Position numbers and translations under genes: made by a program. A DNA stretch of 36,390 bases, from IMG/VR virus record IMGVR_UViG_3300042691_033374, positions 1 through 36,390 of that record, one strand, 5' to 3'. Of the stretch, positions 1-36,390 are shown piece by piece (positions within the stretch are counted from its first letter, which is position 1; each line of letters opens with the position of its first letter). The notes below the pieces were generated by a model. The model had not been told where the DNA came from. It did not search any database and saw only the letters and a program-made list of their open reading frames with translations. This DNA comes from a virus.

Positions 1-147
1 GAAGTGCTGAATTTGGGCGACTTGGCCAACGTCAACGACACCGCCAAGGTCACGGGCAGCGTCCTGTACTACGACGCCGCCACCAGCACTTGGAGGGGCA
101 ACGACATCAACACCGTCATCACCCTGACGGACGGCGGCAACTTCTGA
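1..147 (+). CDS. Tail fibre-like structural protein, 3' end only
   Basis: The reading frame is open from the first base and stops at 145-147, leaving the last 48 residues of a protein that begins outside the window. The visible part contains GDLANVNDTAKVTGSVLYYD and ends DGGNF. This low-complexity Gly/Asn/Thr/Asp-rich style is typical of cyanophage fibre or structural proteins, in which short 'GDLANV' segments recur. It lies directly upstream of two related fibre-type genes, so a distal tail role is likely. No catalytic motif is visible. The exact function is unknown. Confidence 0.7.
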   Translation, partial: EVLNLGDLANVNDTAKVTGSVLYYDAATSTWRGNDINTVITLTDGGNF

Positions 148-149
148 CC

Positions 150-159
150 GGAAACCTAG
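150..159 (+). promoter_or_regulatory. Late-gene element, variant copy (GGAAACCTAG)
   Basis: A copy of the recurring late element lies 2 bases after the upstream stop codon and 27 bases before the GTG start at 187. It differs from the best form GGCAACTTAG at two positions. A second partial match, GGCAACTTCTG, sits just upstream at 136-146 and includes the stop codon. Role inferred: late promoter or leader element. Confidence 0.45.
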
Positions 160-186
160 CTGCAACGCAGTGTCTTGCCGGTAGCC

Positions 187-1014
187 GTGGCCAACACCAT
201 CCGCATTAAGCGCTCGACGGGGAGCAGCGCACCCACGAGCTTGGCCAATGCGGAGCTTGCCTTTAGCGAGGGCAACGCTGTTCTGCACTACGGCACCGGC
301 ACTGGCGGTGCAGGTGGCAGCGCCACGAGCATCATCAAGATCGGTGGCGCCGGTGCGTTCGCCACACTGGACACCGCTCAGACGATCAGCGGCAACAAGA
401 CCTTCACCGGCACTGTCGATCTCAGTGCTGCCACCATCGGCGCCTTCACCACGACCGGCAACGTGGTCGTCGGTGGTGATCTGACCGTCAACGGCACCAC
501 CACCACGATCAACAGCACCACGCTCGCTGTCGATGACAAGAACATCATCCTGGGCGACGTGGCCTCGCCCACGGACTCCACAGCTGATGGTGGTGGTATC
601 ACCCTGAAAGGTGCAACCGACAAAACCTTTAACTGGATCAATGCCACCGACAGCTGGACATCCAGCGAGGACATTGACCTAGCCAGCGGCAAGGTCTATC
701 GCATCAATGGCGCCAACGTGCTGAGCGGCAGCACGCTCGGCAGCGGTGTCACTGGCTCCAGCCTGACCTCTGTTGGCACCCTCACCAGCGGTGTGTGGAA
801 CGCCAGCACCATTGGCGTGCAGTACGGCGGCACCGGTGCCGCGACCCTCACCGGCTACGTCAAAGGCTCTGGCACCAGCGCCCTCACCGCTTCGGCGACC
901 ATCCCCAACACCGACATCAGCGGTCTGGGCACGATGAGCACCCAGAACGCCAACAACGTGAACATCACCGGCGGCGCGATTGATGGCATCACCTTGGACG
1001 GCGGCAGCTACTGA
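187..1014 (+). CDS. Cyanophage-type tail fibre/structural protein
   Basis: This 275-residue protein is rich in Gly, Thr, Ser and Asn and has beta-repeat character. It starts VANTIRIKRSTG, which resembles the start of the next gene (MANTIKLKSS), so both probably share an N-terminal virion-attachment module. The middle holds GGDLTVNGTTTTINSTTLAV followed by DDKNIILG and GGGITLKG. I recognise this signature from structural proteins of many marine and freshwater cyanophages. The GTG at 187 was chosen because it aligns with the neighbour's start; a TTG at 175 is the alternative. It is a likely fibre or fibre-base component. Receptor specificity cannot be read from the sequence. Confidence 0.75.
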   Translation: MANTIRIKRSTGSSAPTSLANAELAFSEGNAVLHYGTGTGGAGGSATSIIKIGGAGAFATLDTAQTISGNKTFTGTVDLSAATIGAFTTTGNVVVGGDLTVNGTTTTINSTTLAVDDKNIILGDVASPTDSTADGGGITLKGATDKTFNWINATDSWTSSEDIDLASGKVYRINGANVLSGSTLGSGVTGSSLTSVGTLTSGVWNASTIGVQYGGTGAATLTGYVKGSGTSALTASATIPNTDISGLGTMSTQNANNVNITGGAIDGITLDGGSY

Positions 1015-1021
1015 TGCGCCC

Positions 1022-1031
1022 GGAAAGCTAG
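1022..1031 (+). promoter_or_regulatory. Late-gene element, variant copy (GGAAAGCTAG)
   Basis: The copy lies 34 bases upstream of the ATG at 1066. The bases after it (TGCGTCC) are the same as those after the perfect copy at 27865. A small palindrome, GGCTAGATAGCC, follows at 1039-1050. Confidence 0.45.
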
Positions 1032-1065
1032 TGCGTCCGGCTAGATAGCCACCCACGGACGCCAC

Positions 1066-1290
1066 ATGGCGAACACGATCAAGCTCAAAAGCTCTGCCGT
1101 CGCCGGCAAGGTTCCCACCACCAGCGATCTGGAGCTGCGTGAGCTTGGCATCAACACCTACGACGGCGCGATCTACATGAAGCGCAATCAGGGGTCTGAT
1201 GAGATCGTGCGGATCGCTTTTGCGAACCAGGACTATGGGCTGATCACGGGTAGCGCTAGCGGGACGCTCGATTACGGCGCTCTTGTCTGA
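1066..1290 (+). CDS. Small fibre-associated structural protein
   Basis: A 74-residue protein beginning MANTIKLKSSAVAGKVPTTS, with the segment LELRELGINTYDGAIYMKR. Short proteins of this form, with an 'ELAINT.DG.lY.K' pattern, are common near or fused to cyanophage tail fibres. I take it as an N-terminal attachment module made as a separate polypeptide. Its stop codon overlaps the start of the next gene by one base (TGATG), so the two are probably translationally coupled. No enzyme motif is present. Confidence 0.7.
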   Translation: MANTIKLKSSAVAGKVPTTSDLELRELGINTYDGAIYMKRNQGSDEIVRIAFANQDYGLITGSASGTLDYGALV

Positions 1291-3110
1291 TGGCAACCCA
1301 AGTTCAGAATCGTCGCGGCACCACTGCCGAGCACAACACCTTCACGGGTGCGGTTGGTGAGCTGACGGTCGACACCACCAAGGACGTGGTGGTTGTGCAT
1401 GACGGCAGCACGGCGGGCGGCTTTCCAACGCTGCGGCAGGACCAGGCCAACCTGCCCACCAGCGCCCCGTCAAACGGCGTTTATATACCCTCCAGCAACA
1501 ACGTAGCCATCTCGACTAATGGCACTGGGCGGTTGTTTGTTGATGCGAGTGGAAATGTGGGCGCGGGGACATCTAGTCCAACATTGAACACAACTGGTAC
1601 ATGTATTCATGTATCAAACGCATCGGCGGGAAATGCTGCACTTACTCGTTATACAACAGGCGACACTGGCACGGCCGCAACCGATGGCCTTGACGTAGGC
1701 ATGTGGTCCGATGGTGATGCGTTTTTCTGGTTGCGCGAATCGTCAAACATTCGATTTGCTACAGGCTCCACGGAGCGCATGCGCCTGGACTCCAGTGGCC
1801 GCTTAGGTCTGGGGACTTCGAGTGCTCAGGCGTTACTTGATCTGACGACAGGCAACGATCAGGATCACTTGGCCATACGAAACTGGCCCATGCTTAAGCC
1901 AGTCGGCACCGGCATTCGATATGGCGGATATAACAGCAGCCAATGGACAGAGCTATCGTTCTGGACCTCAGGATTGCGGGCAGTTACTGTTGACAACTTA
2001 CAGCGTGTAGGGATTGGCACTACGGGCCCCAGCGCCGCAACTCATGTCGTTCAACCTAGCTCGGGCAGTGATACCTTCCGTGCAGAAAACAGCGCAAGCA
2101 ATAATGTTATTCGGCTTCAGGCGGCTACTTCTACTGATAATTACATAGACTTTTATGCAGGTGCAAGTAGTGGCAGCTTAATCCTTCGGGGAGCCGGCAC
2201 AGAACGCGCCCGCATCGACTCCAGCGGCAGGCTGTTGGTGGGCACGTCTACTGCGCTTAGTGATGCGTCTTCAGTTTCTAGAAGTCTGCAAGTACTAGGA
2301 ACCAGCGCCGCAACCGCTGGTCAATTTATTGCAAGATTCGACAATAGCGTAAACGCTCCCTCTCTTGTACTCGGAAAGTCAAAAGGAGCCACTGTTGGTA
2401 CTTACACAGTTGTTAATTCCGGCGATCAAATTGGACGCCTTGCATTTGATGCGACTGATGGTACAAAGTTTGTTAACGCTGCACTCATTGCGGCCGAAGT
2501 AGACGGCACCCCCGGCGCTAACGACATGCCGGGCCGTTTAGTGTTCTCCACTTGTCCCGACGGGTCAGCTAGTCCGACGGAGCGGATGAGGATTACGAAT
2601 GGTGGGAATGTATTAATTGGCTGTCAAAGCTTGCCTAGTGCTACTGTTGAGGGGTTTGTAGCTACAGGAACAAGCAGCGGAAACAGGACAAGTTCTGGAT
2701 CTTCAACTTCTGCTTACAACCATTGGGTTTTCTATAACGGAAACGGCATTGTTGGATCTATTTCTACAAGTGCTTCTGCGACCACTTATGCCACTTCCTC
2801 CGACTACCGCCTTAAGGAAAACGTTGTCCCGCTAACTGGTGCTGCTGATCGCGTCAAGCAGCTCCAGGTTCACCGCTTCAACTTCATTGCGGATCCTGAC
2901 ACCACCGTTGACGGTTTCCTCGCTCACGAAGCACAAGCGGTTGTTCCTGAATGTGTAACTGGCACCAAGGATGCTGTGGACGCTGACGGCAACCCCGTCT
3001 ACCAAGGCATCGACCAGTCCAAGCTGGTGCCGCTGCTGACTGCTGCGCTGCAGGAAGCGTTGGCTGAGATCGAATCCTTGAGGGCTCGTTTAGACGCAGC
3101 AGGCATCTAA
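1290..3110 (+). CDS. Tail fibre with C-terminal S74 intramolecular chaperone
   Basis: A 606-residue fibre. The N-terminus (MATQVQNRRGTTAEHNTFTG) resembles attachment modules of cyanophage fibres. The centre has repeats of the form 'GNVGAGTSSPT', 'RLGLGTSS' and 'RIDSSGRLLVGTS', typical of trimeric beta-helical shafts with recurring 'TERMR(I/L)' units. The C-terminus contains SSDYRLKENV, then a long helix ending EIESLRARLDA. This is the Peptidase_S74 chaperone that trimerises fibres and cleaves itself off by a Ser/Lys mechanism; the conserved S-D-x-R-L-K is intact. The central part, about 1490-2850, is visibly more AT-rich than both ends and the neighbours, which suggests a swapped receptor-binding shaft. 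The start overlaps the upstream stop. Confidence 0.88.
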   Translation: MATQVQNRRGTTAEHNTFTGAVGELTVDTTKDVVVVHDGSTAGGFPTLRQDQANLPTSAPSNGVYIPSSNNVAISTNGTGRLFVDASGNVGAGTSSPTLNTTGTCIHVSNASAGNAALTRYTTGDTGTAATDGLDVGMWSDGDAFFWLRESSNIRFATGSTERMRLDSSGRLGLGTSSAQALLDLTTGNDQDHLAIRNWPMLKPVGTGIRYGGYNSSQWTELSFWTSGLRAVTVDNLQRVGIGTTGPSAATHVVQPSSGSDTFRAENSASNNVIRLQAATSTDNYIDFYAGASSGSLILRGAGTERARIDSSGRLLVGTSTALSDASSVSRSLQVLGTSAATAGQFIARFDNSVNAPSLVLGKSKGATVGTYTVVNSGDQIGRLAFDATDGTKFVNAALIAAEVDGTPGANDMPGRLVFSTCPDGSASPTERMRITNGGNVLIGCQSLPSATVEGFVATGTSSGNRTSSGSSTSAYNHWVFYNGNGIVGSISTSASATTYATSSDYRLKENVVPLTGAADRVKQLQVHRFNFIADPDTTVDGFLAHEAQAVVPECVTGTKDAVDADGNPVYQGIDQSKLVPLLTAALQEALAEIESLRARLDAAGI

Positions 3111-3133
3111 GACCTACTCTCTAGTCACCTTCT

Positions 3134-3148
3134 AATTTGACTCAAATT
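3134..3148. repeat. Perfect 15-bp AT-rich palindrome
   Basis: AATTTGA-C-TCAAATT lies 24 bases after the fibre stop codon in otherwise GC-rich DNA. No T-tract follows, so it is not a standard terminator. It could be a protein-binding site or a weak transcript end. Confidence 0.4.
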
Positions 3149-3238
3149 TGAAGTTGGCCAGTTCACGTCACTAGGCGGGCAACCGGCCTGTTCAACAGGT
3201 TGCACCACTCTTAGCCTTAAGGCACCGCCACTACACCC

Positions 3239-3574
3239 ATGGCTGACACCTACACCTGGAACATCGCCCAACTCGAACGCCTCGCTGCCACCGGCGAGAT
3301 CCAGACGGTGCATTACACCGTCTCTGCTCGCAGTGAAGACGAGGTGTACGCCAGCTCGGCCTACGGCAGCCTGGGCCTCGATCCTGCTGACCCGGACAAC
3401 ATGATCCCCTTCGCCAACGTCACTGAGGCGGAAGTGGTGAGCTGGGTGCAGGCCAAGTTCGGCGAGGAAAAGGTGGAAGAGATCCACCAGGCACTCTCGC
3501 AGCAAATCGAGGACCAGCGTGCGCCCAAAGTCGCGCAAGGGTTGCCCTGGAGTGCAGCACCTGCAGCTGCTTAG
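3239..3574 (+). CDS. Small tail-cluster protein of unknown function
   Basis: A 111-residue acidic protein starting MADTYTWNIAQLERLAATGE. It has a beta-rich first half (IQTVHYTVSA) and a helical second half (VTEAEVVSWVQAKFGEEKVE) followed by an Ala/Pro tail. Small proteins that begin 'TYTWxIxxLER' and lie next to tail fibres are common in cyanophages, and I recognise the type but not a function. A fibre assembly or host-interaction role is possible. The spacer before it (3111-3238) holds the 15-bp palindrome at 3134 and a partial late element (GGGCAACCGG, near 3174). Confidence 0.65.
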   Translation: MADTYTWNIAQLERLAATGEIQTVHYTVSARSEDEVYASSAYGSLGLDPADPDNMIPFANVTEAEVVSWVQAKFGEEKVEEIHQALSQQIEDQRAPKVAQGLPWSAAPAAA

Positions 3575-3789
3575 TCTCGCCGACTACTGTGCTCTAGTTC
3601 CCGCTCTGCTTCGGCATCGGGCCGATAGAGCCCAAGCCTCTGTGCGTCCTTGAGGCGTCTCACGCTTGGGCCATCAACTCCAAGTATTGGCAACAGCATT
3701 GTCAACGCCAATACCTGAAACCCTTTGCGGCACAGCGGTTTTACGGCTGCTCTGCGTGCTGAATAGGTTGGCCGGTGACCAGGGCTCAC
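3571..3789 (-). CDS. Possible small minus-strand ORF, unknown
   Basis: This 72-residue frame with a GTG start overlaps the end of the plus-strand gene at 3574 by 4 bases and fills most of an otherwise empty 326-base spacer. It has a possible hydrophobic stretch (FQVLALTMLLPILGV) followed by a charged helix-like end (RRLKDAQRLGLYRPDAEAER). The composition looks protein-like, but there is no clear ribosome binding site and no family I recognise. It could equally be structured untranslated DNA. Confidence 0.25.
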   Translation of the reverse strand: MSPGHRPTYSARRAAVKPLCRKGFQVLALTMLLPILGVDGPSVRRLKDAQRLGLYRPDAEAERELEHSSRRD

Positions 3790-3826
3790 GCACCACTGGC
3801 CTTGCCACAGCCGGCCGCTGCGGTAT

Positions 3827-3852
3827 CGCCTAGACGTAAAAACGACTAGGCG
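3827..3852. repeat. Inverted repeat ahead of the lysis cluster
   Basis: CGCCTAGACGT at 3827-3837 and ACGACTAGGCG at 3842-3852 pair over 10 of 11 positions around an AAAA loop. No T-tract follows, so intrinsic termination is not clear. It sits 14 bases upstream of a perfect late element and could be an operator or a hairpin in the transcript. Confidence 0.5.
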
Positions 3853-3866
3853 CGAATCTTAGCGGG

Positions 3867-3877
3867 GGCAACTTAGG
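3867..3877 (+). promoter_or_regulatory. Late-gene element, perfect copy (GGCAACTTAG)
   Basis: A perfect 10-base copy at 3867-3876, followed by G, lies 24 bases upstream of the GTG start at 3901. It heads the lysis cluster. Confidence 0.6.
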
Positions 3878-3900
3878 CCGAGCGCCCCCACCCCCGTGCG

Positions 3901-4143
3901 GTGACTGAAGAGGAGTTTCACGCCCCGGCCCCCGCAGAAAGCGCGCCCTGGGTAGCCCAAGCGGTTCCCGCGCTGCTGGTTGCCGCGGTCTTGGGCCTAT
4001 GCGGCCTCTTCCTTCAAGTCACCAAGATCGAGACAGGGCTCACCACCGTCCTTGAGGACGTGCGGGAGCTCAAAAACGATTCCAAGGAACGGCTGAACGA
4101 CATCGACCGCCGGGTCCGCGCGCTTGAGATGCAAGACCGTTGA
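3901..4143 (+). CDS. Holin-like membrane protein with coiled coil
   Basis: An 80-residue protein: a short acidic N-terminus, one hydrophobic segment at about residues 19-40 (WVAQAVPALLVAAVLGLCGL), then a charged heptad-like helix (VLEDVRELKNDSKERLNDID) that ends at residue 80. One membrane span plus a cytoplasmic coiled coil resembles small phage holins or holin partners of the XhlA kind. The position directly upstream of a second small membrane protein and an endolysin supports a lysis role. The GTG start is fixed by the upstream late element and by the absence of another start before the membrane segment. Holin activity is inferred. Confidence 0.6.
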   Translation: MTEEEFHAPAPAESAPWVAQAVPALLVAAVLGLCGLFLQVTKIETGLTTVLEDVRELKNDSKERLNDIDRRVRALEMQDR

Positions 4144-4147
4144 CGGC

Positions 4148-4157
4148 GGCAACTTAG
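4148..4157 (+). promoter_or_regulatory. Late-gene element, perfect copy (GGCAACTTAG)
   Basis: The copy starts 4 bases after the stop codon of the holin-like gene and lies 19 bases before the ATG at 4177. Two consecutive short lysis genes therefore each carry their own copy. Confidence 0.6.
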
Positions 4158-4176
4158 CTGAACCGCAGGCTCCCCT

Positions 4177-4323
4177 ATGGAGACCACCGCAATCATTGCG
4201 CTCACGCTGCTCGTCATCAGCGAAGTGCTCCCCTTCACCCCCCTCGCCGGCAACGGAATCGTGCATGAGGTGGTGAAGATCCTGCGCGAGGTCTTCCCCT
4301 ACAGCAGCCGTAACCGCAGGTGA
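4177..4323 (+). CDS. 48-residue membrane protein in the lysis cluster
   Basis: The protein starts METTAIIALTLLVISEVLPF, a hydrophobic helix long enough to span a membrane. It continues with a short linker and a basic end (PYSSRNRR). A perfect late element lies 19 bases upstream. Tiny membrane proteins of this sort next to an endolysin are candidate holins, antiholins or pinholins. It partners the 80-residue membrane protein just upstream. The assignment is by position and topology only. Confidence 0.6.
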   Translation: METTAIIALTLLVISEVLPFTPLAGNGIVHEVVKILREVFPYSSRNRR

Positions 4324-4532
4324 GCGCGCGGTTCTACCGCCCCAGCCTCAACCACACCCCCATAGCCCGAGCGCTCTTAGAGCACACAAGCGGCGACTGG
4401 ATCACCCGAAACGCGGACCTCTTCTTCCGCGGCAGTGACGCCCAGCTCGCCGCACCCCACCCCAGGGGTACGCCCCCGACGCCTCCCGGCTGCGACCCGA
4501 ATGAGCCCCCAGCGCCCCATCCGCCTGGTTGA
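4320..4532 (+). CDS. Possible 70-residue protein overlapping the endolysin start
   Basis: The GTG start overlaps the upstream stop by 4 bases (GTGA), an arrangement used by many real genes in this genome. The first 40 residues (SARFYRPSLNHTPIARALLE) look protein-like. The end is a Pro/His-rich tail (PPTPPGCDPNEPPAPHPPG) that runs across the proposed endolysin start at 4501 in another frame. It may be a real short lysis-cluster gene or a leader frame. No family is recognised. Confidence 0.4.
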   Translation: MSARFYRPSLNHTPIARALLEHTSGDWITRNADLFFRGSDAQLAAPHPRGTPPTPPGCDPNEPPAPHPPG

Positions 4533-5640
4533 CGCGGTCAAGTTCACCAAGAACGAACCCCACCAGCTCGCAGCGTGGAACTGGCTTGAAAGCGCCCTAA
4601 CCCGCGACCAACTCAACGAGTTCGCGCTGCTGTTCCGCGCCACCCCCGGCTACAAGCCAGGCATCGCGGTGGAGAACAGCTGGGACGGCGTCCTCACCGC
4701 TGCGCGAACCGCCGGCGCCACCTTTCCTGAGCTCGTTGCAGCGCAATGGGCGCTCGAGAGCGGTTTTGGCAAGCACATGCCAGGCGGCAGCAACAACCCC
4801 TTCGGCCTCAAGGGCGCCGGCACCAGCAGCGAAACCCGTGAGTTCGTGAACGGCGAGTGGATCACGATCACCGACTCGTTCCTCAACTTCCCCAACCTCG
4901 CCACTGCCGTCCAGTACCTCGTCGACCGCTGGTACAGGGACTACAAGAACTACAAGGGCGTCAACCGCGAGAAGACGCGCGACGATGCCGCACGGGCGCT
5001 GGTGCGCGAGGGGTACGCAACCGACCCCAGCTACGCGCAGAAGCTCATCGCGTTGATGAACGAGCACGCCCCAGTAAGCAAACTCCCCGCGCCAACGCCG
5101 TTCCCCAACCCCCTGCGCGTCCCCTACTACAGCCAGCGCGACAGCGGCCTGCCGGGCCAAGCGATGCGGATGTGCTTTAGCAGCAGCTGCGCCATGCTCG
5201 TCGCCGCCCTGCGCCCGGGCGCCATCACTGGCCTCGACGCCGACGACCAGTACCTGAAGCGCGTTCAGCAGTTCGGCGACACAACTGACGCCACCGCCCA
5301 GCTCCGGGCGCTGCGAAGCTTCGGCATCCGCGCCAAGTTCACCCAGGACGCCAACTGGAGCGACCTCGAGCGCCAAATCAACCGAGGCGTCCCCGTGCCC
5401 TGCGGCTTCCTGCACCACGGCCCCAGCTCCAACCCCGCAGGGGGCGGCCACTGGCTCACGGTGATCGGCTACACGAAGAGCGCCGTCATCGTCCACGACC
5501 CATTCGGAGACATGGACGTAGTGGAAGGCGTGTACCTCAGCAGCCGCGGCAGCGGGCTCGCATACAGCCGCAAGAACTGGGGTCCCCGCTGGATGGTTGA
5601 AGGCCCAGACACCGGCTGGGCCATCCTTGCCGACCCATGA
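4501..5640 (+). CDS. Endolysin: glucosaminidase plus C39-like peptidase
   Basis: A 379-residue cell-wall hydrolase counted from the ATG at 4501; an in-frame GTG at 4435 would add 22 Pro/Arg-rich residues. The first half carries a glucosaminidase (lysozyme subfamily 2) core with AAQWALESGFGKHMPGGSNN, where Glu86 is the probable catalytic acid. The second half starts VPYYSQRDSG, the usual opening of Peptidase_C39_2 domains. It has a candidate catalytic triad: Cys225 (RMCFSSSCAM), His317 (GGHWLTVIGY) and Asp333 (VHDPFGD). It would cut the glycan with one domain and a peptide with the other. No signal peptide is seen, so export depends on the holin-like neighbours. It ends in an ATGA overlap with the next gene. 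Confidence 0.82.
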   Translation: MSPQRPIRLVDAVKFTKNEPHQLAAWNWLESALTRDQLNEFALLFRATPGYKPGIAVENSWDGVLTAARTAGATFPELVAAQWALESGFGKHMPGGSNNPFGLKGAGTSSETREFVNGEWITITDSFLNFPNLATAVQYLVDRWYRDYKNYKGVNREKTRDDAARALVREGYATDPSYAQKLIALMNEHAPVSKLPAPTPFPNPLRVPYYSQRDSGLPGQAMRMCFSSSCAMLVAALRPGAITGLDADDQYLKRVQQFGDTTDATAQLRALRSFGIRAKFTQDANWSDLERQINRGVPVPCGFLHHGPSSNPAGGGHWLTVIGYTKSAVIVHDPFGDMDVVEGVYLSSRGSGLAYSRKNWGPRWMVEGPDTGWAILADP

Positions 5641-5852
5641 AACAGCAGTACATCGTCGACGTTCGGCTCCAGATCGTCGTCGAATCAGTTGAGGATTCCG
5701 AGGGCGTCGCCAACAACGTCTACGCCCAATGCGCAGAGCTCGCCTACTCGGAAGACCACCTCCTCCGGCTTGAGGTCATCCCTTGCCCCCTTCCGCCGAT
5801 CACCTCCAGTGGATCACGGGATAACGGAAACACACCTGCTGCACAAGCGTGA
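5637..5852 (+). CDS. Small protein of unknown function after the endolysin
   Basis: A 71-residue protein starting MKQQYIVDVRLQIVVESVED, with the middle VANNVYAQCAELAYSEDHLL and a Ser/Pro/Asn-rich end. The first 50 residues suggest a small alpha/beta fold; the tail is probably disordered. Its ATG overlaps the endolysin stop (ATGA), so it is translated as part of the lysis operon. Its last 44 bases overlap the HNH gene in another frame. No function recognised. Confidence 0.6.
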   Translation: MKQQYIVDVRLQIVVESVEDSEGVANNVYAQCAELAYSEDHLLRLEVIPCPLPPITSSGSRDNGNTPAAQA

Positions 5853-6231
5853 CGCCAAGCGGCGCTTTCGCAGCCACATCTTCGAGGCGTGGCGCGGCCG
5901 TTGCGCCTACTGCGGCTGTGCCGGCGCCACAACCCTCGACCACATCAAACCCCGCAGCCGCGGAGGCGACACCACCACCCAAAACCTGGCCCCCGCCTGC
6001 TCCGACTGCAACCGGCGCAAAGGCAGCAGCGAAGTGTTCAGTTGGTTTCGGCTCCAGCCGGACTGGAGCCCTGACCGGGAAGCGGATCTATGGCTGTGGA
6101 TGCACCCACGCTGCTTTGGAGATAGTGCAGCTTCACTTCTGCTTGCCAGCGTTGACGATGAGCAAAGGCCATTCCAAGGCCCTCGACCACCCACCAGACC
6201 TGGCCGTTGGGCTCCACCATGCGCCGCATAA
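5809..6231 (+). CDS. HNH endonuclease
   Basis: A 140-residue HNH nuclease from the GTG at 5809; the frame extends upstream but reads as non-protein. The zinc and active-site motif is complete: CAYCGC, then TTLDHIKPRSRGG with the catalytic His, then an Asn (TQNLAP), then CSDCNRRKG. Flanking helices (RRFRSHIFEAWRG before, SSEVFSWFRLQPDWSP after) match stand-alone phage HNH proteins. Such enzymes are free-standing mobile nucleases or helpers of genome packaging. Here it is far from the terminase genes, so a homing-type or general nicking role is more likely. Confidence 0.82.
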   Translation: MDHGITETHLLHKRDAKRRFRSHIFEAWRGRCAYCGCAGATTLDHIKPRSRGGDTTTQNLAPACSDCNRRKGSSEVFSWFRLQPDWSPDREADLWLWMHPRCFGDSAASLLLASVDDEQRPFQGPRPPTRPGRWAPPCAA

Positions 6232-6282
6232 AGGGCTCCATATGTAACCGCTCGCTAGCATGTTGTGTACGCCTAGGTTGCT

Positions 6283-6585
6283 ATGAGCGACGGCGAAAGC
6301 AGACCCACCAGCTGGATGGCGTACAGCATCCCTTTGACGGAGGAGCTGAAGCTGGAGCAGGCGATCAGGGAGGTTTCAGGGCACCCAGACATGGACAAGG
6401 TCCGAGCCCTGTGCGCCTCCCTGATGCGCAGCAACTACCACCAGCAACAACTCTTAGCGAACGCGGTGGGTCGCATTGGCGAGCTGGAGCTTGTCCTGTT
6501 CCTTGGCGCTCATGCGGAGCCCAGCGAGGTCAGCGCTTTTCTCTCCATGGCCCGCGAGGTCTGCGAGGACCTTGGCATCGGCTAA
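6283..6585 (+). CDS. Unknown alpha-helical protein convergent with the sigma gene
   Basis: A 100-residue, mainly helical protein ([20 protein letters not shown], then [20 protein letters not shown] and a long final helix). The sequence has real-protein composition, and I recall similar small cyanobacterial phage proteins with a '[11 protein letters not shown]' helix but no function. Its 3' third lies antisense to the last 44 codons of the minus-strand sigma factor gene, a 132-base convergent overlap. A weak CCTAGG site lies about 14 bases before the ATG. Confidence 0.55.
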
Positions 6586-7467
6586 GGGCGACACCGAGCT
6601 CATGTACAGCCGCAGCGTGCGCAGCGCCCTGATCTCAATCTGCCGCACCCGCTCCCTCGACACCCCGAGGTCCTGGGCCAACACCTGATACGCCACAGGC
6701 GCCTTACCAGTCAGCTCGTGGCGGTGTTCAAGCACGTAGCGCTCACGCTCAGACAGTCGTGCCAAGCAGGCTTCCAGACGCCAGCGGTCATCAATCAAAA
6801 AGATGGCGTCGTCGTCCAGGTAGCTGGGGTCTGGGATCAAGTCGATGAGCGGGTTGCCATCGTCCACGCACGACGCATCCAGCGACGTCGGCGCAGCCGT
6901 GCGCTCAAAAATCATCCACATCTGCTCCACCGACATCCCCATCGCATCCGCCAGCTCCTGCTTGCTGGGCGTCCGCCCCAGCTGCTGCGACAGCTGCTGC
7001 ATGGTGTACTTGAGCTTGGGCACCTTCTCAGCGACGTGGTGCGGCAGCCGAATCGCCGCGTCCTGCTGATTCACAGCCCGGTTCATCCCCTGCCGAATCC
7101 ACCAGTAGGCGTAGGTCGAGAACTTGTAGCCCCGCGCGGGGTCAAACTTCTCGACCCCCCGCATCAACCCAATCGTGCCCTCCTGGATGAGGTCAAGCAT
7201 CGTCAGGTGGTTGACGCGCTTGAGGTACTTCTTGGCGATGGAGACCACCATGCGCAAATTGCAGTTCACCATCTGCTGCTTGGCCCTCTCACCCAAGCGC
7301 ACTTCGCGCGCCTCCGCCTTGGTGAGCCGACCCCCTGCCGCCTCCTTCTCGCGCAGCTGCGTCAAGCGCTGCACCTGCCGGCCCAGAAGTACCTCCTGAG
7401 TAACGGTAAGCAGAGGGTAACGAGCGATCTCGTTTAGGAAATCAGAAAAGCTGTGATCAATTCTCAT
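6454..7467 (-). CDS. RpoD-family (sigma-70) sigma factor, phage-encoded
   Basis: A 337-residue sigma factor with regions 1.2 to 4.2 and no region 1.1. Region 1.2 is near the N-terminus ([13 protein letters not shown]). Region 2 spans about 62-150, with [20 protein letters not shown] and the -10 melting/recognition helix [20 protein letters not shown]. Regions 3 and 4.2 follow, the last with an intact -35 helix-turn-helix ([20 protein letters not shown]). At the position matching E. coli sigma-70 Thr440, which contacts base -12, it has Asn129, while Gln126 (Gln437) is kept. About 45 residues after region 4 are extra and antisense to the gene at 6283. It is the last gene of the minus operon, with an ATGA overlap. 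It probably redirects host RNA polymerase to phage promoters. Confidence 0.9.
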
Positions 7468-7661
7468 TGTGAGTTTGCATTAGTCAAGGTTTCCGAAGAG
7501 CGAACGCTGTACTGCAGTTCTGCGAGAAAGGCATAGAGGGAGCGGTTGTCCACGGCTGGGTGCTGCGCGGCGGCGAACCGCTGCCCCTGCTCCACCACCT
7601 CCAGCAACAGCTCCGGCACACCGCCCAGCGCCAGTGCGCTGTGAAAAGGCGCAGTGCTCAC
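7464..7661 (-). CDS. Small unknown protein between thyX and sigma
   Basis: A 65-residue protein from a GTG start ([20 protein letters not shown], then [20 protein letters not shown]). It overlaps thyX upstream by GTGA and the sigma gene downstream by ATGA, so it is locked into the operon. It is mostly helical with no motif I recognise. Its last codons contain GGAAACCTTG (7485-7494 as read on the minus strand), a loose match to the late element 17 bases before the sigma ATG; this may be chance. Confidence 0.6.
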
Positions 7662-8293
7662 TCCGCCCCTACGCCAAACGCCGCCTCGCCAATGCCGGGG
7701 AACTCACGGCAGAACACCTGTTTGCACTGCTCCGCAATCTCGCGGTGCTCCAGTTGCGTACCGGCGTCCGTGCGCACCTGGATGTAATGAATCCACGAGC
7801 GCAGCGTGCCGTGCATGTAGAGCACAGTGGGCGTACACATCGGCAGGATGCGCCGCGCCGTCTCCCGCGCCACCCCGTTTTCCACCATCGCGTAATAGAG
7901 CCCATACGCCTTGGTGATGACCGCACCGGCGTCCCGCTCTAGCTGCGCCTGATCCTCCTCGCTGTAGTCATCGAAAGAGTTCTGGCGGTTCTGGGTGTCC
8001 TGGCGCCTGAAACGAGGAATTTCGGCGATGGATGTGCGCGCGTAGCGGGTGCTGAACTCCTGGAAGGAGAAGCTCCGGTGACGCAGCAGTTGCGCTGCAA
8101 TGTCCCGCTCCGTCTCAATCTTCACGCAGAGAGAGCACATCTCAAACGGGCTCCAGTGCTGGTGCTCAATCAGGTATCGAATCAGGCGGGGAGCCGTCTC
8201 CTGATTGTCCTGATTGTCCGGGTTGCTTACTCGTGCCATGTAAGCCGTAAGCGCCTCGGCGCCATCGGTTCGATGCACCAGAGTTACTTTCAT
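7658..8293 (-). CDS. thyX: Flavin-dependent thymidylate synthase ThyX
   Basis: A 211-residue ThyX, which makes dTMP from dUMP using methylene-tetrahydrofolate, FAD and NADPH. The signature RHRx7SxR is present as RHRSFSFQEFSTRY at residues 71-84, with Ser81 and Arg83. An early ERDIAAQLLRHR helix and a C-terminal segment with RTDAGTQLEHREIA complete the family pattern. The start was set at MKVTLVHRTD; the frame stays open for another 100 codons upstream but that part is not protein-like. The gene lies between a zinc-ribbon gene and the 65-residue ORF. It supplies thymidine nucleotides during phage DNA synthesis. Confidence 0.93.
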   Translation of the reverse strand: MKVTLVHRTDGAEALTAYMARVSNPDNQDNQETAPRLIRYLIEHQHWSPFEMCSLCVKIETERDIAAQLLRHRSFSFQEFSTRYARTSIAEIPRFRRQDTQNRQNSFDDYSEEDQAQLERDAGAVITKAYGLYYAMVENGVARETARRILPMCTPTVLYMHGTLRSWIHYIQVRTDAGTQLEHREIAEQCKQVFCREFPGIGEAAFGVGAE

Positions 8294-8504
8294 TGTTGGA
8301 AAAGCGGATTCGTTGATAATTAGGACGCCGCACCGGCTGATCCCGCGCCATCCACTGGATCGCGTCTTTCGGCGCGAGGATTTCAATCGTCCACCAGCGG
8401 TGACCGCAGTGTTTGCAGTCGCGAAAGCGCAGAAATGAGTCGGGGGCGTCGCGGAATGTTTTGCTGGGCCGGCTGTATTTGCCGGTGCAAGCTGGGCACA
8501 ACAC
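8166..8504 (-). CDS. Zinc-ribbon protein overlapping thyX
   Basis: A 112-residue frame from a GTG start. The first 50 residues hold a zinc ribbon: CPAC near the N-terminus and CKHCGHRWWTIEIL about 30 residues later. The 'C..CGhRwwT.E' form recalls the N-terminal zinc ribbon of NrdR, the repressor of ribonucleotide reductase genes, but the ATP-cone that follows in NrdR is absent. The last 43 codons overlap the start of thyX by 128 bases in another frame and look like low-complexity read-through (QPGQSGQSGDGSPP). The functional part is probably just the ribbon. Confidence 0.55.
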   Translation of the reverse strand: MLCPACTGKYSRPSKTFRDAPDSFLRFRDCKHCGHRWWTIEILAPKDAIQWMARDQPVRRPNYQRIRFSNNESNSGASNRWRRGAYGLHGTSKQPGQSGQSGDGSPPDSIPD

Positions 8505-8516
8505 GACGCCCGCCCT

Positions 8517-8678
8517 CTACTCAGCGCCGGACTTGGCGATGCAGTCCAACACTTCTTGCGTGCGCTTGCTGTCGATGTATTCAGCAAACGCAACGTGCGT
8601 CGTGATGGTGTGTGGCGCCGGCTTGACGTTGGGGTACGACTGCGACCACCACTCCATAAACAGCTGCTCAGTTGTCAC
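8517..8678 (-). CDS. 53-residue protein, unknown
   Basis: The GTG start lies inside the end of the upstream gene (GTGACAACTGA), which suggests translational coupling. The protein (VTTEQLFMEWWSQSYPNVKP, then TTHVAFAEYIDSKRTQEVLD) is helical with two adjacent Trp. I recognise no family. The longer upstream extension of this frame is rejected because it overlaps the 65-residue gene completely. Confidence 0.5.
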   Translation of the reverse strand: MTTEQLFMEWWSQSYPNVKPAPHTITTHVAFAEYIDSKRTQEVLDCIAKSGAE

Positions 8679-8865
8679 CTGCGAACTCCTCTGCGTACTT
8701 TTGGAAGAGTCCGGTGTAAGTTGCATGATCAGGGTGATCAGGCCGATACCTGCCATCACGCACGTAAAGCTGCTCCAGCCGTTCCTGGACTCTTTGCTGC
8801 ACGCGGGGGTCGCAATCTGTCGGGGACGGCAGCCGGTCCAGCGCCCGTAAGTCATTGATCTTCAT
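8668..8865 (-). CDS. 65-residue protein, unknown
   Basis: It starts MKINDLRALDRLPSPTDCDP and continues with RVQQRVQERLEQLYVRDGRY and a short acidic end. The ATG overlaps the DUF3310 gene by 14 bases, and its end overlaps the next small gene. It reads as a small helical protein. It belongs to the tightly packed minus operon, so a role in early takeover or nucleotide metabolism is possible but not shown. Confidence 0.55.
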   Translation of the reverse strand: MKINDLRALDRLPSPTDCDPRVQQRVQERLEQLYVRDGRYRPDHPDHATYTGLFQKYAEEFAGDN

Positions 8866-9097
8866 TGATAACGAGTGAGGTTTCGAGGTGGTTAATGAGC
8901 TCGTTGGAGTACCAACGCAGCTTCTTGATGTCCTGCAGGCGATTCTTGTGCCGCTCTCGCCAGGCGTATTTGAGAATTGCGCCCTTGAGGTAGCCCCGGT
9001 ACTCATCAGGAGTGAGGGCTGCCTTAATGGCGTCAATGCACTCAATGCCGCCCTGGGTGTAGTGGGGCGGGTGGTCAACGAGCTGGTCTGGCGTCAC
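8852..9097 (-). CDS. DUF3310 family protein
   Basis: An 81-residue protein with the typical DUF3310 layout: DHPPHYTQGGIECIDAIKAA near the N-terminus, then YLKGAILKYAWRERHKNRLQ and DIKKLRWYSNELI. This family is widespread in phage early regions and is sometimes labelled as a nucleotide kinase, but no activity is established and there is no P-loop here. The GTG start overlaps the upstream stop (GTGA). Its place beside ThyX fits a nucleotide-metabolism or DNA-synthesis accessory role. Confidence 0.8.
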   Translation of the reverse strand: MTPDQLVDHPPHYTQGGIECIDAIKAALTPDEYRGYLKGAILKYAWRERHKNRLQDIKKLRWYSNELINHLETSLVINEDQ

Positions 9098-9318
9098 AAG
9101 CCGTACCTCCCCGCCTCAAGGGCGGCCACGGTCTTGATGCCCTGAACGGCGTGCTTAAGAGCGAACAGTGCGGTAACCAGCTCCTGGTAACCGCGCTCGT
9201 CCTCACTCAGCTCCACCTCCCCGTCAGAGAGGCGGTTCAACAGCTGCAAGAGTTCTGCAGTGTGCGTCACGCAATCTTCGGCCACCGCCGAGATGCGCCG
9301 TGGCGCAAGGGAAGTCAC
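9094..9318 (-). CDS. First gene of the early minus operon, unknown
   Basis: A 74-residue helical, acidic protein (AEDCVTHTAELLQLLNRLSD, then YQELVTALFALKHAVQGIKT). The GTG at 9318 is chosen because AGGAACACCC precedes it as a ribosome binding site; an in-frame GTG at 9360 would fall inside the promoter. It is led by the operator-rich promoter at 9326-9370. The fold resembles small helical phage proteins, but nothing specific is recognised. Confidence 0.6.
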   Translation of the reverse strand: MTSLAPRRISAVAEDCVTHTAELLQLLNRLSDGEVELSEDERGYQELVTALFALKHAVQGIKTVAALEAGRYGL

Positions 9319-9325
9319 GGGTGTT

Positions 9326-9370
9326 CCTGTATGGACAGGGAGAGAGTATCTGTTCCACACAGGAAGTCAA
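9326..9370 (-). promoter_or_regulatory. Promoter with two palindromic operators, divergent region
   Basis: On the minus strand TTGACT (9365-9370) and TACTCT (9343-9348) are separated by 16 bases and form a good sigma-70 promoter for the operon starting at 9318. Two similar palindromes overlap it: CTGT-TCCAC-ACAG at 9350-9362, between -35 and -10, and CCTGT-ATGG-ACAGG at 9326-9339, just downstream. This is the arrangement expected for a repressor-controlled promoter. On the plus strand TATAGC at 9376-9381 could be a -10 for the recombinase gene, so the region may be a lysis-lysogeny control point. Confidence 0.6.
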
Positions 9371-9390
9371 GCCCCTATAGCGTTAGTCCC

Positions 9391-10686
9391 ATGGGACAAG
9401 CCGTGCGCATCGGGTATTTACGGGTGTCGACCGACACCAGCGAGCAGCTCAACGCCCTGGAAAACCAGCGCTCCCGCATTCTGGGCTCTGGCGTCGACCG
9501 CCTCATCGAGGACGTGGAGAGCGGGCTCTCCCAGGACCGCCCCGGCTACCTGGAGCTCCTGCACCTCATCGACACGCGCCAGGTGCAAGAGGTCGTCTGC
9601 ACCCGCGTCGACCGCCTTGGCCGGGACGCTGCGGCGACCGATGCGCTGATCGCCGTTGCCGCCAAGCGCGGTGTGCGCATCCACTGCCTCGACGGCGGCA
9701 CCATCGACTCCGAGACGCCCCAGGGCTTCCTGCTGTCGCGCATGGCCACCTCAATGGCAGAGATGGAGAGCCGGATGCTCTCGATGCGTGTCCGCGCCGG
9801 CTACAGCGAAGGCCGCAAGCGCGCCCGCCCCCTGCGCGGCAAGGTCGCCTGGGGCTACCGCGTCAACGCCGACCGCAGCGCCCTCGAGCCGGACCCTCAA
9901 GAGTTCCCGAGAGCGGCCCGCTTCCTTGCGTTATGCAAGCAATGCGACTGGCGCATGAACACTGCCCTCGATAAATGGCATACAGCAGGGCTGGGCGCTC
10001 TCCCCTTAAGCTCCTGCCGCGCTGTCAAAGCCTGGCTCCTCAACCCAGTCCTCCGAGGCGGCCTTGGCTATCTCAAACAGAACGACAACACCTACAAAGA
10101 AATCGTCTGGGATACTCACGAAGCCCTGCTATCTCACAGCAGCTTTGTGATCATGGAACGTCAGTTGCATGACAACCGAAGACGCTGGGGCCACAGCGCC
10201 CAGGTCAAGCCCCGGCTCTTAACGGGCCTCTGCGTATGCGCAGGCTGCAACAAAAAGATGACCTACGCCGGCAGCCGCACCATCGCCAGCGTTGTATGCA
10301 AAAGCCGAGAGTGTGCGCAGCGCTACAAAAGCACCCGAGAACAAACGGTGCGCGAAGCGATCAATAGCGAGCTCTCGAAGCGCAACACGCAGTTAGCGCA
10401 GCTGGCCACAAAAGAAAACCCCGAGACCCTGGCCCTTAAGGCCAAGATCGCGTGGTTAAAGGCGCTGGACGACCCTGACATGGCCGCAGCGATTGAGATC
10501 AAGCGCGAGCGCCTGTTAGCACTGGAGCAGCAAGTCGGCCCCGACCCCCAGCTCCTGTCTGTATTCGCCGACCCTGCCGTCTGGTCACAGTTGAGCGACG
10601 AGGAACTGCGGGAGCTGTACCTAGCGCTGGTCGAACGGGTGATGGTGGATCGCCAGGAAGTGGAGACCGTGGTGCTTCGCCTCTGA
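9391..10686 (+). CDS. Large serine recombinase (phage integrase)
   Basis: A 431-residue large serine recombinase. The N-terminal resolvase domain has GYLRVST with catalytic Ser13, then DRPGYLELLHLID and VCTRVDRLGRDAAATDALI. The recombinase domain starts near GKVAWGYRVN. A zinc ribbon follows at about 280-312 (CVCAGCNKKMTYAGS and CKSREC), then a coiled-coil stretch and a short C-terminal region. The architecture matches phage integrases and cyanobacterial element-excision recombinases of the XisF kind. It would integrate and excise the phage at attachment sites. The attP site is usually near the gene but I could not identify it. The gene is divergent from the minus operon and convergent with polA. 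Confidence 0.9.
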   Translation: MGQAVRIGYLRVSTDTSEQLNALENQRSRILGSGVDRLIEDVESGLSQDRPGYLELLHLIDTRQVQEVVCTRVDRLGRDAAATDALIAVAAKRGVRIHCLDGGTIDSETPQGFLLSRMATSMAEMESRMLSMRVRAGYSEGRKRARPLRGKVAWGYRVNADRSALEPDPQEFPRAARFLALCKQCDWRMNTALDKWHTAGLGALPLSSCRAVKAWLLNPVLRGGLGYLKQNDNTYKEIVWDTHEALLSHSSFVIMERQLHDNRRRWGHSAQVKPRLLTGLCVCAGCNKKMTYAGSRTIASVVCKSRECAQRYKSTREQTVREAINSELSKRNTQLAQLATKENPETLALKAKIAWLKALDDPDMAAAIEIKRERLLALEQQVGPDPQLLSVFADPAVWSQLSDEELRELYLALVERVMVDRQEVETVVLRL

Positions 10687-10743
10687 TGTAGCGCTCTGCA
10701 GCAGTCTGCAGCAGTTCTCGAAGTCGGGGGTCCTGCATCTCCT

Positions 10744-12561
10744 CTACTTCTCCCCCCAGCTGCGAACCACTCCGCCCTCAACCTTCATGGTCACTGCAGT
10801 ACCGACGATGGGTATAGCAGCATCCTGCATCTCACCGACGACGATCCCCAGCACTTCGTCAGCCGCCTCAATGCGCGATTCGCATAAGACCTCGTCGTGT
10901 ACACACGCAACGAGCTGTGCGCCGGCCGGAAGTTGATGAAAAATCGAGACCATCGCTGCCTTCATGATGTCAGCGCAACCCCCCTGGATTGTGTTATTGG
11001 CAAAGATCTGAACGCGGTTCTCCTCGCCGTACAGCTTCCGCCGACGCCCTATAGCCGTCCGCACCGGCGCGCCCGCGTCAACCTGCTTCTGACACCAGCG
11101 GTGCCACTTCCCAACCTCGGGGTAGGCGGCGTGCCACATCTCATAAAAGTCCCGAGCTTCTTTCGGCTTGATGTAGAGCCCCAGCGTCGCAAAATACGAC
11201 TGCAACCCCTTAGGCGCCGACGCATACGCCAACCCAAAATTGCACGCTTTAGCTGCAGTTCTCTGGGGTTTTTCAACCTCCTCGTCTTTGATGCCGTACA
11301 TCAACGCAGCCGTGCGGGTGTGCAGATCCGCCCCGCTGTTGAACGCATCAAGCATCGGGGCGCATTCAGCCACAGCCGCTAAGTAACGCAGTTCCATCGC
11401 GCTGTAATCCGCCTGCACCAGCACATGGCCCTCCGGCGCAGTAAACGCAGTGCGAAACTCAGGATCCCTCGGTATCTGCTGCAGGTTCGGGTTAGAACAA
11501 CTCCAGCGACCTGTGGCTGTCTGCAAGGGCATGAACTGCGCATGAATTCTCCCATCCCACCGCACATGTTCAATGAGCTTCTCCGCCATCGTTGCCCGCT
11601 TCTCCGCCTTCTTGTAGAACTCGTAAGTGCGGACAATCTCGTGATGGCGATAGGTCGCCAGGTTCTTCTTATCCAGCGACACTTTGCCCTTGTCGTCTTT
11701 AGGCACGATCCCCAGCACCCCCCAATACGTAGCGTGCTGTAACGGCGAACCCATGTTGAATCCCGCCGGCACCTTGGTCCCCTCGCGCACCTTGCCCGTC
11801 GCCTTGGCGTTGAGATTGACCTCCCCAGACGCCAGCCGGGGCAGGCCCTCATGCCCCTTCTCCTTCAGCTGCTCATCCAGCAGCTGCACATAGAACACCT
11901 GCCCTTCATTGCGACTCGAGCAGTAGAACTCCCGCGCCGAACGCAACTGCTCGGTGTCGACATACATCCCCTTGAGCTCCATAGCCGCGACGACAGGGAT
12001 GAGCGCCGTCTCCAGCTGATAGGTGTGGAGCAGCCCCTGCTCGTACACCTGCGCATGAAGTGAGTGGGCGGCATCCCACGTCATCTTCACGTCCGTCATT
12101 GCATACGCCAGGTCCGCCTCACTGAGCTCGGCGTTCATCCAGTCCTGCGACTGCAAAGACTTGTCAATCACCTTCCCCAGCTCTCGGCGCACCACATCGC
12201 CCAGTGAGTGGCGGATGTTGGCGGTGCCCTGATGGATCAACCGGGACGCGATCATCGTGTCGTACAGGCGCCCCCTCACCTCAACGCCTGACGCCAGCAA
12301 ACACTTCACATCAAACCCGAGGTTGTGTCCGTACACCTCCAGCTCCGGGTTCTCGAGCCACACCCGCAGCGCCTCCCACTGCGGCTCGCCCCACAGCTTC
12401 AGGTCATACCAAGCACTGCAGCTGTCGTTGTAGAGCTGGAGCAGGCGCTGCTGCTGCCTACCCTCCCAGCACAGGGGCACCAGCGCCGTCTCCATGTCGA
12501 GCGCAAACGCGCTACCGAACCTCTCCAGGTCGGAGAGAAGCGCCTGATCAACGTCCGCCAT
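10744..12561 (-). CDS. Family A DNA polymerase with 3'-5' exonuclease
   Basis: A 605-residue replicative polymerase without a 5' nuclease domain. The exonuclease motifs are intact: D22xE24 in ALDMETA, VYGHNLGFDVK, and YAMTDVKMTWD. The polymerase has motif A QADYSAMELRYLA (Asp385), motif B RTAAKACNFGLAYASAPKG with Phe442 at the E. coli Phe762 position, and motif C VACVHDEV (His-Asp-Glu 555-557). After the motif B Tyr the sequence is A-S-A rather than the common G-x-S. It works with the primase-helicase encoded divergently at 12822. The start overlaps a 62-residue ORF by 14 bases. Confidence 0.95.
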   Translation of the reverse strand: MADVDQALLSDLERFGSAFALDMETALVPLCWEGRQQQRLLQLYNDSCSAWYDLKLWGEPQWEALRVWLENPELEVYGHNLGFDVKCLLASGVEVRGRLYDTMIASRLIHQGTANIRHSLGDVVRRELGKVIDKSLQSQDWMNAELSEADLAYAMTDVKMTWDAAHSLHAQVYEQGLLHTYQLETALIPVVAAMELKGMYVDTEQLRSAREFYCSSRNEGQVFYVQLLDEQLKEKGHEGLPRLASGEVNLNAKATGKVREGTKVPAGFNMGSPLQHATYWGVLGIVPKDDKGKVSLDKKNLATYRHHEIVRTYEFYKKAEKRATMAEKLIEHVRWDGRIHAQFMPLQTATGRWSCSNPNLQQIPRDPEFRTAFTAPEGHVLVQADYSAMELRYLAAVAECAPMLDAFNSGADLHTRTAALMYGIKDEEVEKPQRTAAKACNFGLAYASAPKGLQSYFATLGLYIKPKEARDFYEMWHAAYPEVGKWHRWCQKQVDAGAPVRTAIGRRRKLYGEENRVQIFANNTIQGGCADIMKAAMVSIFHQLPAGAQLVACVHDEVLCESRIEAADEVLGIVVGEMQDAAIPIVGTAVTMKVEGGVVRSWGEK

Positions 12562-12736
12562 GGATGCCCTTCCAGATGCGGATGATCGTGTCGTCGGGCA
12601 TGGTCGCCAACGTCAGCGCCCAGCTCGTGACCCAGCGCACGTCCTCGTCTTTGAGGTGCCTGAAGGTGTCGAGCTGAATGTCCTGGATCAGGTCCCGCCG
12701 CTCGTGCGGCATCAAGACATCGTCTATCAGGTCCAA
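12548..12736 (-). CDS. 62-residue protein upstream of DNA polymerase
   Basis: It starts MDLIDDVLMPHERRDLIQDI and continues with an amphipathic helix and VTSWALTLATMPDDTIIRIW. It overlaps the polymerase start by 14 bases in another frame, so the two are probably coupled. It is the first gene of the polymerase operon, divergent from the primase-helicase across an 85-base spacer. No family recognised; a polymerase-associated accessory role is a guess from position. Confidence 0.55.
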   Translation of the reverse strand: MDLIDDVLMPHERRDLIQDIQLDTFRHLKDEDVRWVTSWALTLATMPDDTIIRIWKGIHGGR

Positions 12737-12821
12737 AGCGCACCGTCCTGGGTTGAGGTGCGCTGAGACTACCGGACTCGGTCAGGTCACGCTACTTTCC
12801 GCCTGTCCGACTTAAGAATTC

Positions 12822-15068
12822 ATGCTTCGCGACGACCAGACGGCGCTCTTAGACGGGCTCCCACCCCAGTGGCGGTACGCCCTCACCGGTGGCAACGACG
12901 ATTCCAAGGTCTGTTTCGAGGAGGGCTGGAACACCAAGGGCTCCGGCCGCACGCTCGACGACGTGTTGCGCATCAACTCCTCGCCGTCGCCGTATGAGCG
13001 CTGGAAGTCGAGCAAGCTGATCGGCGTCGGCGCCATCACCGGCCCGGAGTCCGGCGGCCTACTGGTGATCGACTTCGACGGCACCGGCTCCCAAGCGATC
13101 CGCGCATTCCGCGATCACTTCCACCGCACCCCCAGCGCTCTGCGCCCCACCCTCTGCAACGAGAGCGGCAAGAAAGGCCGCGGCAAGATCTTCCTGCGCG
13201 TCCCGCCCCACTGGTGGCCCCAGCTTGAGAACCGCAGCGCCAGCTGGCGGGTCGACGACAAGGTGGTGCTGGAAGCGATCTGGATGAATGGCACCGGCAC
13301 CGGCCGCCACGCCGTCATCTGCGGCGACCACCCCCAGAGCTCCCACCAAAGCCCGCTCTACTACCGCTGGCTCAAAGGCTGTGCGCCCACCGACGTGAAG
13401 TGGGGTGACGCGCCTGAGTGGTTGCTGCTGGGCATCATCGCCAAGTTCGACGAGCAGGTGCCCGACAGCCCGGAGGAGCGCCGCCGCTCCGGCGAGGACG
13501 ACGCCACCCCATGGGAGCGCCTGCGCACCCACGAAAAGATCCAGCTGGCGCGCGAGGCGTTGGAGTTCTGCCCCAATCGCGACGGGCGCGGGAGCGGCAC
13601 CTACGAGAAAGTGCGTCGCATCGTCTGCGGCCTCATTGACGAGTTCGGCCCCCAGCTCGCCCAGGACATCATCGAAGCCAGCGAGTGGGACACCCGCAAC
13701 GACTGGGGCAACACCACCGCGGAGAAGACCATCGCGTCGCTGGCGAGTAGCCGCGTGGCCGAAGACCAGCGCGCCCGCATCGGCTCGCTCTTCCACTTCG
13801 CGCGCAACAACGGCTTCCAGTGGCCCACCTGGGCGCTGCCCCCGCTGGAGCAAACCCAGCTCCACGTCGACGGGCTGAAGAAGGTGCTCAACAAGATGAA
13901 CGAGGTGAGCCACGACCACGCTGCGCTTGCGGCGTGGACCGGCCGTGCCTACCGCGAGTACGGCGTGAGCCCTGCTGACTTGTACCGCCTGCGCCTGGAG
14001 CAGTGGCTGGGCGTGGTGAGCCTCGGCGCCCCGCGCTCCATGGCTGACATCGCCAAATCGCGCCGCAACGACAACGTCGGCACCGACGTGCTCGACGGCC
14101 TGCTCCCCCGGCGCGTCCACGTCGTCGCCGGCGGGAGCCACAGCGGCAAGACAACGCTGGCGTGCTTCCTGGCGTCGCGGGTCCTCAATGGCGCCCCAGT
14201 CGACATCGGTAACACCCGCCACGGCATCAACACCGCAGGCCGCGTGCTGGTGCTCACCAGCGACTGCAGCGATGAGGACATGGTGCGCGATCTGGTGCTG
14301 GAAGGCATCGAGGACAAGGCGTGCCAAGAGCGCCTGCTGATCCACTCCGGCGCCAACTTCGACGACATGATCCCCATCGTCCAGACGCTGAGCGACTTCA
14401 AGCCGGATCTGGTGATCTGCGACTGCCTCACCTCCATGGCGGTCACTGGCGTCAAGGTGGGCGACCCGGCCTACGCCGACCCGATCCGCATGTTCGTGCG
14501 GCACAACGGCACCAGCTGGCCTAAGTGCGCATTCCTGATCCTCCACCACACCAGCCGCGACGAGCCTCTGCGCTTCAGCGGCACCGAACAGATCAAGGCC
14601 GCCTGCGAGGAGCTCTGGGTGTACTACGACCCCGAACTGATCAAGCAGAAGAAGACGGCGCCGTCGTTCAACAAGACCCGCCACCTGCTGGTGGAGAAGA
14701 GCCGGGGCGGCTATGCGGGGCGCAAGCTGCAGATCACCCGCGACGGCTACACCGGCGTCTGGCAGTGGATGGACCCCAACCAAGGAGAGGCATCACCGAT
14801 GGAGGTGCTGGCCTCCGCGTTCCGGCGCGTCACCGACGACCGCTGGCGCATCCCCAGCGAATGGATGCAACTGCTTGACCTGCAGTTCAACGAGCGCAAC
14901 CTGCGCCGCTACCTGGACCGGCTGGTGGGCACGGTGCTGGAGACGGAGCTCCGCCCCAGCCCCATCGTCAACAACCGCCCCTGCCTCCATTACCGACCCC
15001 GGCAACAGGTCCGCACCTCCGCCCAGCAGATGCTCACCAGCCGGGGCGACGGCATCAACTACATCTGA
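12822..15068 (+). CDS. Bifunctional primase-helicase (prim-pol plus RecA-like ATPase)
   Basis: A 748-residue protein with two parts. Residues about 1-250 look like an archaeo-eukaryotic prim-pol domain: LLVIDFDG with Asp84 and Asp86, a later GRGKIFLRVP and GTGRHAVICGDHP. Residues about 420-650 form a RecA-like ATPase of the RepA/AAA_25 type: Walker A GGSHSGKTT (Lys443), VLVLTSDCSDEDM, Walker B DLVICDC (Asp534), and AFLILHHTSRDEP. The C-terminal 100 residues resemble a winged helix (RIPSEWMQLLDLQFNERNLR). It would unwind DNA and prime synthesis for the family A polymerase. The repeat cluster directly downstream may be its origin. Confidence 0.85.
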   Translation: MLRDDQTALLDGLPPQWRYALTGGNDDSKVCFEEGWNTKGSGRTLDDVLRINSSPSPYERWKSSKLIGVGAITGPESGGLLVIDFDGTGSQAIRAFRDHFHRTPSALRPTLCNESGKKGRGKIFLRVPPHWWPQLENRSASWRVDDKVVLEAIWMNGTGTGRHAVICGDHPQSSHQSPLYYRWLKGCAPTDVKWGDAPEWLLLGIIAKFDEQVPDSPEERRRSGEDDATPWERLRTHEKIQLAREALEFCPNRDGRGSGTYEKVRRIVCGLIDEFGPQLAQDIIEASEWDTRNDWGNTTAEKTIASLASSRVAEDQRARIGSLFHFARNNGFQWPTWALPPLEQTQLHVDGLKKVLNKMNEVSHDHAALAAWTGRAYREYGVSPADLYRLRLEQWLGVVSLGAPRSMADIAKSRRNDNVGTDVLDGLLPRRVHVVAGGSHSGKTTLACFLASRVLNGAPVDIGNTRHGINTAGRVLVLTSDCSDEDMVRDLVLEGIEDKACQERLLIHSGANFDDMIPIVQTLSDFKPDLVICDCLTSMAVTGVKVGDPAYADPIRMFVRHNGTSWPKCAFLILHHTSRDEPLRFSGTEQIKAACEELWVYYDPELIKQKKTAPSFNKTRHLLVEKSRGGYAGRKLQITRDGYTGVWQWMDPNQGEASPMEVLASAFRRVTDDRWRIPSEWMQLLDLQFNERNLRRYLDRLVGTVLETELRPSPIVNNRPCLHYRPRQQVRTSAQQMLTSRGDGINYI

Positions 15069-15081
15069 TCAGCACCCAACT

Positions 15082-15115
15082 GGGGAGGGGTCTCTTTAAT
15101 ACTCTCCCCCTTTTC
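15082..15115 (+). terminator. Possible terminator after the primase-helicase gene
   Basis: GGGGAG at 15082-15087 can pair with CTCCCC at 15104-15109 around a 16-base loop, followed by CCTTTT. The stem is short, so efficiency is uncertain. The right arm is also part of the long inverted repeat described at 15091. Confidence 0.35.
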
Positions 15116-15345
15116 CTGTCCGAGTTCGCTGAAACCGACTGCGCTGCAATGGATCGGCTCGGACAATCGTACTCGGACTTTGCTCGGACAGTGTCCGAGT
15201 CAAACAGGGCTCATTCTCAATAAGCGCGCTTGTTGCGCGGACAGTGTCCGAGTCTGGCCGAGTCAACTGTCCGAGTCCAAATCCATTCCCCCCCAAGGGG
15301 TTTAGTAGGTACTCGGACAGGCAAACCGGGGGAGTATTAAAGGGA
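15091..15345. repeat. Long-range inverted repeat flanking the site cluster
   Basis: CTCTTTAATACTCTCCCCC at 15092-15110 and GGGGGAGTATTAAAGGGA at 15328-15345 are near-inverse copies that differ by a two-base insertion and one base. They bracket the repeat cluster about 220 bases apart and are the most AT-rich short stretches in the region. Possible roles: matched promoters, an unwinding element or an ori boundary. Confidence 0.5.
15117..15319. repeat. Cluster of at least eight ACTCGGACA/TGTCCGAGT sites
   Basis: Copies read as TGTCCGAGT at 15117-15125, 15192-15200, 15245-15253 and 15268-15276. Reverse copies (ACTCGGACA or one base shorter) lie at 15158-15165, 15171-15178, 15183-15190 and 15311-15319. 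Two form a 17-bp palindrome (CTCGGACA-G-TGTCCGAG, 15183-15199), and an imperfect second palindrome is at 15236-15253. The mixed orientation suggests a dimeric DNA-binding protein. Candidate binders are the 232-residue protein at 15411, the RHH-like protein at 16137 or the primase-helicase. Confidence 0.75.
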
Positions 15346-15410
15346 ACGGGAGTTTGGACCCCTGCTAGTGCGACCTCAGGTAGCGTCAGGGCTACCTAGC
15401 TAGGGCACAC

Positions 15411-16109
15411 ATGACTGACGCGACCCAGGCGCCTCCACTGCTCACCAAACTCGAACAGGGCGCCATCCAGTTCCCCCCAGCATTCCGGGCGCTGAGCAGT
15501 CAGATGACCCAGACGCAGTTCATGAAGCTGGCCGCGGCTTACCTGGGCACCAAGGCGATCCACAGCAGCACGATCGGCGGCTTCCGCAGCGGCAAGCTCA
15601 CCGAACCCGCCCCCAAGACGCTCCTGGCGCTCGGCTACTTCAACACCGCCCTCGCCCGCTCCATCGGCCACCCGGAAGAGCTGATCGAGCAAGCGCCCGA
15701 CATCGGCTACCCACCCAAGCTCCCCCACTACCTCAAGGAGATCTGGGAGCACACCATCCCAATGCTCGACCGCGAAGGCGTTGCTCTGGGGCCTTTGGGC
15801 ATGTTTGAAGCGTTCTGCGGCCTCCGAGAACTCCCCGCCAGCGAACGTCGCTACCTCGACGAGGTCGACGCCCCCAGCGCCAGCCGCGTTCTAGGTGCGT
15901 TCCTGCGCGCCCACTACGGCAAGCACAACATCGACTGGTACGAAAAGCTGCCCGAGCTGGTCTACGACTGCCCCACCATCGAGCCCCTGCTTCTCAACCG
16001 CACGGTGCCAGCAGACCGCCTGATTCACGACCTCGACACCATCGGCCGCCTTGTCGGGCTAAGCGGCAGCGCTCTCTGGGAGCACCTGCAAGCAAACCTA
16101 AGTAGGTAG
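15411..16109 (+). CDS. 232-residue protein, possible DNA-binding regulator or initiator
   Basis: The sequence is helical throughout. A segment at about residues 38-80 (TQTQFMKLAAAYLGTKAIHS, then a Gly/Arg turn and PKTLLALGYFNTAL) could be a lambda-repressor-like helix-turn-helix, and the last 25 residues (IGRLVGLSGSALWEHLQANL) another. No family is firmly recognised. The gene starts about 90 bases after the cluster of palindromic sites and heads the early plus operon, so binding those sites as a repressor or replication initiator is the natural hypothesis. Confidence 0.5.
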   Translation: MTDATQAPPLLTKLEQGAIQFPPAFRALSSQMTQTQFMKLAAAYLGTKAIHSSTIGGFRSGKLTEPAPKTLLALGYFNTALARSIGHPEELIEQAPDIGYPPKLPHYLKEIWEHTIPMLDREGVALGPLGMFEAFCGLRELPASERRYLDEVDAPSASRVLGAFLRAHYGKHNIDWYEKLPELVYDCPTIEPLLLNRTVPADRLIHDLDTIGRLVGLSGSALWEHLQANLSR

Positions 16110-16136
16110 ACTCGCGCCGCCCCTGAGCAGCGCACC

Positions 16137-16352
16137 TTGCCCGAACCAATCATTCAGCCCCGGCCAGCCGTGCAACGGCTCACGCACTGGGGCGAGATGA
16201 AGCGCTGCCGCAGTCTGAGCATGACCGACACCTGCCACGAAATCCTCAGAACCCTTGCGGACAGAGAGGGCGTGAGCATCAGCGAGGTGGTGGAGCGGAT
16301 GGCCCGGCAAGCCGCAACGGAAATGCTTGACGACCTGAACCGCCCCCGCTAG
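16137..16352 (+). CDS. Small ribbon-helix-helix-like protein
   Basis: A 71-residue frame from the TTG at 16137; an ATG at 16197 would give 51 residues (MKRCRSLSMTDTCHEILRTL). The segment RSLSMTDTCHEILRTLADRE followed by VSISEVVERMARQAATEML has the strand-helix-helix layout of CopG/Arc-type DNA-binding proteins. It probably dimerises and binds operator DNA, perhaps autoregulating the early operon. The stop of the upstream gene lies in CCTAAGTAGGTAG, a variant of a TAGG-type sequence seen before several other genes. Confidence 0.55.
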   Translation: MPEPIIQPRPAVQRLTHWGEMKRCRSLSMTDTCHEILRTLADREGVSISEVVERMARQAATEMLDDLNRPR

Positions 16353-16406
16353 CGTCTCTATACCTATCCAGGTCGGGTAGGCCCTAAACGACCCACCTAC
16401 AACAAC

Positions 16407-17042
16407 GTGCCCTTCTTTTCGCAAACATTCAGCGCTTCTCTCGCCCCCAAAGAGACGGAAACCGCCAGCCGCGATGGCTACGTCAACCCCTCTCAAATCG
16501 GCAAGACCCTACCCAACCCCTTTAGGTGCGCCGTACTTAGTGAGGAGCCGTTGACCGGGTACGAAATCTGGTTCGACAAGGCAGACGGCGGCAAGACCAA
16601 GCGCATCGCAGCCGGCGACTACCCCAGCGACGCCCTCCTCGCCGACTACGAGAAGCAGATCGGCGCGAAGGTTGCTTACGAGGTCGACTACGAGACCAAG
16701 CAGCCCACCGACCGCAAAGCGATCAAGAAGTGCGCCGCCTTCTTCATTTACGACTACGAAGCCGAAGCGGTGAAGGTCCTGAACTACACGCAGATGTCGC
16801 TCCTGCGTGACATCGACCGCAAGACCGGCGACCCCGACTACGAAGACTTGGCTGCCTGGGATCTCGAGATCACAAAGGTCACCAGCCCCAAGGTGAGCTA
16901 TAGCGCCGACATGAAGCCTGCCCTTCGTGCGAAGGACAAGGCCGTGGGCGCAAAGCTGCAGGAAGCCTGGGAAAGCGCGAAAGCCGCAGGAGCCGACATC
17001 TGGCGCCTGACCGACGGCGGCAACCCATTCACTGCCAAATGA
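16407..17042 (+). CDS. Putative ssDNA-binding protein
   Basis: A 211-residue acidic protein. A beta-rich centre reads CAAFFIYDYEAEAVKVLNYT, then QMSLLRDIDRKTGDPDYEDL and AAWDLEITK. This order, with 'FFIYNY..e..kileitq..l...I......yGDp..yDi.i.r', is what I recall from phage single-stranded DNA-binding proteins associated with replication. The C-terminus is not the short acidic tail of bacterial SSB. The GTG start (VPFFSQTFSAS) is typical for the type. It sits upstream of small proteins and the PD-(D/E)XK nuclease, which fits replication or recombination. Confidence 0.5.
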   Translation: MPFFSQTFSASLAPKETETASRDGYVNPSQIGKTLPNPFRCAVLSEEPLTGYEIWFDKADGGKTKRIAAGDYPSDALLADYEKQIGAKVAYEVDYETKQPTDRKAIKKCAAFFIYDYEAEAVKVLNYTQMSLLRDIDRKTGDPDYEDLAAWDLEITKVTSPKVSYSADMKPALRAKDKAVGAKLQEAWESAKAAGADIWRLTDGGNPFTAK

Positions 17043-17281
17043 CCGTCACCCGCTACCTGATCAAAACAGCACGCGGGTACTACCGCGCCGAGGCCCACCA
17101 GCGGCCCGGTGCGGACCCCAACTGGACTCGCTTCCCCGAAGAAGCCCAGGGGTGGATCGACCTCGACGCCTGCTACAAGGCTTGCCGGCTCTACACCAAG
17201 AACACCGGCGAGAGCGCAGTCGTAGTGGTCACCCTGCGCCCCTCGGCAACCTCGTTCAAAGCTGTAGCCACACCCGCGTGA
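17039..17281 (+). CDS. 80-residue protein, unknown
   Basis: MTVTRYLIKTARGYYRAEAH begins a small alpha/beta protein with a helical centre (WIDLDACYKACRLYTKNTGE) and a strand-rich end (SAVVVVTLRPS). It overlaps the upstream gene by ATGA and the next by GTGA. No family recognised. Its 3' end contains GGCAACCTCG (17245-17254), a loose match to the late element 23 bases before the next start; it is in coding sequence and may be chance. Confidence 0.55.
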   Translation: MTVTRYLIKTARGYYRAEAHQRPGADPNWTRFPEEAQGWIDLDACYKACRLYTKNTGESAVVVVTLRPSATSFKAVATPA

Positions 17282-17481
17282 AACACCTCCTCGACGACCT
17301 CCGGGACGGTCTCAGCGAAGAGGAGGAGCAGTTAGCGGCCTCAATCAACGAGCTGGACGCGCAGGCCATCGCCAACGCCTTGGCCCTGCGCACGGCCGTC
17401 AAAGCGCAAAGCATCTCGAAGTCGCTGTTTCTCAGCGACTCCTCTATCGACGCCATCACCACTGCCCTTCTTCACCAGTAG
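17278..17481 (+). CDS. 67-residue helical protein, unknown
   Basis: The GTG start overlaps the upstream stop (GTGA). The protein is acidic and helical (DDLRDGLSEEEEQLAASINE, then IANALALRTAVKAQSISKSL). The C-terminal part (SKSLFLSDSSIDAITTALLH) might be a short helix-turn-helix. It lies 3 bases before the PD-(D/E)XK nuclease gene, so it may be a partner, but nothing direct shows this. Confidence 0.5.
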   Translation: MKHLLDDLRDGLSEEEEQLAASINELDAQAIANALALRTAVKAQSISKSLFLSDSSIDAITTALLHQ

Positions 17482-17484
17482 CCG

Positions 17485-18210
17485 ATGCCGCAACGCCTCA
17501 CCTCTCTCCCGCAGCCGCGAGGCGTTGTCACACGATTACCAGACAAGAGCGGCTACACCTCCCCGGTAGGCCGCCTCGACTCGGTCACCAGCATCCTGGG
17601 CAAGACCGGCAGCAGTAAAAAGCGTCTCGAGCAGTGGCTCAAGCGCCCAGACGCTGCTGCCATCAGCGACGCCGCAAAAGCACGCGGCACCTGGACCCAC
17701 GAGCAAATCGAGAACTGGCTGCTGGCGCACCAAGCGGGCGCCCCCCTGCCCAACCCCAAGCACTTCGCCTTCGGGGCGTACTGGCGCAACATCCGCCCGT
17801 TCCTGGAGCAGCACTGGGTCCAACTGGTGGCACAGGAATGCGCGGTGTACCACCCCACCCGCTTCGCCGGCCAGTTCGACGCCCTCGGCTACAGCAACTA
17901 CACGCAACGCGACGACCTCACCCCCGAAGCCGCCAGCAACCTGCTGACGCTTTTGGACTGGAAAACGTCGAAAAACAAGCGCGATTCAGCGCTGGTGGAG
18001 GACTACTGCTGCCAGCTGGGCGCCTACGCCACAGCCATCGACTACGTCTACGGCGTCAAACCGGAGCGTGCGCTGCTGGTGATCGCACGTCCACACGGCG
18101 ACTTCCCCGACATCTGGGAGCTAACGGGCGACGAACTGCGCGACTACGGCCGCAAGTTCATCAACCGCGCCAACACGTACTACACGGCCCAACACGGTTT
18201 TGAGCAATGA
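17485..18210 (+). CDS. PD-(D/E)XK exonuclease (RecB/MGME1-like)
   Basis: A 241-residue nuclease. The motifs in order are a conserved His in RGTWTHEQIENWL (His72), RFAGQFDALG (Asp132), LLTLLDWKTSKNKRD (Asp158 and Lys160 of the D-x-K motif), and the trailing YCCQLGAYATAI with Gln and Tyr. This is the PDDEXK_1 arrangement found in RecB-family and MGME1-like exonucleases common in phages. It probably processes DNA ends in replication, recombination or host DNA breakdown. It is preceded by an SSB-like gene and followed by an ATGA-coupled small gene. Confidence 0.85.
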   Translation: MPQRLTSLPQPRGVVTRLPDKSGYTSPVGRLDSVTSILGKTGSSKKRLEQWLKRPDAAAISDAAKARGTWTHEQIENWLLAHQAGAPLPNPKHFAFGAYWRNIRPFLEQHWVQLVAQECAVYHPTRFAGQFDALGYSNYTQRDDLTPEAASNLLTLLDWKTSKNKRDSALVEDYCCQLGAYATAIDYVYGVKPERALLVIARPHGDFPDIWELTGDELRDYGRKFINRANTYYTAQHGFEQ

Positions 18211-18470
18211 CCTCCCACGAGGACCACTACCTCCCCCCGCGTAACACCACCACCGCGGTGCTCCAATTCATCTCCACCCACTGCGTCCCACCCCAGCCCG
18301 ACCTCGTCTTCACGGTCCGCGGCATCCGCACCGGCAAGTGGCTCGGCACCTGGATCCGCGTGCTGGTGCAGGAGCACGGCACTGACCACCTCGACGCCAC
18401 GATCCAGGTCTGGCACCACCACCCCAGCGGCGAATTCACCCCCACCGAAATCACCCACTGCACTCCGTGA
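18207..18470 (+). CDS. 87-residue protein, unknown
   Basis: MTSHEDHYLPPRNTTTAVLQ begins a protein with a strand-rich middle (PDLVFTVRGIRTGKWLGTWI) and a His-rich end (QVWHHHPSGEFTPTEITHC). The several His and two Cys could bind metal but do not make a known motif. It is translationally coupled on both sides (ATGA before, GTGA after). Confidence 0.5.
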   Translation: MTSHEDHYLPPRNTTTAVLQFISTHCVPPQPDLVFTVRGIRTGKWLGTWIRVLVQEHGTDHLDATIQVWHHHPSGEFTPTEITHCTP

Positions 18471-18784
18471 CCCAACAACACCCCATCACCCCACCGCCGG
18501 AGCTGGTAGAGCAGTGGGCACATTTGCCTGCCGACTGGAATACGGTTGCCTTCCTTATTGCCCAGTGGGGTGCAGACCAAGAGCTGCAGGCGTGCTGTGC
18601 GCTAATGGACAACTGGGGTCTCGAAGAGTGTGACCTTCGCGACGCCCGCCGCCCGAATCTGACGAGCCTGAAGCAGCAGGCGCTAGTCGCGCTCCACGCT
18701 GTTGCCAGCGGCGCCAATGACATGCGAGAGCAGCGCCAGGACTTGGAGACAATCCGTCTCGCGCTGGAGCAGCTTGATGACTAG
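18467..18784 (+). CDS. 105-residue 'PPPELVEQW'-type protein, unknown
   Basis: It starts VTQQHPITPPPELVEQWAHL. I recall proteins opening with 'TPPPELVxQW' as recurrent in cyanobacterial phages and genomes, with no known function. The middle has ADQELQACCALMDNWGLEEC and a basic stretch (RDARRPNLTSLKQQAL), then an acidic helix. The GTG start overlaps the upstream stop, and the next gene begins within its last codons. Confidence 0.55.
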   Translation: MTQQHPITPPPELVEQWAHLPADWNTVAFLIAQWGADQELQACCALMDNWGLEECDLRDARRPNLTSLKQQALVALHAVASGANDMREQRQDLETIRLALEQLDD

Positions 18785-19091
18785 CCCCAGCTTCGAAGAC
18801 CGCTGGGCAGAGGTCGAGAAAGCAGTCGAGATTGCGCAGAACTCTCCACGCTTCGTCGTCACCCCCGAATACCCGTGCCTGCTGGAACTCCGAGAGGAGA
18901 TCAAGCAGCTCAAAGCTGCGCTGACCGCCATTCAAGAGATGGTTAGCGACCTAAGCAAAGCCGACAAGGTGCGCTTTCTGCAGCTCACGCGCCTCGCCAA
19001 CGCCGTCGCCAACCAACTTCCCGACCGCCAGACGTTTTTCGCGGACCTCATCCCTGACAGCAGCGACAGCTGCGCGCCCCCATGCCCCTAA
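18777..19091 (+). CDS. 104-residue helical protein, unknown
   Basis: The ATG lies in the end of the upstream gene (GATGACTAG). The protein is acidic with a probable coiled coil (LLELREEIKQLKAALTAIQE) and a helical end. An in-frame extension to 18702 is possible but overlaps the upstream gene fully. Its last 10 bases overlap the start of the zinc-ribbon gene. No motif recognised. Confidence 0.5.
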   Translation: MTSPSFEDRWAEVEKAVEIAQNSPRFVVTPEYPCLLELREEIKQLKAALTAIQEMVSDLSKADKVRFLQLTRLANAVANQLPDRQTFFADLIPDSSDSCAPPCP

Positions 19092-19321
19092 ACCCCACCG
19101 CCTGCCCCAGCTGCGGCAGCCACAACGTCCGGGTCGTGATTACGCGCCCCACGCGCGACTACCTGCACATCCTGCGCCGGCGCAAGTGCGTCGCCTGCGC
19201 GCACCGCTGGTACACGCTGCAGGACTGCGAACGCATCGTGACAGGCGACGACTTCACCTGGGTCGGCCGCCATTCAGGCCAGGACATCGTCATCCACGAA
19301 CACCGCCCCCCTGCGCCATGA
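19082..19321 (+). CDS. Zinc-ribbon protein, NrdR-N-terminus-like
   Basis: A 79-residue protein with CPSCGSHNVRVV near the start and RRRKCVACAHRWYTLQDCE after it: two CxxC pairs about 30 residues apart in the 'C..C....R.C..C.hRwyTlE' form of NrdR-like ribbons. There is no ATP-cone. It is the second ribbon of this type in the window (the other is at 8166). It may be a small nucleic-acid-binding regulator. It is coupled to the next gene by ATGA. Confidence 0.65.
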   Translation: MPLNPTACPSCGSHNVRVVITRPTRDYLHILRRRKCVACAHRWYTLQDCERIVTGDDFTWVGRHSGQDIVIHEHRPPAP

Positions 19322-19608
19322 CCCCCACCGACTCCGACCTCCGCATCACCCTCATCACAAGCGGTGGCCCCGGCCTTGACGACCCCAACACCTGCACTAC
19401 CACTTGGTCCGTTTCCATGGAGGACTCCACAGTCCACGCCTGGATGCAGGTGTTTGAGCAAGTGCTTCGCGCTGGCGGTTTTAGCGACCGCAACATCATG
19501 CGCGGCGCGTGCCAACTCGCATTCAACGAGCGCCGCACCACGGACGACATGAAGGCCGTCGCCGACGACTACGGCCTCACCCTCCAAGAGCTCACCCTCA
19601 CTCCCTAA
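19318..19608 (+). CDS. 96-residue protein at the end of the early operon, unknown
   Basis: It starts MTPTDSDLRITLITSGGPGL, then a strand (TTTWSVSMEDSTVHAWMQVF) and helices (VLRAGGFSDRNIMRGACQLA). The 'EdstVhAWmqvFeqvLraaGFs' pattern is protein-like, and I recall similar short phage proteins, but no function is known. The operon that began at 15411 ends here. The spacer after it (19609-19720) holds CTAAATAGCTAG and a perfect late element. Confidence 0.55.
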   Translation: MTPTDSDLRITLITSGGPGLDDPNTCTTTWSVSMEDSTVHAWMQVFEQVLRAGGFSDRNIMRGACQLAFNERRTTDDMKAVADDYGLTLQELTLTP

Positions 19609-19692
19609 GCACAAATACCTACGCCCCACTGCGCCATGCGCTGCCCCACCTTCAGCCCTAAATAGCTAGCCCGCCCATCGCCCTCGGCGCCC

Positions 19693-19702
19693 GGCAACTT
19701 AG
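19693..19702 (+). promoter_or_regulatory. Late-gene element, perfect copy (GGCAACTTAG)
   Basis: The copy lies 18 bases before the ATG at 19721, where the early operon gives way to packaging genes. Confidence 0.6.
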
Positions 19703-19720
19703 CTCTGCCGCCCCTGCTCC

Positions 19721-19933
19721 ATGCCGCGCCCCAGCAACAAGGCCGCCGCCAGCGCCATCGAGCGTTATGCGCGCACCAACATCGCTGAGCGCAACGACGC
19801 CTACGGGCAGTTCATGTACCACGCAGAACTCCTTCGCCGAGGGCACACAACCATTCACCAACGCGACTTAGCGACGCTGCCCCGCAAGTACCGCGACACC
19901 ATTCAGCAGTTGCGGCAGGGGTCGGCAACTTAG
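19721..19933 (+). CDS. 70-residue basic protein upstream of the small terminase gene
   Basis: MPRPSNKAAASAIERYARTN opens a basic helical protein that continues ERNDAYGQFMYHAELLRRGH and ends RKYRDTIQQLRQGSAT. No family is recognised. Its stop codon is the TAG of the late element that precedes the next gene. The position suggests a packaging or head-assembly accessory role. Confidence 0.55.
   Translation: MPRPSNKAAASAIERYARTNIAERNDAYGQFMYHAELLRRGHTTIHQRDLATLPRKYRDTIQQLRQGSAT
19924..19933 (+). promoter_or_regulatory. Late-gene element, perfect copy overlapping a stop codon
   Basis: GGCAACTTAG is embedded in the end of the 70-residue gene, so its TAG is that gene's stop. The next start is 28 bases on, at 19962. 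Confidence 0.55.
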
Positions 19934-19961
19934 GCGCAAGAAGCCGCGCCCCCGAGCGCCT

Positions 19962-20381
19962 ATGCCGATGAGCGACGAGAGCACCGACGCCCAGCTAGCG
20001 GACTTTGGCAACCCCGCCCCAGCTAACCCGGAGGACGTGCCCCGCCGCCGTCAGGCATTCACTGCGCTCGAGATCGCTGAGCAAGTGCGCATCGTCCAGG
20101 ACTGGCTGAGCGAGGGCTACCGCCCCAACCAGATCCGGCAGCGCTGCGCAGATCGTTGGGGGATAGCAACCCGAACTGCCGAGCACCGGATGTCTGCTGC
20201 CCGCCAGCAAATGATCCGGGACATCAACGTGATGGACCGCGCAGAAAAGGTCAGCGAGATGATCGAAAAGCTCGAAACAGTCATTCAGATGAGCATCGAG
20301 CGCAACATGGGCGCCAACGCCATCGGCGCGATGAAGCTCCAAGCGGACCTGCTCCAGCTCATCAAAGCCAAGTGCATCTAA
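19962..20381 (+). CDS. Probable terminase small subunit
   Basis: A 139-residue protein starting MPMSDESTDA. The centre has a helix-turn-helix-like segment (IVQDWLSEGYRPNQIRQRCA, then DRWGIATRTAEHRMSAARQQ) and the C-terminal third is a long helix (EKVSEMIEKLETVIQMSIER). An N-terminal DNA-binding domain plus a helical oligomerisation region is the usual plan of small terminases, which recognise the packaging site. The large subunit is separated from it by a minus-strand accessory island. The repeat tract immediately after the stop could be its target. Confidence 0.55.
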   Translation: MPMSDESTDAQLADFGNPAPANPEDVPRRRQAFTALEIAEQVRIVQDWLSEGYRPNQIRQRCADRWGIATRTAEHRMSAARQQMIRDINVMDRAEKVSEMIEKLETVIQMSIERNMGANAIGAMKLQADLLQLIKAKCI

Positions 20382-20500
20382 CGCCATTCACTACGGCGAA
20401 AAACGCATTCAGGGCGCATTCACCGCGCAAAAACGCATTCAAGGCGCGAAAAACACATTCAGGGCGCAAAAACGCATTCACACGCTGTTTTTTGCGCCCC
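20381..20500. repeat. Tract of degenerate ~20-bp direct repeats
   Basis: About six units built on ACGCATTCA followed by a GCGC/AAAA block occur from the stop of the small-terminase-like gene to 20500. They read ACGCCATTCA, ACGCATTCA, GCATTCA, ACGCATTCA, ACACATTCA and ACGCATTCA, mostly spaced by 15-22 bases. The tract ends in a hairpin. It is iteron-like and beside the presumed small terminase gene, so a packaging (pac/cos) or binding site is possible. Confidence 0.65.
20462..20499. terminator. Hairpin at the end of the repeat tract
   Basis: GGGCGCAAAAA at 20462-20472 pairs with TTTTTGCGCCC at 20489-20499 over 11 bp, with a 16-base loop. The A and T tracts are in the stem rather than after it, as in bidirectional attenuator-like hairpins. 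It probably ends transcription of the small terminase operon, although it could be another protein-binding repeat. Confidence 0.5.
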
Positions 20501-20604
20501 GCGCCTTTATAGTCGCCAGGTCCTAGCAGTGGGACCACGGGCGCCTGCGGATGACCCCAGCGCCCCGCTTTTCTCCGCCCCGCGCCCGCCAGCGCCGCTG
20601 AGCC

Positions 20605-20619
20605 TGAGAATCATTCTCA
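20605..20619. promoter_or_regulatory. Fur-box-like 7-1-7 palindrome
   Basis: TGAGAAT-C-ATTCTCA is a perfect 15-bp palindrome in very GC-rich DNA. It matches the 7-1-7 Fur box (TGATAAT-N-ATTATCA) at all but one base of each half-site. A host Fur protein or a phage regulator could bind it. No start codon lies close by on either strand. Confidence 0.45.
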
Positions 20620-20823
20620 CGCCAAAGGCTCCACGCCACAGCTAGCGCCTGGCCCCGGCCCCTGCGATTCCGCGCCCCGGTGTCAGGGTCGCAGTCTCCC
20701 CACCGGCCCCACGTGGGCGCCCCGCGCCCGGCGCGTAGCGGACACAGTTAGGACACAAAAGCTGCCTGCGCACCGCGCGCCCTCGCCACCCCGGCGCGTA
20801 GCGCAGCACGGGCGCAGCAAAAG

Positions 20824-20850
20824 GCCCCAACTGCAGGGCGCAGCTGGGGC
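20824..20850 (-). terminator. Terminator of the accessory minus operon
   Basis: On the minus strand, arms GCAGtTGGGGC and GCCCCAgCTGC pair over 10 of 11 positions around a 5-base loop, followed by CTTTT. This lies 36 bases after the stop of the last gene of the accessory operon and has stem plus T-run. Confidence 0.6.
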
Positions 20851-20855
20851 GGATT

Positions 20856-20881
20856 GGGCGCCCCATGGTTTCGGGGCGCCC
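20856..20881. terminator. Perfect 9-bp GC hairpin after the operon stop
   Basis: GGGCGCCCC at 20856-20864 and GGGGCGCCC at 20873-20881 form a perfect stem with an 8-base loop, 4 bases after the minus-strand stop codon. No T-tract follows directly. Together with the hairpin at 20824 it probably forms a tandem terminator. Confidence 0.5.
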
Positions 20882-20885
20882 GTGA

Positions 20886-21308
20886 TCAAAAGGGGCAATC
20901 CGGGGGCACCGGCTCCGGCGCCCCGGGCGCGGCGCGGGCGTCAGTGGTGGGCAAGCGAAACCGCGTTACGGGCGCTGATATCGCGCGGCGAAACTGCGCC
21001 AAGGCCGCGGCGTGCGCCCGCGTCGCCCGTACGGCGAGGCTCTCATCCCCAGCCGCCATAGCGCGCCCCGCGATGAGCTCAAGCCGGTGCAGCGAGAGCA
21101 TCGCTTGCCTGTCCAGCTCCGCGGGAGTGGCCGCGTCGCACAACTCAAACGATGCGGCCGCAACGTACCGGCGCGCTTGCCGCAGGCTCACGCCGTAGCG
21201 CTCCGCCAGGGTGGCCGCGGCGAAGGCGGAACCGGCGCCGGAGCTAAGAAGCTCGAGCGCGTCCCGCTCCCGCGCGGCCCGTTGCGCATCTGTAGCGCGC
21301 TCACCCAT
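20886..21308 (-). CDS. HTH protein with small-terminase-like architecture
   Basis: A 140-residue protein. The N-terminal 60 residues have a helix-turn-helix (AFAAATLAERYGVSLRQARR), followed by a helical part (LSLHRLELIAGRAMAAGDES) and a disordered Pro/Ala end. This plan parallels the presumed small terminase at 19962. It could be a second DNA-packaging adaptor, or a regulator of the accessory operon. It is the last gene of that operon, and its ATG overlaps the RHH gene by 8 bases. Confidence 0.5.
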   Translation of the reverse strand: MGERATDAQRAARERDALELLSSGAGSAFAAATLAERYGVSLRQARRYVAAASFELCDAATPAELDRQAMLSLHRLELIAGRAMAAGDESLAVRATRAHAAALAQFRRAISAPVTRFRLPTTDARAAPGAPEPVPPDCPF

Positions 21309-21459
21309 CGCGCCGCCCCAGCTTCCCGAACGCTTCCTGCAGCAGCACTGACGCCAGGTTCGACATGCTGCGCCCTTCCGCGTCCGCTTGCGCCTTAAGG
21401 CGCTCCATCACCGACGCGGGCAAGACAATAGAGATCCGCGCTGATTTGGGGCTGATCAC
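21301..21459 (-). CDS. 52-residue ribbon-helix-helix DNA-binding protein
   Basis: It starts at a GTG that overlaps the upstream stop (GTGA). The sequence is a compact RHH fold: strand ARISIVLPASV, helix MERLKAQADAEG, turn, helix MSNLASVLLQEAFGKL. It would act as a dimer that inserts the strands into the DNA major groove. It is probably an autoregulator of the accessory operon. Its full length is only the RHH domain. Confidence 0.75.
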   Translation of the reverse strand: MISPKSARISIVLPASVMERLKAQADAEGRSMSNLASVLLQEAFGKLGRRDG

Positions 21460-22352
21460 GGCTGAGCCTCCAGCACGAGAGGAGCGGGCGCAGCGCCTGG
21501 CCAGGGGTAAGGGTCATGCCGCCAGCTTTGATCGGGCGCCAGCAAGGGAAGGTCTGTACCTTCCGCGAGGAGCGCCGGGGTCAGTTGAGCGCGCAGGCGC
21601 TTCAGATCGCACCAGTAACCGGAGGAGCACCAGCCGCTTACTTCCTCCTCCCACTCCGGCCCGCACTCATCAAACAGCCAGCGCAGGGCGTCTTCGTCGA
21701 GTTCAGCGGCGCGCTCCTCGCCCCACCAGTCGTCGGCGCCTGAGGGCGCGAGCTCCTGCAGGGCTTCGCCCACCAGCTGGCGGAACTCAGACCGAAACGG
21801 GTCTTCCCACGCCTGCTGTTGCAGTTCGAGCTCGAGCGCGCTGTGATCCTCCTCGCTGATCAACGGATATGACTCCAGCGCCTGCAAGGTCTCGAGCATC
21901 TCCGGCGTGAGGAATCGCACGTCGAGACTGAGCCCGTCGGCGTCGCCGTCGGCGCGCTCAAGTTCGCGGGCGAAGTCTTCCCGGAAGACGCGGGCGTTAC
22001 TGCGCACGATGCTGGGCGCGTCGTAACCGCCCGGCCAGCGGCAATCGTCGTTGAGCCAATCGGAGCACCAAAGCAAGCGCGATTGCCAGCGCGTAGCGGC
22101 GCAGTAAAGGGCGGCCCGCTCCGCGGAACCGCGAGGGTATGGGGCGCCCTCAGGCTCAGCGCCGCCCCAGCTCCGGCCGGACTCAAGCGGCCAGAAGGAG
22201 GAGTCGTCGAGAGTGCGCAGCGCGTAGGACGCGCCGCCCTCCAGCTCGCGGCAATCGACGACCCAGCGGCCTTGGCAGCCGTCGAGAGCGTCGATCCGGC
22301 GCAGGAGCTCCGGCGAGAGGGTGGGCAGGCGCAGGGTAGTGGTTCCGGTCAT
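21456..22352 (-). CDS. Acidic 298-residue accessory protein, unknown
   Basis: The protein is strongly acidic and Trp-rich. A recognisable centre is LTPEMLETLQALESYPLISE followed by EDHSALELELQQQAWEDPFR. I recall a 'YP(V/L)(L/I)(D/S)EEDxSxLExE' motif from phage and plasmid accessory proteins, without an assigned function. Late segments include DDWWGEERAAELDEDALRWL and ECGPEWEEEVSGW. High acidity and its place directly after an ArdA-like gene make a DNA-mimic or anti-defence role plausible; this is inference. It has no membrane segment or enzyme motif. Confidence 0.55.
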   Translation of the reverse strand: MTGTTTLRLPTLSPELLRRIDALDGCQGRWVVDCRELEGGASYALRTLDDSSFWPLESGRSWGGAEPEGAPYPRGSAERAALYCAATRWQSRLLWCSDWLNDDCRWPGGYDAPSIVRSNARVFREDFARELERADGDADGLSLDVRFLTPEMLETLQALESYPLISEEDHSALELELQQQAWEDPFRSEFRQLVGEALQELAPSGADDWWGEERAAELDEDALRWLFDECGPEWEEEVSGWCSSGYWCDLKRLRAQLTPALLAEGTDLPLLAPDQSWRHDPYPWPGAAPAPLVLEAQP

Positions 22353-22355
22353 GGC

Positions 22356-23024
22356 TCAAACGCTCCGAATCACGTGGAATTCGCCAGCGCTGGCGGCCGG
22401 GATGAGCGCGTAACCGTCGCCCATCACCAGCTCGTGCCACGCGGCTGCCCAATCGATGCAGTTATGCGGCCAGCGAAGTTCGGCGTCGATTGCGCACAGC
22501 TCCTCCGCCAGCTCCTCCGCGTAGGTAGCGCCCGCGCGCTCCTCGCTCCAGCCGCTAGCGGTTCCGCAGTAGGCATCGCATAGGTCTTCAGAGTCAATGC
22601 CGTGGGCGTCGAGCTCCTGCAGCAGTCGCGCGACTTCGGCCGGCGTGCCGTCGGGATCAATGCCGCGCTCCTCCAGCGCGTCGAGCCACTCCTCAGTGAG
22701 CCAGAAGCCGCAGTCGCTGGAGTCGCCGGCGTGGCCGCCGAAGTAAAAGCCGACGGGCGCAAGGGCGCCCAGCAGTTCTTCTGTGGCGCTGAGCGCGTGC
22801 CATGCGGCTTCGGTTGGCTCAGTGCCCACCAGCTCATCGGCGCGATTGGCAAGGGCGGCGACTTCGGCCCGGTCGTACTCGCCCAGCTCAGCGCCTTCAA
22901 CGCCCAGCTCGCGCAGGGCGTCGAGCGTGCGCAGGTACGCGGCCGCTAGGTGATCAGGGCGCAGCGTGCCGTGAGAGCACTGCCAAGGGAAGCGCTGCAG
23001 TTGTGCGTGGGTGTAGGTCTGCAT
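22356..23024 (-). CDS. ArdA-like anti-restriction protein candidate
   Basis: A 222-residue acidic protein from the ATG at 23024. The C-terminal 75 residues carry an ArdA-like pattern: DLCDAYCGTASGWSEERAGA, TYAEELAEEL, then PHNCIDWAAAWHELVMGDG and a final strand EFHVIR. ArdA proteins mimic B-form DNA and block type I restriction enzymes. The N-terminal half (LRTLDALRELGVEGAELGEY and on) is less clear, and some ArdA motifs may be missing. The neighbours are small regulators and another acidic protein, which suits an anti-defence island. The match is by eye, hence the moderate confidence. Confidence 0.5.
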   Translation of the reverse strand: MQTYTHAQLQRFPWQCSHGTLRPDHLAAAYLRTLDALRELGVEGAELGEYDRAEVAALANRADELVGTEPTEAAWHALSATEELLGALAPVGFYFGGHAGDSSDCGFWLTEEWLDALEERGIDPDGTPAEVARLLQELDAHGIDSEDLCDAYCGTASGWSEERAGATYAEELAEELCAIDAELRWPHNCIDWAAAWHELVMGDGYALIPAASAGEFHVIRSV

Positions 23025-23026
23025 GA

Positions 23027-23233
23027 TCAGTAACCGGTAGCGGTGGAAAGAACGGGCGCCGGGCGCGTGGCACAGTGGGCGGCGCTCCGGCCAGCGGCCG
23101 CGGCTTCCGCGGCGCACCGGCGATGGGCGAGGGCGCAAGCGGCTGCACCAGCGGTGGTGACGGCGAGGGCGCAAGCGCTAACGGCGAGGGCAGCACCGGC
23201 GAGGGCGCAAGCCGCGTAGGTAGTGGGGCGCAT
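23027..23233 (-). CDS. Ala-rich small membrane protein with 12-residue repeats
   Basis: A 68-residue protein starting MRPTTYAACALAGAALAVSA. Residues 5-36 are almost entirely Ala, Leu, Val and Cys, enough for a membrane helix or signal peptide. Three ACALA units recur every 12 residues, encoded by exact 15-bp DNA repeats 36 bases apart. The rest is Ala/Arg-rich. It ends 2 bases before the ArdA-like start and begins 4 bases after the previous gene, so it fits the operon. A repeat-driven chance ORF cannot be excluded. Confidence 0.4.
   Translation of the reverse strand: MRPTTYAACALAGAALAVSACALAVTTAGAAACALAHRRCAAEAAAAGRSAAHCATRPAPVLSTATGY
23126..23212. repeat. Three exact 15-bp repeats with 36-bp period
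   Basis: GGCGAGGGCGCAAGC occurs at 23126-23140, 23162-23176 and 23198-23212. A fourth, 13-of-15 copy lies at 23406-23420 in the adjacent gene. The exact 36-base spacing preserves the reading frame of the minus-strand protein. Confidence 0.75.
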
Positions 23234-23237
23234 CGGC

Positions 23238-23426
23238 TTAGGCCCCAGCAAGGGCGCGTTGCACCGCGTAGCGGCTGCACCCCAGGCGGTCCGCTATGGC
23301 GCGCTGCGATGCACCGGTGCGCGCGATCCGGCGAATACGTTGCGGGCGCGATTCTGTGGCCCAAAGGATCACGATCAGTGGGAGCAACAGCAGAACCGTT
23401 GCCCACGCGAGGGCGCAAGTAAACAT
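23238..23426 (-). CDS. 62-residue membrane-anchored HTH protein
   Basis: A single hydrophobic helix (residues about 4-23, CALAWATVLLLLPLIVILWA) is followed by a basic stretch (SRPQRIRRIA) and a resolvase/HTH_7-like helix-turn-helix (GASQRAIADRLGCSRYAVQR). A transmembrane anchor and a DNA-binding domain in 62 residues is unusual. It is the first gene of the accessory operon, so it may control it from the membrane or tether DNA. The ATG at 23426 was chosen; an in-frame TTG at 23528 would add a basic, less plausible N-terminus. Confidence 0.55.
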   Translation of the reverse strand: MFTCALAWATVLLLLPLIVILWATESRPQRIRRIARTGASQRAIADRLGCSRYAVQRALAGA

Positions 23427-23931
23427 GTGTCTTGTGCAGTGGGAATGTGAGCCGCCCCGCGCAAAGGCAGGGCTGAAAAATTTTTCGCGGCGCAGAATGC
23501 TGCGCGATTTCAAATCTTTCAAGCTCAAGCTCGACTCTACCTATTGAGAGTTAAGCGGCTTCCCGCAGCACGGTGCTGCACCGCAAACGTTGATATCTCT
23601 TAACACTGTGTCCTGCGTACCTGCTGCAGTGGCAGTTACGCAGGACTGGACACGCTGCACCGCAACGGATCCGGGAGATTCGGCACCGCAGCGCTGGACA
23701 CCAGCTACAGGCGCCCGGCGCCCACTCACCAGCAGCCCCACCCCCACACAAAGGCCGCAGCGCGCCAGGGGAACACTCCCTACCTCCCACCTGCAGCACC
23801 AAAATCCGCCACCTCTAAATAGGTAGCGCTCACTCAGAGCTCCAGGTCGGCCTATTTAGCCCTCCCCCACCCTCGGTTCCACCCCCAACCGCCCCTTCGT
23901 ACCCTATGTATAGAACTGCGTTTGGGTGTAA
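23427..23931. other. 505-base intergenic region between accessory operon and terminase
   Basis: No convincing gene. It holds the palindrome GAAAAATTTTTC (23475-23486) next to a perfect GCGCAG-AATG-CTGCGC hairpin (23490-23505), a large inverted repeat (23610-23646), CTAAATAGG (23815-23823) facing CCTATTTAG (23851-23859), and TATAG just before the terminase start. It is likely to contain the promoter for each flanking operon. Confidence 0.55.
23610..23646. repeat. Large imperfect inverted repeat (10-bp perfect outer arms)
   Basis: GTCCTGCGTA (23610-23619) and TACGCAGGAC (23637-23646) are perfect arms. Inside, CTGC (23621-23624) pairs with GCAG (23632-23635). A GCTGCACCGCAA direct repeat flanks it (about 23574 and 23654). 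It could be a binding site, a recombination site or a stable RNA hairpin. Confidence 0.55.
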
Positions 23932-25284
23932 GTGGGAATTCTTGGCATTGTTCCGGGCGGAAAGTGCCTCGATGCGCCCATCGCCGTCGACACCCGCTGC
24001 AGCACCACCTACACCGCCCTACGCGACTCCATCTACGAGTCCCTTCTGCCGCACCAGCGCGCCTTCATCGACGACACCGACCACCTGCTCCTGGGCTTAT
24101 GCGCCGGTTTCGGCGCCGGCAAGACCGTCGCCCTGTGCGCCAAGGCTGTCTTTTTGGCGATGGACAACCCCGGCAAGGTCGGCGCCGTCTTCGAGCCCAC
24201 GTTCCAGATGGTCCTCGACGTGTGGGTCCGCAGCTTCGACGAGTTCCTAGACCGCTTCAACATCGAGTACGACTACCGCGCCAGCCCCCAGCCCGAATAC
24301 ACCCTCCACCTCCCCCACGGCCAATGCACGATCCTCTGCCGCACCCTCGAAGCAGTAAACCGCATCCGCGGCACCAACCTCGCATTTAGTTTGGCCGACG
24401 AAATCGACACCAGTAAGTATGAAATAGCGCAAAAGGGCATGGAGATGATCCTCGCCCGACTGCGAGGCGGCACACACCCCCAGTTCGCCATGGCGTCCAC
24501 GCCTGAGGGCTACGGAATGATGTGGCAAACGTTCGACCAAAAGGCCGGCCCCGACCGCCACCTCATCCGCGCCAAAACGCTCGACAACCCCCACCTCCCC
24601 CCAGGTTTCGTCGACTCCCTCTACGCCAACTACCCACCCCAGCTCCTCGCCGCCTACCTCCAGGGCCACTTCACCGCCCTCGACAAAACAACGGTCTACA
24701 GCTATTTCGACCGCGACGTGCACTGGAGCGACGAAGAAATCCGCGCCGACGACATGATCTACGCGGGATGCGACTTCAACGTCGGCACCTGCTTCATCGA
24801 AATCTGCATCCGCCGCGGCGACGTGTACCACTTCCTCACCGAATTCCACGTCAAGGACACGCCCACCATCGCCACCCGCCTCAAGGAGCAATACGGCGAC
24901 CACATCGACCGCGGCCTCCTCACGGTCGTCCCCGACGCCGCCAGCAAGCACCGCACCACGACCAACGCCAGCGAAAGCGACCTCGCCATCCTCAAGCGCC
25001 ACGGCCTCCGCATCAAGATCCAAAACGCCAACCCCCTCGTCGAGGACCGCGTCAACGCCGTCCAGATGCTCCTGCTGCACAACCGCCTCCGCATCCACCC
25101 CAGCTGCAAATACCTCATCCGCGCCCTCGAAACGCAGACCTACAACCAAAAAGGCACCCCCGACAAATCAGGCACCGGCCTCGACGACAAATCCGGCCCA
25201 GTCGACGCCATGGGCTACGTGATCTACAGCCTCGCCGGCCTCCGCCGATACCAAACCGGCGGCAGCAACTTCCAGTTCAAGTAA
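23932..25284 (+). CDS. terL: Terminase large subunit
   Basis: A 450-residue packaging motor. Walker A is LCAGFGAGKTVAL (Lys64) and Walker B is FSLADEID (Asp156, Glu157), with the preceding motif FEPTFQMVLDVW. The C-terminal nuclease domain shows AGCDFNVGTC with an acidic active-site residue, a central VPDAASKHR, and a late Asp-rich segment (DDKSGPVDAMGYVIY). It cuts concatemers and drives DNA into proheads using ATP. The GTG at 23932 was chosen as the only start that leaves the N-terminus intact. No late element lies directly upstream. It is separated from the presumed small subunit by the accessory island. Confidence 0.93.
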   Translation: MGILGIVPGGKCLDAPIAVDTRCSTTYTALRDSIYESLLPHQRAFIDDTDHLLLGLCAGFGAGKTVALCAKAVFLAMDNPGKVGAVFEPTFQMVLDVWVRSFDEFLDRFNIEYDYRASPQPEYTLHLPHGQCTILCRTLEAVNRIRGTNLAFSLADEIDTSKYEIAQKGMEMILARLRGGTHPQFAMASTPEGYGMMWQTFDQKAGPDRHLIRAKTLDNPHLPPGFVDSLYANYPPQLLAAYLQGHFTALDKTTVYSYFDRDVHWSDEEIRADDMIYAGCDFNVGTCFIEICIRRGDVYHFLTEFHVKDTPTIATRLKEQYGDHIDRGLLTVVPDAASKHRTTTNASESDLAILKRHGLRIKIQNANPLVEDRVNAVQMLLLHNRLRIHPSCKYLIRALETQTYNQKGTPDKSGTGLDDKSGPVDAMGYVIYSLAGLRRYQTGGSNFQFK

Positions 25285-25300
25285 GCGCCGGTGCGCGCGC

Positions 25301-25310
25301 GGAATCCTAG
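25301..25310 (+). promoter_or_regulatory. Late-gene element, variant copy (GGAATCCTAG)
   Basis: This differs by one base from the variant at 150-159 and lies 24 bases before the portal GTG start. Confidence 0.4.
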
Positions 25311-25334
25311 GCAACAAAGCGCTTGTAGTTGTAA

Positions 25335-26906
25335 GTGGCGGCCACCAACAGCACCTACACCGGCTACGACTTCACCGCCGCCCGCAAATTCACCCCCCTC
25401 CCCGCACTCGCCCCACCCGGCGCGGCCGACGACCCCAGCGTCCACAGCGCCGCAGTGCTCTCCATGCTCCCCAAGTGGGACCCCATCAACGTCTGCATGG
25501 GTGGCACCAGCGCGCTCCGCGCCGAAAGCCGCCGCCTAATCCCCCAGGAACCCCGCGAGGACGACAGCGCCTACCAGCGCCGCATCTACCACGCCGTCCT
25601 CCCCCCATTCCTCCAGCGCCTCGCCAGCCAAGCCGCCGGCCTCATCCTGCGCAAGGGCATCCAACTCCAAGGCGACCCCTACTGGGAGCAATGGGCCAAC
25701 AACGTCTGCGGTGACGGCACCACCCTCAACAGCTTTGCGCGCCAACAACTCGAAACCGCCCTGCTTTACGGCCACAGCAGCGCCATCGTCGACTACGACC
25801 CCACCCCAGCCCGCACGCTCGCCGACCTCCGCACCCGTCGCAGCGCCCCCTACCTCATCCACGTCCACCCCCAAACCATCCGCGGCTGGCGCACCCACAA
25901 CAACAACCCCCAAGCCGAACTCACCCAAGTCCGCATCCACGAGCTCGCCCTGCGCGACGTAGGCCGCTTCGGCGAAGAACAGGTGGAGCAGATCCGCATT
26001 TTGGAGCCCGGCCGCTACGAGCTCTGGCGCAAGGACACCCCCGGCACCTGGGTGCTCTACGAAAGCGGTAACACCGACCTCGACCGCCTCCCATTCGTCA
26101 CCGTCTACGGCAACCGCAGCGCCACGCTCCTCAGCGTCCCACCCCTGCTGGAAGTCGCCTACCTCAACATCGCCTACGCCCAGCGCTTCTGCGACTACAT
26201 GCACAGCGTCCACGTCGGCTCAATGCCGATCCTGACGCTGCGCGGCTTCGACCCCGACTCCGAAAGCCCCCTGGGCATCAGCGTCAACACCGCGCTCCTG
26301 CTCCCAGTCGACGGCGGCGGCGAATTCATCCAACCCACCACCGACGCCTTCGACAGCCAACTGAAGTGCTTAGAGGCGCTGGAAGAGCAAATTTCGCGCC
26401 TCGGCATCAACACCCTCACCCGCCAAAACACCACCAACGCCGCCGCGGAATCCAAGCGAATGGACCGGATCGACAGCGACTCGATCATGGCCCTGATTAG
26501 CGCCGACCTCGCCAACGCCCTCACCTCCATGCTCGAAGTCGCCGCCCAATACGTCGGCCTCGAGCCCCCGCAAGTCGTCATCGAACAGGACTACGACAAC
26601 AAGCTCCTCGACGGCAACTCCATCACCGCCATGCTCCAGCTCTTCATGCAAAACGCCATCAGCCAAGAGACGCTGCTCGACGTGCTCCAGCAAGGCGAAG
26701 TCCTCCCCGCAGGTTTGGACATCGACGAAGAAGTCACCCGCACCCGGGACTACATCAACGAGCAAAACACCGCCCTGGGCCTCGACCCCCTCGCCATGGA
26801 CCCCGACGCCCTGACGCGCACCAACGCCGCCCGCGCCGGCCAGGGCGAATCCATGTCAAGCCAAACCCTCCCCACCCCCATGCGCCCCGGCCGCAACCCC
26901 GCCTAA
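25335..26906 (+). CDS. Portal protein (DUF4055-like)
   Basis: A 523-residue protein. The N-terminal part (LPKWDPINVCMGGTSALRAE, LPPFLQRLASQAAGLILRKG) and middle (LPFVTVYGNRSATLLSVPPL, LLEVAYLNIAYAQRFCDYMH) match the DUF4055 portal type. It has a late helical region (RQNTTNAAAESKRMDRIDSD) and a C-terminal crown-like helix. As a dodecamer at one vertex it would serve the terminase motor and the head-tail joint. The start is a GTG 24 bases after the late-element variant. Confidence 0.85.
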   Translation: MAATNSTYTGYDFTAARKFTPLPALAPPGAADDPSVHSAAVLSMLPKWDPINVCMGGTSALRAESRRLIPQEPREDDSAYQRRIYHAVLPPFLQRLASQAAGLILRKGIQLQGDPYWEQWANNVCGDGTTLNSFARQQLETALLYGHSSAIVDYDPTPARTLADLRTRRSAPYLIHVHPQTIRGWRTHNNNPQAELTQVRIHELALRDVGRFGEEQVEQIRILEPGRYELWRKDTPGTWVLYESGNTDLDRLPFVTVYGNRSATLLSVPPLLEVAYLNIAYAQRFCDYMHSVHVGSMPILTLRGFDPDSESPLGISVNTALLLPVDGGGEFIQPTTDAFDSQLKCLEALEEQISRLGINTLTRQNTTNAAAESKRMDRIDSDSIMALISADLANALTSMLEVAAQYVGLEPPQVVIEQDYDNKLLDGNSITAMLQLFMQNAISQETLLDVLQQGEVLPAGLDIDEEVTRTRDYINEQNTALGLDPLAMDPDALTRTNAARAGQGESMSSQTLPTPMRPGRNPA

Positions 26907-26918
26907 CGGCCAACAGCC

Positions 26919-26975
26919 ATGCGCCACCACCCCCGCGAGGAGCGCACCGGGCACTTTCTCCCGCGTAGCGCATGA
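26919..26975 (+). CDS. 18-codon leader ORF coupled to the head protein gene
   Basis: An ATG at 26919 opens a short frame (MRHHPREERTGHFLPRSA) whose TGA overlaps the next ATG (ATGA). It may be a translated leader that sets the level of the downstream gene, or chance. It carries GAGGAG internally, about 23 bases before the main start. Confidence 0.25.
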   Translation: MRHHPREERTGHFLPRSA

Positions 26976-27853
26976 CCCCAGACGAGTACCTGTACGCCAG
27001 CGAAGCTGCGCTCCGGCGCGACGAAAAGAGCGTCGAGGACGACACCCGCGCCCTCCTCATCCTGCTGCTCTGGCGTTTCCGCCAATCGCTGATCGCCAGC
27101 CTCCCCGACACCGGCATCGGCCGCCAGCTCATCCTCAACTCCCTCCTCGCGCCGTTAGCGCTGGAGCTCGAGACCTACGCGCAGCGCTTCCGCAGCATCC
27201 TCCTCACCCGCCTCGAGTTCGTCGACGAGGAACACTCGCGCCGCGCCGCGGACTACGCCGCCCTCGCCATGACGCTGCGCGACTACCGCCCCCGGCGCGG
27301 CGACGCACTGCTCGGCACCGCCCGCAGCGGCGGCCGCTCGCTCCTTGCGCTCTTCGCCCCCGACCCCCGCACCGGCCTCAGCCCCTTCACCGCCGCCCAC
27401 CTCCGCGTCATCCGCGCCAAGCTCATCGCCGCCGTCATGCGCGACGACCCCACGATTGAAATCGCCCGCACGGTCGTCGCGGAGCGCGTGCGCCAGGGCT
27501 TCATCCAACCCATCAACTCCCGCGGCACCCTCTACAGCGCCCTGCGCAACCGCGACACCGCCCTCATCGCCAACGCCATCTGGGAAGTCAGCGGCCAAGC
27601 CGAGCGCGCCGTCTTCGAGCGCCAGGCGTACCTCACAGGGCGCCCATTTGTGCTGGAGGCGACGGGCGCGCCGGCGTTTGCGAGCTCCGGCTGGCAATGG
27701 CACGCAATCCTCGACCCCAAAACCTGCCCGATCTGCCGCCCCCTCGACGGCCTCACAAGCCCCCGCTACACGGGATTCCCTTACGTGCCCCCCGTCCACC
27801 CCCGCTGCCGATGCCGCATCCTCCCAATCCCGACACCCGCCCCGGCTAATTAA
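26972..27853 (+). CDS. Minor head morphogenesis protein (SPP1 gp7/MuF-like)
   Basis: A 293-residue protein with a helical N-terminal two-thirds (FRQSLIASLPDTGIGRQLIL and on). The C-terminal domain has WQWHAILDPKTCPICRPLDG and then FPYVPPVHPRCRCRI. The 'D.kTCp.Cr.ldG ... pp.HprCrC' pattern is the hallmark of the phage head morphogenesis (Mu F/SPP1 gp7) family. It acts at the portal vertex during head assembly and may be ejected with DNA. The gene follows the portal, as in many phages. The basic Arg/Ala-rich centre may contact DNA. Confidence 0.88.
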   Translation: MTPDEYLYASEAALRRDEKSVEDDTRALLILLLWRFRQSLIASLPDTGIGRQLILNSLLAPLALELETYAQRFRSILLTRLEFVDEEHSRRAADYAALAMTLRDYRPRRGDALLGTARSGGRSLLALFAPDPRTGLSPFTAAHLRVIRAKLIAAVMRDDPTIEIARTVVAERVRQGFIQPINSRGTLYSALRNRDTALIANAIWEVSGQAERAVFERQAYLTGRPFVLEATGAPAFASSGWQWHAILDPKTCPICRPLDGLTSPRYTGFPYVPPVHPRCRCRILPIPTPAPAN

Positions 27854-27864
27854 CACGCAGTGAC

Positions 27865-27874
27865 GGCAACTTAG
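27865..27874 (+). promoter_or_regulatory. Late-gene element, perfect copy (GGCAACTTAG)
   Basis: The copy begins 11 bases after the previous stop and lies 21 bases before the scaffold ATG. Confidence 0.6.
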
Positions 27875-27895
27875 TGCGTCCCCATACACAACCCC

Positions 27896-28621
27896 ATGCC
27901 TGAGCAAGTCGTGGGGACTCCTCCCGTGGAGGAGTCAGTTGAGTCCGTGACTCAACAACCCGCCGCCCCCGCGAACGACGACCTCGCTGCACTTCGCGCC
28001 AAGCTCGAACTCGTTCAAAAGGACAACTTGAGCAAAGGCGAAGCCAACCGAACGCTCAACGAGCGCCTCGGCGAAAGCGAGAAACGCCTCCGCGAACTAG
28101 AGGGCAAGCTCAAGACCACAACACAACAAACCCTGGAATCCAGCGGTGAGTACAAACAGTTGTGGAATGACGCCACCGCCGAGAACGCCCGCCTGGTGCA
28201 GCGCATCAGCGACCTCGAAGCCCAGCTCAACGAGAAAGACAGCGCCATCAGCGCCGAACGTCTCCGCGCCACCGCGATCAACGCCATCAGCGCCGCGAAC
28301 GCTTTAGCGCCCGAGCAGCTCTACGGCCTTCTCGCCCCCCAGCTCCGCGACTCCCACGGCACCCCCGTCGTTGTCGTCAACGGCATCGAGCACCCGCTCG
28401 ACGCTCACCTACAGACCCTGCGTTCTGCGGGCAGTGGCTGGGACCACCACTTTGCGGCTGTTACAGCCCGAGGCATGGGAGCAACCGCGAGCGCCAGCCC
28501 CGCTGCCGGCACCCGCAACCCGTACAAGACCGAGAGCTTCAACCTCACCGAAGCCCTACGCCTTGAAGCGGACAACCCCGAGCTCGCCCGAGCCCTAAAG
28601 GCCGAGGCCGGCCGCGGGTAA
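27896..28621 (+). CDS. Capsid scaffolding protein
   Basis: A 241-residue acidic protein. It has a disordered N-terminus (MPEQVVGTPPVEESVESVTQ), a long coiled coil at about 30-125 (LAALRAKLELVQKDNLSKGE, SEKRLRELEGKLK, RLVQRISDLEAQLNEKD), then a linker and a C-terminal helix (SFNLTEALRLEADNPELARA). This plan and its position immediately before the capsid gene are typical of scaffolds, which template head assembly and then leave. The C-terminal helix probably binds the capsid protein. Confidence 0.8.
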   Translation: MPEQVVGTPPVEESVESVTQQPAAPANDDLAALRAKLELVQKDNLSKGEANRTLNERLGESEKRLRELEGKLKTTTQQTLESSGEYKQLWNDATAENARLVQRISDLEAQLNEKDSAISAERLRATAINAISAANALAPEQLYGLLAPQLRDSHGTPVVVVNGIEHPLDAHLQTLRSAGSGWDHHFAAVTARGMGATASASPAAGTRNPYKTESFNLTEALRLEADNPELARALKAEAGRG

Positions 28622-28649
28622 TTCACGGTAAACCCCGCAAATCAGAGCA

Positions 28650-29729
28650 ATGGCCCAACAGAACATGGGCGGGACCTTCCTGTCCAACCTGGTCACCCGC
28701 CCCGAGTTCCTCCAGTACACCGCTGAGAGGATCTTCGAGCAATCCGCCTTCCTGCAGTCCGGCGTCATCACCCGCAACGCCGCCCTCGACGCCCGCGCCG
28801 GTGGCACCCGCGTGCGCGTACCCTTCTTCGACAACATCGGTGGCCTCACCGAGGAAGTCATCACCAGCGGCAACAGCTGGGGCACCTCCGGCGCCGGCTA
28901 CCTCACCAGCCAGAACGTCACTGCCGACGAGCAGATCATGACGATTCTGCACCGCGGCTTCCAGTTCGCCACCGACGACCTCAGCCGGCTCGGCTCGGGC
29001 GCTGATCCCCTTGGCCACGTCGCCAACCAGCTGGCCGGCGCCATCGCCCGGAAGAAGAGCGCCACCCTCCTAGCCCAGCTCGGCGGCCTCTTCGGCAACA
29101 TCGCCGGCTCCGGCGTACTCGGCGGCAACACCACCGATGTCACCGGAACCACCACTGCCACCGCCAGCAACTACCTAACCGCCGCCAATGTGGTGACGGC
29201 CAAAGCGAACCTGGGCGAGCGCTCTAGCGAGCTGACCGCCATTGCGATGCACAGCAATGTCGCTCACTACCTGGAGCAAACCGGCTACCTGCAAGTGCAG
29301 GTCAGCGGCAGCAGCCTCTCCGCCGCCAGCGGCCTCACCGGCGTCAGCTACAACACCTTCGCCGGCCTGCGCGTCATCATCGACGACCAGCTCGGCGTGA
29401 TCAGCGGCGGCACTGCCACCCACCTGAACAAGTACCCCGTGTACCTGTTCGGCGCAGGCGTCATCGCCGAGGGCGTCCAACAAGAGCTGCGCGTCGAAAC
29501 CGACCGCAACAAGAGCTCCTTCCAGGACCTCCTGATCTGCGACTATCACTACGGCTACCACGTAGCCGGCACCAAGTGGTCCGCCGCCGGCGACAACCCC
29601 ACCAACGCCACCACCAGCGGCAACCTGGGCGCCACCGGCTCCTGGGGCCTGGCCTACACCGACGTGCGCAACGTCCCCCTGGTGCGCCTCCTGGTCAACA
29701 CCCCCTTCGACACCGGCGTCTACGCCTGA
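28650..29729 (+). CDS. Major capsid protein
   Basis: A 359-residue protein following the scaffold gene. It starts MAQQNMGGTFLSNLVTRPEF and contains GGTRVRVPFFDNIGGLTEEV, then LHRGFQFATDDLSRLGSGAD with helices, and a beta-rich C-terminal domain (GLRVIIDDQLGV, KYPVYLFGAGVIAEGV). This order of an extended N-arm, spine helix and axial domain fits an HK97-fold capsid. It is followed by a strong terminator, as expected for an abundant product. Upstream there is only a degenerate late element (GGTAAACCCCG, 28627). Confidence 0.85.
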   Translation: MAQQNMGGTFLSNLVTRPEFLQYTAERIFEQSAFLQSGVITRNAALDARAGGTRVRVPFFDNIGGLTEEVITSGNSWGTSGAGYLTSQNVTADEQIMTILHRGFQFATDDLSRLGSGADPLGHVANQLAGAIARKKSATLLAQLGGLFGNIAGSGVLGGNTTDVTGTTTATASNYLTAANVVTAKANLGERSSELTAIAMHSNVAHYLEQTGYLQVQVSGSSLSAASGLTGVSYNTFAGLRVIIDDQLGVISGGTATHLNKYPVYLFGAGVIAEGVQQELRVETDRNKSSFQDLLICDYHYGYHVAGTKWSAAGDNPTNATTSGNLGATGSWGLAYTDVRNVPLVRLLVNTPFDTGVYA

Positions 29730-29745
29730 TCACCCCAGACACAGC

Positions 29746-29774
29746 AAAGCCCCCTCAAACCGGGGGCTTTTTTT
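29746..29774 (+). terminator. Strong intrinsic terminator after the capsid gene
   Basis: AAAGCCCCC (29746-29754) pairs perfectly with GGGGGCTTT (29762-29770) around a 7-base loop, and the T-run continues to 29774. In the other direction only a short T-run follows, so it serves mainly the plus strand. Confidence 0.9.
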
Positions 29775-29781
29775 ATGCGCT

Positions 29782-30060
29782 TTATCCCTCAGCACTAATC
29801 CGCGCCTGCTCCTGCCTCTCAAACACCCCAATCGTGTCCACCGACATCTTGTAGCTCTGCAACATCACCTGATTCACCAACACATAACTCAACTCCAACC
29901 GCTCCGCAATCTCAGGCACCGTCGCCCCCGCCTCTTTCATCTCCCGAATCTGCGGCACAACATCTTCCCACTTCCGCACCCCAGCAACACCCACCTCCTC
30001 CTTCTTCGCCACTTTCTTCTTGGGCGCCTTAGCGCAGGCTGCGGTGTCTTGATCGCTCAT
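29782..30060 (-). CDS. Minus-strand HTH protein inside the head module
   Basis: A 92-residue protein: a Lys-rich N-terminus (AKAPKKKVAKKEE), then a helix-turn-helix (IREMKEAGATVPEIAERLEL, SYVLVNQVMLQSYK) and a helical end. It lies opposite to all neighbours, between the capsid terminator and the adaptor gene, with its own minus-strand late element 19 bases before the ATG. It may be a 'moron'-like insertion or a late regulator. The target DNA is unknown. Confidence 0.65.
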   Translation of the reverse strand: MSDQDTAACAKAPKKKVAKKEEVGVAGVRKWEDVVPQIREMKEAGATVPEIAERLELSYVLVNQVMLQSYKMSVDTIGVFERQEQARISAEG

Positions 30061-30079
30061 GTTGCGGGTGCGATTACAA

Positions 30080-30103
30080 CCGAAGTTGCCCCGGAAAGCT
30101 CGG
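30080..30103. promoter_or_regulatory. Head-to-head late elements forming a palindrome
   Basis: On the minus strand GGCAACTTCGG (30080-30090) faces the gene starting at 30060, with 19 bases between. On the plus strand GGAAAGCTCGG (30093-30103) faces the gene starting at 30120, with 16 bases between. The two are 2 bases apart. The inverse of this 24-bp unit matches the one at 32653-32676 at 21 of 24 positions. Confidence 0.6.
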
Positions 30104-30119
30104 ATAAAGCGCCCAAGCG

Positions 30120-30689
30120 ATGCCTGCGCCCACGATTGTTGCGACCGCCGGCGCCACCAACGCCAACAGCTACCTCAGCATTGCCGGCGCTGACAGCATC
30201 GCGGACGGCATGGTCGGCACGCTCACCTGGAGCACCGCCACCAGCGACAACAAAGCCCGCGCCCTCATCACCGCCACCAACGGCATGGAGACCCTGGGCT
30301 GGATCGGCACCCGCGCCAGCACCACGCAGGCCCTGGCCTGGCCCCGCTCCGACGCCAGCTGCGGCGACAAAACCATCACCGCCACCGAAATCCCCCGCGA
30401 ACTTGAACTAGCCACGTTTGATCTAGCCAACGCGCTACTCGGCGACCCCACTTTGTTGCGCAACTCCCCCACCACCGCCGCCCTCGTCACCGGCATCCCC
30501 AACCGCGACCTCAAGCGCCTGAAGCTCGACGTCATGGAGCTCGAGTGGAACACCAACGCGGGCAACAGCACCACGAAAGCCGCCACCCCCCTCACAGTCC
30601 TCCCCCACCTGGCCACGATCCTCGGCTGCCTGACCACTAGCACCACCGGCGGTGGCATCGGCGGCGCCGTCGCCCTCACCCGCAGCTGA
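30120..30689 (+). CDS. Head-tail adaptor/head completion protein (DnaT_2-like)
   Basis: A 189-residue protein: ANSYLSIAGADSIADG near the start, then KARALITATNGMETLGWIGT, QALAWPRSDA, and IPRELELATFDLANALLGDP. This is the pattern of phage proteins carrying the 'putative DnaT-like' domain: a conserved 'K.aALi.AT..ld...W.G....QaLaWPR......IP..v..A...lA'. Such proteins sit after the capsid gene and are thought to complete the head or join the tail, not to act in replication. Confidence 0.72.
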   Translation: MPAPTIVATAGATNANSYLSIAGADSIADGMVGTLTWSTATSDNKARALITATNGMETLGWIGTRASTTQALAWPRSDASCGDKTITATEIPRELELATFDLANALLGDPTLLRNSPTTAALVTGIPNRDLKRLKLDVMELEWNTNAGNSTTKAATPLTVLPHLATILGCLTTSTTGGGIGGAVALTRS

Positions 30690-30721
30690 CGTACCTAGGT
30701 AGGTCCGCAATAGACTAGGGG

Positions 30722-31279
30722 ATGGCCCAGGTTGCCGCCCCCACCCCTACCGCAACGGGTCCGCGCCACCGGCCCCGCACCGGCTACCTGGCGACCCCCC
30801 TCACCCGCGACGAGCAGCGCCGCATCGCCTCGATGTACCGCGAGCATCGAGGGCTCCTGCGCCTAATGGGACGGAAGTTATGCAGGAAGTACCCGTTTGT
30901 CTCACCGGAGGACGTGTTTTCGTGCATCGACCAAGCGTTCATCAAAACCTGCCGCGCCTGGCAACCCGCCAAGGGCACGTTCAGCACCTTGCTCACCGTC
31001 TTCGCTGAAGGCGACGTGTTGCACTTCATCCGCGACCACAACTGGTTGGTGAAGGCCCCAGGCGCCGTCCGCCGCAACGGCCAACTCGCCCGCAAGATGT
31101 TGGACCGTGGCAGCAGCCGCGAAGAAGTATTGATCGCACTCGAAATCACCGAAGAGCAACTGAAACTCGCCCTCGTTGCCACCAGCCCCACAGACCACGA
31201 CATCCGCGGCTTCGACCTCCACATCTGCCCCCGCGCTACACCCTGGGAGCTGTTAGAGCAAGGCGAGGCGGCAACTTAG
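30722..31279 (+). CDS. Small sigma-factor-like protein (region 2) in the late operon
   Basis: A 185-residue protein. Residues about 42-115 resemble sigma-70 region 2: LLRLMGRKLCRKYPFVSPED, VFSCIDQAFIKTCRAWQPAK, then GTFSTLLTVFAEGDVLHFIR and DHNWLVKAPGAVRRNG. The 'G.fsT.l...a.G.i.hfiRDh.wlvkaP..vR' form is closest to the SigB/SigF/WhiG-type families. Residues 125-152 (SSREEVLIALEITEEQLKLA) resemble a region 3 helix pair. Region 4 is absent. A small region-2 protein of this kind could act as a late sigma like T4 gp55. It has no late element of its own; a TACCTAGGTAGG site and TAGACT precede the ATG. Confidence 0.68.
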   Translation: MAQVAAPTPTATGPRHRPRTGYLATPLTRDEQRRIASMYREHRGLLRLMGRKLCRKYPFVSPEDVFSCIDQAFIKTCRAWQPAKGTFSTLLTVFAEGDVLHFIRDHNWLVKAPGAVRRNGQLARKMLDRGSSREEVLIALEITEEQLKLALVATSPTDHDIRGFDLHICPRATPWELLEQGEAAT

Positions 31280-31280
31280 G
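31270..31280 (+). promoter_or_regulatory. Late-gene element, perfect copy overlapping a stop codon
   Basis: GGCAACTTAG (31270-31279), followed by G, includes the TAG stop of the sigma-like gene and lies 22 bases before the tail tube ATG. Confidence 0.6.
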
Positions 31281-31301
31281 GCCATAAGCTCCCCTGCTCC
31301 C

Positions 31302-31781
31302 ATGGCAACCGGCGCCTTTTTCAACAGCCTCGGCTACAAGTTTTACGTGAAAGCGGGCACCACCGCTTCCACCAACCCCACCACCAGCACCGGCATGACC
31401 GAAGTGCTGTCGCTGACCGACGCCTCCCTCCAAGGCTCAACCCAAACCCAAGACGTACTCGACTACGGCAGCACTCTTGGCTTCACCGCATCCATCGTGC
31501 AGCAGCAGAGCTACACGATTCCGATGTCGATGAACCTCAACCTCAACGACGCCGGCTACATCGTTCTTAAAAACGCCTCGCTCAACGCCGCCGACGGCAC
31601 CACTGTTCAGTGGTTCCGCGAGTCCCCCGAGATGAGCACCACCGGCAACCCTGAGTACCACTCCGGCGTTGCATGGGTGACCGACTTCTCTGAGTCCATC
31701 GCCGCCGGCAACGTGGCCCAGGTCACCTTCACCCTCACCGGCTACGGCGCCTACACCTGGAGCGCCGAAACCAACGCCTGA
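31302..31781 (+). CDS. Major tail tube protein
   Basis: A 159-residue beta-rich protein: MATGAFFNSLGYKFYVKAGT, then TSTGMTEVLSLTDASL, YTIPMSMNLNLNDAGYIVLK and a final AAGNVAQVTFTLTGYGAYTW. A length near 160 residues, the beta-sandwich pattern and the 'v.Ftltgyg' end fit siphovirus tail tube proteins. It is preceded by a perfect late element and followed by a terminator, as suits a very abundant protein. The tape measure gene follows two minus-strand genes further on. Confidence 0.78.
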   Translation: MATGAFFNSLGYKFYVKAGTTASTNPTTSTGMTEVLSLTDASLQGSTQTQDVLDYGSTLGFTASIVQQQSYTIPMSMNLNLNDAGYIVLKNASLNAADGTTVQWFRESPEMSTTGNPEYHSGVAWVTDFSESIAAGNVAQVTFTLTGYGAYTWSAETNA

Positions 31782-31801
31782 TCAGCAGTAGGGAGCTAAG
31801 C

Positions 31802-31831
31802 GCCCGCTGCCCCACAGGGTGGCGGGCTTTT
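31802..31831 (+). terminator. Intrinsic terminator after the tail tube gene
   Basis: GCCCGC (31802-31807) pairs with GCGGGC (31822-31827), an inner CCC/GGG extends the stem, and TTTT follows. It lies between convergent genes. Confidence 0.8.
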
Positions 31832-32258
31832 ACGCGCCCCCAATCTTGCGCCACTCCCTCACAAAGAACTCCGTCGGATCCTGCGCTCTCAGCACCGGCG
31901 TAATCCAATCCCGCCCCGGCGCGATGTAAGCATCCATCATCGTCCCGACTATAAAACCACCCTCAAGCACATCCCCGGAGTACGGCACCCTCCACGTAAT
32001 CGTCAGGCTGTTTGAGGTGATCTGCGGCGCAGATTGCGACTGCAGCAGATCGCCTGTATCCACGATGTCCCGCCGCCCCCTAGGAACAAACTTTCCCGAG
32101 TACAGGCCGACCACGCGCCGCGTCGGCACCCCCCACTGATACACCTTCGCCTTAATCGAATCCTGCAACAGCGGCGTAATCTTCACGCCATAGCTGGCGA
32201 GCACCCGCGGCACCCGCTGCAGCAGCCGGTCCGCATTCCACTGCGTAACCCGCGCCAT
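31830..32258 (-). CDS. Probable neck/minor tail protein (HK97 gp10-like), minus strand
   Basis: A 142-residue protein from the ATG at 32258 (a GTG one codon earlier is possible). It has a helical N-terminus (ARVTQWNADRLLQRVPRVLA), then VDTGDLLQSQSAPQI, a strand segment SLTITWRVPYSGDVLEGGFI, and a C-terminal RDWITPVLRAQDP. The 'vdTGdLl.S......' pattern followed by a strand and 'r.Wi.pal' is typical of HK97 gp10-type head-tail joining proteins. It is encoded opposite to the neighbouring structural genes, with the partner gene at 32650. Confidence 0.65.
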   Translation of the reverse strand: MARVTQWNADRLLQRVPRVLASYGVKITPLLQDSIKAKVYQWGVPTRRVVGLYSGKFVPRGRRDIVDTGDLLQSQSAPQITSNSLTITWRVPYSGDVLEGGFIVGTMMDAYIAPGRDWITPVLRAQDPTEFFVREWRKIGGA

Positions 32259-32650
32259 CACCCCACCTGCTCACGGGACACCAGCTGCACCCTCTCCCCA
32301 AGCGCCGCGCCCAGCGTCTCGCCAAGCAACCCCGTCTTGCCATACGGCAGCCGCAGCGCCGTCACCTCACACTCCACCGCACCCGCACCCCCAAACGCCA
32401 CAACACCCTCCGTCCCCACGACAACTCGCTCGTCCAGCGCCTCCAGGGCGTAGCCATCAAACGTCGTCTCCGTCATCTCCACGCCCGGAAACGCCGTACC
32501 CCGCACCCGCTCCGCCTTCAGAAACAGCGGGACCGACACAGTGGCAGTGGCTGGTGTGACGTTGCCGGTCGTCGGGTCCGTCACCACACCAGCCCCCGCG
32601 ACGGTGAACGTCGCGGTTGCGTTAGCGAGCGCGCTCAGAGCAGAAGTCAT
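32258..32650 (-). CDS. Probable head-tail joining protein, minus strand
   Basis: A 130-residue beta-rich protein: NATATFTVAGAGVVTDPTTG, NVTPATATVSVPLFLKAERV, GVEMTETTFDGYALEALDER. 'TDPtTGN' with a later 'G..lpygktgllGe..g..l' region suggests a head-tail connector-type protein. Its stop overlaps the next minus gene's start by one base. The minus-strand late element ends 2 bases before this ATG, much closer than elsewhere, so either the real start is further in or the element acts differently here. Confidence 0.55.
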   Translation of the reverse strand: MTSALSALANATATFTVAGAGVVTDPTTGNVTPATATVSVPLFLKAERVRGTAFPGVEMTETTFDGYALEALDERVVVGTEGVVAFGGAGAVECEVTALRLPYGKTGLLGETLGAALGERVQLVSREQVG

Positions 32651-32652
32651 AA

Positions 32653-32676
32653 CCGAGCTTTCCCCGGCAACCTCGG
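32653..32676. promoter_or_regulatory. Head-to-head late elements forming a palindrome
   Basis: On the minus strand GGAAAGCTCGG (32653-32663) faces the gene at 32650. On the plus strand GGCAACCTCGG (32666-32676) lies 21 bases before the tape measure GTG. The pair is separated by CC, exactly as in the unit at 30080. Confidence 0.6.
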
Positions 32677-32697
32677 AAGAAGGATCCAGAGCAATCC

Positions 32698-35508
32698 GTG
32701 GCGGAGTCGCTAGGCCAAGCCGAACTTCAGCTAACGGTTGACCTCAAAGCATTTGAGCAGGGGCTCGACAGAGCACAAAGAGCCCTCAAGAACCTTCAAG
32801 CCCCAGAGCTTAAGGCGGTCGCAACAGGCGTACAGGTTGCCACAAAGGAACTCAAAAACCTCACCACCGCAGCAGACAAAGCGGAAGTCAAGCTCCGCAC
32901 ACTAAATCAAGTCATTGGCGACATTCCAGGCGGAGCCTACAGCAAGATCAGCGCCCAGATTGCACGCCTCACCAGTGAATCACGCAATCTGACCACCAGC
33001 AGCGAGCAGTACCTAACTGTTTTGCAACGCATCAAAGAGCTGGAGTTTCTGCGCTCTGCGCGCACTGGCCGTCAGGCGGCCAACGCCGGCGCCGCCGCAT
33101 TTAGCGACTCAACGCTGACCACCGGTTACGGAAGCAACGCCAACCTCCCACAAATTCCCCTGACTCTTGAGGGCGAGCGCCAAAACATCCGGGAGCTTCA
33201 GCAACGTCTATCCAACCTTGATTACGAGTCTTCGGCCTATGCCGAGACCCTGCGTGTCCTAGAGCGCGCGCAACAGCGCTACAACGACATCCTCAACGGC
33301 ACCAGTTCCGAGTACAGGCAACTGGCGCAGCAAGAAGAGGCCGCGATCCGCCGCGCCGAGAAGCTGGCAGCGATCCAGTCGTACTACGCAGACAGAAACC
33401 CGCGTGCGGGCGGCGTGCGCGACGCCAGCGGCGCCATGTTGGCCCGCGGCGCCGGCAGCGTCGCTGACGAACGCGCCTACCAAGCAGCTCTACGGCCTGC
33501 ACGAGAGCTGCTCGAGACCGATCTCAAGCGCGCCCAAGCCCTCCGCGAAATCTCTCAACGCATCCTCCAAAGCGCAGATGCGCTCAAGGGTGGCTTTGGT
33601 GCCGCCAGCGCCAGCAACTTCAGCACCGCCGATCCCGTACAGAAGTCGATCCGCCGCAACGCAGAAAAGCGGTCCCGCGCTGAGGAAGCGCAACAGCGTC
33701 AACGTGACGTACTTGAGGCTGACTTGTCCCGCGTTGCAGAACGCCGACTAAAGACCGAAACCGCGCGTGCCGAGCTAGCGGACAAGTTGCTTGCGGCTGA
33801 GCGCAGCTCAGGAAGAGGCCCAAGTGCCCTGCAGCGTCTTGGCCGCCCTTTGCAAGGGCTTGACGCCGGCGAGGGACTAAGTTCCGCCCTGATCGGCGGC
33901 GCATTTCCCGCGTTATTCGGGCAGGGCGCTGGCGCCAGCGTGGGCGGCGCGCTCGGCGGCGCACTCGGAGTCTTCGGCGGCGGGTTTGGTTTTGCCGGAG
34001 CTCTAATCGGCACGGCGATCGGCCAACAAGCCGACAATCTGAGCGCCCTTGCGGGCGCCTTGGACGCCCCCATCGCTCGCTTCAGCGAGCTCCAGCAAGC
34101 CGGCATCCTCTCCAGCCGCGCCTTAGAAAAGAACGTCGAGGCGCTGATCAACGCTGGACGCTACGCGGAGGCGGAGGCCAGGATCCGCGAAGACCTAGCG
34201 AAACGCGGTCTTGACGCAGCCACCACAACTCGACTTGCCCAAGAAAGCGACAAATTAAACCGCTCTTTAGCGGACTTAGGTGTGAGCATCGGTCTTGTTG
34301 TGCAAGGCCCTATTGCTGACCTTCTCAACTCTTTCAACGACCTACTAGCACCTGGCCGCGTCGCTGCTCAGTCCCGTGCCATCCAAGACGGGCTTACCTC
34401 AGAAGACCGCCAAGCGTATCTATCCCGTCGTCGTGAGCTAATCGCACAGGGTGGGCAGAACATTCTGGACATCAACCGCCAGGTCAACAGCGAGTTCGGC
34501 CCCCGCACCCAAGAAGCCCTTAACGCACAAAAGAAGCTCACCGAGGCGCAGCGCGAAGACAACGCCCTGCTATCGGCCAAATACCGTCTCATCGACGCCA
34601 GCACCCAGGGCTACGGGCGCTTGACGCTTGAACGTGAGAAGGAGTTGGTACTTGAGGAAAAGAAGGCAGCATTACGCGCCGACCCCAACAACTCACTTAA
34701 GACCGAACAGGAAGCAGCAGAGCGCCTTTACAAGATCAACCAGCAGATCACCCAACTAGATCAGAAGCGCTTTGCTGAGAACGTTGCAGCAGCAAACCAG
34801 TTAAGAAGCATCCAAGACGAAATTGCGATCCAACAGCGCCGAGGCGGCCTCACCAGCCTGGGGATCGGGGCACTGGGGTCGGTCAGATCTTTTGAGGACG
34901 CAAAGGGTGCGGAACAAGAAGCGCAAGCCGCCCTGCGCGCCGAGCCCGGCAATAACAGCTTGCTCAACGCCTCTCGACTTGCGGCCGAGAACGTCCGACT
35001 AGCAGCAGCCAAAACCAAAGCTGACCTTGTAGACGCCTTTAAGTCCGCACAGGATGCAGTTAAGAGCATCAGCCGCAGTATCGAAGACGGCGTCACTTCG
35101 CTCAGCGAGCTACGCAACACCAGTGGTCAAGGATTAAATCGCTTTCTTTCTCCTCAGCAAGTCCAGTTTCGGCAGGAAGCAATACGCGATCAAAATGCGC
35201 CGATTGCTGAGCAGCTAGCCAGACAACTAGGCATACAGTTTCAGGTATCTGGAACACTTGAGCAGCGAAATGCGGCAGTTCTTGATTTCATCAAATCCGC
35301 GCGCCAAGAGCTAAGGCTCGGCGAAGATATTGGAAACTCACAGGCCGAGCTTTACAGGGCGACCAATGACTTGGCTGTGATTAACGACGCAATGCTGAAA
35401 GTTAACTCCTCGTTAGCAGAAGCCACAAGCAACTTGGCGCAAAAAGACTGGACAGTCAACGTCGCGGTAAATGCCAACACCGGCGAATACGCCGTTCAAC
35501 TGGGTTAA
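32698..35508 (+). CDS. Tail tape measure protein
   Basis: A 936-residue protein, the longest in the window. It has long alpha-helical coiled-coil segments (LTVDLKAFEQGLDRAQRALK, EQYLTVLQRIKELEFLRSA). A Gly/Ala-rich hydrophobic segment follows at about residues 394-445 (ALIGGAFPALFGQGAGASVG and GVFGGGFGFAGALIGTAIGQ), then more helices to the end. This is the tape measure plan: the length sets the tail length and the hydrophobic part may cross the host membrane during ejection. Codon use is less C-rich than in the portal and terminase genes. The GTG start is 21 bases after a plus-strand late element. Confidence 0.88.
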   Translation: MAESLGQAELQLTVDLKAFEQGLDRAQRALKNLQAPELKAVATGVQVATKELKNLTTAADKAEVKLRTLNQVIGDIPGGAYSKISAQIARLTSESRNLTTSSEQYLTVLQRIKELEFLRSARTGRQAANAGAAAFSDSTLTTGYGSNANLPQIPLTLEGERQNIRELQQRLSNLDYESSAYAETLRVLERAQQRYNDILNGTSSEYRQLAQQEEAAIRRAEKLAAIQSYYADRNPRAGGVRDASGAMLARGAGSVADERAYQAALRPARELLETDLKRAQALREISQRILQSADALKGGFGAASASNFSTADPVQKSIRRNAEKRSRAEEAQQRQRDVLEADLSRVAERRLKTETARAELADKLLAAERSSGRGPSALQRLGRPLQGLDAGEGLSSALIGGAFPALFGQGAGASVGGALGGALGVFGGGFGFAGALIGTAIGQQADNLSALAGALDAPIARFSELQQAGILSSRALEKNVEALINAGRYAEAEARIREDLAKRGLDAATTTRLAQESDKLNRSLADLGVSIGLVVQGPIADLLNSFNDLLAPGRVAAQSRAIQDGLTSEDRQAYLSRRRELIAQGGQNILDINRQVNSEFGPRTQEALNAQKKLTEAQREDNALLSAKYRLIDASTQGYGRLTLEREKELVLEEKKAALRADPNNSLKTEQEAAERLYKINQQITQLDQKRFAENVAAANQLRSIQDEIAIQQRRGGLTSLGIGALGSVRSFEDAKGAEQEAQAALRAEPGNNSLLNASRLAAENVRLAAAKTKADLVDAFKSAQDAVKSISRSIEDGVTSLSELRNTSGQGLNRFLSPQQVQFRQEAIRDQNAPIAEQLARQLGIQFQVSGTLEQRNAAVLDFIKSARQELRLGEDIGNSQAELYRATNDLAVINDAMLKVNSSLAEATSNLAQKDWTVNVAVNANTGEYAVQLG

Positions 35509-35511
35509 GCC

Positions 35512-36255
35512 ATGACCGTTTCCATCGGCGCCTTCACCACCAGCAAGCTCCTCGCCCAGCCCTTCGGCTACGAAGAAGCCACCACCCGCGACGGCCTGAC
35601 TGCTCGCCGCTGGACCGTCAGCGGCCTGCTCACCACCAGCGAATGGCAATCGCTGCTCAACGTCTACAACACCTGGCGCGACGCTCGCATCCAAGACCCT
35701 GACAGCGTGGCGGCCAACAGCGTCGGCACCACCGTCAGCCTGACCGCCAGCGCCAACGGCATCAGTTGGAGCGGCGTCGGCTGCTGGTTCACCAGCGCCC
35801 CCGTTGGCGACCAAGCTGGCCCCTACATCTCCGCCAGCGTGGATCTGGTGGATGCAGCCCAAGCGCTGCAGGTGGCACTCCGCCAGCGTGAAAAAGCCAA
35901 GAGCGCGGAAGATCGCCCCGCTCTTGGCACCTTCACCCTTGGCAGCTGCACTCTGACGCTGCTGCGCCCGCCTGTCACCTATCAGGACGTGCCGCAGATG
36001 CAGCTCACCGCTGCTGGCACCAGCTACCTGACCGGACCGCTCACGGCAACCAAGGTGTATGCGCTGGAAGGCGAAACCAACGCTTCGGGATGGAGTGCCT
36101 TGCAGGGCTGGTTTGAAAGCACCATCGGCACCACCCCAGCAGCCGGTGCCTACTTCCCCCTCGGCGCCCCTACGGCCACAGCGGCCAATGACGTGGTGAA
36201 CGGCCTGAAGGTCATCACCTACACCGTGACCCTGAGCGTTGGAGTGGCTCAATGA
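35512..36255 (+). CDS. Tail protein downstream of the tape measure
   Basis: A 247-residue beta-rich protein starting MTVSIGAFTTSKLLAQPFGY, with EWQSLLNVYNTWRDARIQDP and a second half made of strands (FTLGSCTLTLLRPPVTYQDV, GLKVITYTVTLSVGVAQ). It follows the tape measure gene by 3 bases, which is the usual place for a distal tail or baseplate protein. I do not recognise a named family. Its end overlaps the next gene by ATGA. Confidence 0.65.
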   Translation: MTVSIGAFTTSKLLAQPFGYEEATTRDGLTARRWTVSGLLTTSEWQSLLNVYNTWRDARIQDPDSVAANSVGTTVSLTASANGISWSGVGCWFTSAPVGDQAGPYISASVDLVDAAQALQVALRQREKAKSAEDRPALGTFTLGSCTLTLLRPPVTYQDVPQMQLTAAGTSYLTGPLTATKVYALEGETNASGWSALQGWFESTIGTTPAAGAYFPLGAPTATAANDVVNGLKVITYTVTLSVGVAQ

Positions 36256-36390
36256 CCGTTGACGTTCGCGCTCACGTCTTCTGCAACCTCGGCACGATCA
36301 TCAGCGGCAACATCGCGGATGAAGCACTGAGCGTTGGCCAAGGGTTGATCAGCTGCCGTGGTCAGCTCGTGCTGGCGGGGCTGAGCACAC
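36252..36390 (+). CDS. Tail protein, 5' end only
   Basis: The ATG overlaps the upstream stop (ATGA). The 46 complete codons visible read MTVDVRAHVFCNLGTIISGN and continue open to the window edge. The start resembles that of the preceding tail gene. It is presumably another distal tail protein, cut by the end of the window. Confidence 0.6.
   Translation, partial: MTVDVRAHVFCNLGTIISGNIADEALSVGQGLISCRGQLVLAGLST

Follow-up and report, generated by a model that had tools for sequence, protein, structure and literature searches.

A conserved single-box element and a small sigma-70-family protein as a likely late promoter and sigma factor in a probable siphovirus of cyanobacteria

Late transcription in phages can depend on a sigma factor of the phage's own, as with gp33/gp34 of SPO1, whose late promoters have two boxes, and T7-like phages typically have short conserved promoters ahead of their late genes. 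Among bacterial factors, the SigB/SigF-type sigmas of Bacillota possess region 4 and use a -35 box, and their -10 boxes begin with GG; the -35 boxes of ECF sigmas often contain GGAAC. The gp55 protein of T4 is a phage sigma without region 4, and the late genes of T4 are preceded by one short box placed at -10, with no -35 (PMC2988020). Of 153 sequenced cyanophage genomes, 65 carry sigma factors according to a 2023 review (PMC10452541), and the 2009 paper on P-SS2 guessed that the sigma of this phage serves 'a particular regulon' (PMC2784084). In the sections of this literature drawn on here, the promoters read by cyanophage group 3 sigmas are left open; the published account of the group 3 (SigF-like) sigmas of P-SS2, S-CBS2 and the S-CRES phages gives, as far as these sections go, sigma-70 promoters only and does not report the element described below.

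The 36,390-nt stretch of viral DNA analysed here (the window) probably comes from a temperate siphovirus of cyanobacteria. We propose that the GGCAACTTAG family of elements in it acts as an extended -10 late promoter read by a small phage sigma together with the host core polymerase, a reading that we hold at a probability of roughly 80% on the strength of comparative sequence data. Such a late promoter-sigma system is known in kind (compare T4 gp55) and new in sequence. The original prediction had listed six perfect GGCAACTTAG copies on the plus strand, and all of them are where it placed them; only 0.01 are expected by chance, none of 100 shuffles reaches six, and GGCAACTTAG is not found on the minus strand of the window. 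The motif ends 18–28 nt before the start codon for these copies and the variants on both strands are present, again as predicted (Table 1), and two copies do overlap a stop codon of the upstream gene (19924, TAG 19931–19933; 31270, TAG 31277–31279). The degenerate pattern GGNAANYTMG matches 13 times against 3.18 expected (0/100 shuffles), an excess that is partly post hoc since the pattern was picked after the variants had been seen; the six exact copies are independent of this choice. Twelve of the 13 matches lie directly upstream of late genes, and the sole exception, at 17245, is intragenic, as had been noted. Thus equal density within genes, named beforehand as evidence against the idea, is not what the window contains. 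Position 136, from which the predicted span started, does not belong to the set, being a two-mismatch match within coding sequence.

Table 1. Late elements, sigma genes and associated features of the window
Feature	Coordinates	Strand	Context or evidence
Late element GGAAACCTAG	150..159	+	Before fibre-like gene; start GTG 187 inferred from N-terminal similarity to the next gene
Late element GGAAAGCTAG	1022..1031	+	Before 1066 gene; absent in the one usable relative
Late element GGCAACTTAG	3867..3876	+	Before 3901 gene (product with weak holin match); 5/5 nonredundant relatives
Late element GGCAACTTAG	4148..4157	+	Before small 4177 gene (no family match); 4/4 relatives
RpoD-like sigma factor, regions 1.2, 2, 3, 4	6454..7467	-	Pfam
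Late element GGCAACTTAG	19693..19702	+	Before 19721 gene; 2/2 relatives
Late element GGCAACTTAG	19924..19933	+	Before 19962 gene (small terminase, a guess); holds upstream gene's TAG stop; 3/5 relatives
Variant element GGAATCCTAG	25301..25310	+	Before portal gene, start 25335; GGNAANYTMG in 14/17 relatives
Late element GGCAACTTAG	27865..27874	+	Before scaffold gene (27896), head of scaffold-capsid unit; 21/23 relatives
Scaffold gene, element-headed	27896..28621	+	phrog_206, E 3.4e-8
Major capsid gene, without own element	28650..29729	+	phrog_247; 0/18 relatives
Intrinsic terminator after capsid gene	29746..29770	+	3' end of scaffold-capsid unit
Late element GGCAACTTCG	30081..30090	-	Before minus-strand gene starting 30060; GGNAANYTMG in 7/8 relatives, GGNAANYTHG in 8/8
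Late element GGAAAGCTCG	30093..30102	+	Before head-tail adaptor gene (30120), back to back with 30081–30090; 27/34 relatives
Palindrome ACCTAGGTAGGT upstream of small sigma gene, possible operator	30693..30704	+	Sequence
TAGACT, sigma-70-type -10 candidate of small sigma gene	30711..30716	+	5 nt before ATG
Small sigma-70-family protein, 185 aa, proposed late sigma	30722..31279	+	Region 2 and region-3-like part
Late element GGCAACTTAG	31270..31279	+	Before tail tube gene (31302); overlaps sigma gene stop codon; 34/34 relatives
Tail tube gene, element-headed	31302..31781	+	Tail protein PHROGs
Late element GGAAAGCTCG	32654..32663	-	Minus-strand gene ATG (32650) 13 nt past element's first base, leaderless arrangement; GGNAANYTMG in 17/29 relatives, GGNAANYTHG in 29/29, of which 19 at 13–14 nt
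Late element GGCAACCTCG	32666..32675	+	Before long 32698 gene (probably tape measure, from length and place), back to back with 32654–32663; 4/4 relatives

Relatives of the window (111 loci on 102 contigs) keep the element before nonredundant orthologue starts, among them those of the tail tube, scaffold, adaptor and portal genes (fractions in Table 1). It stands at 138 of 281 late orthologue starts and at 0/37 early ones, so that equal density before early genes, the other outcome named in advance as contrary, was not seen either. The reversed motif occurs at 0/360 starts; the reverse complement occurs at 46/281 late starts, all of them at the four genes of the two divergent pairs. The compared relatives and phages are akin, and P-values therefore overstate their independence. 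One restriction applies to the late genes that the original prediction listed as served by the element: the terminase large subunit lacks it (0/16 relatives), and 'packaging' thus fits at most the small 19962 gene. The minor head, endolysin and 35512 genes, though late, are also without it.

Spacing of the element is bimodal. The distance to the start codon is 13–14 nt in 19 cases, 15–25 nt in none, 26–46 nt in 131 and >46 nt in 1. In a logo built from 150 nonredundant plus-strand sites, the core is joined only by a G after it and by an A-rich stretch, and the 60 nt upstream of the element carry no conserved signal. Terminator-like hairpins follow the capsid gene in 51/78 loci and the tube gene in 50/79, both ending element-headed units; none was found after the portal (0/52), minor head (0/64) or adaptor (0/88) genes.

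The protein encoded at 30722–31279 belongs to the sigma-70 family by the fold and sequence of its region 2, and region 4 was not found. Sigma70_r2 of Pfam is matched by 29 of 33 members of the small-sigma family at E up to 1, the window protein itself scoring 18.5 bits, under the Pfam cut-off of 24 bits. At the same threshold the 33 members match ten families in all, and Sigma70_r4 is not one of them, while the same Pfam library detects region 4 in the RpoD-like protein of the window; the small sigma ends after the region-3-like part. Profile matches in the PDB are 8x6g (SigB chain, E 3e-5) and the sigma chain of 1l0o (E 0.02). The predicted model is of moderate quality (pLDDT 72, pTM 0.49), with residues 31–100 averaging 82–90 per block. 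The best 50 structural matches listed for it are all sigma chains, including 8b3z (77 residues at 2.1 A, Z 9.8) and sigma-28 1rp3 (135 residues at 5.2 A, Z 8.3), although Z under about 13 is common among helical folds; Foldseek alone gave no match at E <0.001. The sigma gene itself lacks the late element in its relatives (0/38). Instead, 23 of these 38 have TAnnnT 9–16 nt ahead of the start codon, as compared with 10/322 other starts (early 5/37).

Homologues of the small sigma are present in the cultured phages P-SS2 (ORF003), S-CBS2, S-CRES1 and S-CRES3 (hhalign probability 97.5%, E 6e-12, 149 columns), and for these proteins, too, Pfam shows region 2 only. The pattern GGNANNCTAG, looser than that of the window and picked after matches had been seen, lies 24–60 nt before annotated starts in 40 of its 57 matches in these four phages (1.56 expected). 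Of the genes that follow these 40 matches, 19 are annotated with virion, packaging or lysis functions, 19 as hypothetical and 2 as RNA polymerase-like; an element similar to that of the window precedes late-type and hypothetical genes here. The four phages differ from the window phage in genome size (71–108 kb) and in their longer sigmas (206–244 aa). Six phages without a detected sigma homologue have 2/15 GGNANNCTAG matches near starts; in MED4-117, where no such sigma was found, 2/8 matches lie 49–52 nt before starts (0.24 expected). KBS-S-2A, S-LBS1 and S-CBS3 have an RpoD-like sigma, with no small sigma detected and no element near starts, and the RpoD-like sigma of the window is for this reason not likely to be the reader of the element.

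The resemblance to T4 concerns the sigma and may extend to the promoter: the window phage too encodes a sigma without detectable region 4, and its promoter would have a single box, no second one being conserved in the 150-site logo, at a presumed -10 placement. However, GGNAANYTMG is different from the 8-bp TATA box of T4, the closest solved relatives of the window sigma are SigB-type factors, and the phage is a siphovirus and not a T4 relative. T4 also needs the gp33 coactivator and the gp45 sliding clamp; for the window sigma, neither dependence on a clamp nor a coactivator resembling gp33 is known. With SPO1 the system would share a phage-encoded late sigma, and Bacillus phage sigmas are distant matches to the P-SS2 and S-CRES1 proteins. 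Group 3 sigmas of the SigB/SigF type from Bacillota are the best solved relatives by sequence profile, but no region 4 is seen in the phage protein, and no -35 box accompanies the element.

The original prediction left the choice between a late promoter and a conserved leader element, and the data support this pair of options, favouring the first. An element acting in the mRNA, upstream of the late-gene ribosome site, where an RNA-binding factor of the phage or its host would attach to it, would suit the short distances to start codons, mostly 26–46 nt, and with a Shine-Dalgarno-like tetramer in just 4/96 leaders of four late genes another initiation aid would be welcome. Yet late-gene leaders gave no structure signal (mean z 0.19, n=96), Rfam returned 0 matches at the gathering score, and the leap in distance from 13–14 nt to at least 26 agrees with a transcription start but not with an element spaced for the ribosome. 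No element precedes the capsid gene, which should be among the most translated, though it stands behind an element-headed gene. Together with the terminators ending element-headed units and the co-occurrence with a sigma factor, this makes a leader function unlikely. It appears somewhat less likely again that a DNA-binding activator uses the element as its operator and that the actual promoter lies in another place. The inverted back-to-back copies at 30081–30102 and 32654–32675 do look operator-like, and a gene for a small helix-turn-helix protein (29782–30060), which might be such an activator, adjoins one of the pairs. But most sites are single and directional, there is no other conserved box in the 60 nt upstream, and leaderless spacing leaves no room for a further promoter downstream; in 25 of 28 chosen motif-keeping loci the helix-turn-helix protein was not detected, although a diverged form could have been overlooked.

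We consider it very improbable that an ECF-type sigma uses the element as its -35 box. GGCAACTT resembles such a box superficially, but no second conserved box follows 15–20 nt downstream in the logo, which has only the A-rich stretch at positions 13–16, and a -10 box at such spacing would land on or near the start codon. Moreover, the position between AA and CT varies, and the candidate sigma is without detectable region 4, the reader of -35 boxes. Least probable of all is a promoter of a single-subunit (T7-like) phage RNA polymerase, although short conserved late promoters would fit a phage of that class: ten window proteins run against Pfam gave no match to one, a PF00940 search of the record gave none (nor did control genomes), and the late cluster encodes a sigma-like protein.

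In the extended -10 promoter that we prefer, GGNAANYTMG would be followed by G and, 3–6 nt later, by an A-rich stretch, with no -35 box. GG would occupy -14/-13, A -11 and T -7, and initiation, judged from spacing, would fall at or beside motif position 13–14. This box would be read by the core RNA polymerase of the host, with the small sigma contributing its regions 2 and 3. The sigma gene itself may be turned on earlier through the TAnnnT box of sigma-70 type next to its start codon, and the appearance of its product would switch on most virion and lysis-associated genes, one transcription unit per element, with divergent late genes served by two back-to-back elements.

We lean, by a small degree, towards a broader view in which a gp55-like late switch, of separate origin from that of T4, is common to cyanosiphoviruses both from culture and from uncultivated sources. 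A SigB/SigF-type sigma would have lost region 4 and kept -10/extended -10 recognition only, a single-box promoter of the GGNANNCTAG type would head most late units, leaderless mRNAs would be possible, and back-to-back packing within 22 bp would make divergent units compete for one polymerase. For the group 3 sigmas of cyanophages, including those of cultured phages, marine ones among them, our work supplies a concrete candidate regulon, a promoter sequence and predicted start sites. If true, phage late sigmas without region 4 would comprise a second lineage besides that of T4 gp55, the promoter and its sigma would form a compact pair that might function orthogonally in cyanobacterial cells, and the element would mark late transcription units in the genomes of uncultivated phages.

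The element recurs in the window far more often than composition predicts: GGCAACTTAG has six copies, all on the plus strand (0.01 expected), and the degenerate form GGNAANYTMG gives 13 matches against 3.18 expected. Twelve of these 13 begin 13–44 nt 5' of a late gene start codon, counted from the first motif base; the exception and an additional variant are listed with the other features in the table. The two minus-strand sites both serve late genes of that strand; the element is thus oriented by the gene and not by the genome. Elements also occur in back-to-back pairs, and the gap between the partners varies among relatives.

Features of the window discussed in the text
Feature	Position	Strand	Remark
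GGNAANYTMG match lacking a nearby late gene start	17245		
Additional variant element	25301		
Back-to-back element pair	30081-30102		GG ends 2 bp apart
Back-to-back element pair	32654-32675		GG ends 2 bp apart
Small sigma gene	30722-31279	+	185 aa
RpoD-like sigma gene	6454-7467	-	regions 1.2, 2, 3, 4
Intrinsic terminator	29746-29770		strong; after capsid gene
Helix-turn-helix protein gene	29782-30060	-	92 aa; divergent from adaptor
Two overlapping conserved genes	31830-32650	-	between tail tube and tape measure
Palindrome ACCTAnnTAGGT	30693-30704		upstream of small sigma gene
Palindrome ACCTAnnTAGGT	16096-16107		end of 15411 gene
Palindrome form CCTAnnTAGG	15395-15404		before 15411 gene
Inverted repeat	15091-15125 / 15311-15345		35 nt, 86% complementary, 185 nt apart; gap before 15411 gene
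Three imperfect direct repeats of 23-mer GCGAAAAACGCATTCAGGGCGCA	20396-20468		gap after 20381

Three IMG/VR scans supplied relatives at 111 loci (L007–L117) on 102 contigs. Across 96 of them (L007–L102) the element pattern has 400 plus-strand and 89 minus-strand matches, of which 150 and 37 remain once sites at least 60% alike have been removed. The plus-strand logo of this nonredundant set reads cGG[C/A]AA-c-[C/T]T[A/C]G, followed by G, two free positions and A-rich positions 13–16. No conserved signal appears in the 60 nt upstream, and the element thus seems to stand without a -35 box; the same logo led us to reject a reading of the element itself as the -35 box of an ECF sigma.

Orthologous starts, which are predictions, were mapped by tblastn and the 80 nt upstream scanned, with sequences at least 70% alike collapsed. 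Genes are named here by start-codon position. The element precedes the tail tube gene in 34/34 cases, scaffold in 21/23, adaptor in 27/34, portal in 14/17, tape measure in 4/4, and the genes 3901, 4177, 19721 and 19962 in 5/5, 4/4, 2/2 and 3/5; for the minus-strand genes 30060 and 32650 GGNAANYTMG gives 7/8 and 17/29, rising to 8/8 and 29/29 when T is allowed at the ninth position. Nine late-classed genes lack it in every relative: terminase large subunit (0/16), minor head (0/22), capsid (0/18), endolysin (0/4), the second minus-strand gene 32261 (0/29), 35512 (0/24), 3239 (0/2), 1066 (0/1) and 5637, the last two with one usable relative each. Together, 138 of 281 late starts carry the element, a total that includes all nine element-less genes except the single row of 5637, tallied separately, versus none of 37 early starts (Fisher P = 2e-10, overstated because the relatives share ancestry). 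The unclassified genes 22352 and 23174 (0/3 rows) were kept outside both counts, and the fibre genes 187 and 1290, PolA and primase-helicase offered no usable orthologous start. As controls, the reversed motif was found at 0/360 starts, and the reverse complement at 46/281 late starts, exclusively at the four divergent-pair genes (7, 6, 29 and 4), where the element of the partner gene is expected.

For 11 genes we measured how far the first G lies from the start codon, leaving out a motif that abuts it (distance 10): 13–14 nt in 19 cases, all belonging to minus gene 32650, never 15–25 nt, 26–46 nt in 131 cases and above 46 nt in one. A transcription start near motif position 13–14 would explain both classes, the mRNA then having either its 5' end at the ATG itself or a leader of at least about 12 nt. 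The A-rich positions 13–16 would fit A as the first transcribed base and, if the A at position 3 is taken as -11 and the T at position 7 as -7, we infer a start at position 14.

The original prediction had offered either a late promoter or a conserved leader element. We rejected a role in translation or as an RNA element, since the leaders show no structure signal and no Rfam match; a Shine-Dalgarno-like tetramer was noticed in only 4 of 96 late leaders of relatives (tube, scaffold, adaptor and portal genes). A terminator follows the capsid gene of the window, and terminator-like hairpins lie 3' of the capsid gene at 51/78 loci, tube at 50/79 and scaffold at 6/69, with none after portal (0/52), minor head (0/64) or adaptor (0/88), all counted as loci with redundancy not collapsed. 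This distribution marks scaffold-capsid and tube as element-headed units that are often closed by a terminator. Taken alone, the reading of the element as a late promoter, drawn from sequence comparison, has in our estimate a probability of about 85%.

Its reader is probably the small sigma. The protein has a weak Sigma70_r2 match (18.5 bits against a cut-off of 24) and also matches sigma PHROGs (E = 8.5e-10 and 5.7e-8). With E values up to 1 accepted, 29 of 33 aligned members match Sigma70_r2, and the ten families that these 33 match include none for region 4. A profile aligns with the SigB chain of 8x6g over profile positions 37–153 (E = 3e-5). An AlphaFold2 model has pLDDT 72, with ten-residue blocks at 82–90 in residues 31–100 and 88–94 in residues 121–150, and sigma chains fill all 50 rows listed in its structural alignment, including 8b3z (Z 9.8, 2.1 Å, 77 residues) and sigma-28 1rp3 (Z 8.3, 5.2 Å, 135 residues), such middling Z scores being common among helical proteins; Foldseek E-values are weak (best 0.0036). 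The protein ends after a region-3-like part. From a sigma lacking region 4 one would expect recognition of a -10 box, with or without its GG extension, and of no -35 box; the element looks like such a site. The logic resembles that of T4 gp55, for which the available text of PMC2988020 describes recognition limited to the -10 site, with opening in which nothing equivalent to region 4 takes part.

Cultured phages point the same way. The group 3 sigmas of P-SS2, S-CBS2, S-CRES1 and S-CRES3 are homologues of the small sigma (hhalign 97.5%), and in them Pfam likewise recognises region 2 only. The looser pattern GGNANNCTAG lies 24–60 nt before annotated starts in 8/11, 11/15, 11/16 and 10/15 of its matches in these genomes, 40 observed against 1.56 expected; 36 of the 40 sit at 28–37 nt, and three control patterns gave 0–1 near-start matches per genome. 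The genes that follow are annotated as virion, packaging or lysis (19), hypothetical (19) or RNA polymerase-like (2). Phages without such a sigma by tblastn gave 0/1 (KBS-S-2A), 0/1 (S-2L), 0/0 (S-LBS1), 2/8 (MED4-117), 0/5 (S-CBS4, first 40 kb) and 0/0 (S-CBS3). The comparison of phages with and without the sigma (Fisher P = 2e-4) uses counts pooled by hand from mutually related phages and is partly post hoc, GGNANNCTAG having been picked after a PWM scan. That scan, trained on 122 sites and taking the top 14 matches per genome, agrees with it: 4, 4, 3 and 4 near-start matches in P-SS2, S-CBS2, S-CRES1 and S-CRES3 versus 0, 1, 0 and 2 in KBS-S-2A, S-2L, S-LBS1 and MED4-117. The annotation of the S-CBS2 sigma gp077 (L129:16832-17564) makes it shorter than the S-CRES homologues, and a second piece extends its tblastn match, as after a frameshift or sequencing error.

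Two other proteins of the window were considered as readers. KBS-S-2A, S-LBS1 and S-CBS3, whose sigmas are RpoD-like or RpsD4-annotated, show no near-start element, which led us to reject the RpoD-like sigma. The helix-turn-helix protein, conserved with a basic N-terminus in a subset of relatives, was rejected both as reader and as a detached region 4, being undetected in 25 of 28 hand-picked motif-keeping loci; its predicted structure finds weak, general helix-turn-helix matches only (best E = 0.86), and the 50 structural matches listed name no sigma factor, which excludes nothing.

The virus itself (36,390 bases, the whole IMG/VR record, G+C 63%) encodes a serine recombinase, family A DNA polymerase, ThyX and the RpoD-like sigma, together with tail fibres, endolysin, terminase, portal, minor head, scaffold, capsid, head-tail adaptor and tail tube; the 32698 gene is taken as tape measure by length and place, its family matches being weak. 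Within the phage collection, the terminase and portal most resemble those of cyanophages including KBS-S-2A, S-H1, MED4-117 and S-2L (32–45% identity). We take the virus to be a temperate cyanosiphovirus, with its host and habitat inferred. A genomic-contig scan returned a single relative, a 3.3 kb contig (L121) binned in a Rhodoferax MAG; it is probably a stray phage contig, so the scan yields no prophage evidence. The overlapping minus-strand genes, mapped in 77 and 70 relatives and matching nothing in Pfam or PHROG, may, at a guess, specify tail completion proteins and so run counter to the late direction. The 35-nt inverted repeat is a possible small RNA or att-like site, and the GCGAAAAACGCATTCAGGGCGCA repeats, which adjoin 3 kb of G+C-rich sequence where few genes are recognised, a possible origin or regulator binding array.

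Boxes resembling ACCTAnnTAGGT recur 5' of the sigma gene in several relatives, and the palindrome could serve as operator for a regulator of lysogeny or of middle genes. In none of 38 nonredundant relatives does the element precede the small sigma gene, and TAnnnT lies 9–16 nt 5' of the mapped start of this gene in 23 of the 38 (some misses reflecting wrongly mapped start codons) versus 10/322 other starts (early 5/37, seven late genes 5/121). TAnnnT, about 6 nt and ATG may form a leaderless sigma-70-type promoter. Among the matches listed, the open-access literature holds no earlier report of the element (motif letters were not used as query) and no S-CRES1 paper; the available text of PMC2784084 describes a promoter search for the sigma-70 type only, and that of PMC6157547, PMC5780444, PMC6293099 and PMC10452541 does not mention the element. 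Absence of the element from the small sigma gene, together with TAnnnT there, suggests a cascade in which the host or RpoD-like sigma would drive the small sigma, and the small sigma the late genes.

Follow-up and report, generated by a model that had tools for sequence, protein, structure and literature searches.

What does a sigma-like protein without region 4 do amongst the virion genes of a cyanobacterial phage, and which promoter would it read? The question is raised by an open reading frame in the virus record IMGVR_UViG_3300042691_033374, whose analysed stretch of 36,390 nt is called the window here (positions are 1-based in the window). The available evidence indicates that this gene (30722-31279) very likely encodes the late sigma factor of the phage, directing polymerase to an extended -10 element that lacks a -35, a reading reached without transcription, binding or timing data.

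A sigma factor without region 4 between the adaptor and tail-tube genes

The short sigma gene begins with ATG and encodes 185 amino acids. As the first-pass annotation had placed it, the gene lies between an adaptor and a tail-tube gene: its 5' neighbour is the head-tail adaptor Ad1 (30120-30689; PHROG_477, E 5e-29) and its 3' neighbour a tail-tube gene (31302-31781; PHROG_38654, E 1e-12), with only 22 bp between the sigma stop and the tail-tube start codon. The annotation had also attributed to the protein a sigma region 2 and region-3-like helices in the absence of region 4, which PHROG, Pfam, profile and structure comparisons bear out. Pfam Sigma70_r2 matches the window protein alone only weakly (E 0.0018, under the curated cut-off), and it detects 40 of 45 relatives (3.8e-6 at best), while two PHROG sigma families match the window protein at 8.5e-10 and 5.7e-8. 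The profile of the 45 relatives has S. aureus SigB (8x6g, 3.7e-5) as its top match in the PDB, followed by SigF (1l0o); the SigB alignment spans region 2 and extends into region 3 (residues 114-153), and the same helices also align to sigma region 3 when compared by hhalign with the complete sigma of the phage. The label 'region-2-only' originally given to the factor is thus incorrect, as regions 2 and 3 are both represented.

The comparison of an AlphaFold model with sigma region 2, which had been suggested as a check, likewise returned sigma factors. The model, based on a 44-sequence alignment, has a mean pLDDT of 81, and all 50 of the Foldseek matches listed against the PDB are sigma chains (probability about 1.0), with modest whole-chain E values (best 2e-3 among the matches listed; none passes 0.001). 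SigF and SigG from Bacillus phages are amongst the matches to viral structures. No match to region 4 was found with Pfam in any of the 45 family members. Judged by these profiles and the predicted structure, the protein has two features expected of a sigma-70 family member (region 2 and a sigma fold), and it lacks region 4, which a complete sigma-70 factor of groups 1-3 would have. Its closest known types seem to be SigB and SigF, i.e., group 3, an assignment made without a formal tree.

The factor is conserved in more than 80 relatives and occupies the same genomic place in more than 80 genomes. Across 45 sequences with identities down to 52%, 48 alignment columns are invariant, and the C-tail (DHDIRGFDLHxCPRPTPWExLE) is strongly conserved. 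A sub-threshold Pfam match to DUF433 in 17 members (residues 126-151) overlaps the region-3-like helices and was dismissed as probably a helix-turn-helix echo.

A genome contig scan also recovered a copy of the sigma gene (90% identical) at 1602-2156 of L196, a 3.3-kb contig binned as Rhodoferax that is probably a mis-binned phage contig. In L075, an HNH-type endonuclease-like ORF (2518-3225) lies between the sigma and tail-tube genes, and sequence similar to this ORF directly follows the sigma stop in L071, L078-L080, L082 and L086.

Table 1. Sigma factor genes, elements and candidate promoter in the window
Feature	Position	Strand	Remarks
Late element GGAAACCTAG	150..159	+	Before virion structural gene
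Late element GGAAAGCTAG	1022..1031	+	Before ORF 1066-1290, upstream of tail-fibre gene
Late element GGCAACTTAG	3867..3876	+	24 nt before 80-aa ORF close to lysis genes
Late element GGCAACTTAG	4148..4157	+	Before short ORF upstream of endolysin
Complete second sigma gene	6454..7467	-	337 aa; regions 1.2, 2, 3 and 4; orthologous to rpsD4 of S-CBS1 and S-CBS3
Late element GGCAACTTAG	19693..19702	+	18 nt before 70-aa ORF
Late element GGCAACTTAG	19924..19933	+	28 nt before 139-aa ORF
Family-consensus element GGAATCCTAG	25301..25310	+	24 nt before portal GTG; relatives also have the element there
Late element GGCAACTTAG	27865..27874	+	21 nt before scaffold gene ATG
Variant element GGCAACTTCG	30081..30090	-	20 nt before minus-strand ORF 29782-30060
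Variant element GGAAAGCTCG	30093..30102	+	17 nt before Ad1 ATG
Candidate promoter of sigma gene	30692..30716	+	TACCTAGGTAGG at 30692-30703; -10-like TAGACT at 30711-30716; no late element
Region-4-less sigma gene	30722..31279	+	Region 2 about 29-108; region-3-like 114-153; conserved C-tail 158-182
Late element GGCAACTTAG	31270..31279	+	22 nt before tail-tube ATG; contains sigma stop codon
Variant element GGAAAGCTCG	32654..32663	-	3 nt before minus-strand neck gene 32258-32650
Variant element GGCAACCTCG	32666..32675	+	22 nt before tape-measure GTG (32698)

A conserved element upstream of late genes

The sequence GGCAACTTAG, referred to here as the late element (late timing is inferred), has six perfect matches in the window, every one on the plus (late) strand. 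When up to one mismatch is allowed, there are 7 matches compared with 1.5 expected, a number reached in 0 of 100 shuffles. In 17 related genomes (a set that includes the window itself), the form GGNAANYTAG is found 133 times on the late strand versus 8 times on the other strand, and a start codon lies 15-28 nt downstream of 101 of the 133 late-strand copies, compared with 8.7% of random positions (P 3e-78). The genes that follow are mostly virion, tail or lysis genes. Gaps in this series are filled by a variant, GGMAANYTCG, which stands at the same spacing before the tape-measure, portal, Ad1 and scaffold genes. Before minus-strand genes of the late cluster the variant is found in the opposite orientation, matching gene direction, and in the window the variant elements form divergent pairs (30081/30093 and 32654/32666).

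Some of the genes on the minus strand deserve mention in their own right. The ORF at 29782-30060 (92 aa) resembles a small DNA-binding protein and has a late-type element in matching orientation 20 nt upstream; ORFs of 90-98 aa with a same-orientation element are present in G001, G007, G009, G010, G011 and G014. Two neck-type ORFs (143 and 130 aa; 31830-32650) lie on the minus strand within the plus-strand late cluster, and a similar ORF in L075 (4078-4581) is likewise on the minus strand.

Alignment of 96 non-redundant sites places the information in the 10-bp core, the G that follows it, and an A five bases past its end (the ten core bases themselves served to select the sites). The 50 nt upstream of these sites carry no information and no -35, and in the -35 zone no 5- or 6-mer is enriched above random windows when variable spacing is allowed. 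The conserved A is the inferred transcription start site, in the absence of transcript data; if it is the start, two invariant bases of the element, A at position 4 and T at position 8, fall at -11 and -7. These are the two bases flipped out of the -10 element by sigma region 2. Given this placement of the core and the lack of a -35, the element resembles an extended -10 joined to part of the discriminator, and such a -35-less block is what a sigma factor with regions 2 and 3 and no region 4 should need. The commonest short distances from element to start codon are 3-4 nt (the shortest being 3 nt), a spacing that would fit leaderless mRNAs starting near the conserved A, if the inferred start site is correct.

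The short sigma gene is itself preceded by a different arrangement. The first-pass annotation had described its upstream sequence as lacking the late element and containing TACCTAGGTAGG and TAGACT instead, and this description is accurate, with TAGACT standing five bases before the ATG. The combination of CCTAGGTAGG and the -10-like TAGACT is a variable pattern that recurs in near relatives. None of 60 distinct relatives has the late element in the 120 nt before the sigma gene, and 50 of the 60 have it directly after the gene; in the window, the TAG of the element copy at 31270-31279 doubles as the sigma stop codon.

Boxes of the form CTANNTAGG occur in the window at 15396, 16098 and 30695 (plus strand), two of them lying shortly before an ORF start; TAGACT follows two of them, the same arrangement as upstream of the sigma gene. 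These boxes are common to G001 and G006 and are a possible middle-promoter or activator site.

Co-occurrence of the element with the short sigma factor

Since the window encodes a second, complete sigma factor (Table 1), the distribution of the element can be compared amongst genomes with the short factor, with the complete factor only, and with neither. All 18 of the short-sigma IMG/VR genomes counted contain the element, 17 of them with 4-10 late-strand copies and one (G022) with only 3 exact copies. The element is at background in the 28 phages and contigs that have a complete sigma only (KBS-S-2A, S-CBS1, S-CBS3 and 25 IMG/VR contigs), and also in contigs with neither sigma that have an MCP 62-77% identical. 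The complete sigmas of the element-less group are 38-48% identical to that of the window, and those within the element-bearing group are of similar divergence (mostly 40-48%). Treating genomes as independent, the co-occurrence of short sigma and element has a Fisher P of 4e-13, which overstates its strength because the genomes are not fully independent. One genome without the short sigma, G047, has 6 exact matches on one strand; at 41% GC and with no GGMAANYTAG before a called ORF, it was treated as background.

The co-occurrence is thus tight, with lineage as a partial confounder, and by genome content the element tracks the short sigma and not the complete sigma. Joint action is not excluded, since every longer genome with the short sigma and the element encodes a complete sigma as well.

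Sister clade and cultured phages

A sister clade comprising G037 and its relatives (28 loci) encodes a factor 37% identical to the short sigma of the window, located in G037 after a large terminase-size ORF and before a portal-sized ORF. Region 2 is strong in this factor (3.6e-11), and region 4 was not detected in the factors of this clade (clade B) or in those of P-SS2, S-CRES1 and S-CBS2. Late genes of the G037 clade are preceded by GGCAANYTYA-like forms, and GGGCAAC is found in 33 upstream regions versus 0 when reversed; compared with the window, the upstream half of the element is retained and the downstream half is altered.

Amongst cultured phages, P-SS2 (ORF003, named 'type III RNAP sigma factor'), S-CBS2 (gp077) and S-CRES1 (gp20) have factors like that of the window, short and of group 3, with only region 2 detectable; the hhalign comparison of the window family with P-SS2 ORF003 gives 97%. 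These phages also carry a group-2-type sigma, like the second sigma of the window. The position of the gene differs, since it follows terL in these phages (as seen in P-SS2 and S-CRES1) and lies between Ad1 and tail tube in the window. In the passages of Sullivan et al. 2009 (PMC2784084) considered here, P-SS2 is reported to have group-2 and group-3 sigma factors, the latter expected to serve a particular regulon, and no cognate promoter sequence is proposed there for the group-3 factor.

An unbiased search for gapped k-mers upstream of ORFs yields GGAANNCTAG in P-SS2 and S-CRES1, with GGAANNCTA(G) top or next to top (P-SS2, 10/108 versus 0.4 expected; S-CRES1, 8/53 versus 0.3). In S-CBS2, 12 late-strand sites before ORFs are found versus 2, in the same register. 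The form in all three phages is GGNANNYTAG, of the same element family and upstream of late-strand ORFs. Counted over the whole P-SS2 genome, GGNANNYTAG is no commoner than chance would give (12 versus 12.4 expected); the signal in this phage consists of strand and position before ORFs (11 versus 1) and of the unbiased search. Amongst 35 sites from the three phages there is no clear -35 element, and a purine stands five bases past the element in 77%. The same unbiased search returned nothing similar to the element in KBS-S-2A, S-CBS1 and S-CBS3, and only a weak signal in the single small genomes G000, G016 and G037, because these have few ORFs. The sigma factors of S-CBS1 and S-CBS3 (rpsD4) and of KBS-S-2A are complete and orthologous to the complete sigma of the window, and phages with only such factors lack the element. 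Taken with the missing -35 and the co-occurrence, the search results for P-SS2 and S-CRES1 leave the initial proposal that the short sigma is the prime candidate to read GGCAACTTAG well supported, binding and transcription remaining inferences.

Comparison with T4 gp55 and other sigma factors

The first-pass annotation had likened the factor to T4 gp55, a sigma of minimal size that has region 2, lacks region 4 and acts at short, -35-less late promoters (PMC2988020). The resemblance holds in so far as the window factor is a small sigma without region 4 associated with a -35-less element, which it is only inferred to read, while kinship with gp55 could not be demonstrated: hhalign of the short-sigma family against gp55 gives 0.7%. 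A complete sigma profile used as a control fails as well (5.3%), and since the control is equally blind, the absence of a gp55 match is weak evidence. That gp55 likewise has 185 aa is a coincidence. The window element differs from the T4 late promoter TATAAATA, the window factor, unlike gp55, includes region-3-like helices and stems from the SigB/SigF side, and a partner corresponding to gp33 or gp45 was not identified for it, unlike in T4. The gp55 family is further marked by a C-terminal sliding-clamp epitope used with gp33 and gp45; for the window family, the analysis shows a conserved C-tail. On this comparison the short sigma may be regarded as an analogue of gp55, not as a demonstrated relative. 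It also differs from SigB, SigF and SigG, which have region 4 and read a -35 and a -10, whereas the window family lacks region 4 and is associated with an element lacking a -35.

Alternative explanations

The complete sigma could itself read the element, leaving the short factor to do something else. It has all of the DNA-binding regions and is present in every longer element-bearing genome; however, the 28 phages and contigs with a similarly diverged complete sigma and no short factor lack the element, and if a region-4 sigma were the reader, some -35 information should be visible, of which none was found, so this explanation is improbable. About as improbable is that the element is not a promoter at all and acts as an operator for a repressor or activator, or as a leader RNA element. 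A protein could bind such an asymmetric 10-mer, and a spacing of about 18-24 nt to start codons could suit a leader element, but some sites are 3-4 nt from the start codon, too near for a usual ribosome signal, the A and T at -11 and -7 and the purine at the inferred start are conserved, the element is oriented with the gene on either strand, and the presence of the element follows a sigma factor. That the short factor is merely a decaying or accidental sigma fragment without function, as its lost region 4 and low Pfam score might suggest, can hardly be entertained: the frame is intact, with the invariant columns and constant genomic place described above, the cultured-phage homologues share the same short form, and this conservation already refutes it.

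More weight is due to the idea that the short factor is half of a split sigma, needing a phage partner or region 4 of the complete sigma, which we regard as unlikely without being able to set it aside. Region 4 is missing from the short factor, the strongly conserved C-tail could be a partner surface, and the complete and short factors coexist in the longer genomes; partnered sigma factors also have precedents in gp55 with gp33 and RsoA with SigO (PMC2988020 and general knowledge). Yet no candidate partner was identified, and there is no -35 for region 4 to read. A split sigma would be compatible with the short factor being the late sigma, and concerns only how the factor is helped.

Proposed late switch

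Because the short sigma travels with one promoter found before particle and lysis genes, the pair is very probably a late-stage switch. In the proposed sequence of events, polymerase with a host sigma or the complete phage sigma would first make the short sigma (an inferred order) from its promoter without the late element. The short sigma would then bind the core of the host cyanobacterial RNA polymerase through region 2 and direct it to GGMAANYT(A/C)G, one extended -10 block with no accompanying -35; both core binding and recognition of the element are inferred. On both strands, this would turn on the operons for virion, tail and lysis proteins, presumably late in infection. The C-tail may provide a contact that replaces region 4, to the beta flap or to a phage co-activator, a role that is likewise inferred.

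A broader proposal can be offered only tentatively, its chances being somewhat short of even: that this is a widespread and undescribed late system of cyanobacterial siphoviruses, in which a self-sufficient group-3 sigma of regions 2 and 3 works without region 4, a -35 or a co-activator on a 10-bp extended -10 reaching into the discriminator, a system that would have arisen separately from T4 gp55 and whose sigma and element co-diverge across clades. A literature search, which did not cover most subscription journals, found no paper describing the element, no cognate promoter proposed for the group-3 sigmas of cyanobacterial siphoviruses, and no description of the late-gene switch. The analysis links one sigma family to a precisely defined 10-bp promoter across dozens of uncultured genomes as well as P-SS2, S-CBS2 and S-CRES1; since these three phages are in culture, the pairing can be put to laboratory test immediately. 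Should the factor function in the absence of region 4, late transcription without a -35 would have been solved in a second way besides that of T4 gp55, and a compact, orthogonal pair of sigma and promoter would be at hand for cyanobacteria.

Other features of the window

Between a primase-like gene and the ORF at 15411, the window contains an origin- or operator-like array (15091-15345) of CTCGGACA/TGTCCGAG repeats and two near-perfect CTCGGACAGTGTCCGAG palindromes, within a 35-nt inverted repeat (86%). A serine-recombinase-type integrase gene is present at 9151-10686 on the plus strand, which suggests a temperate phage.
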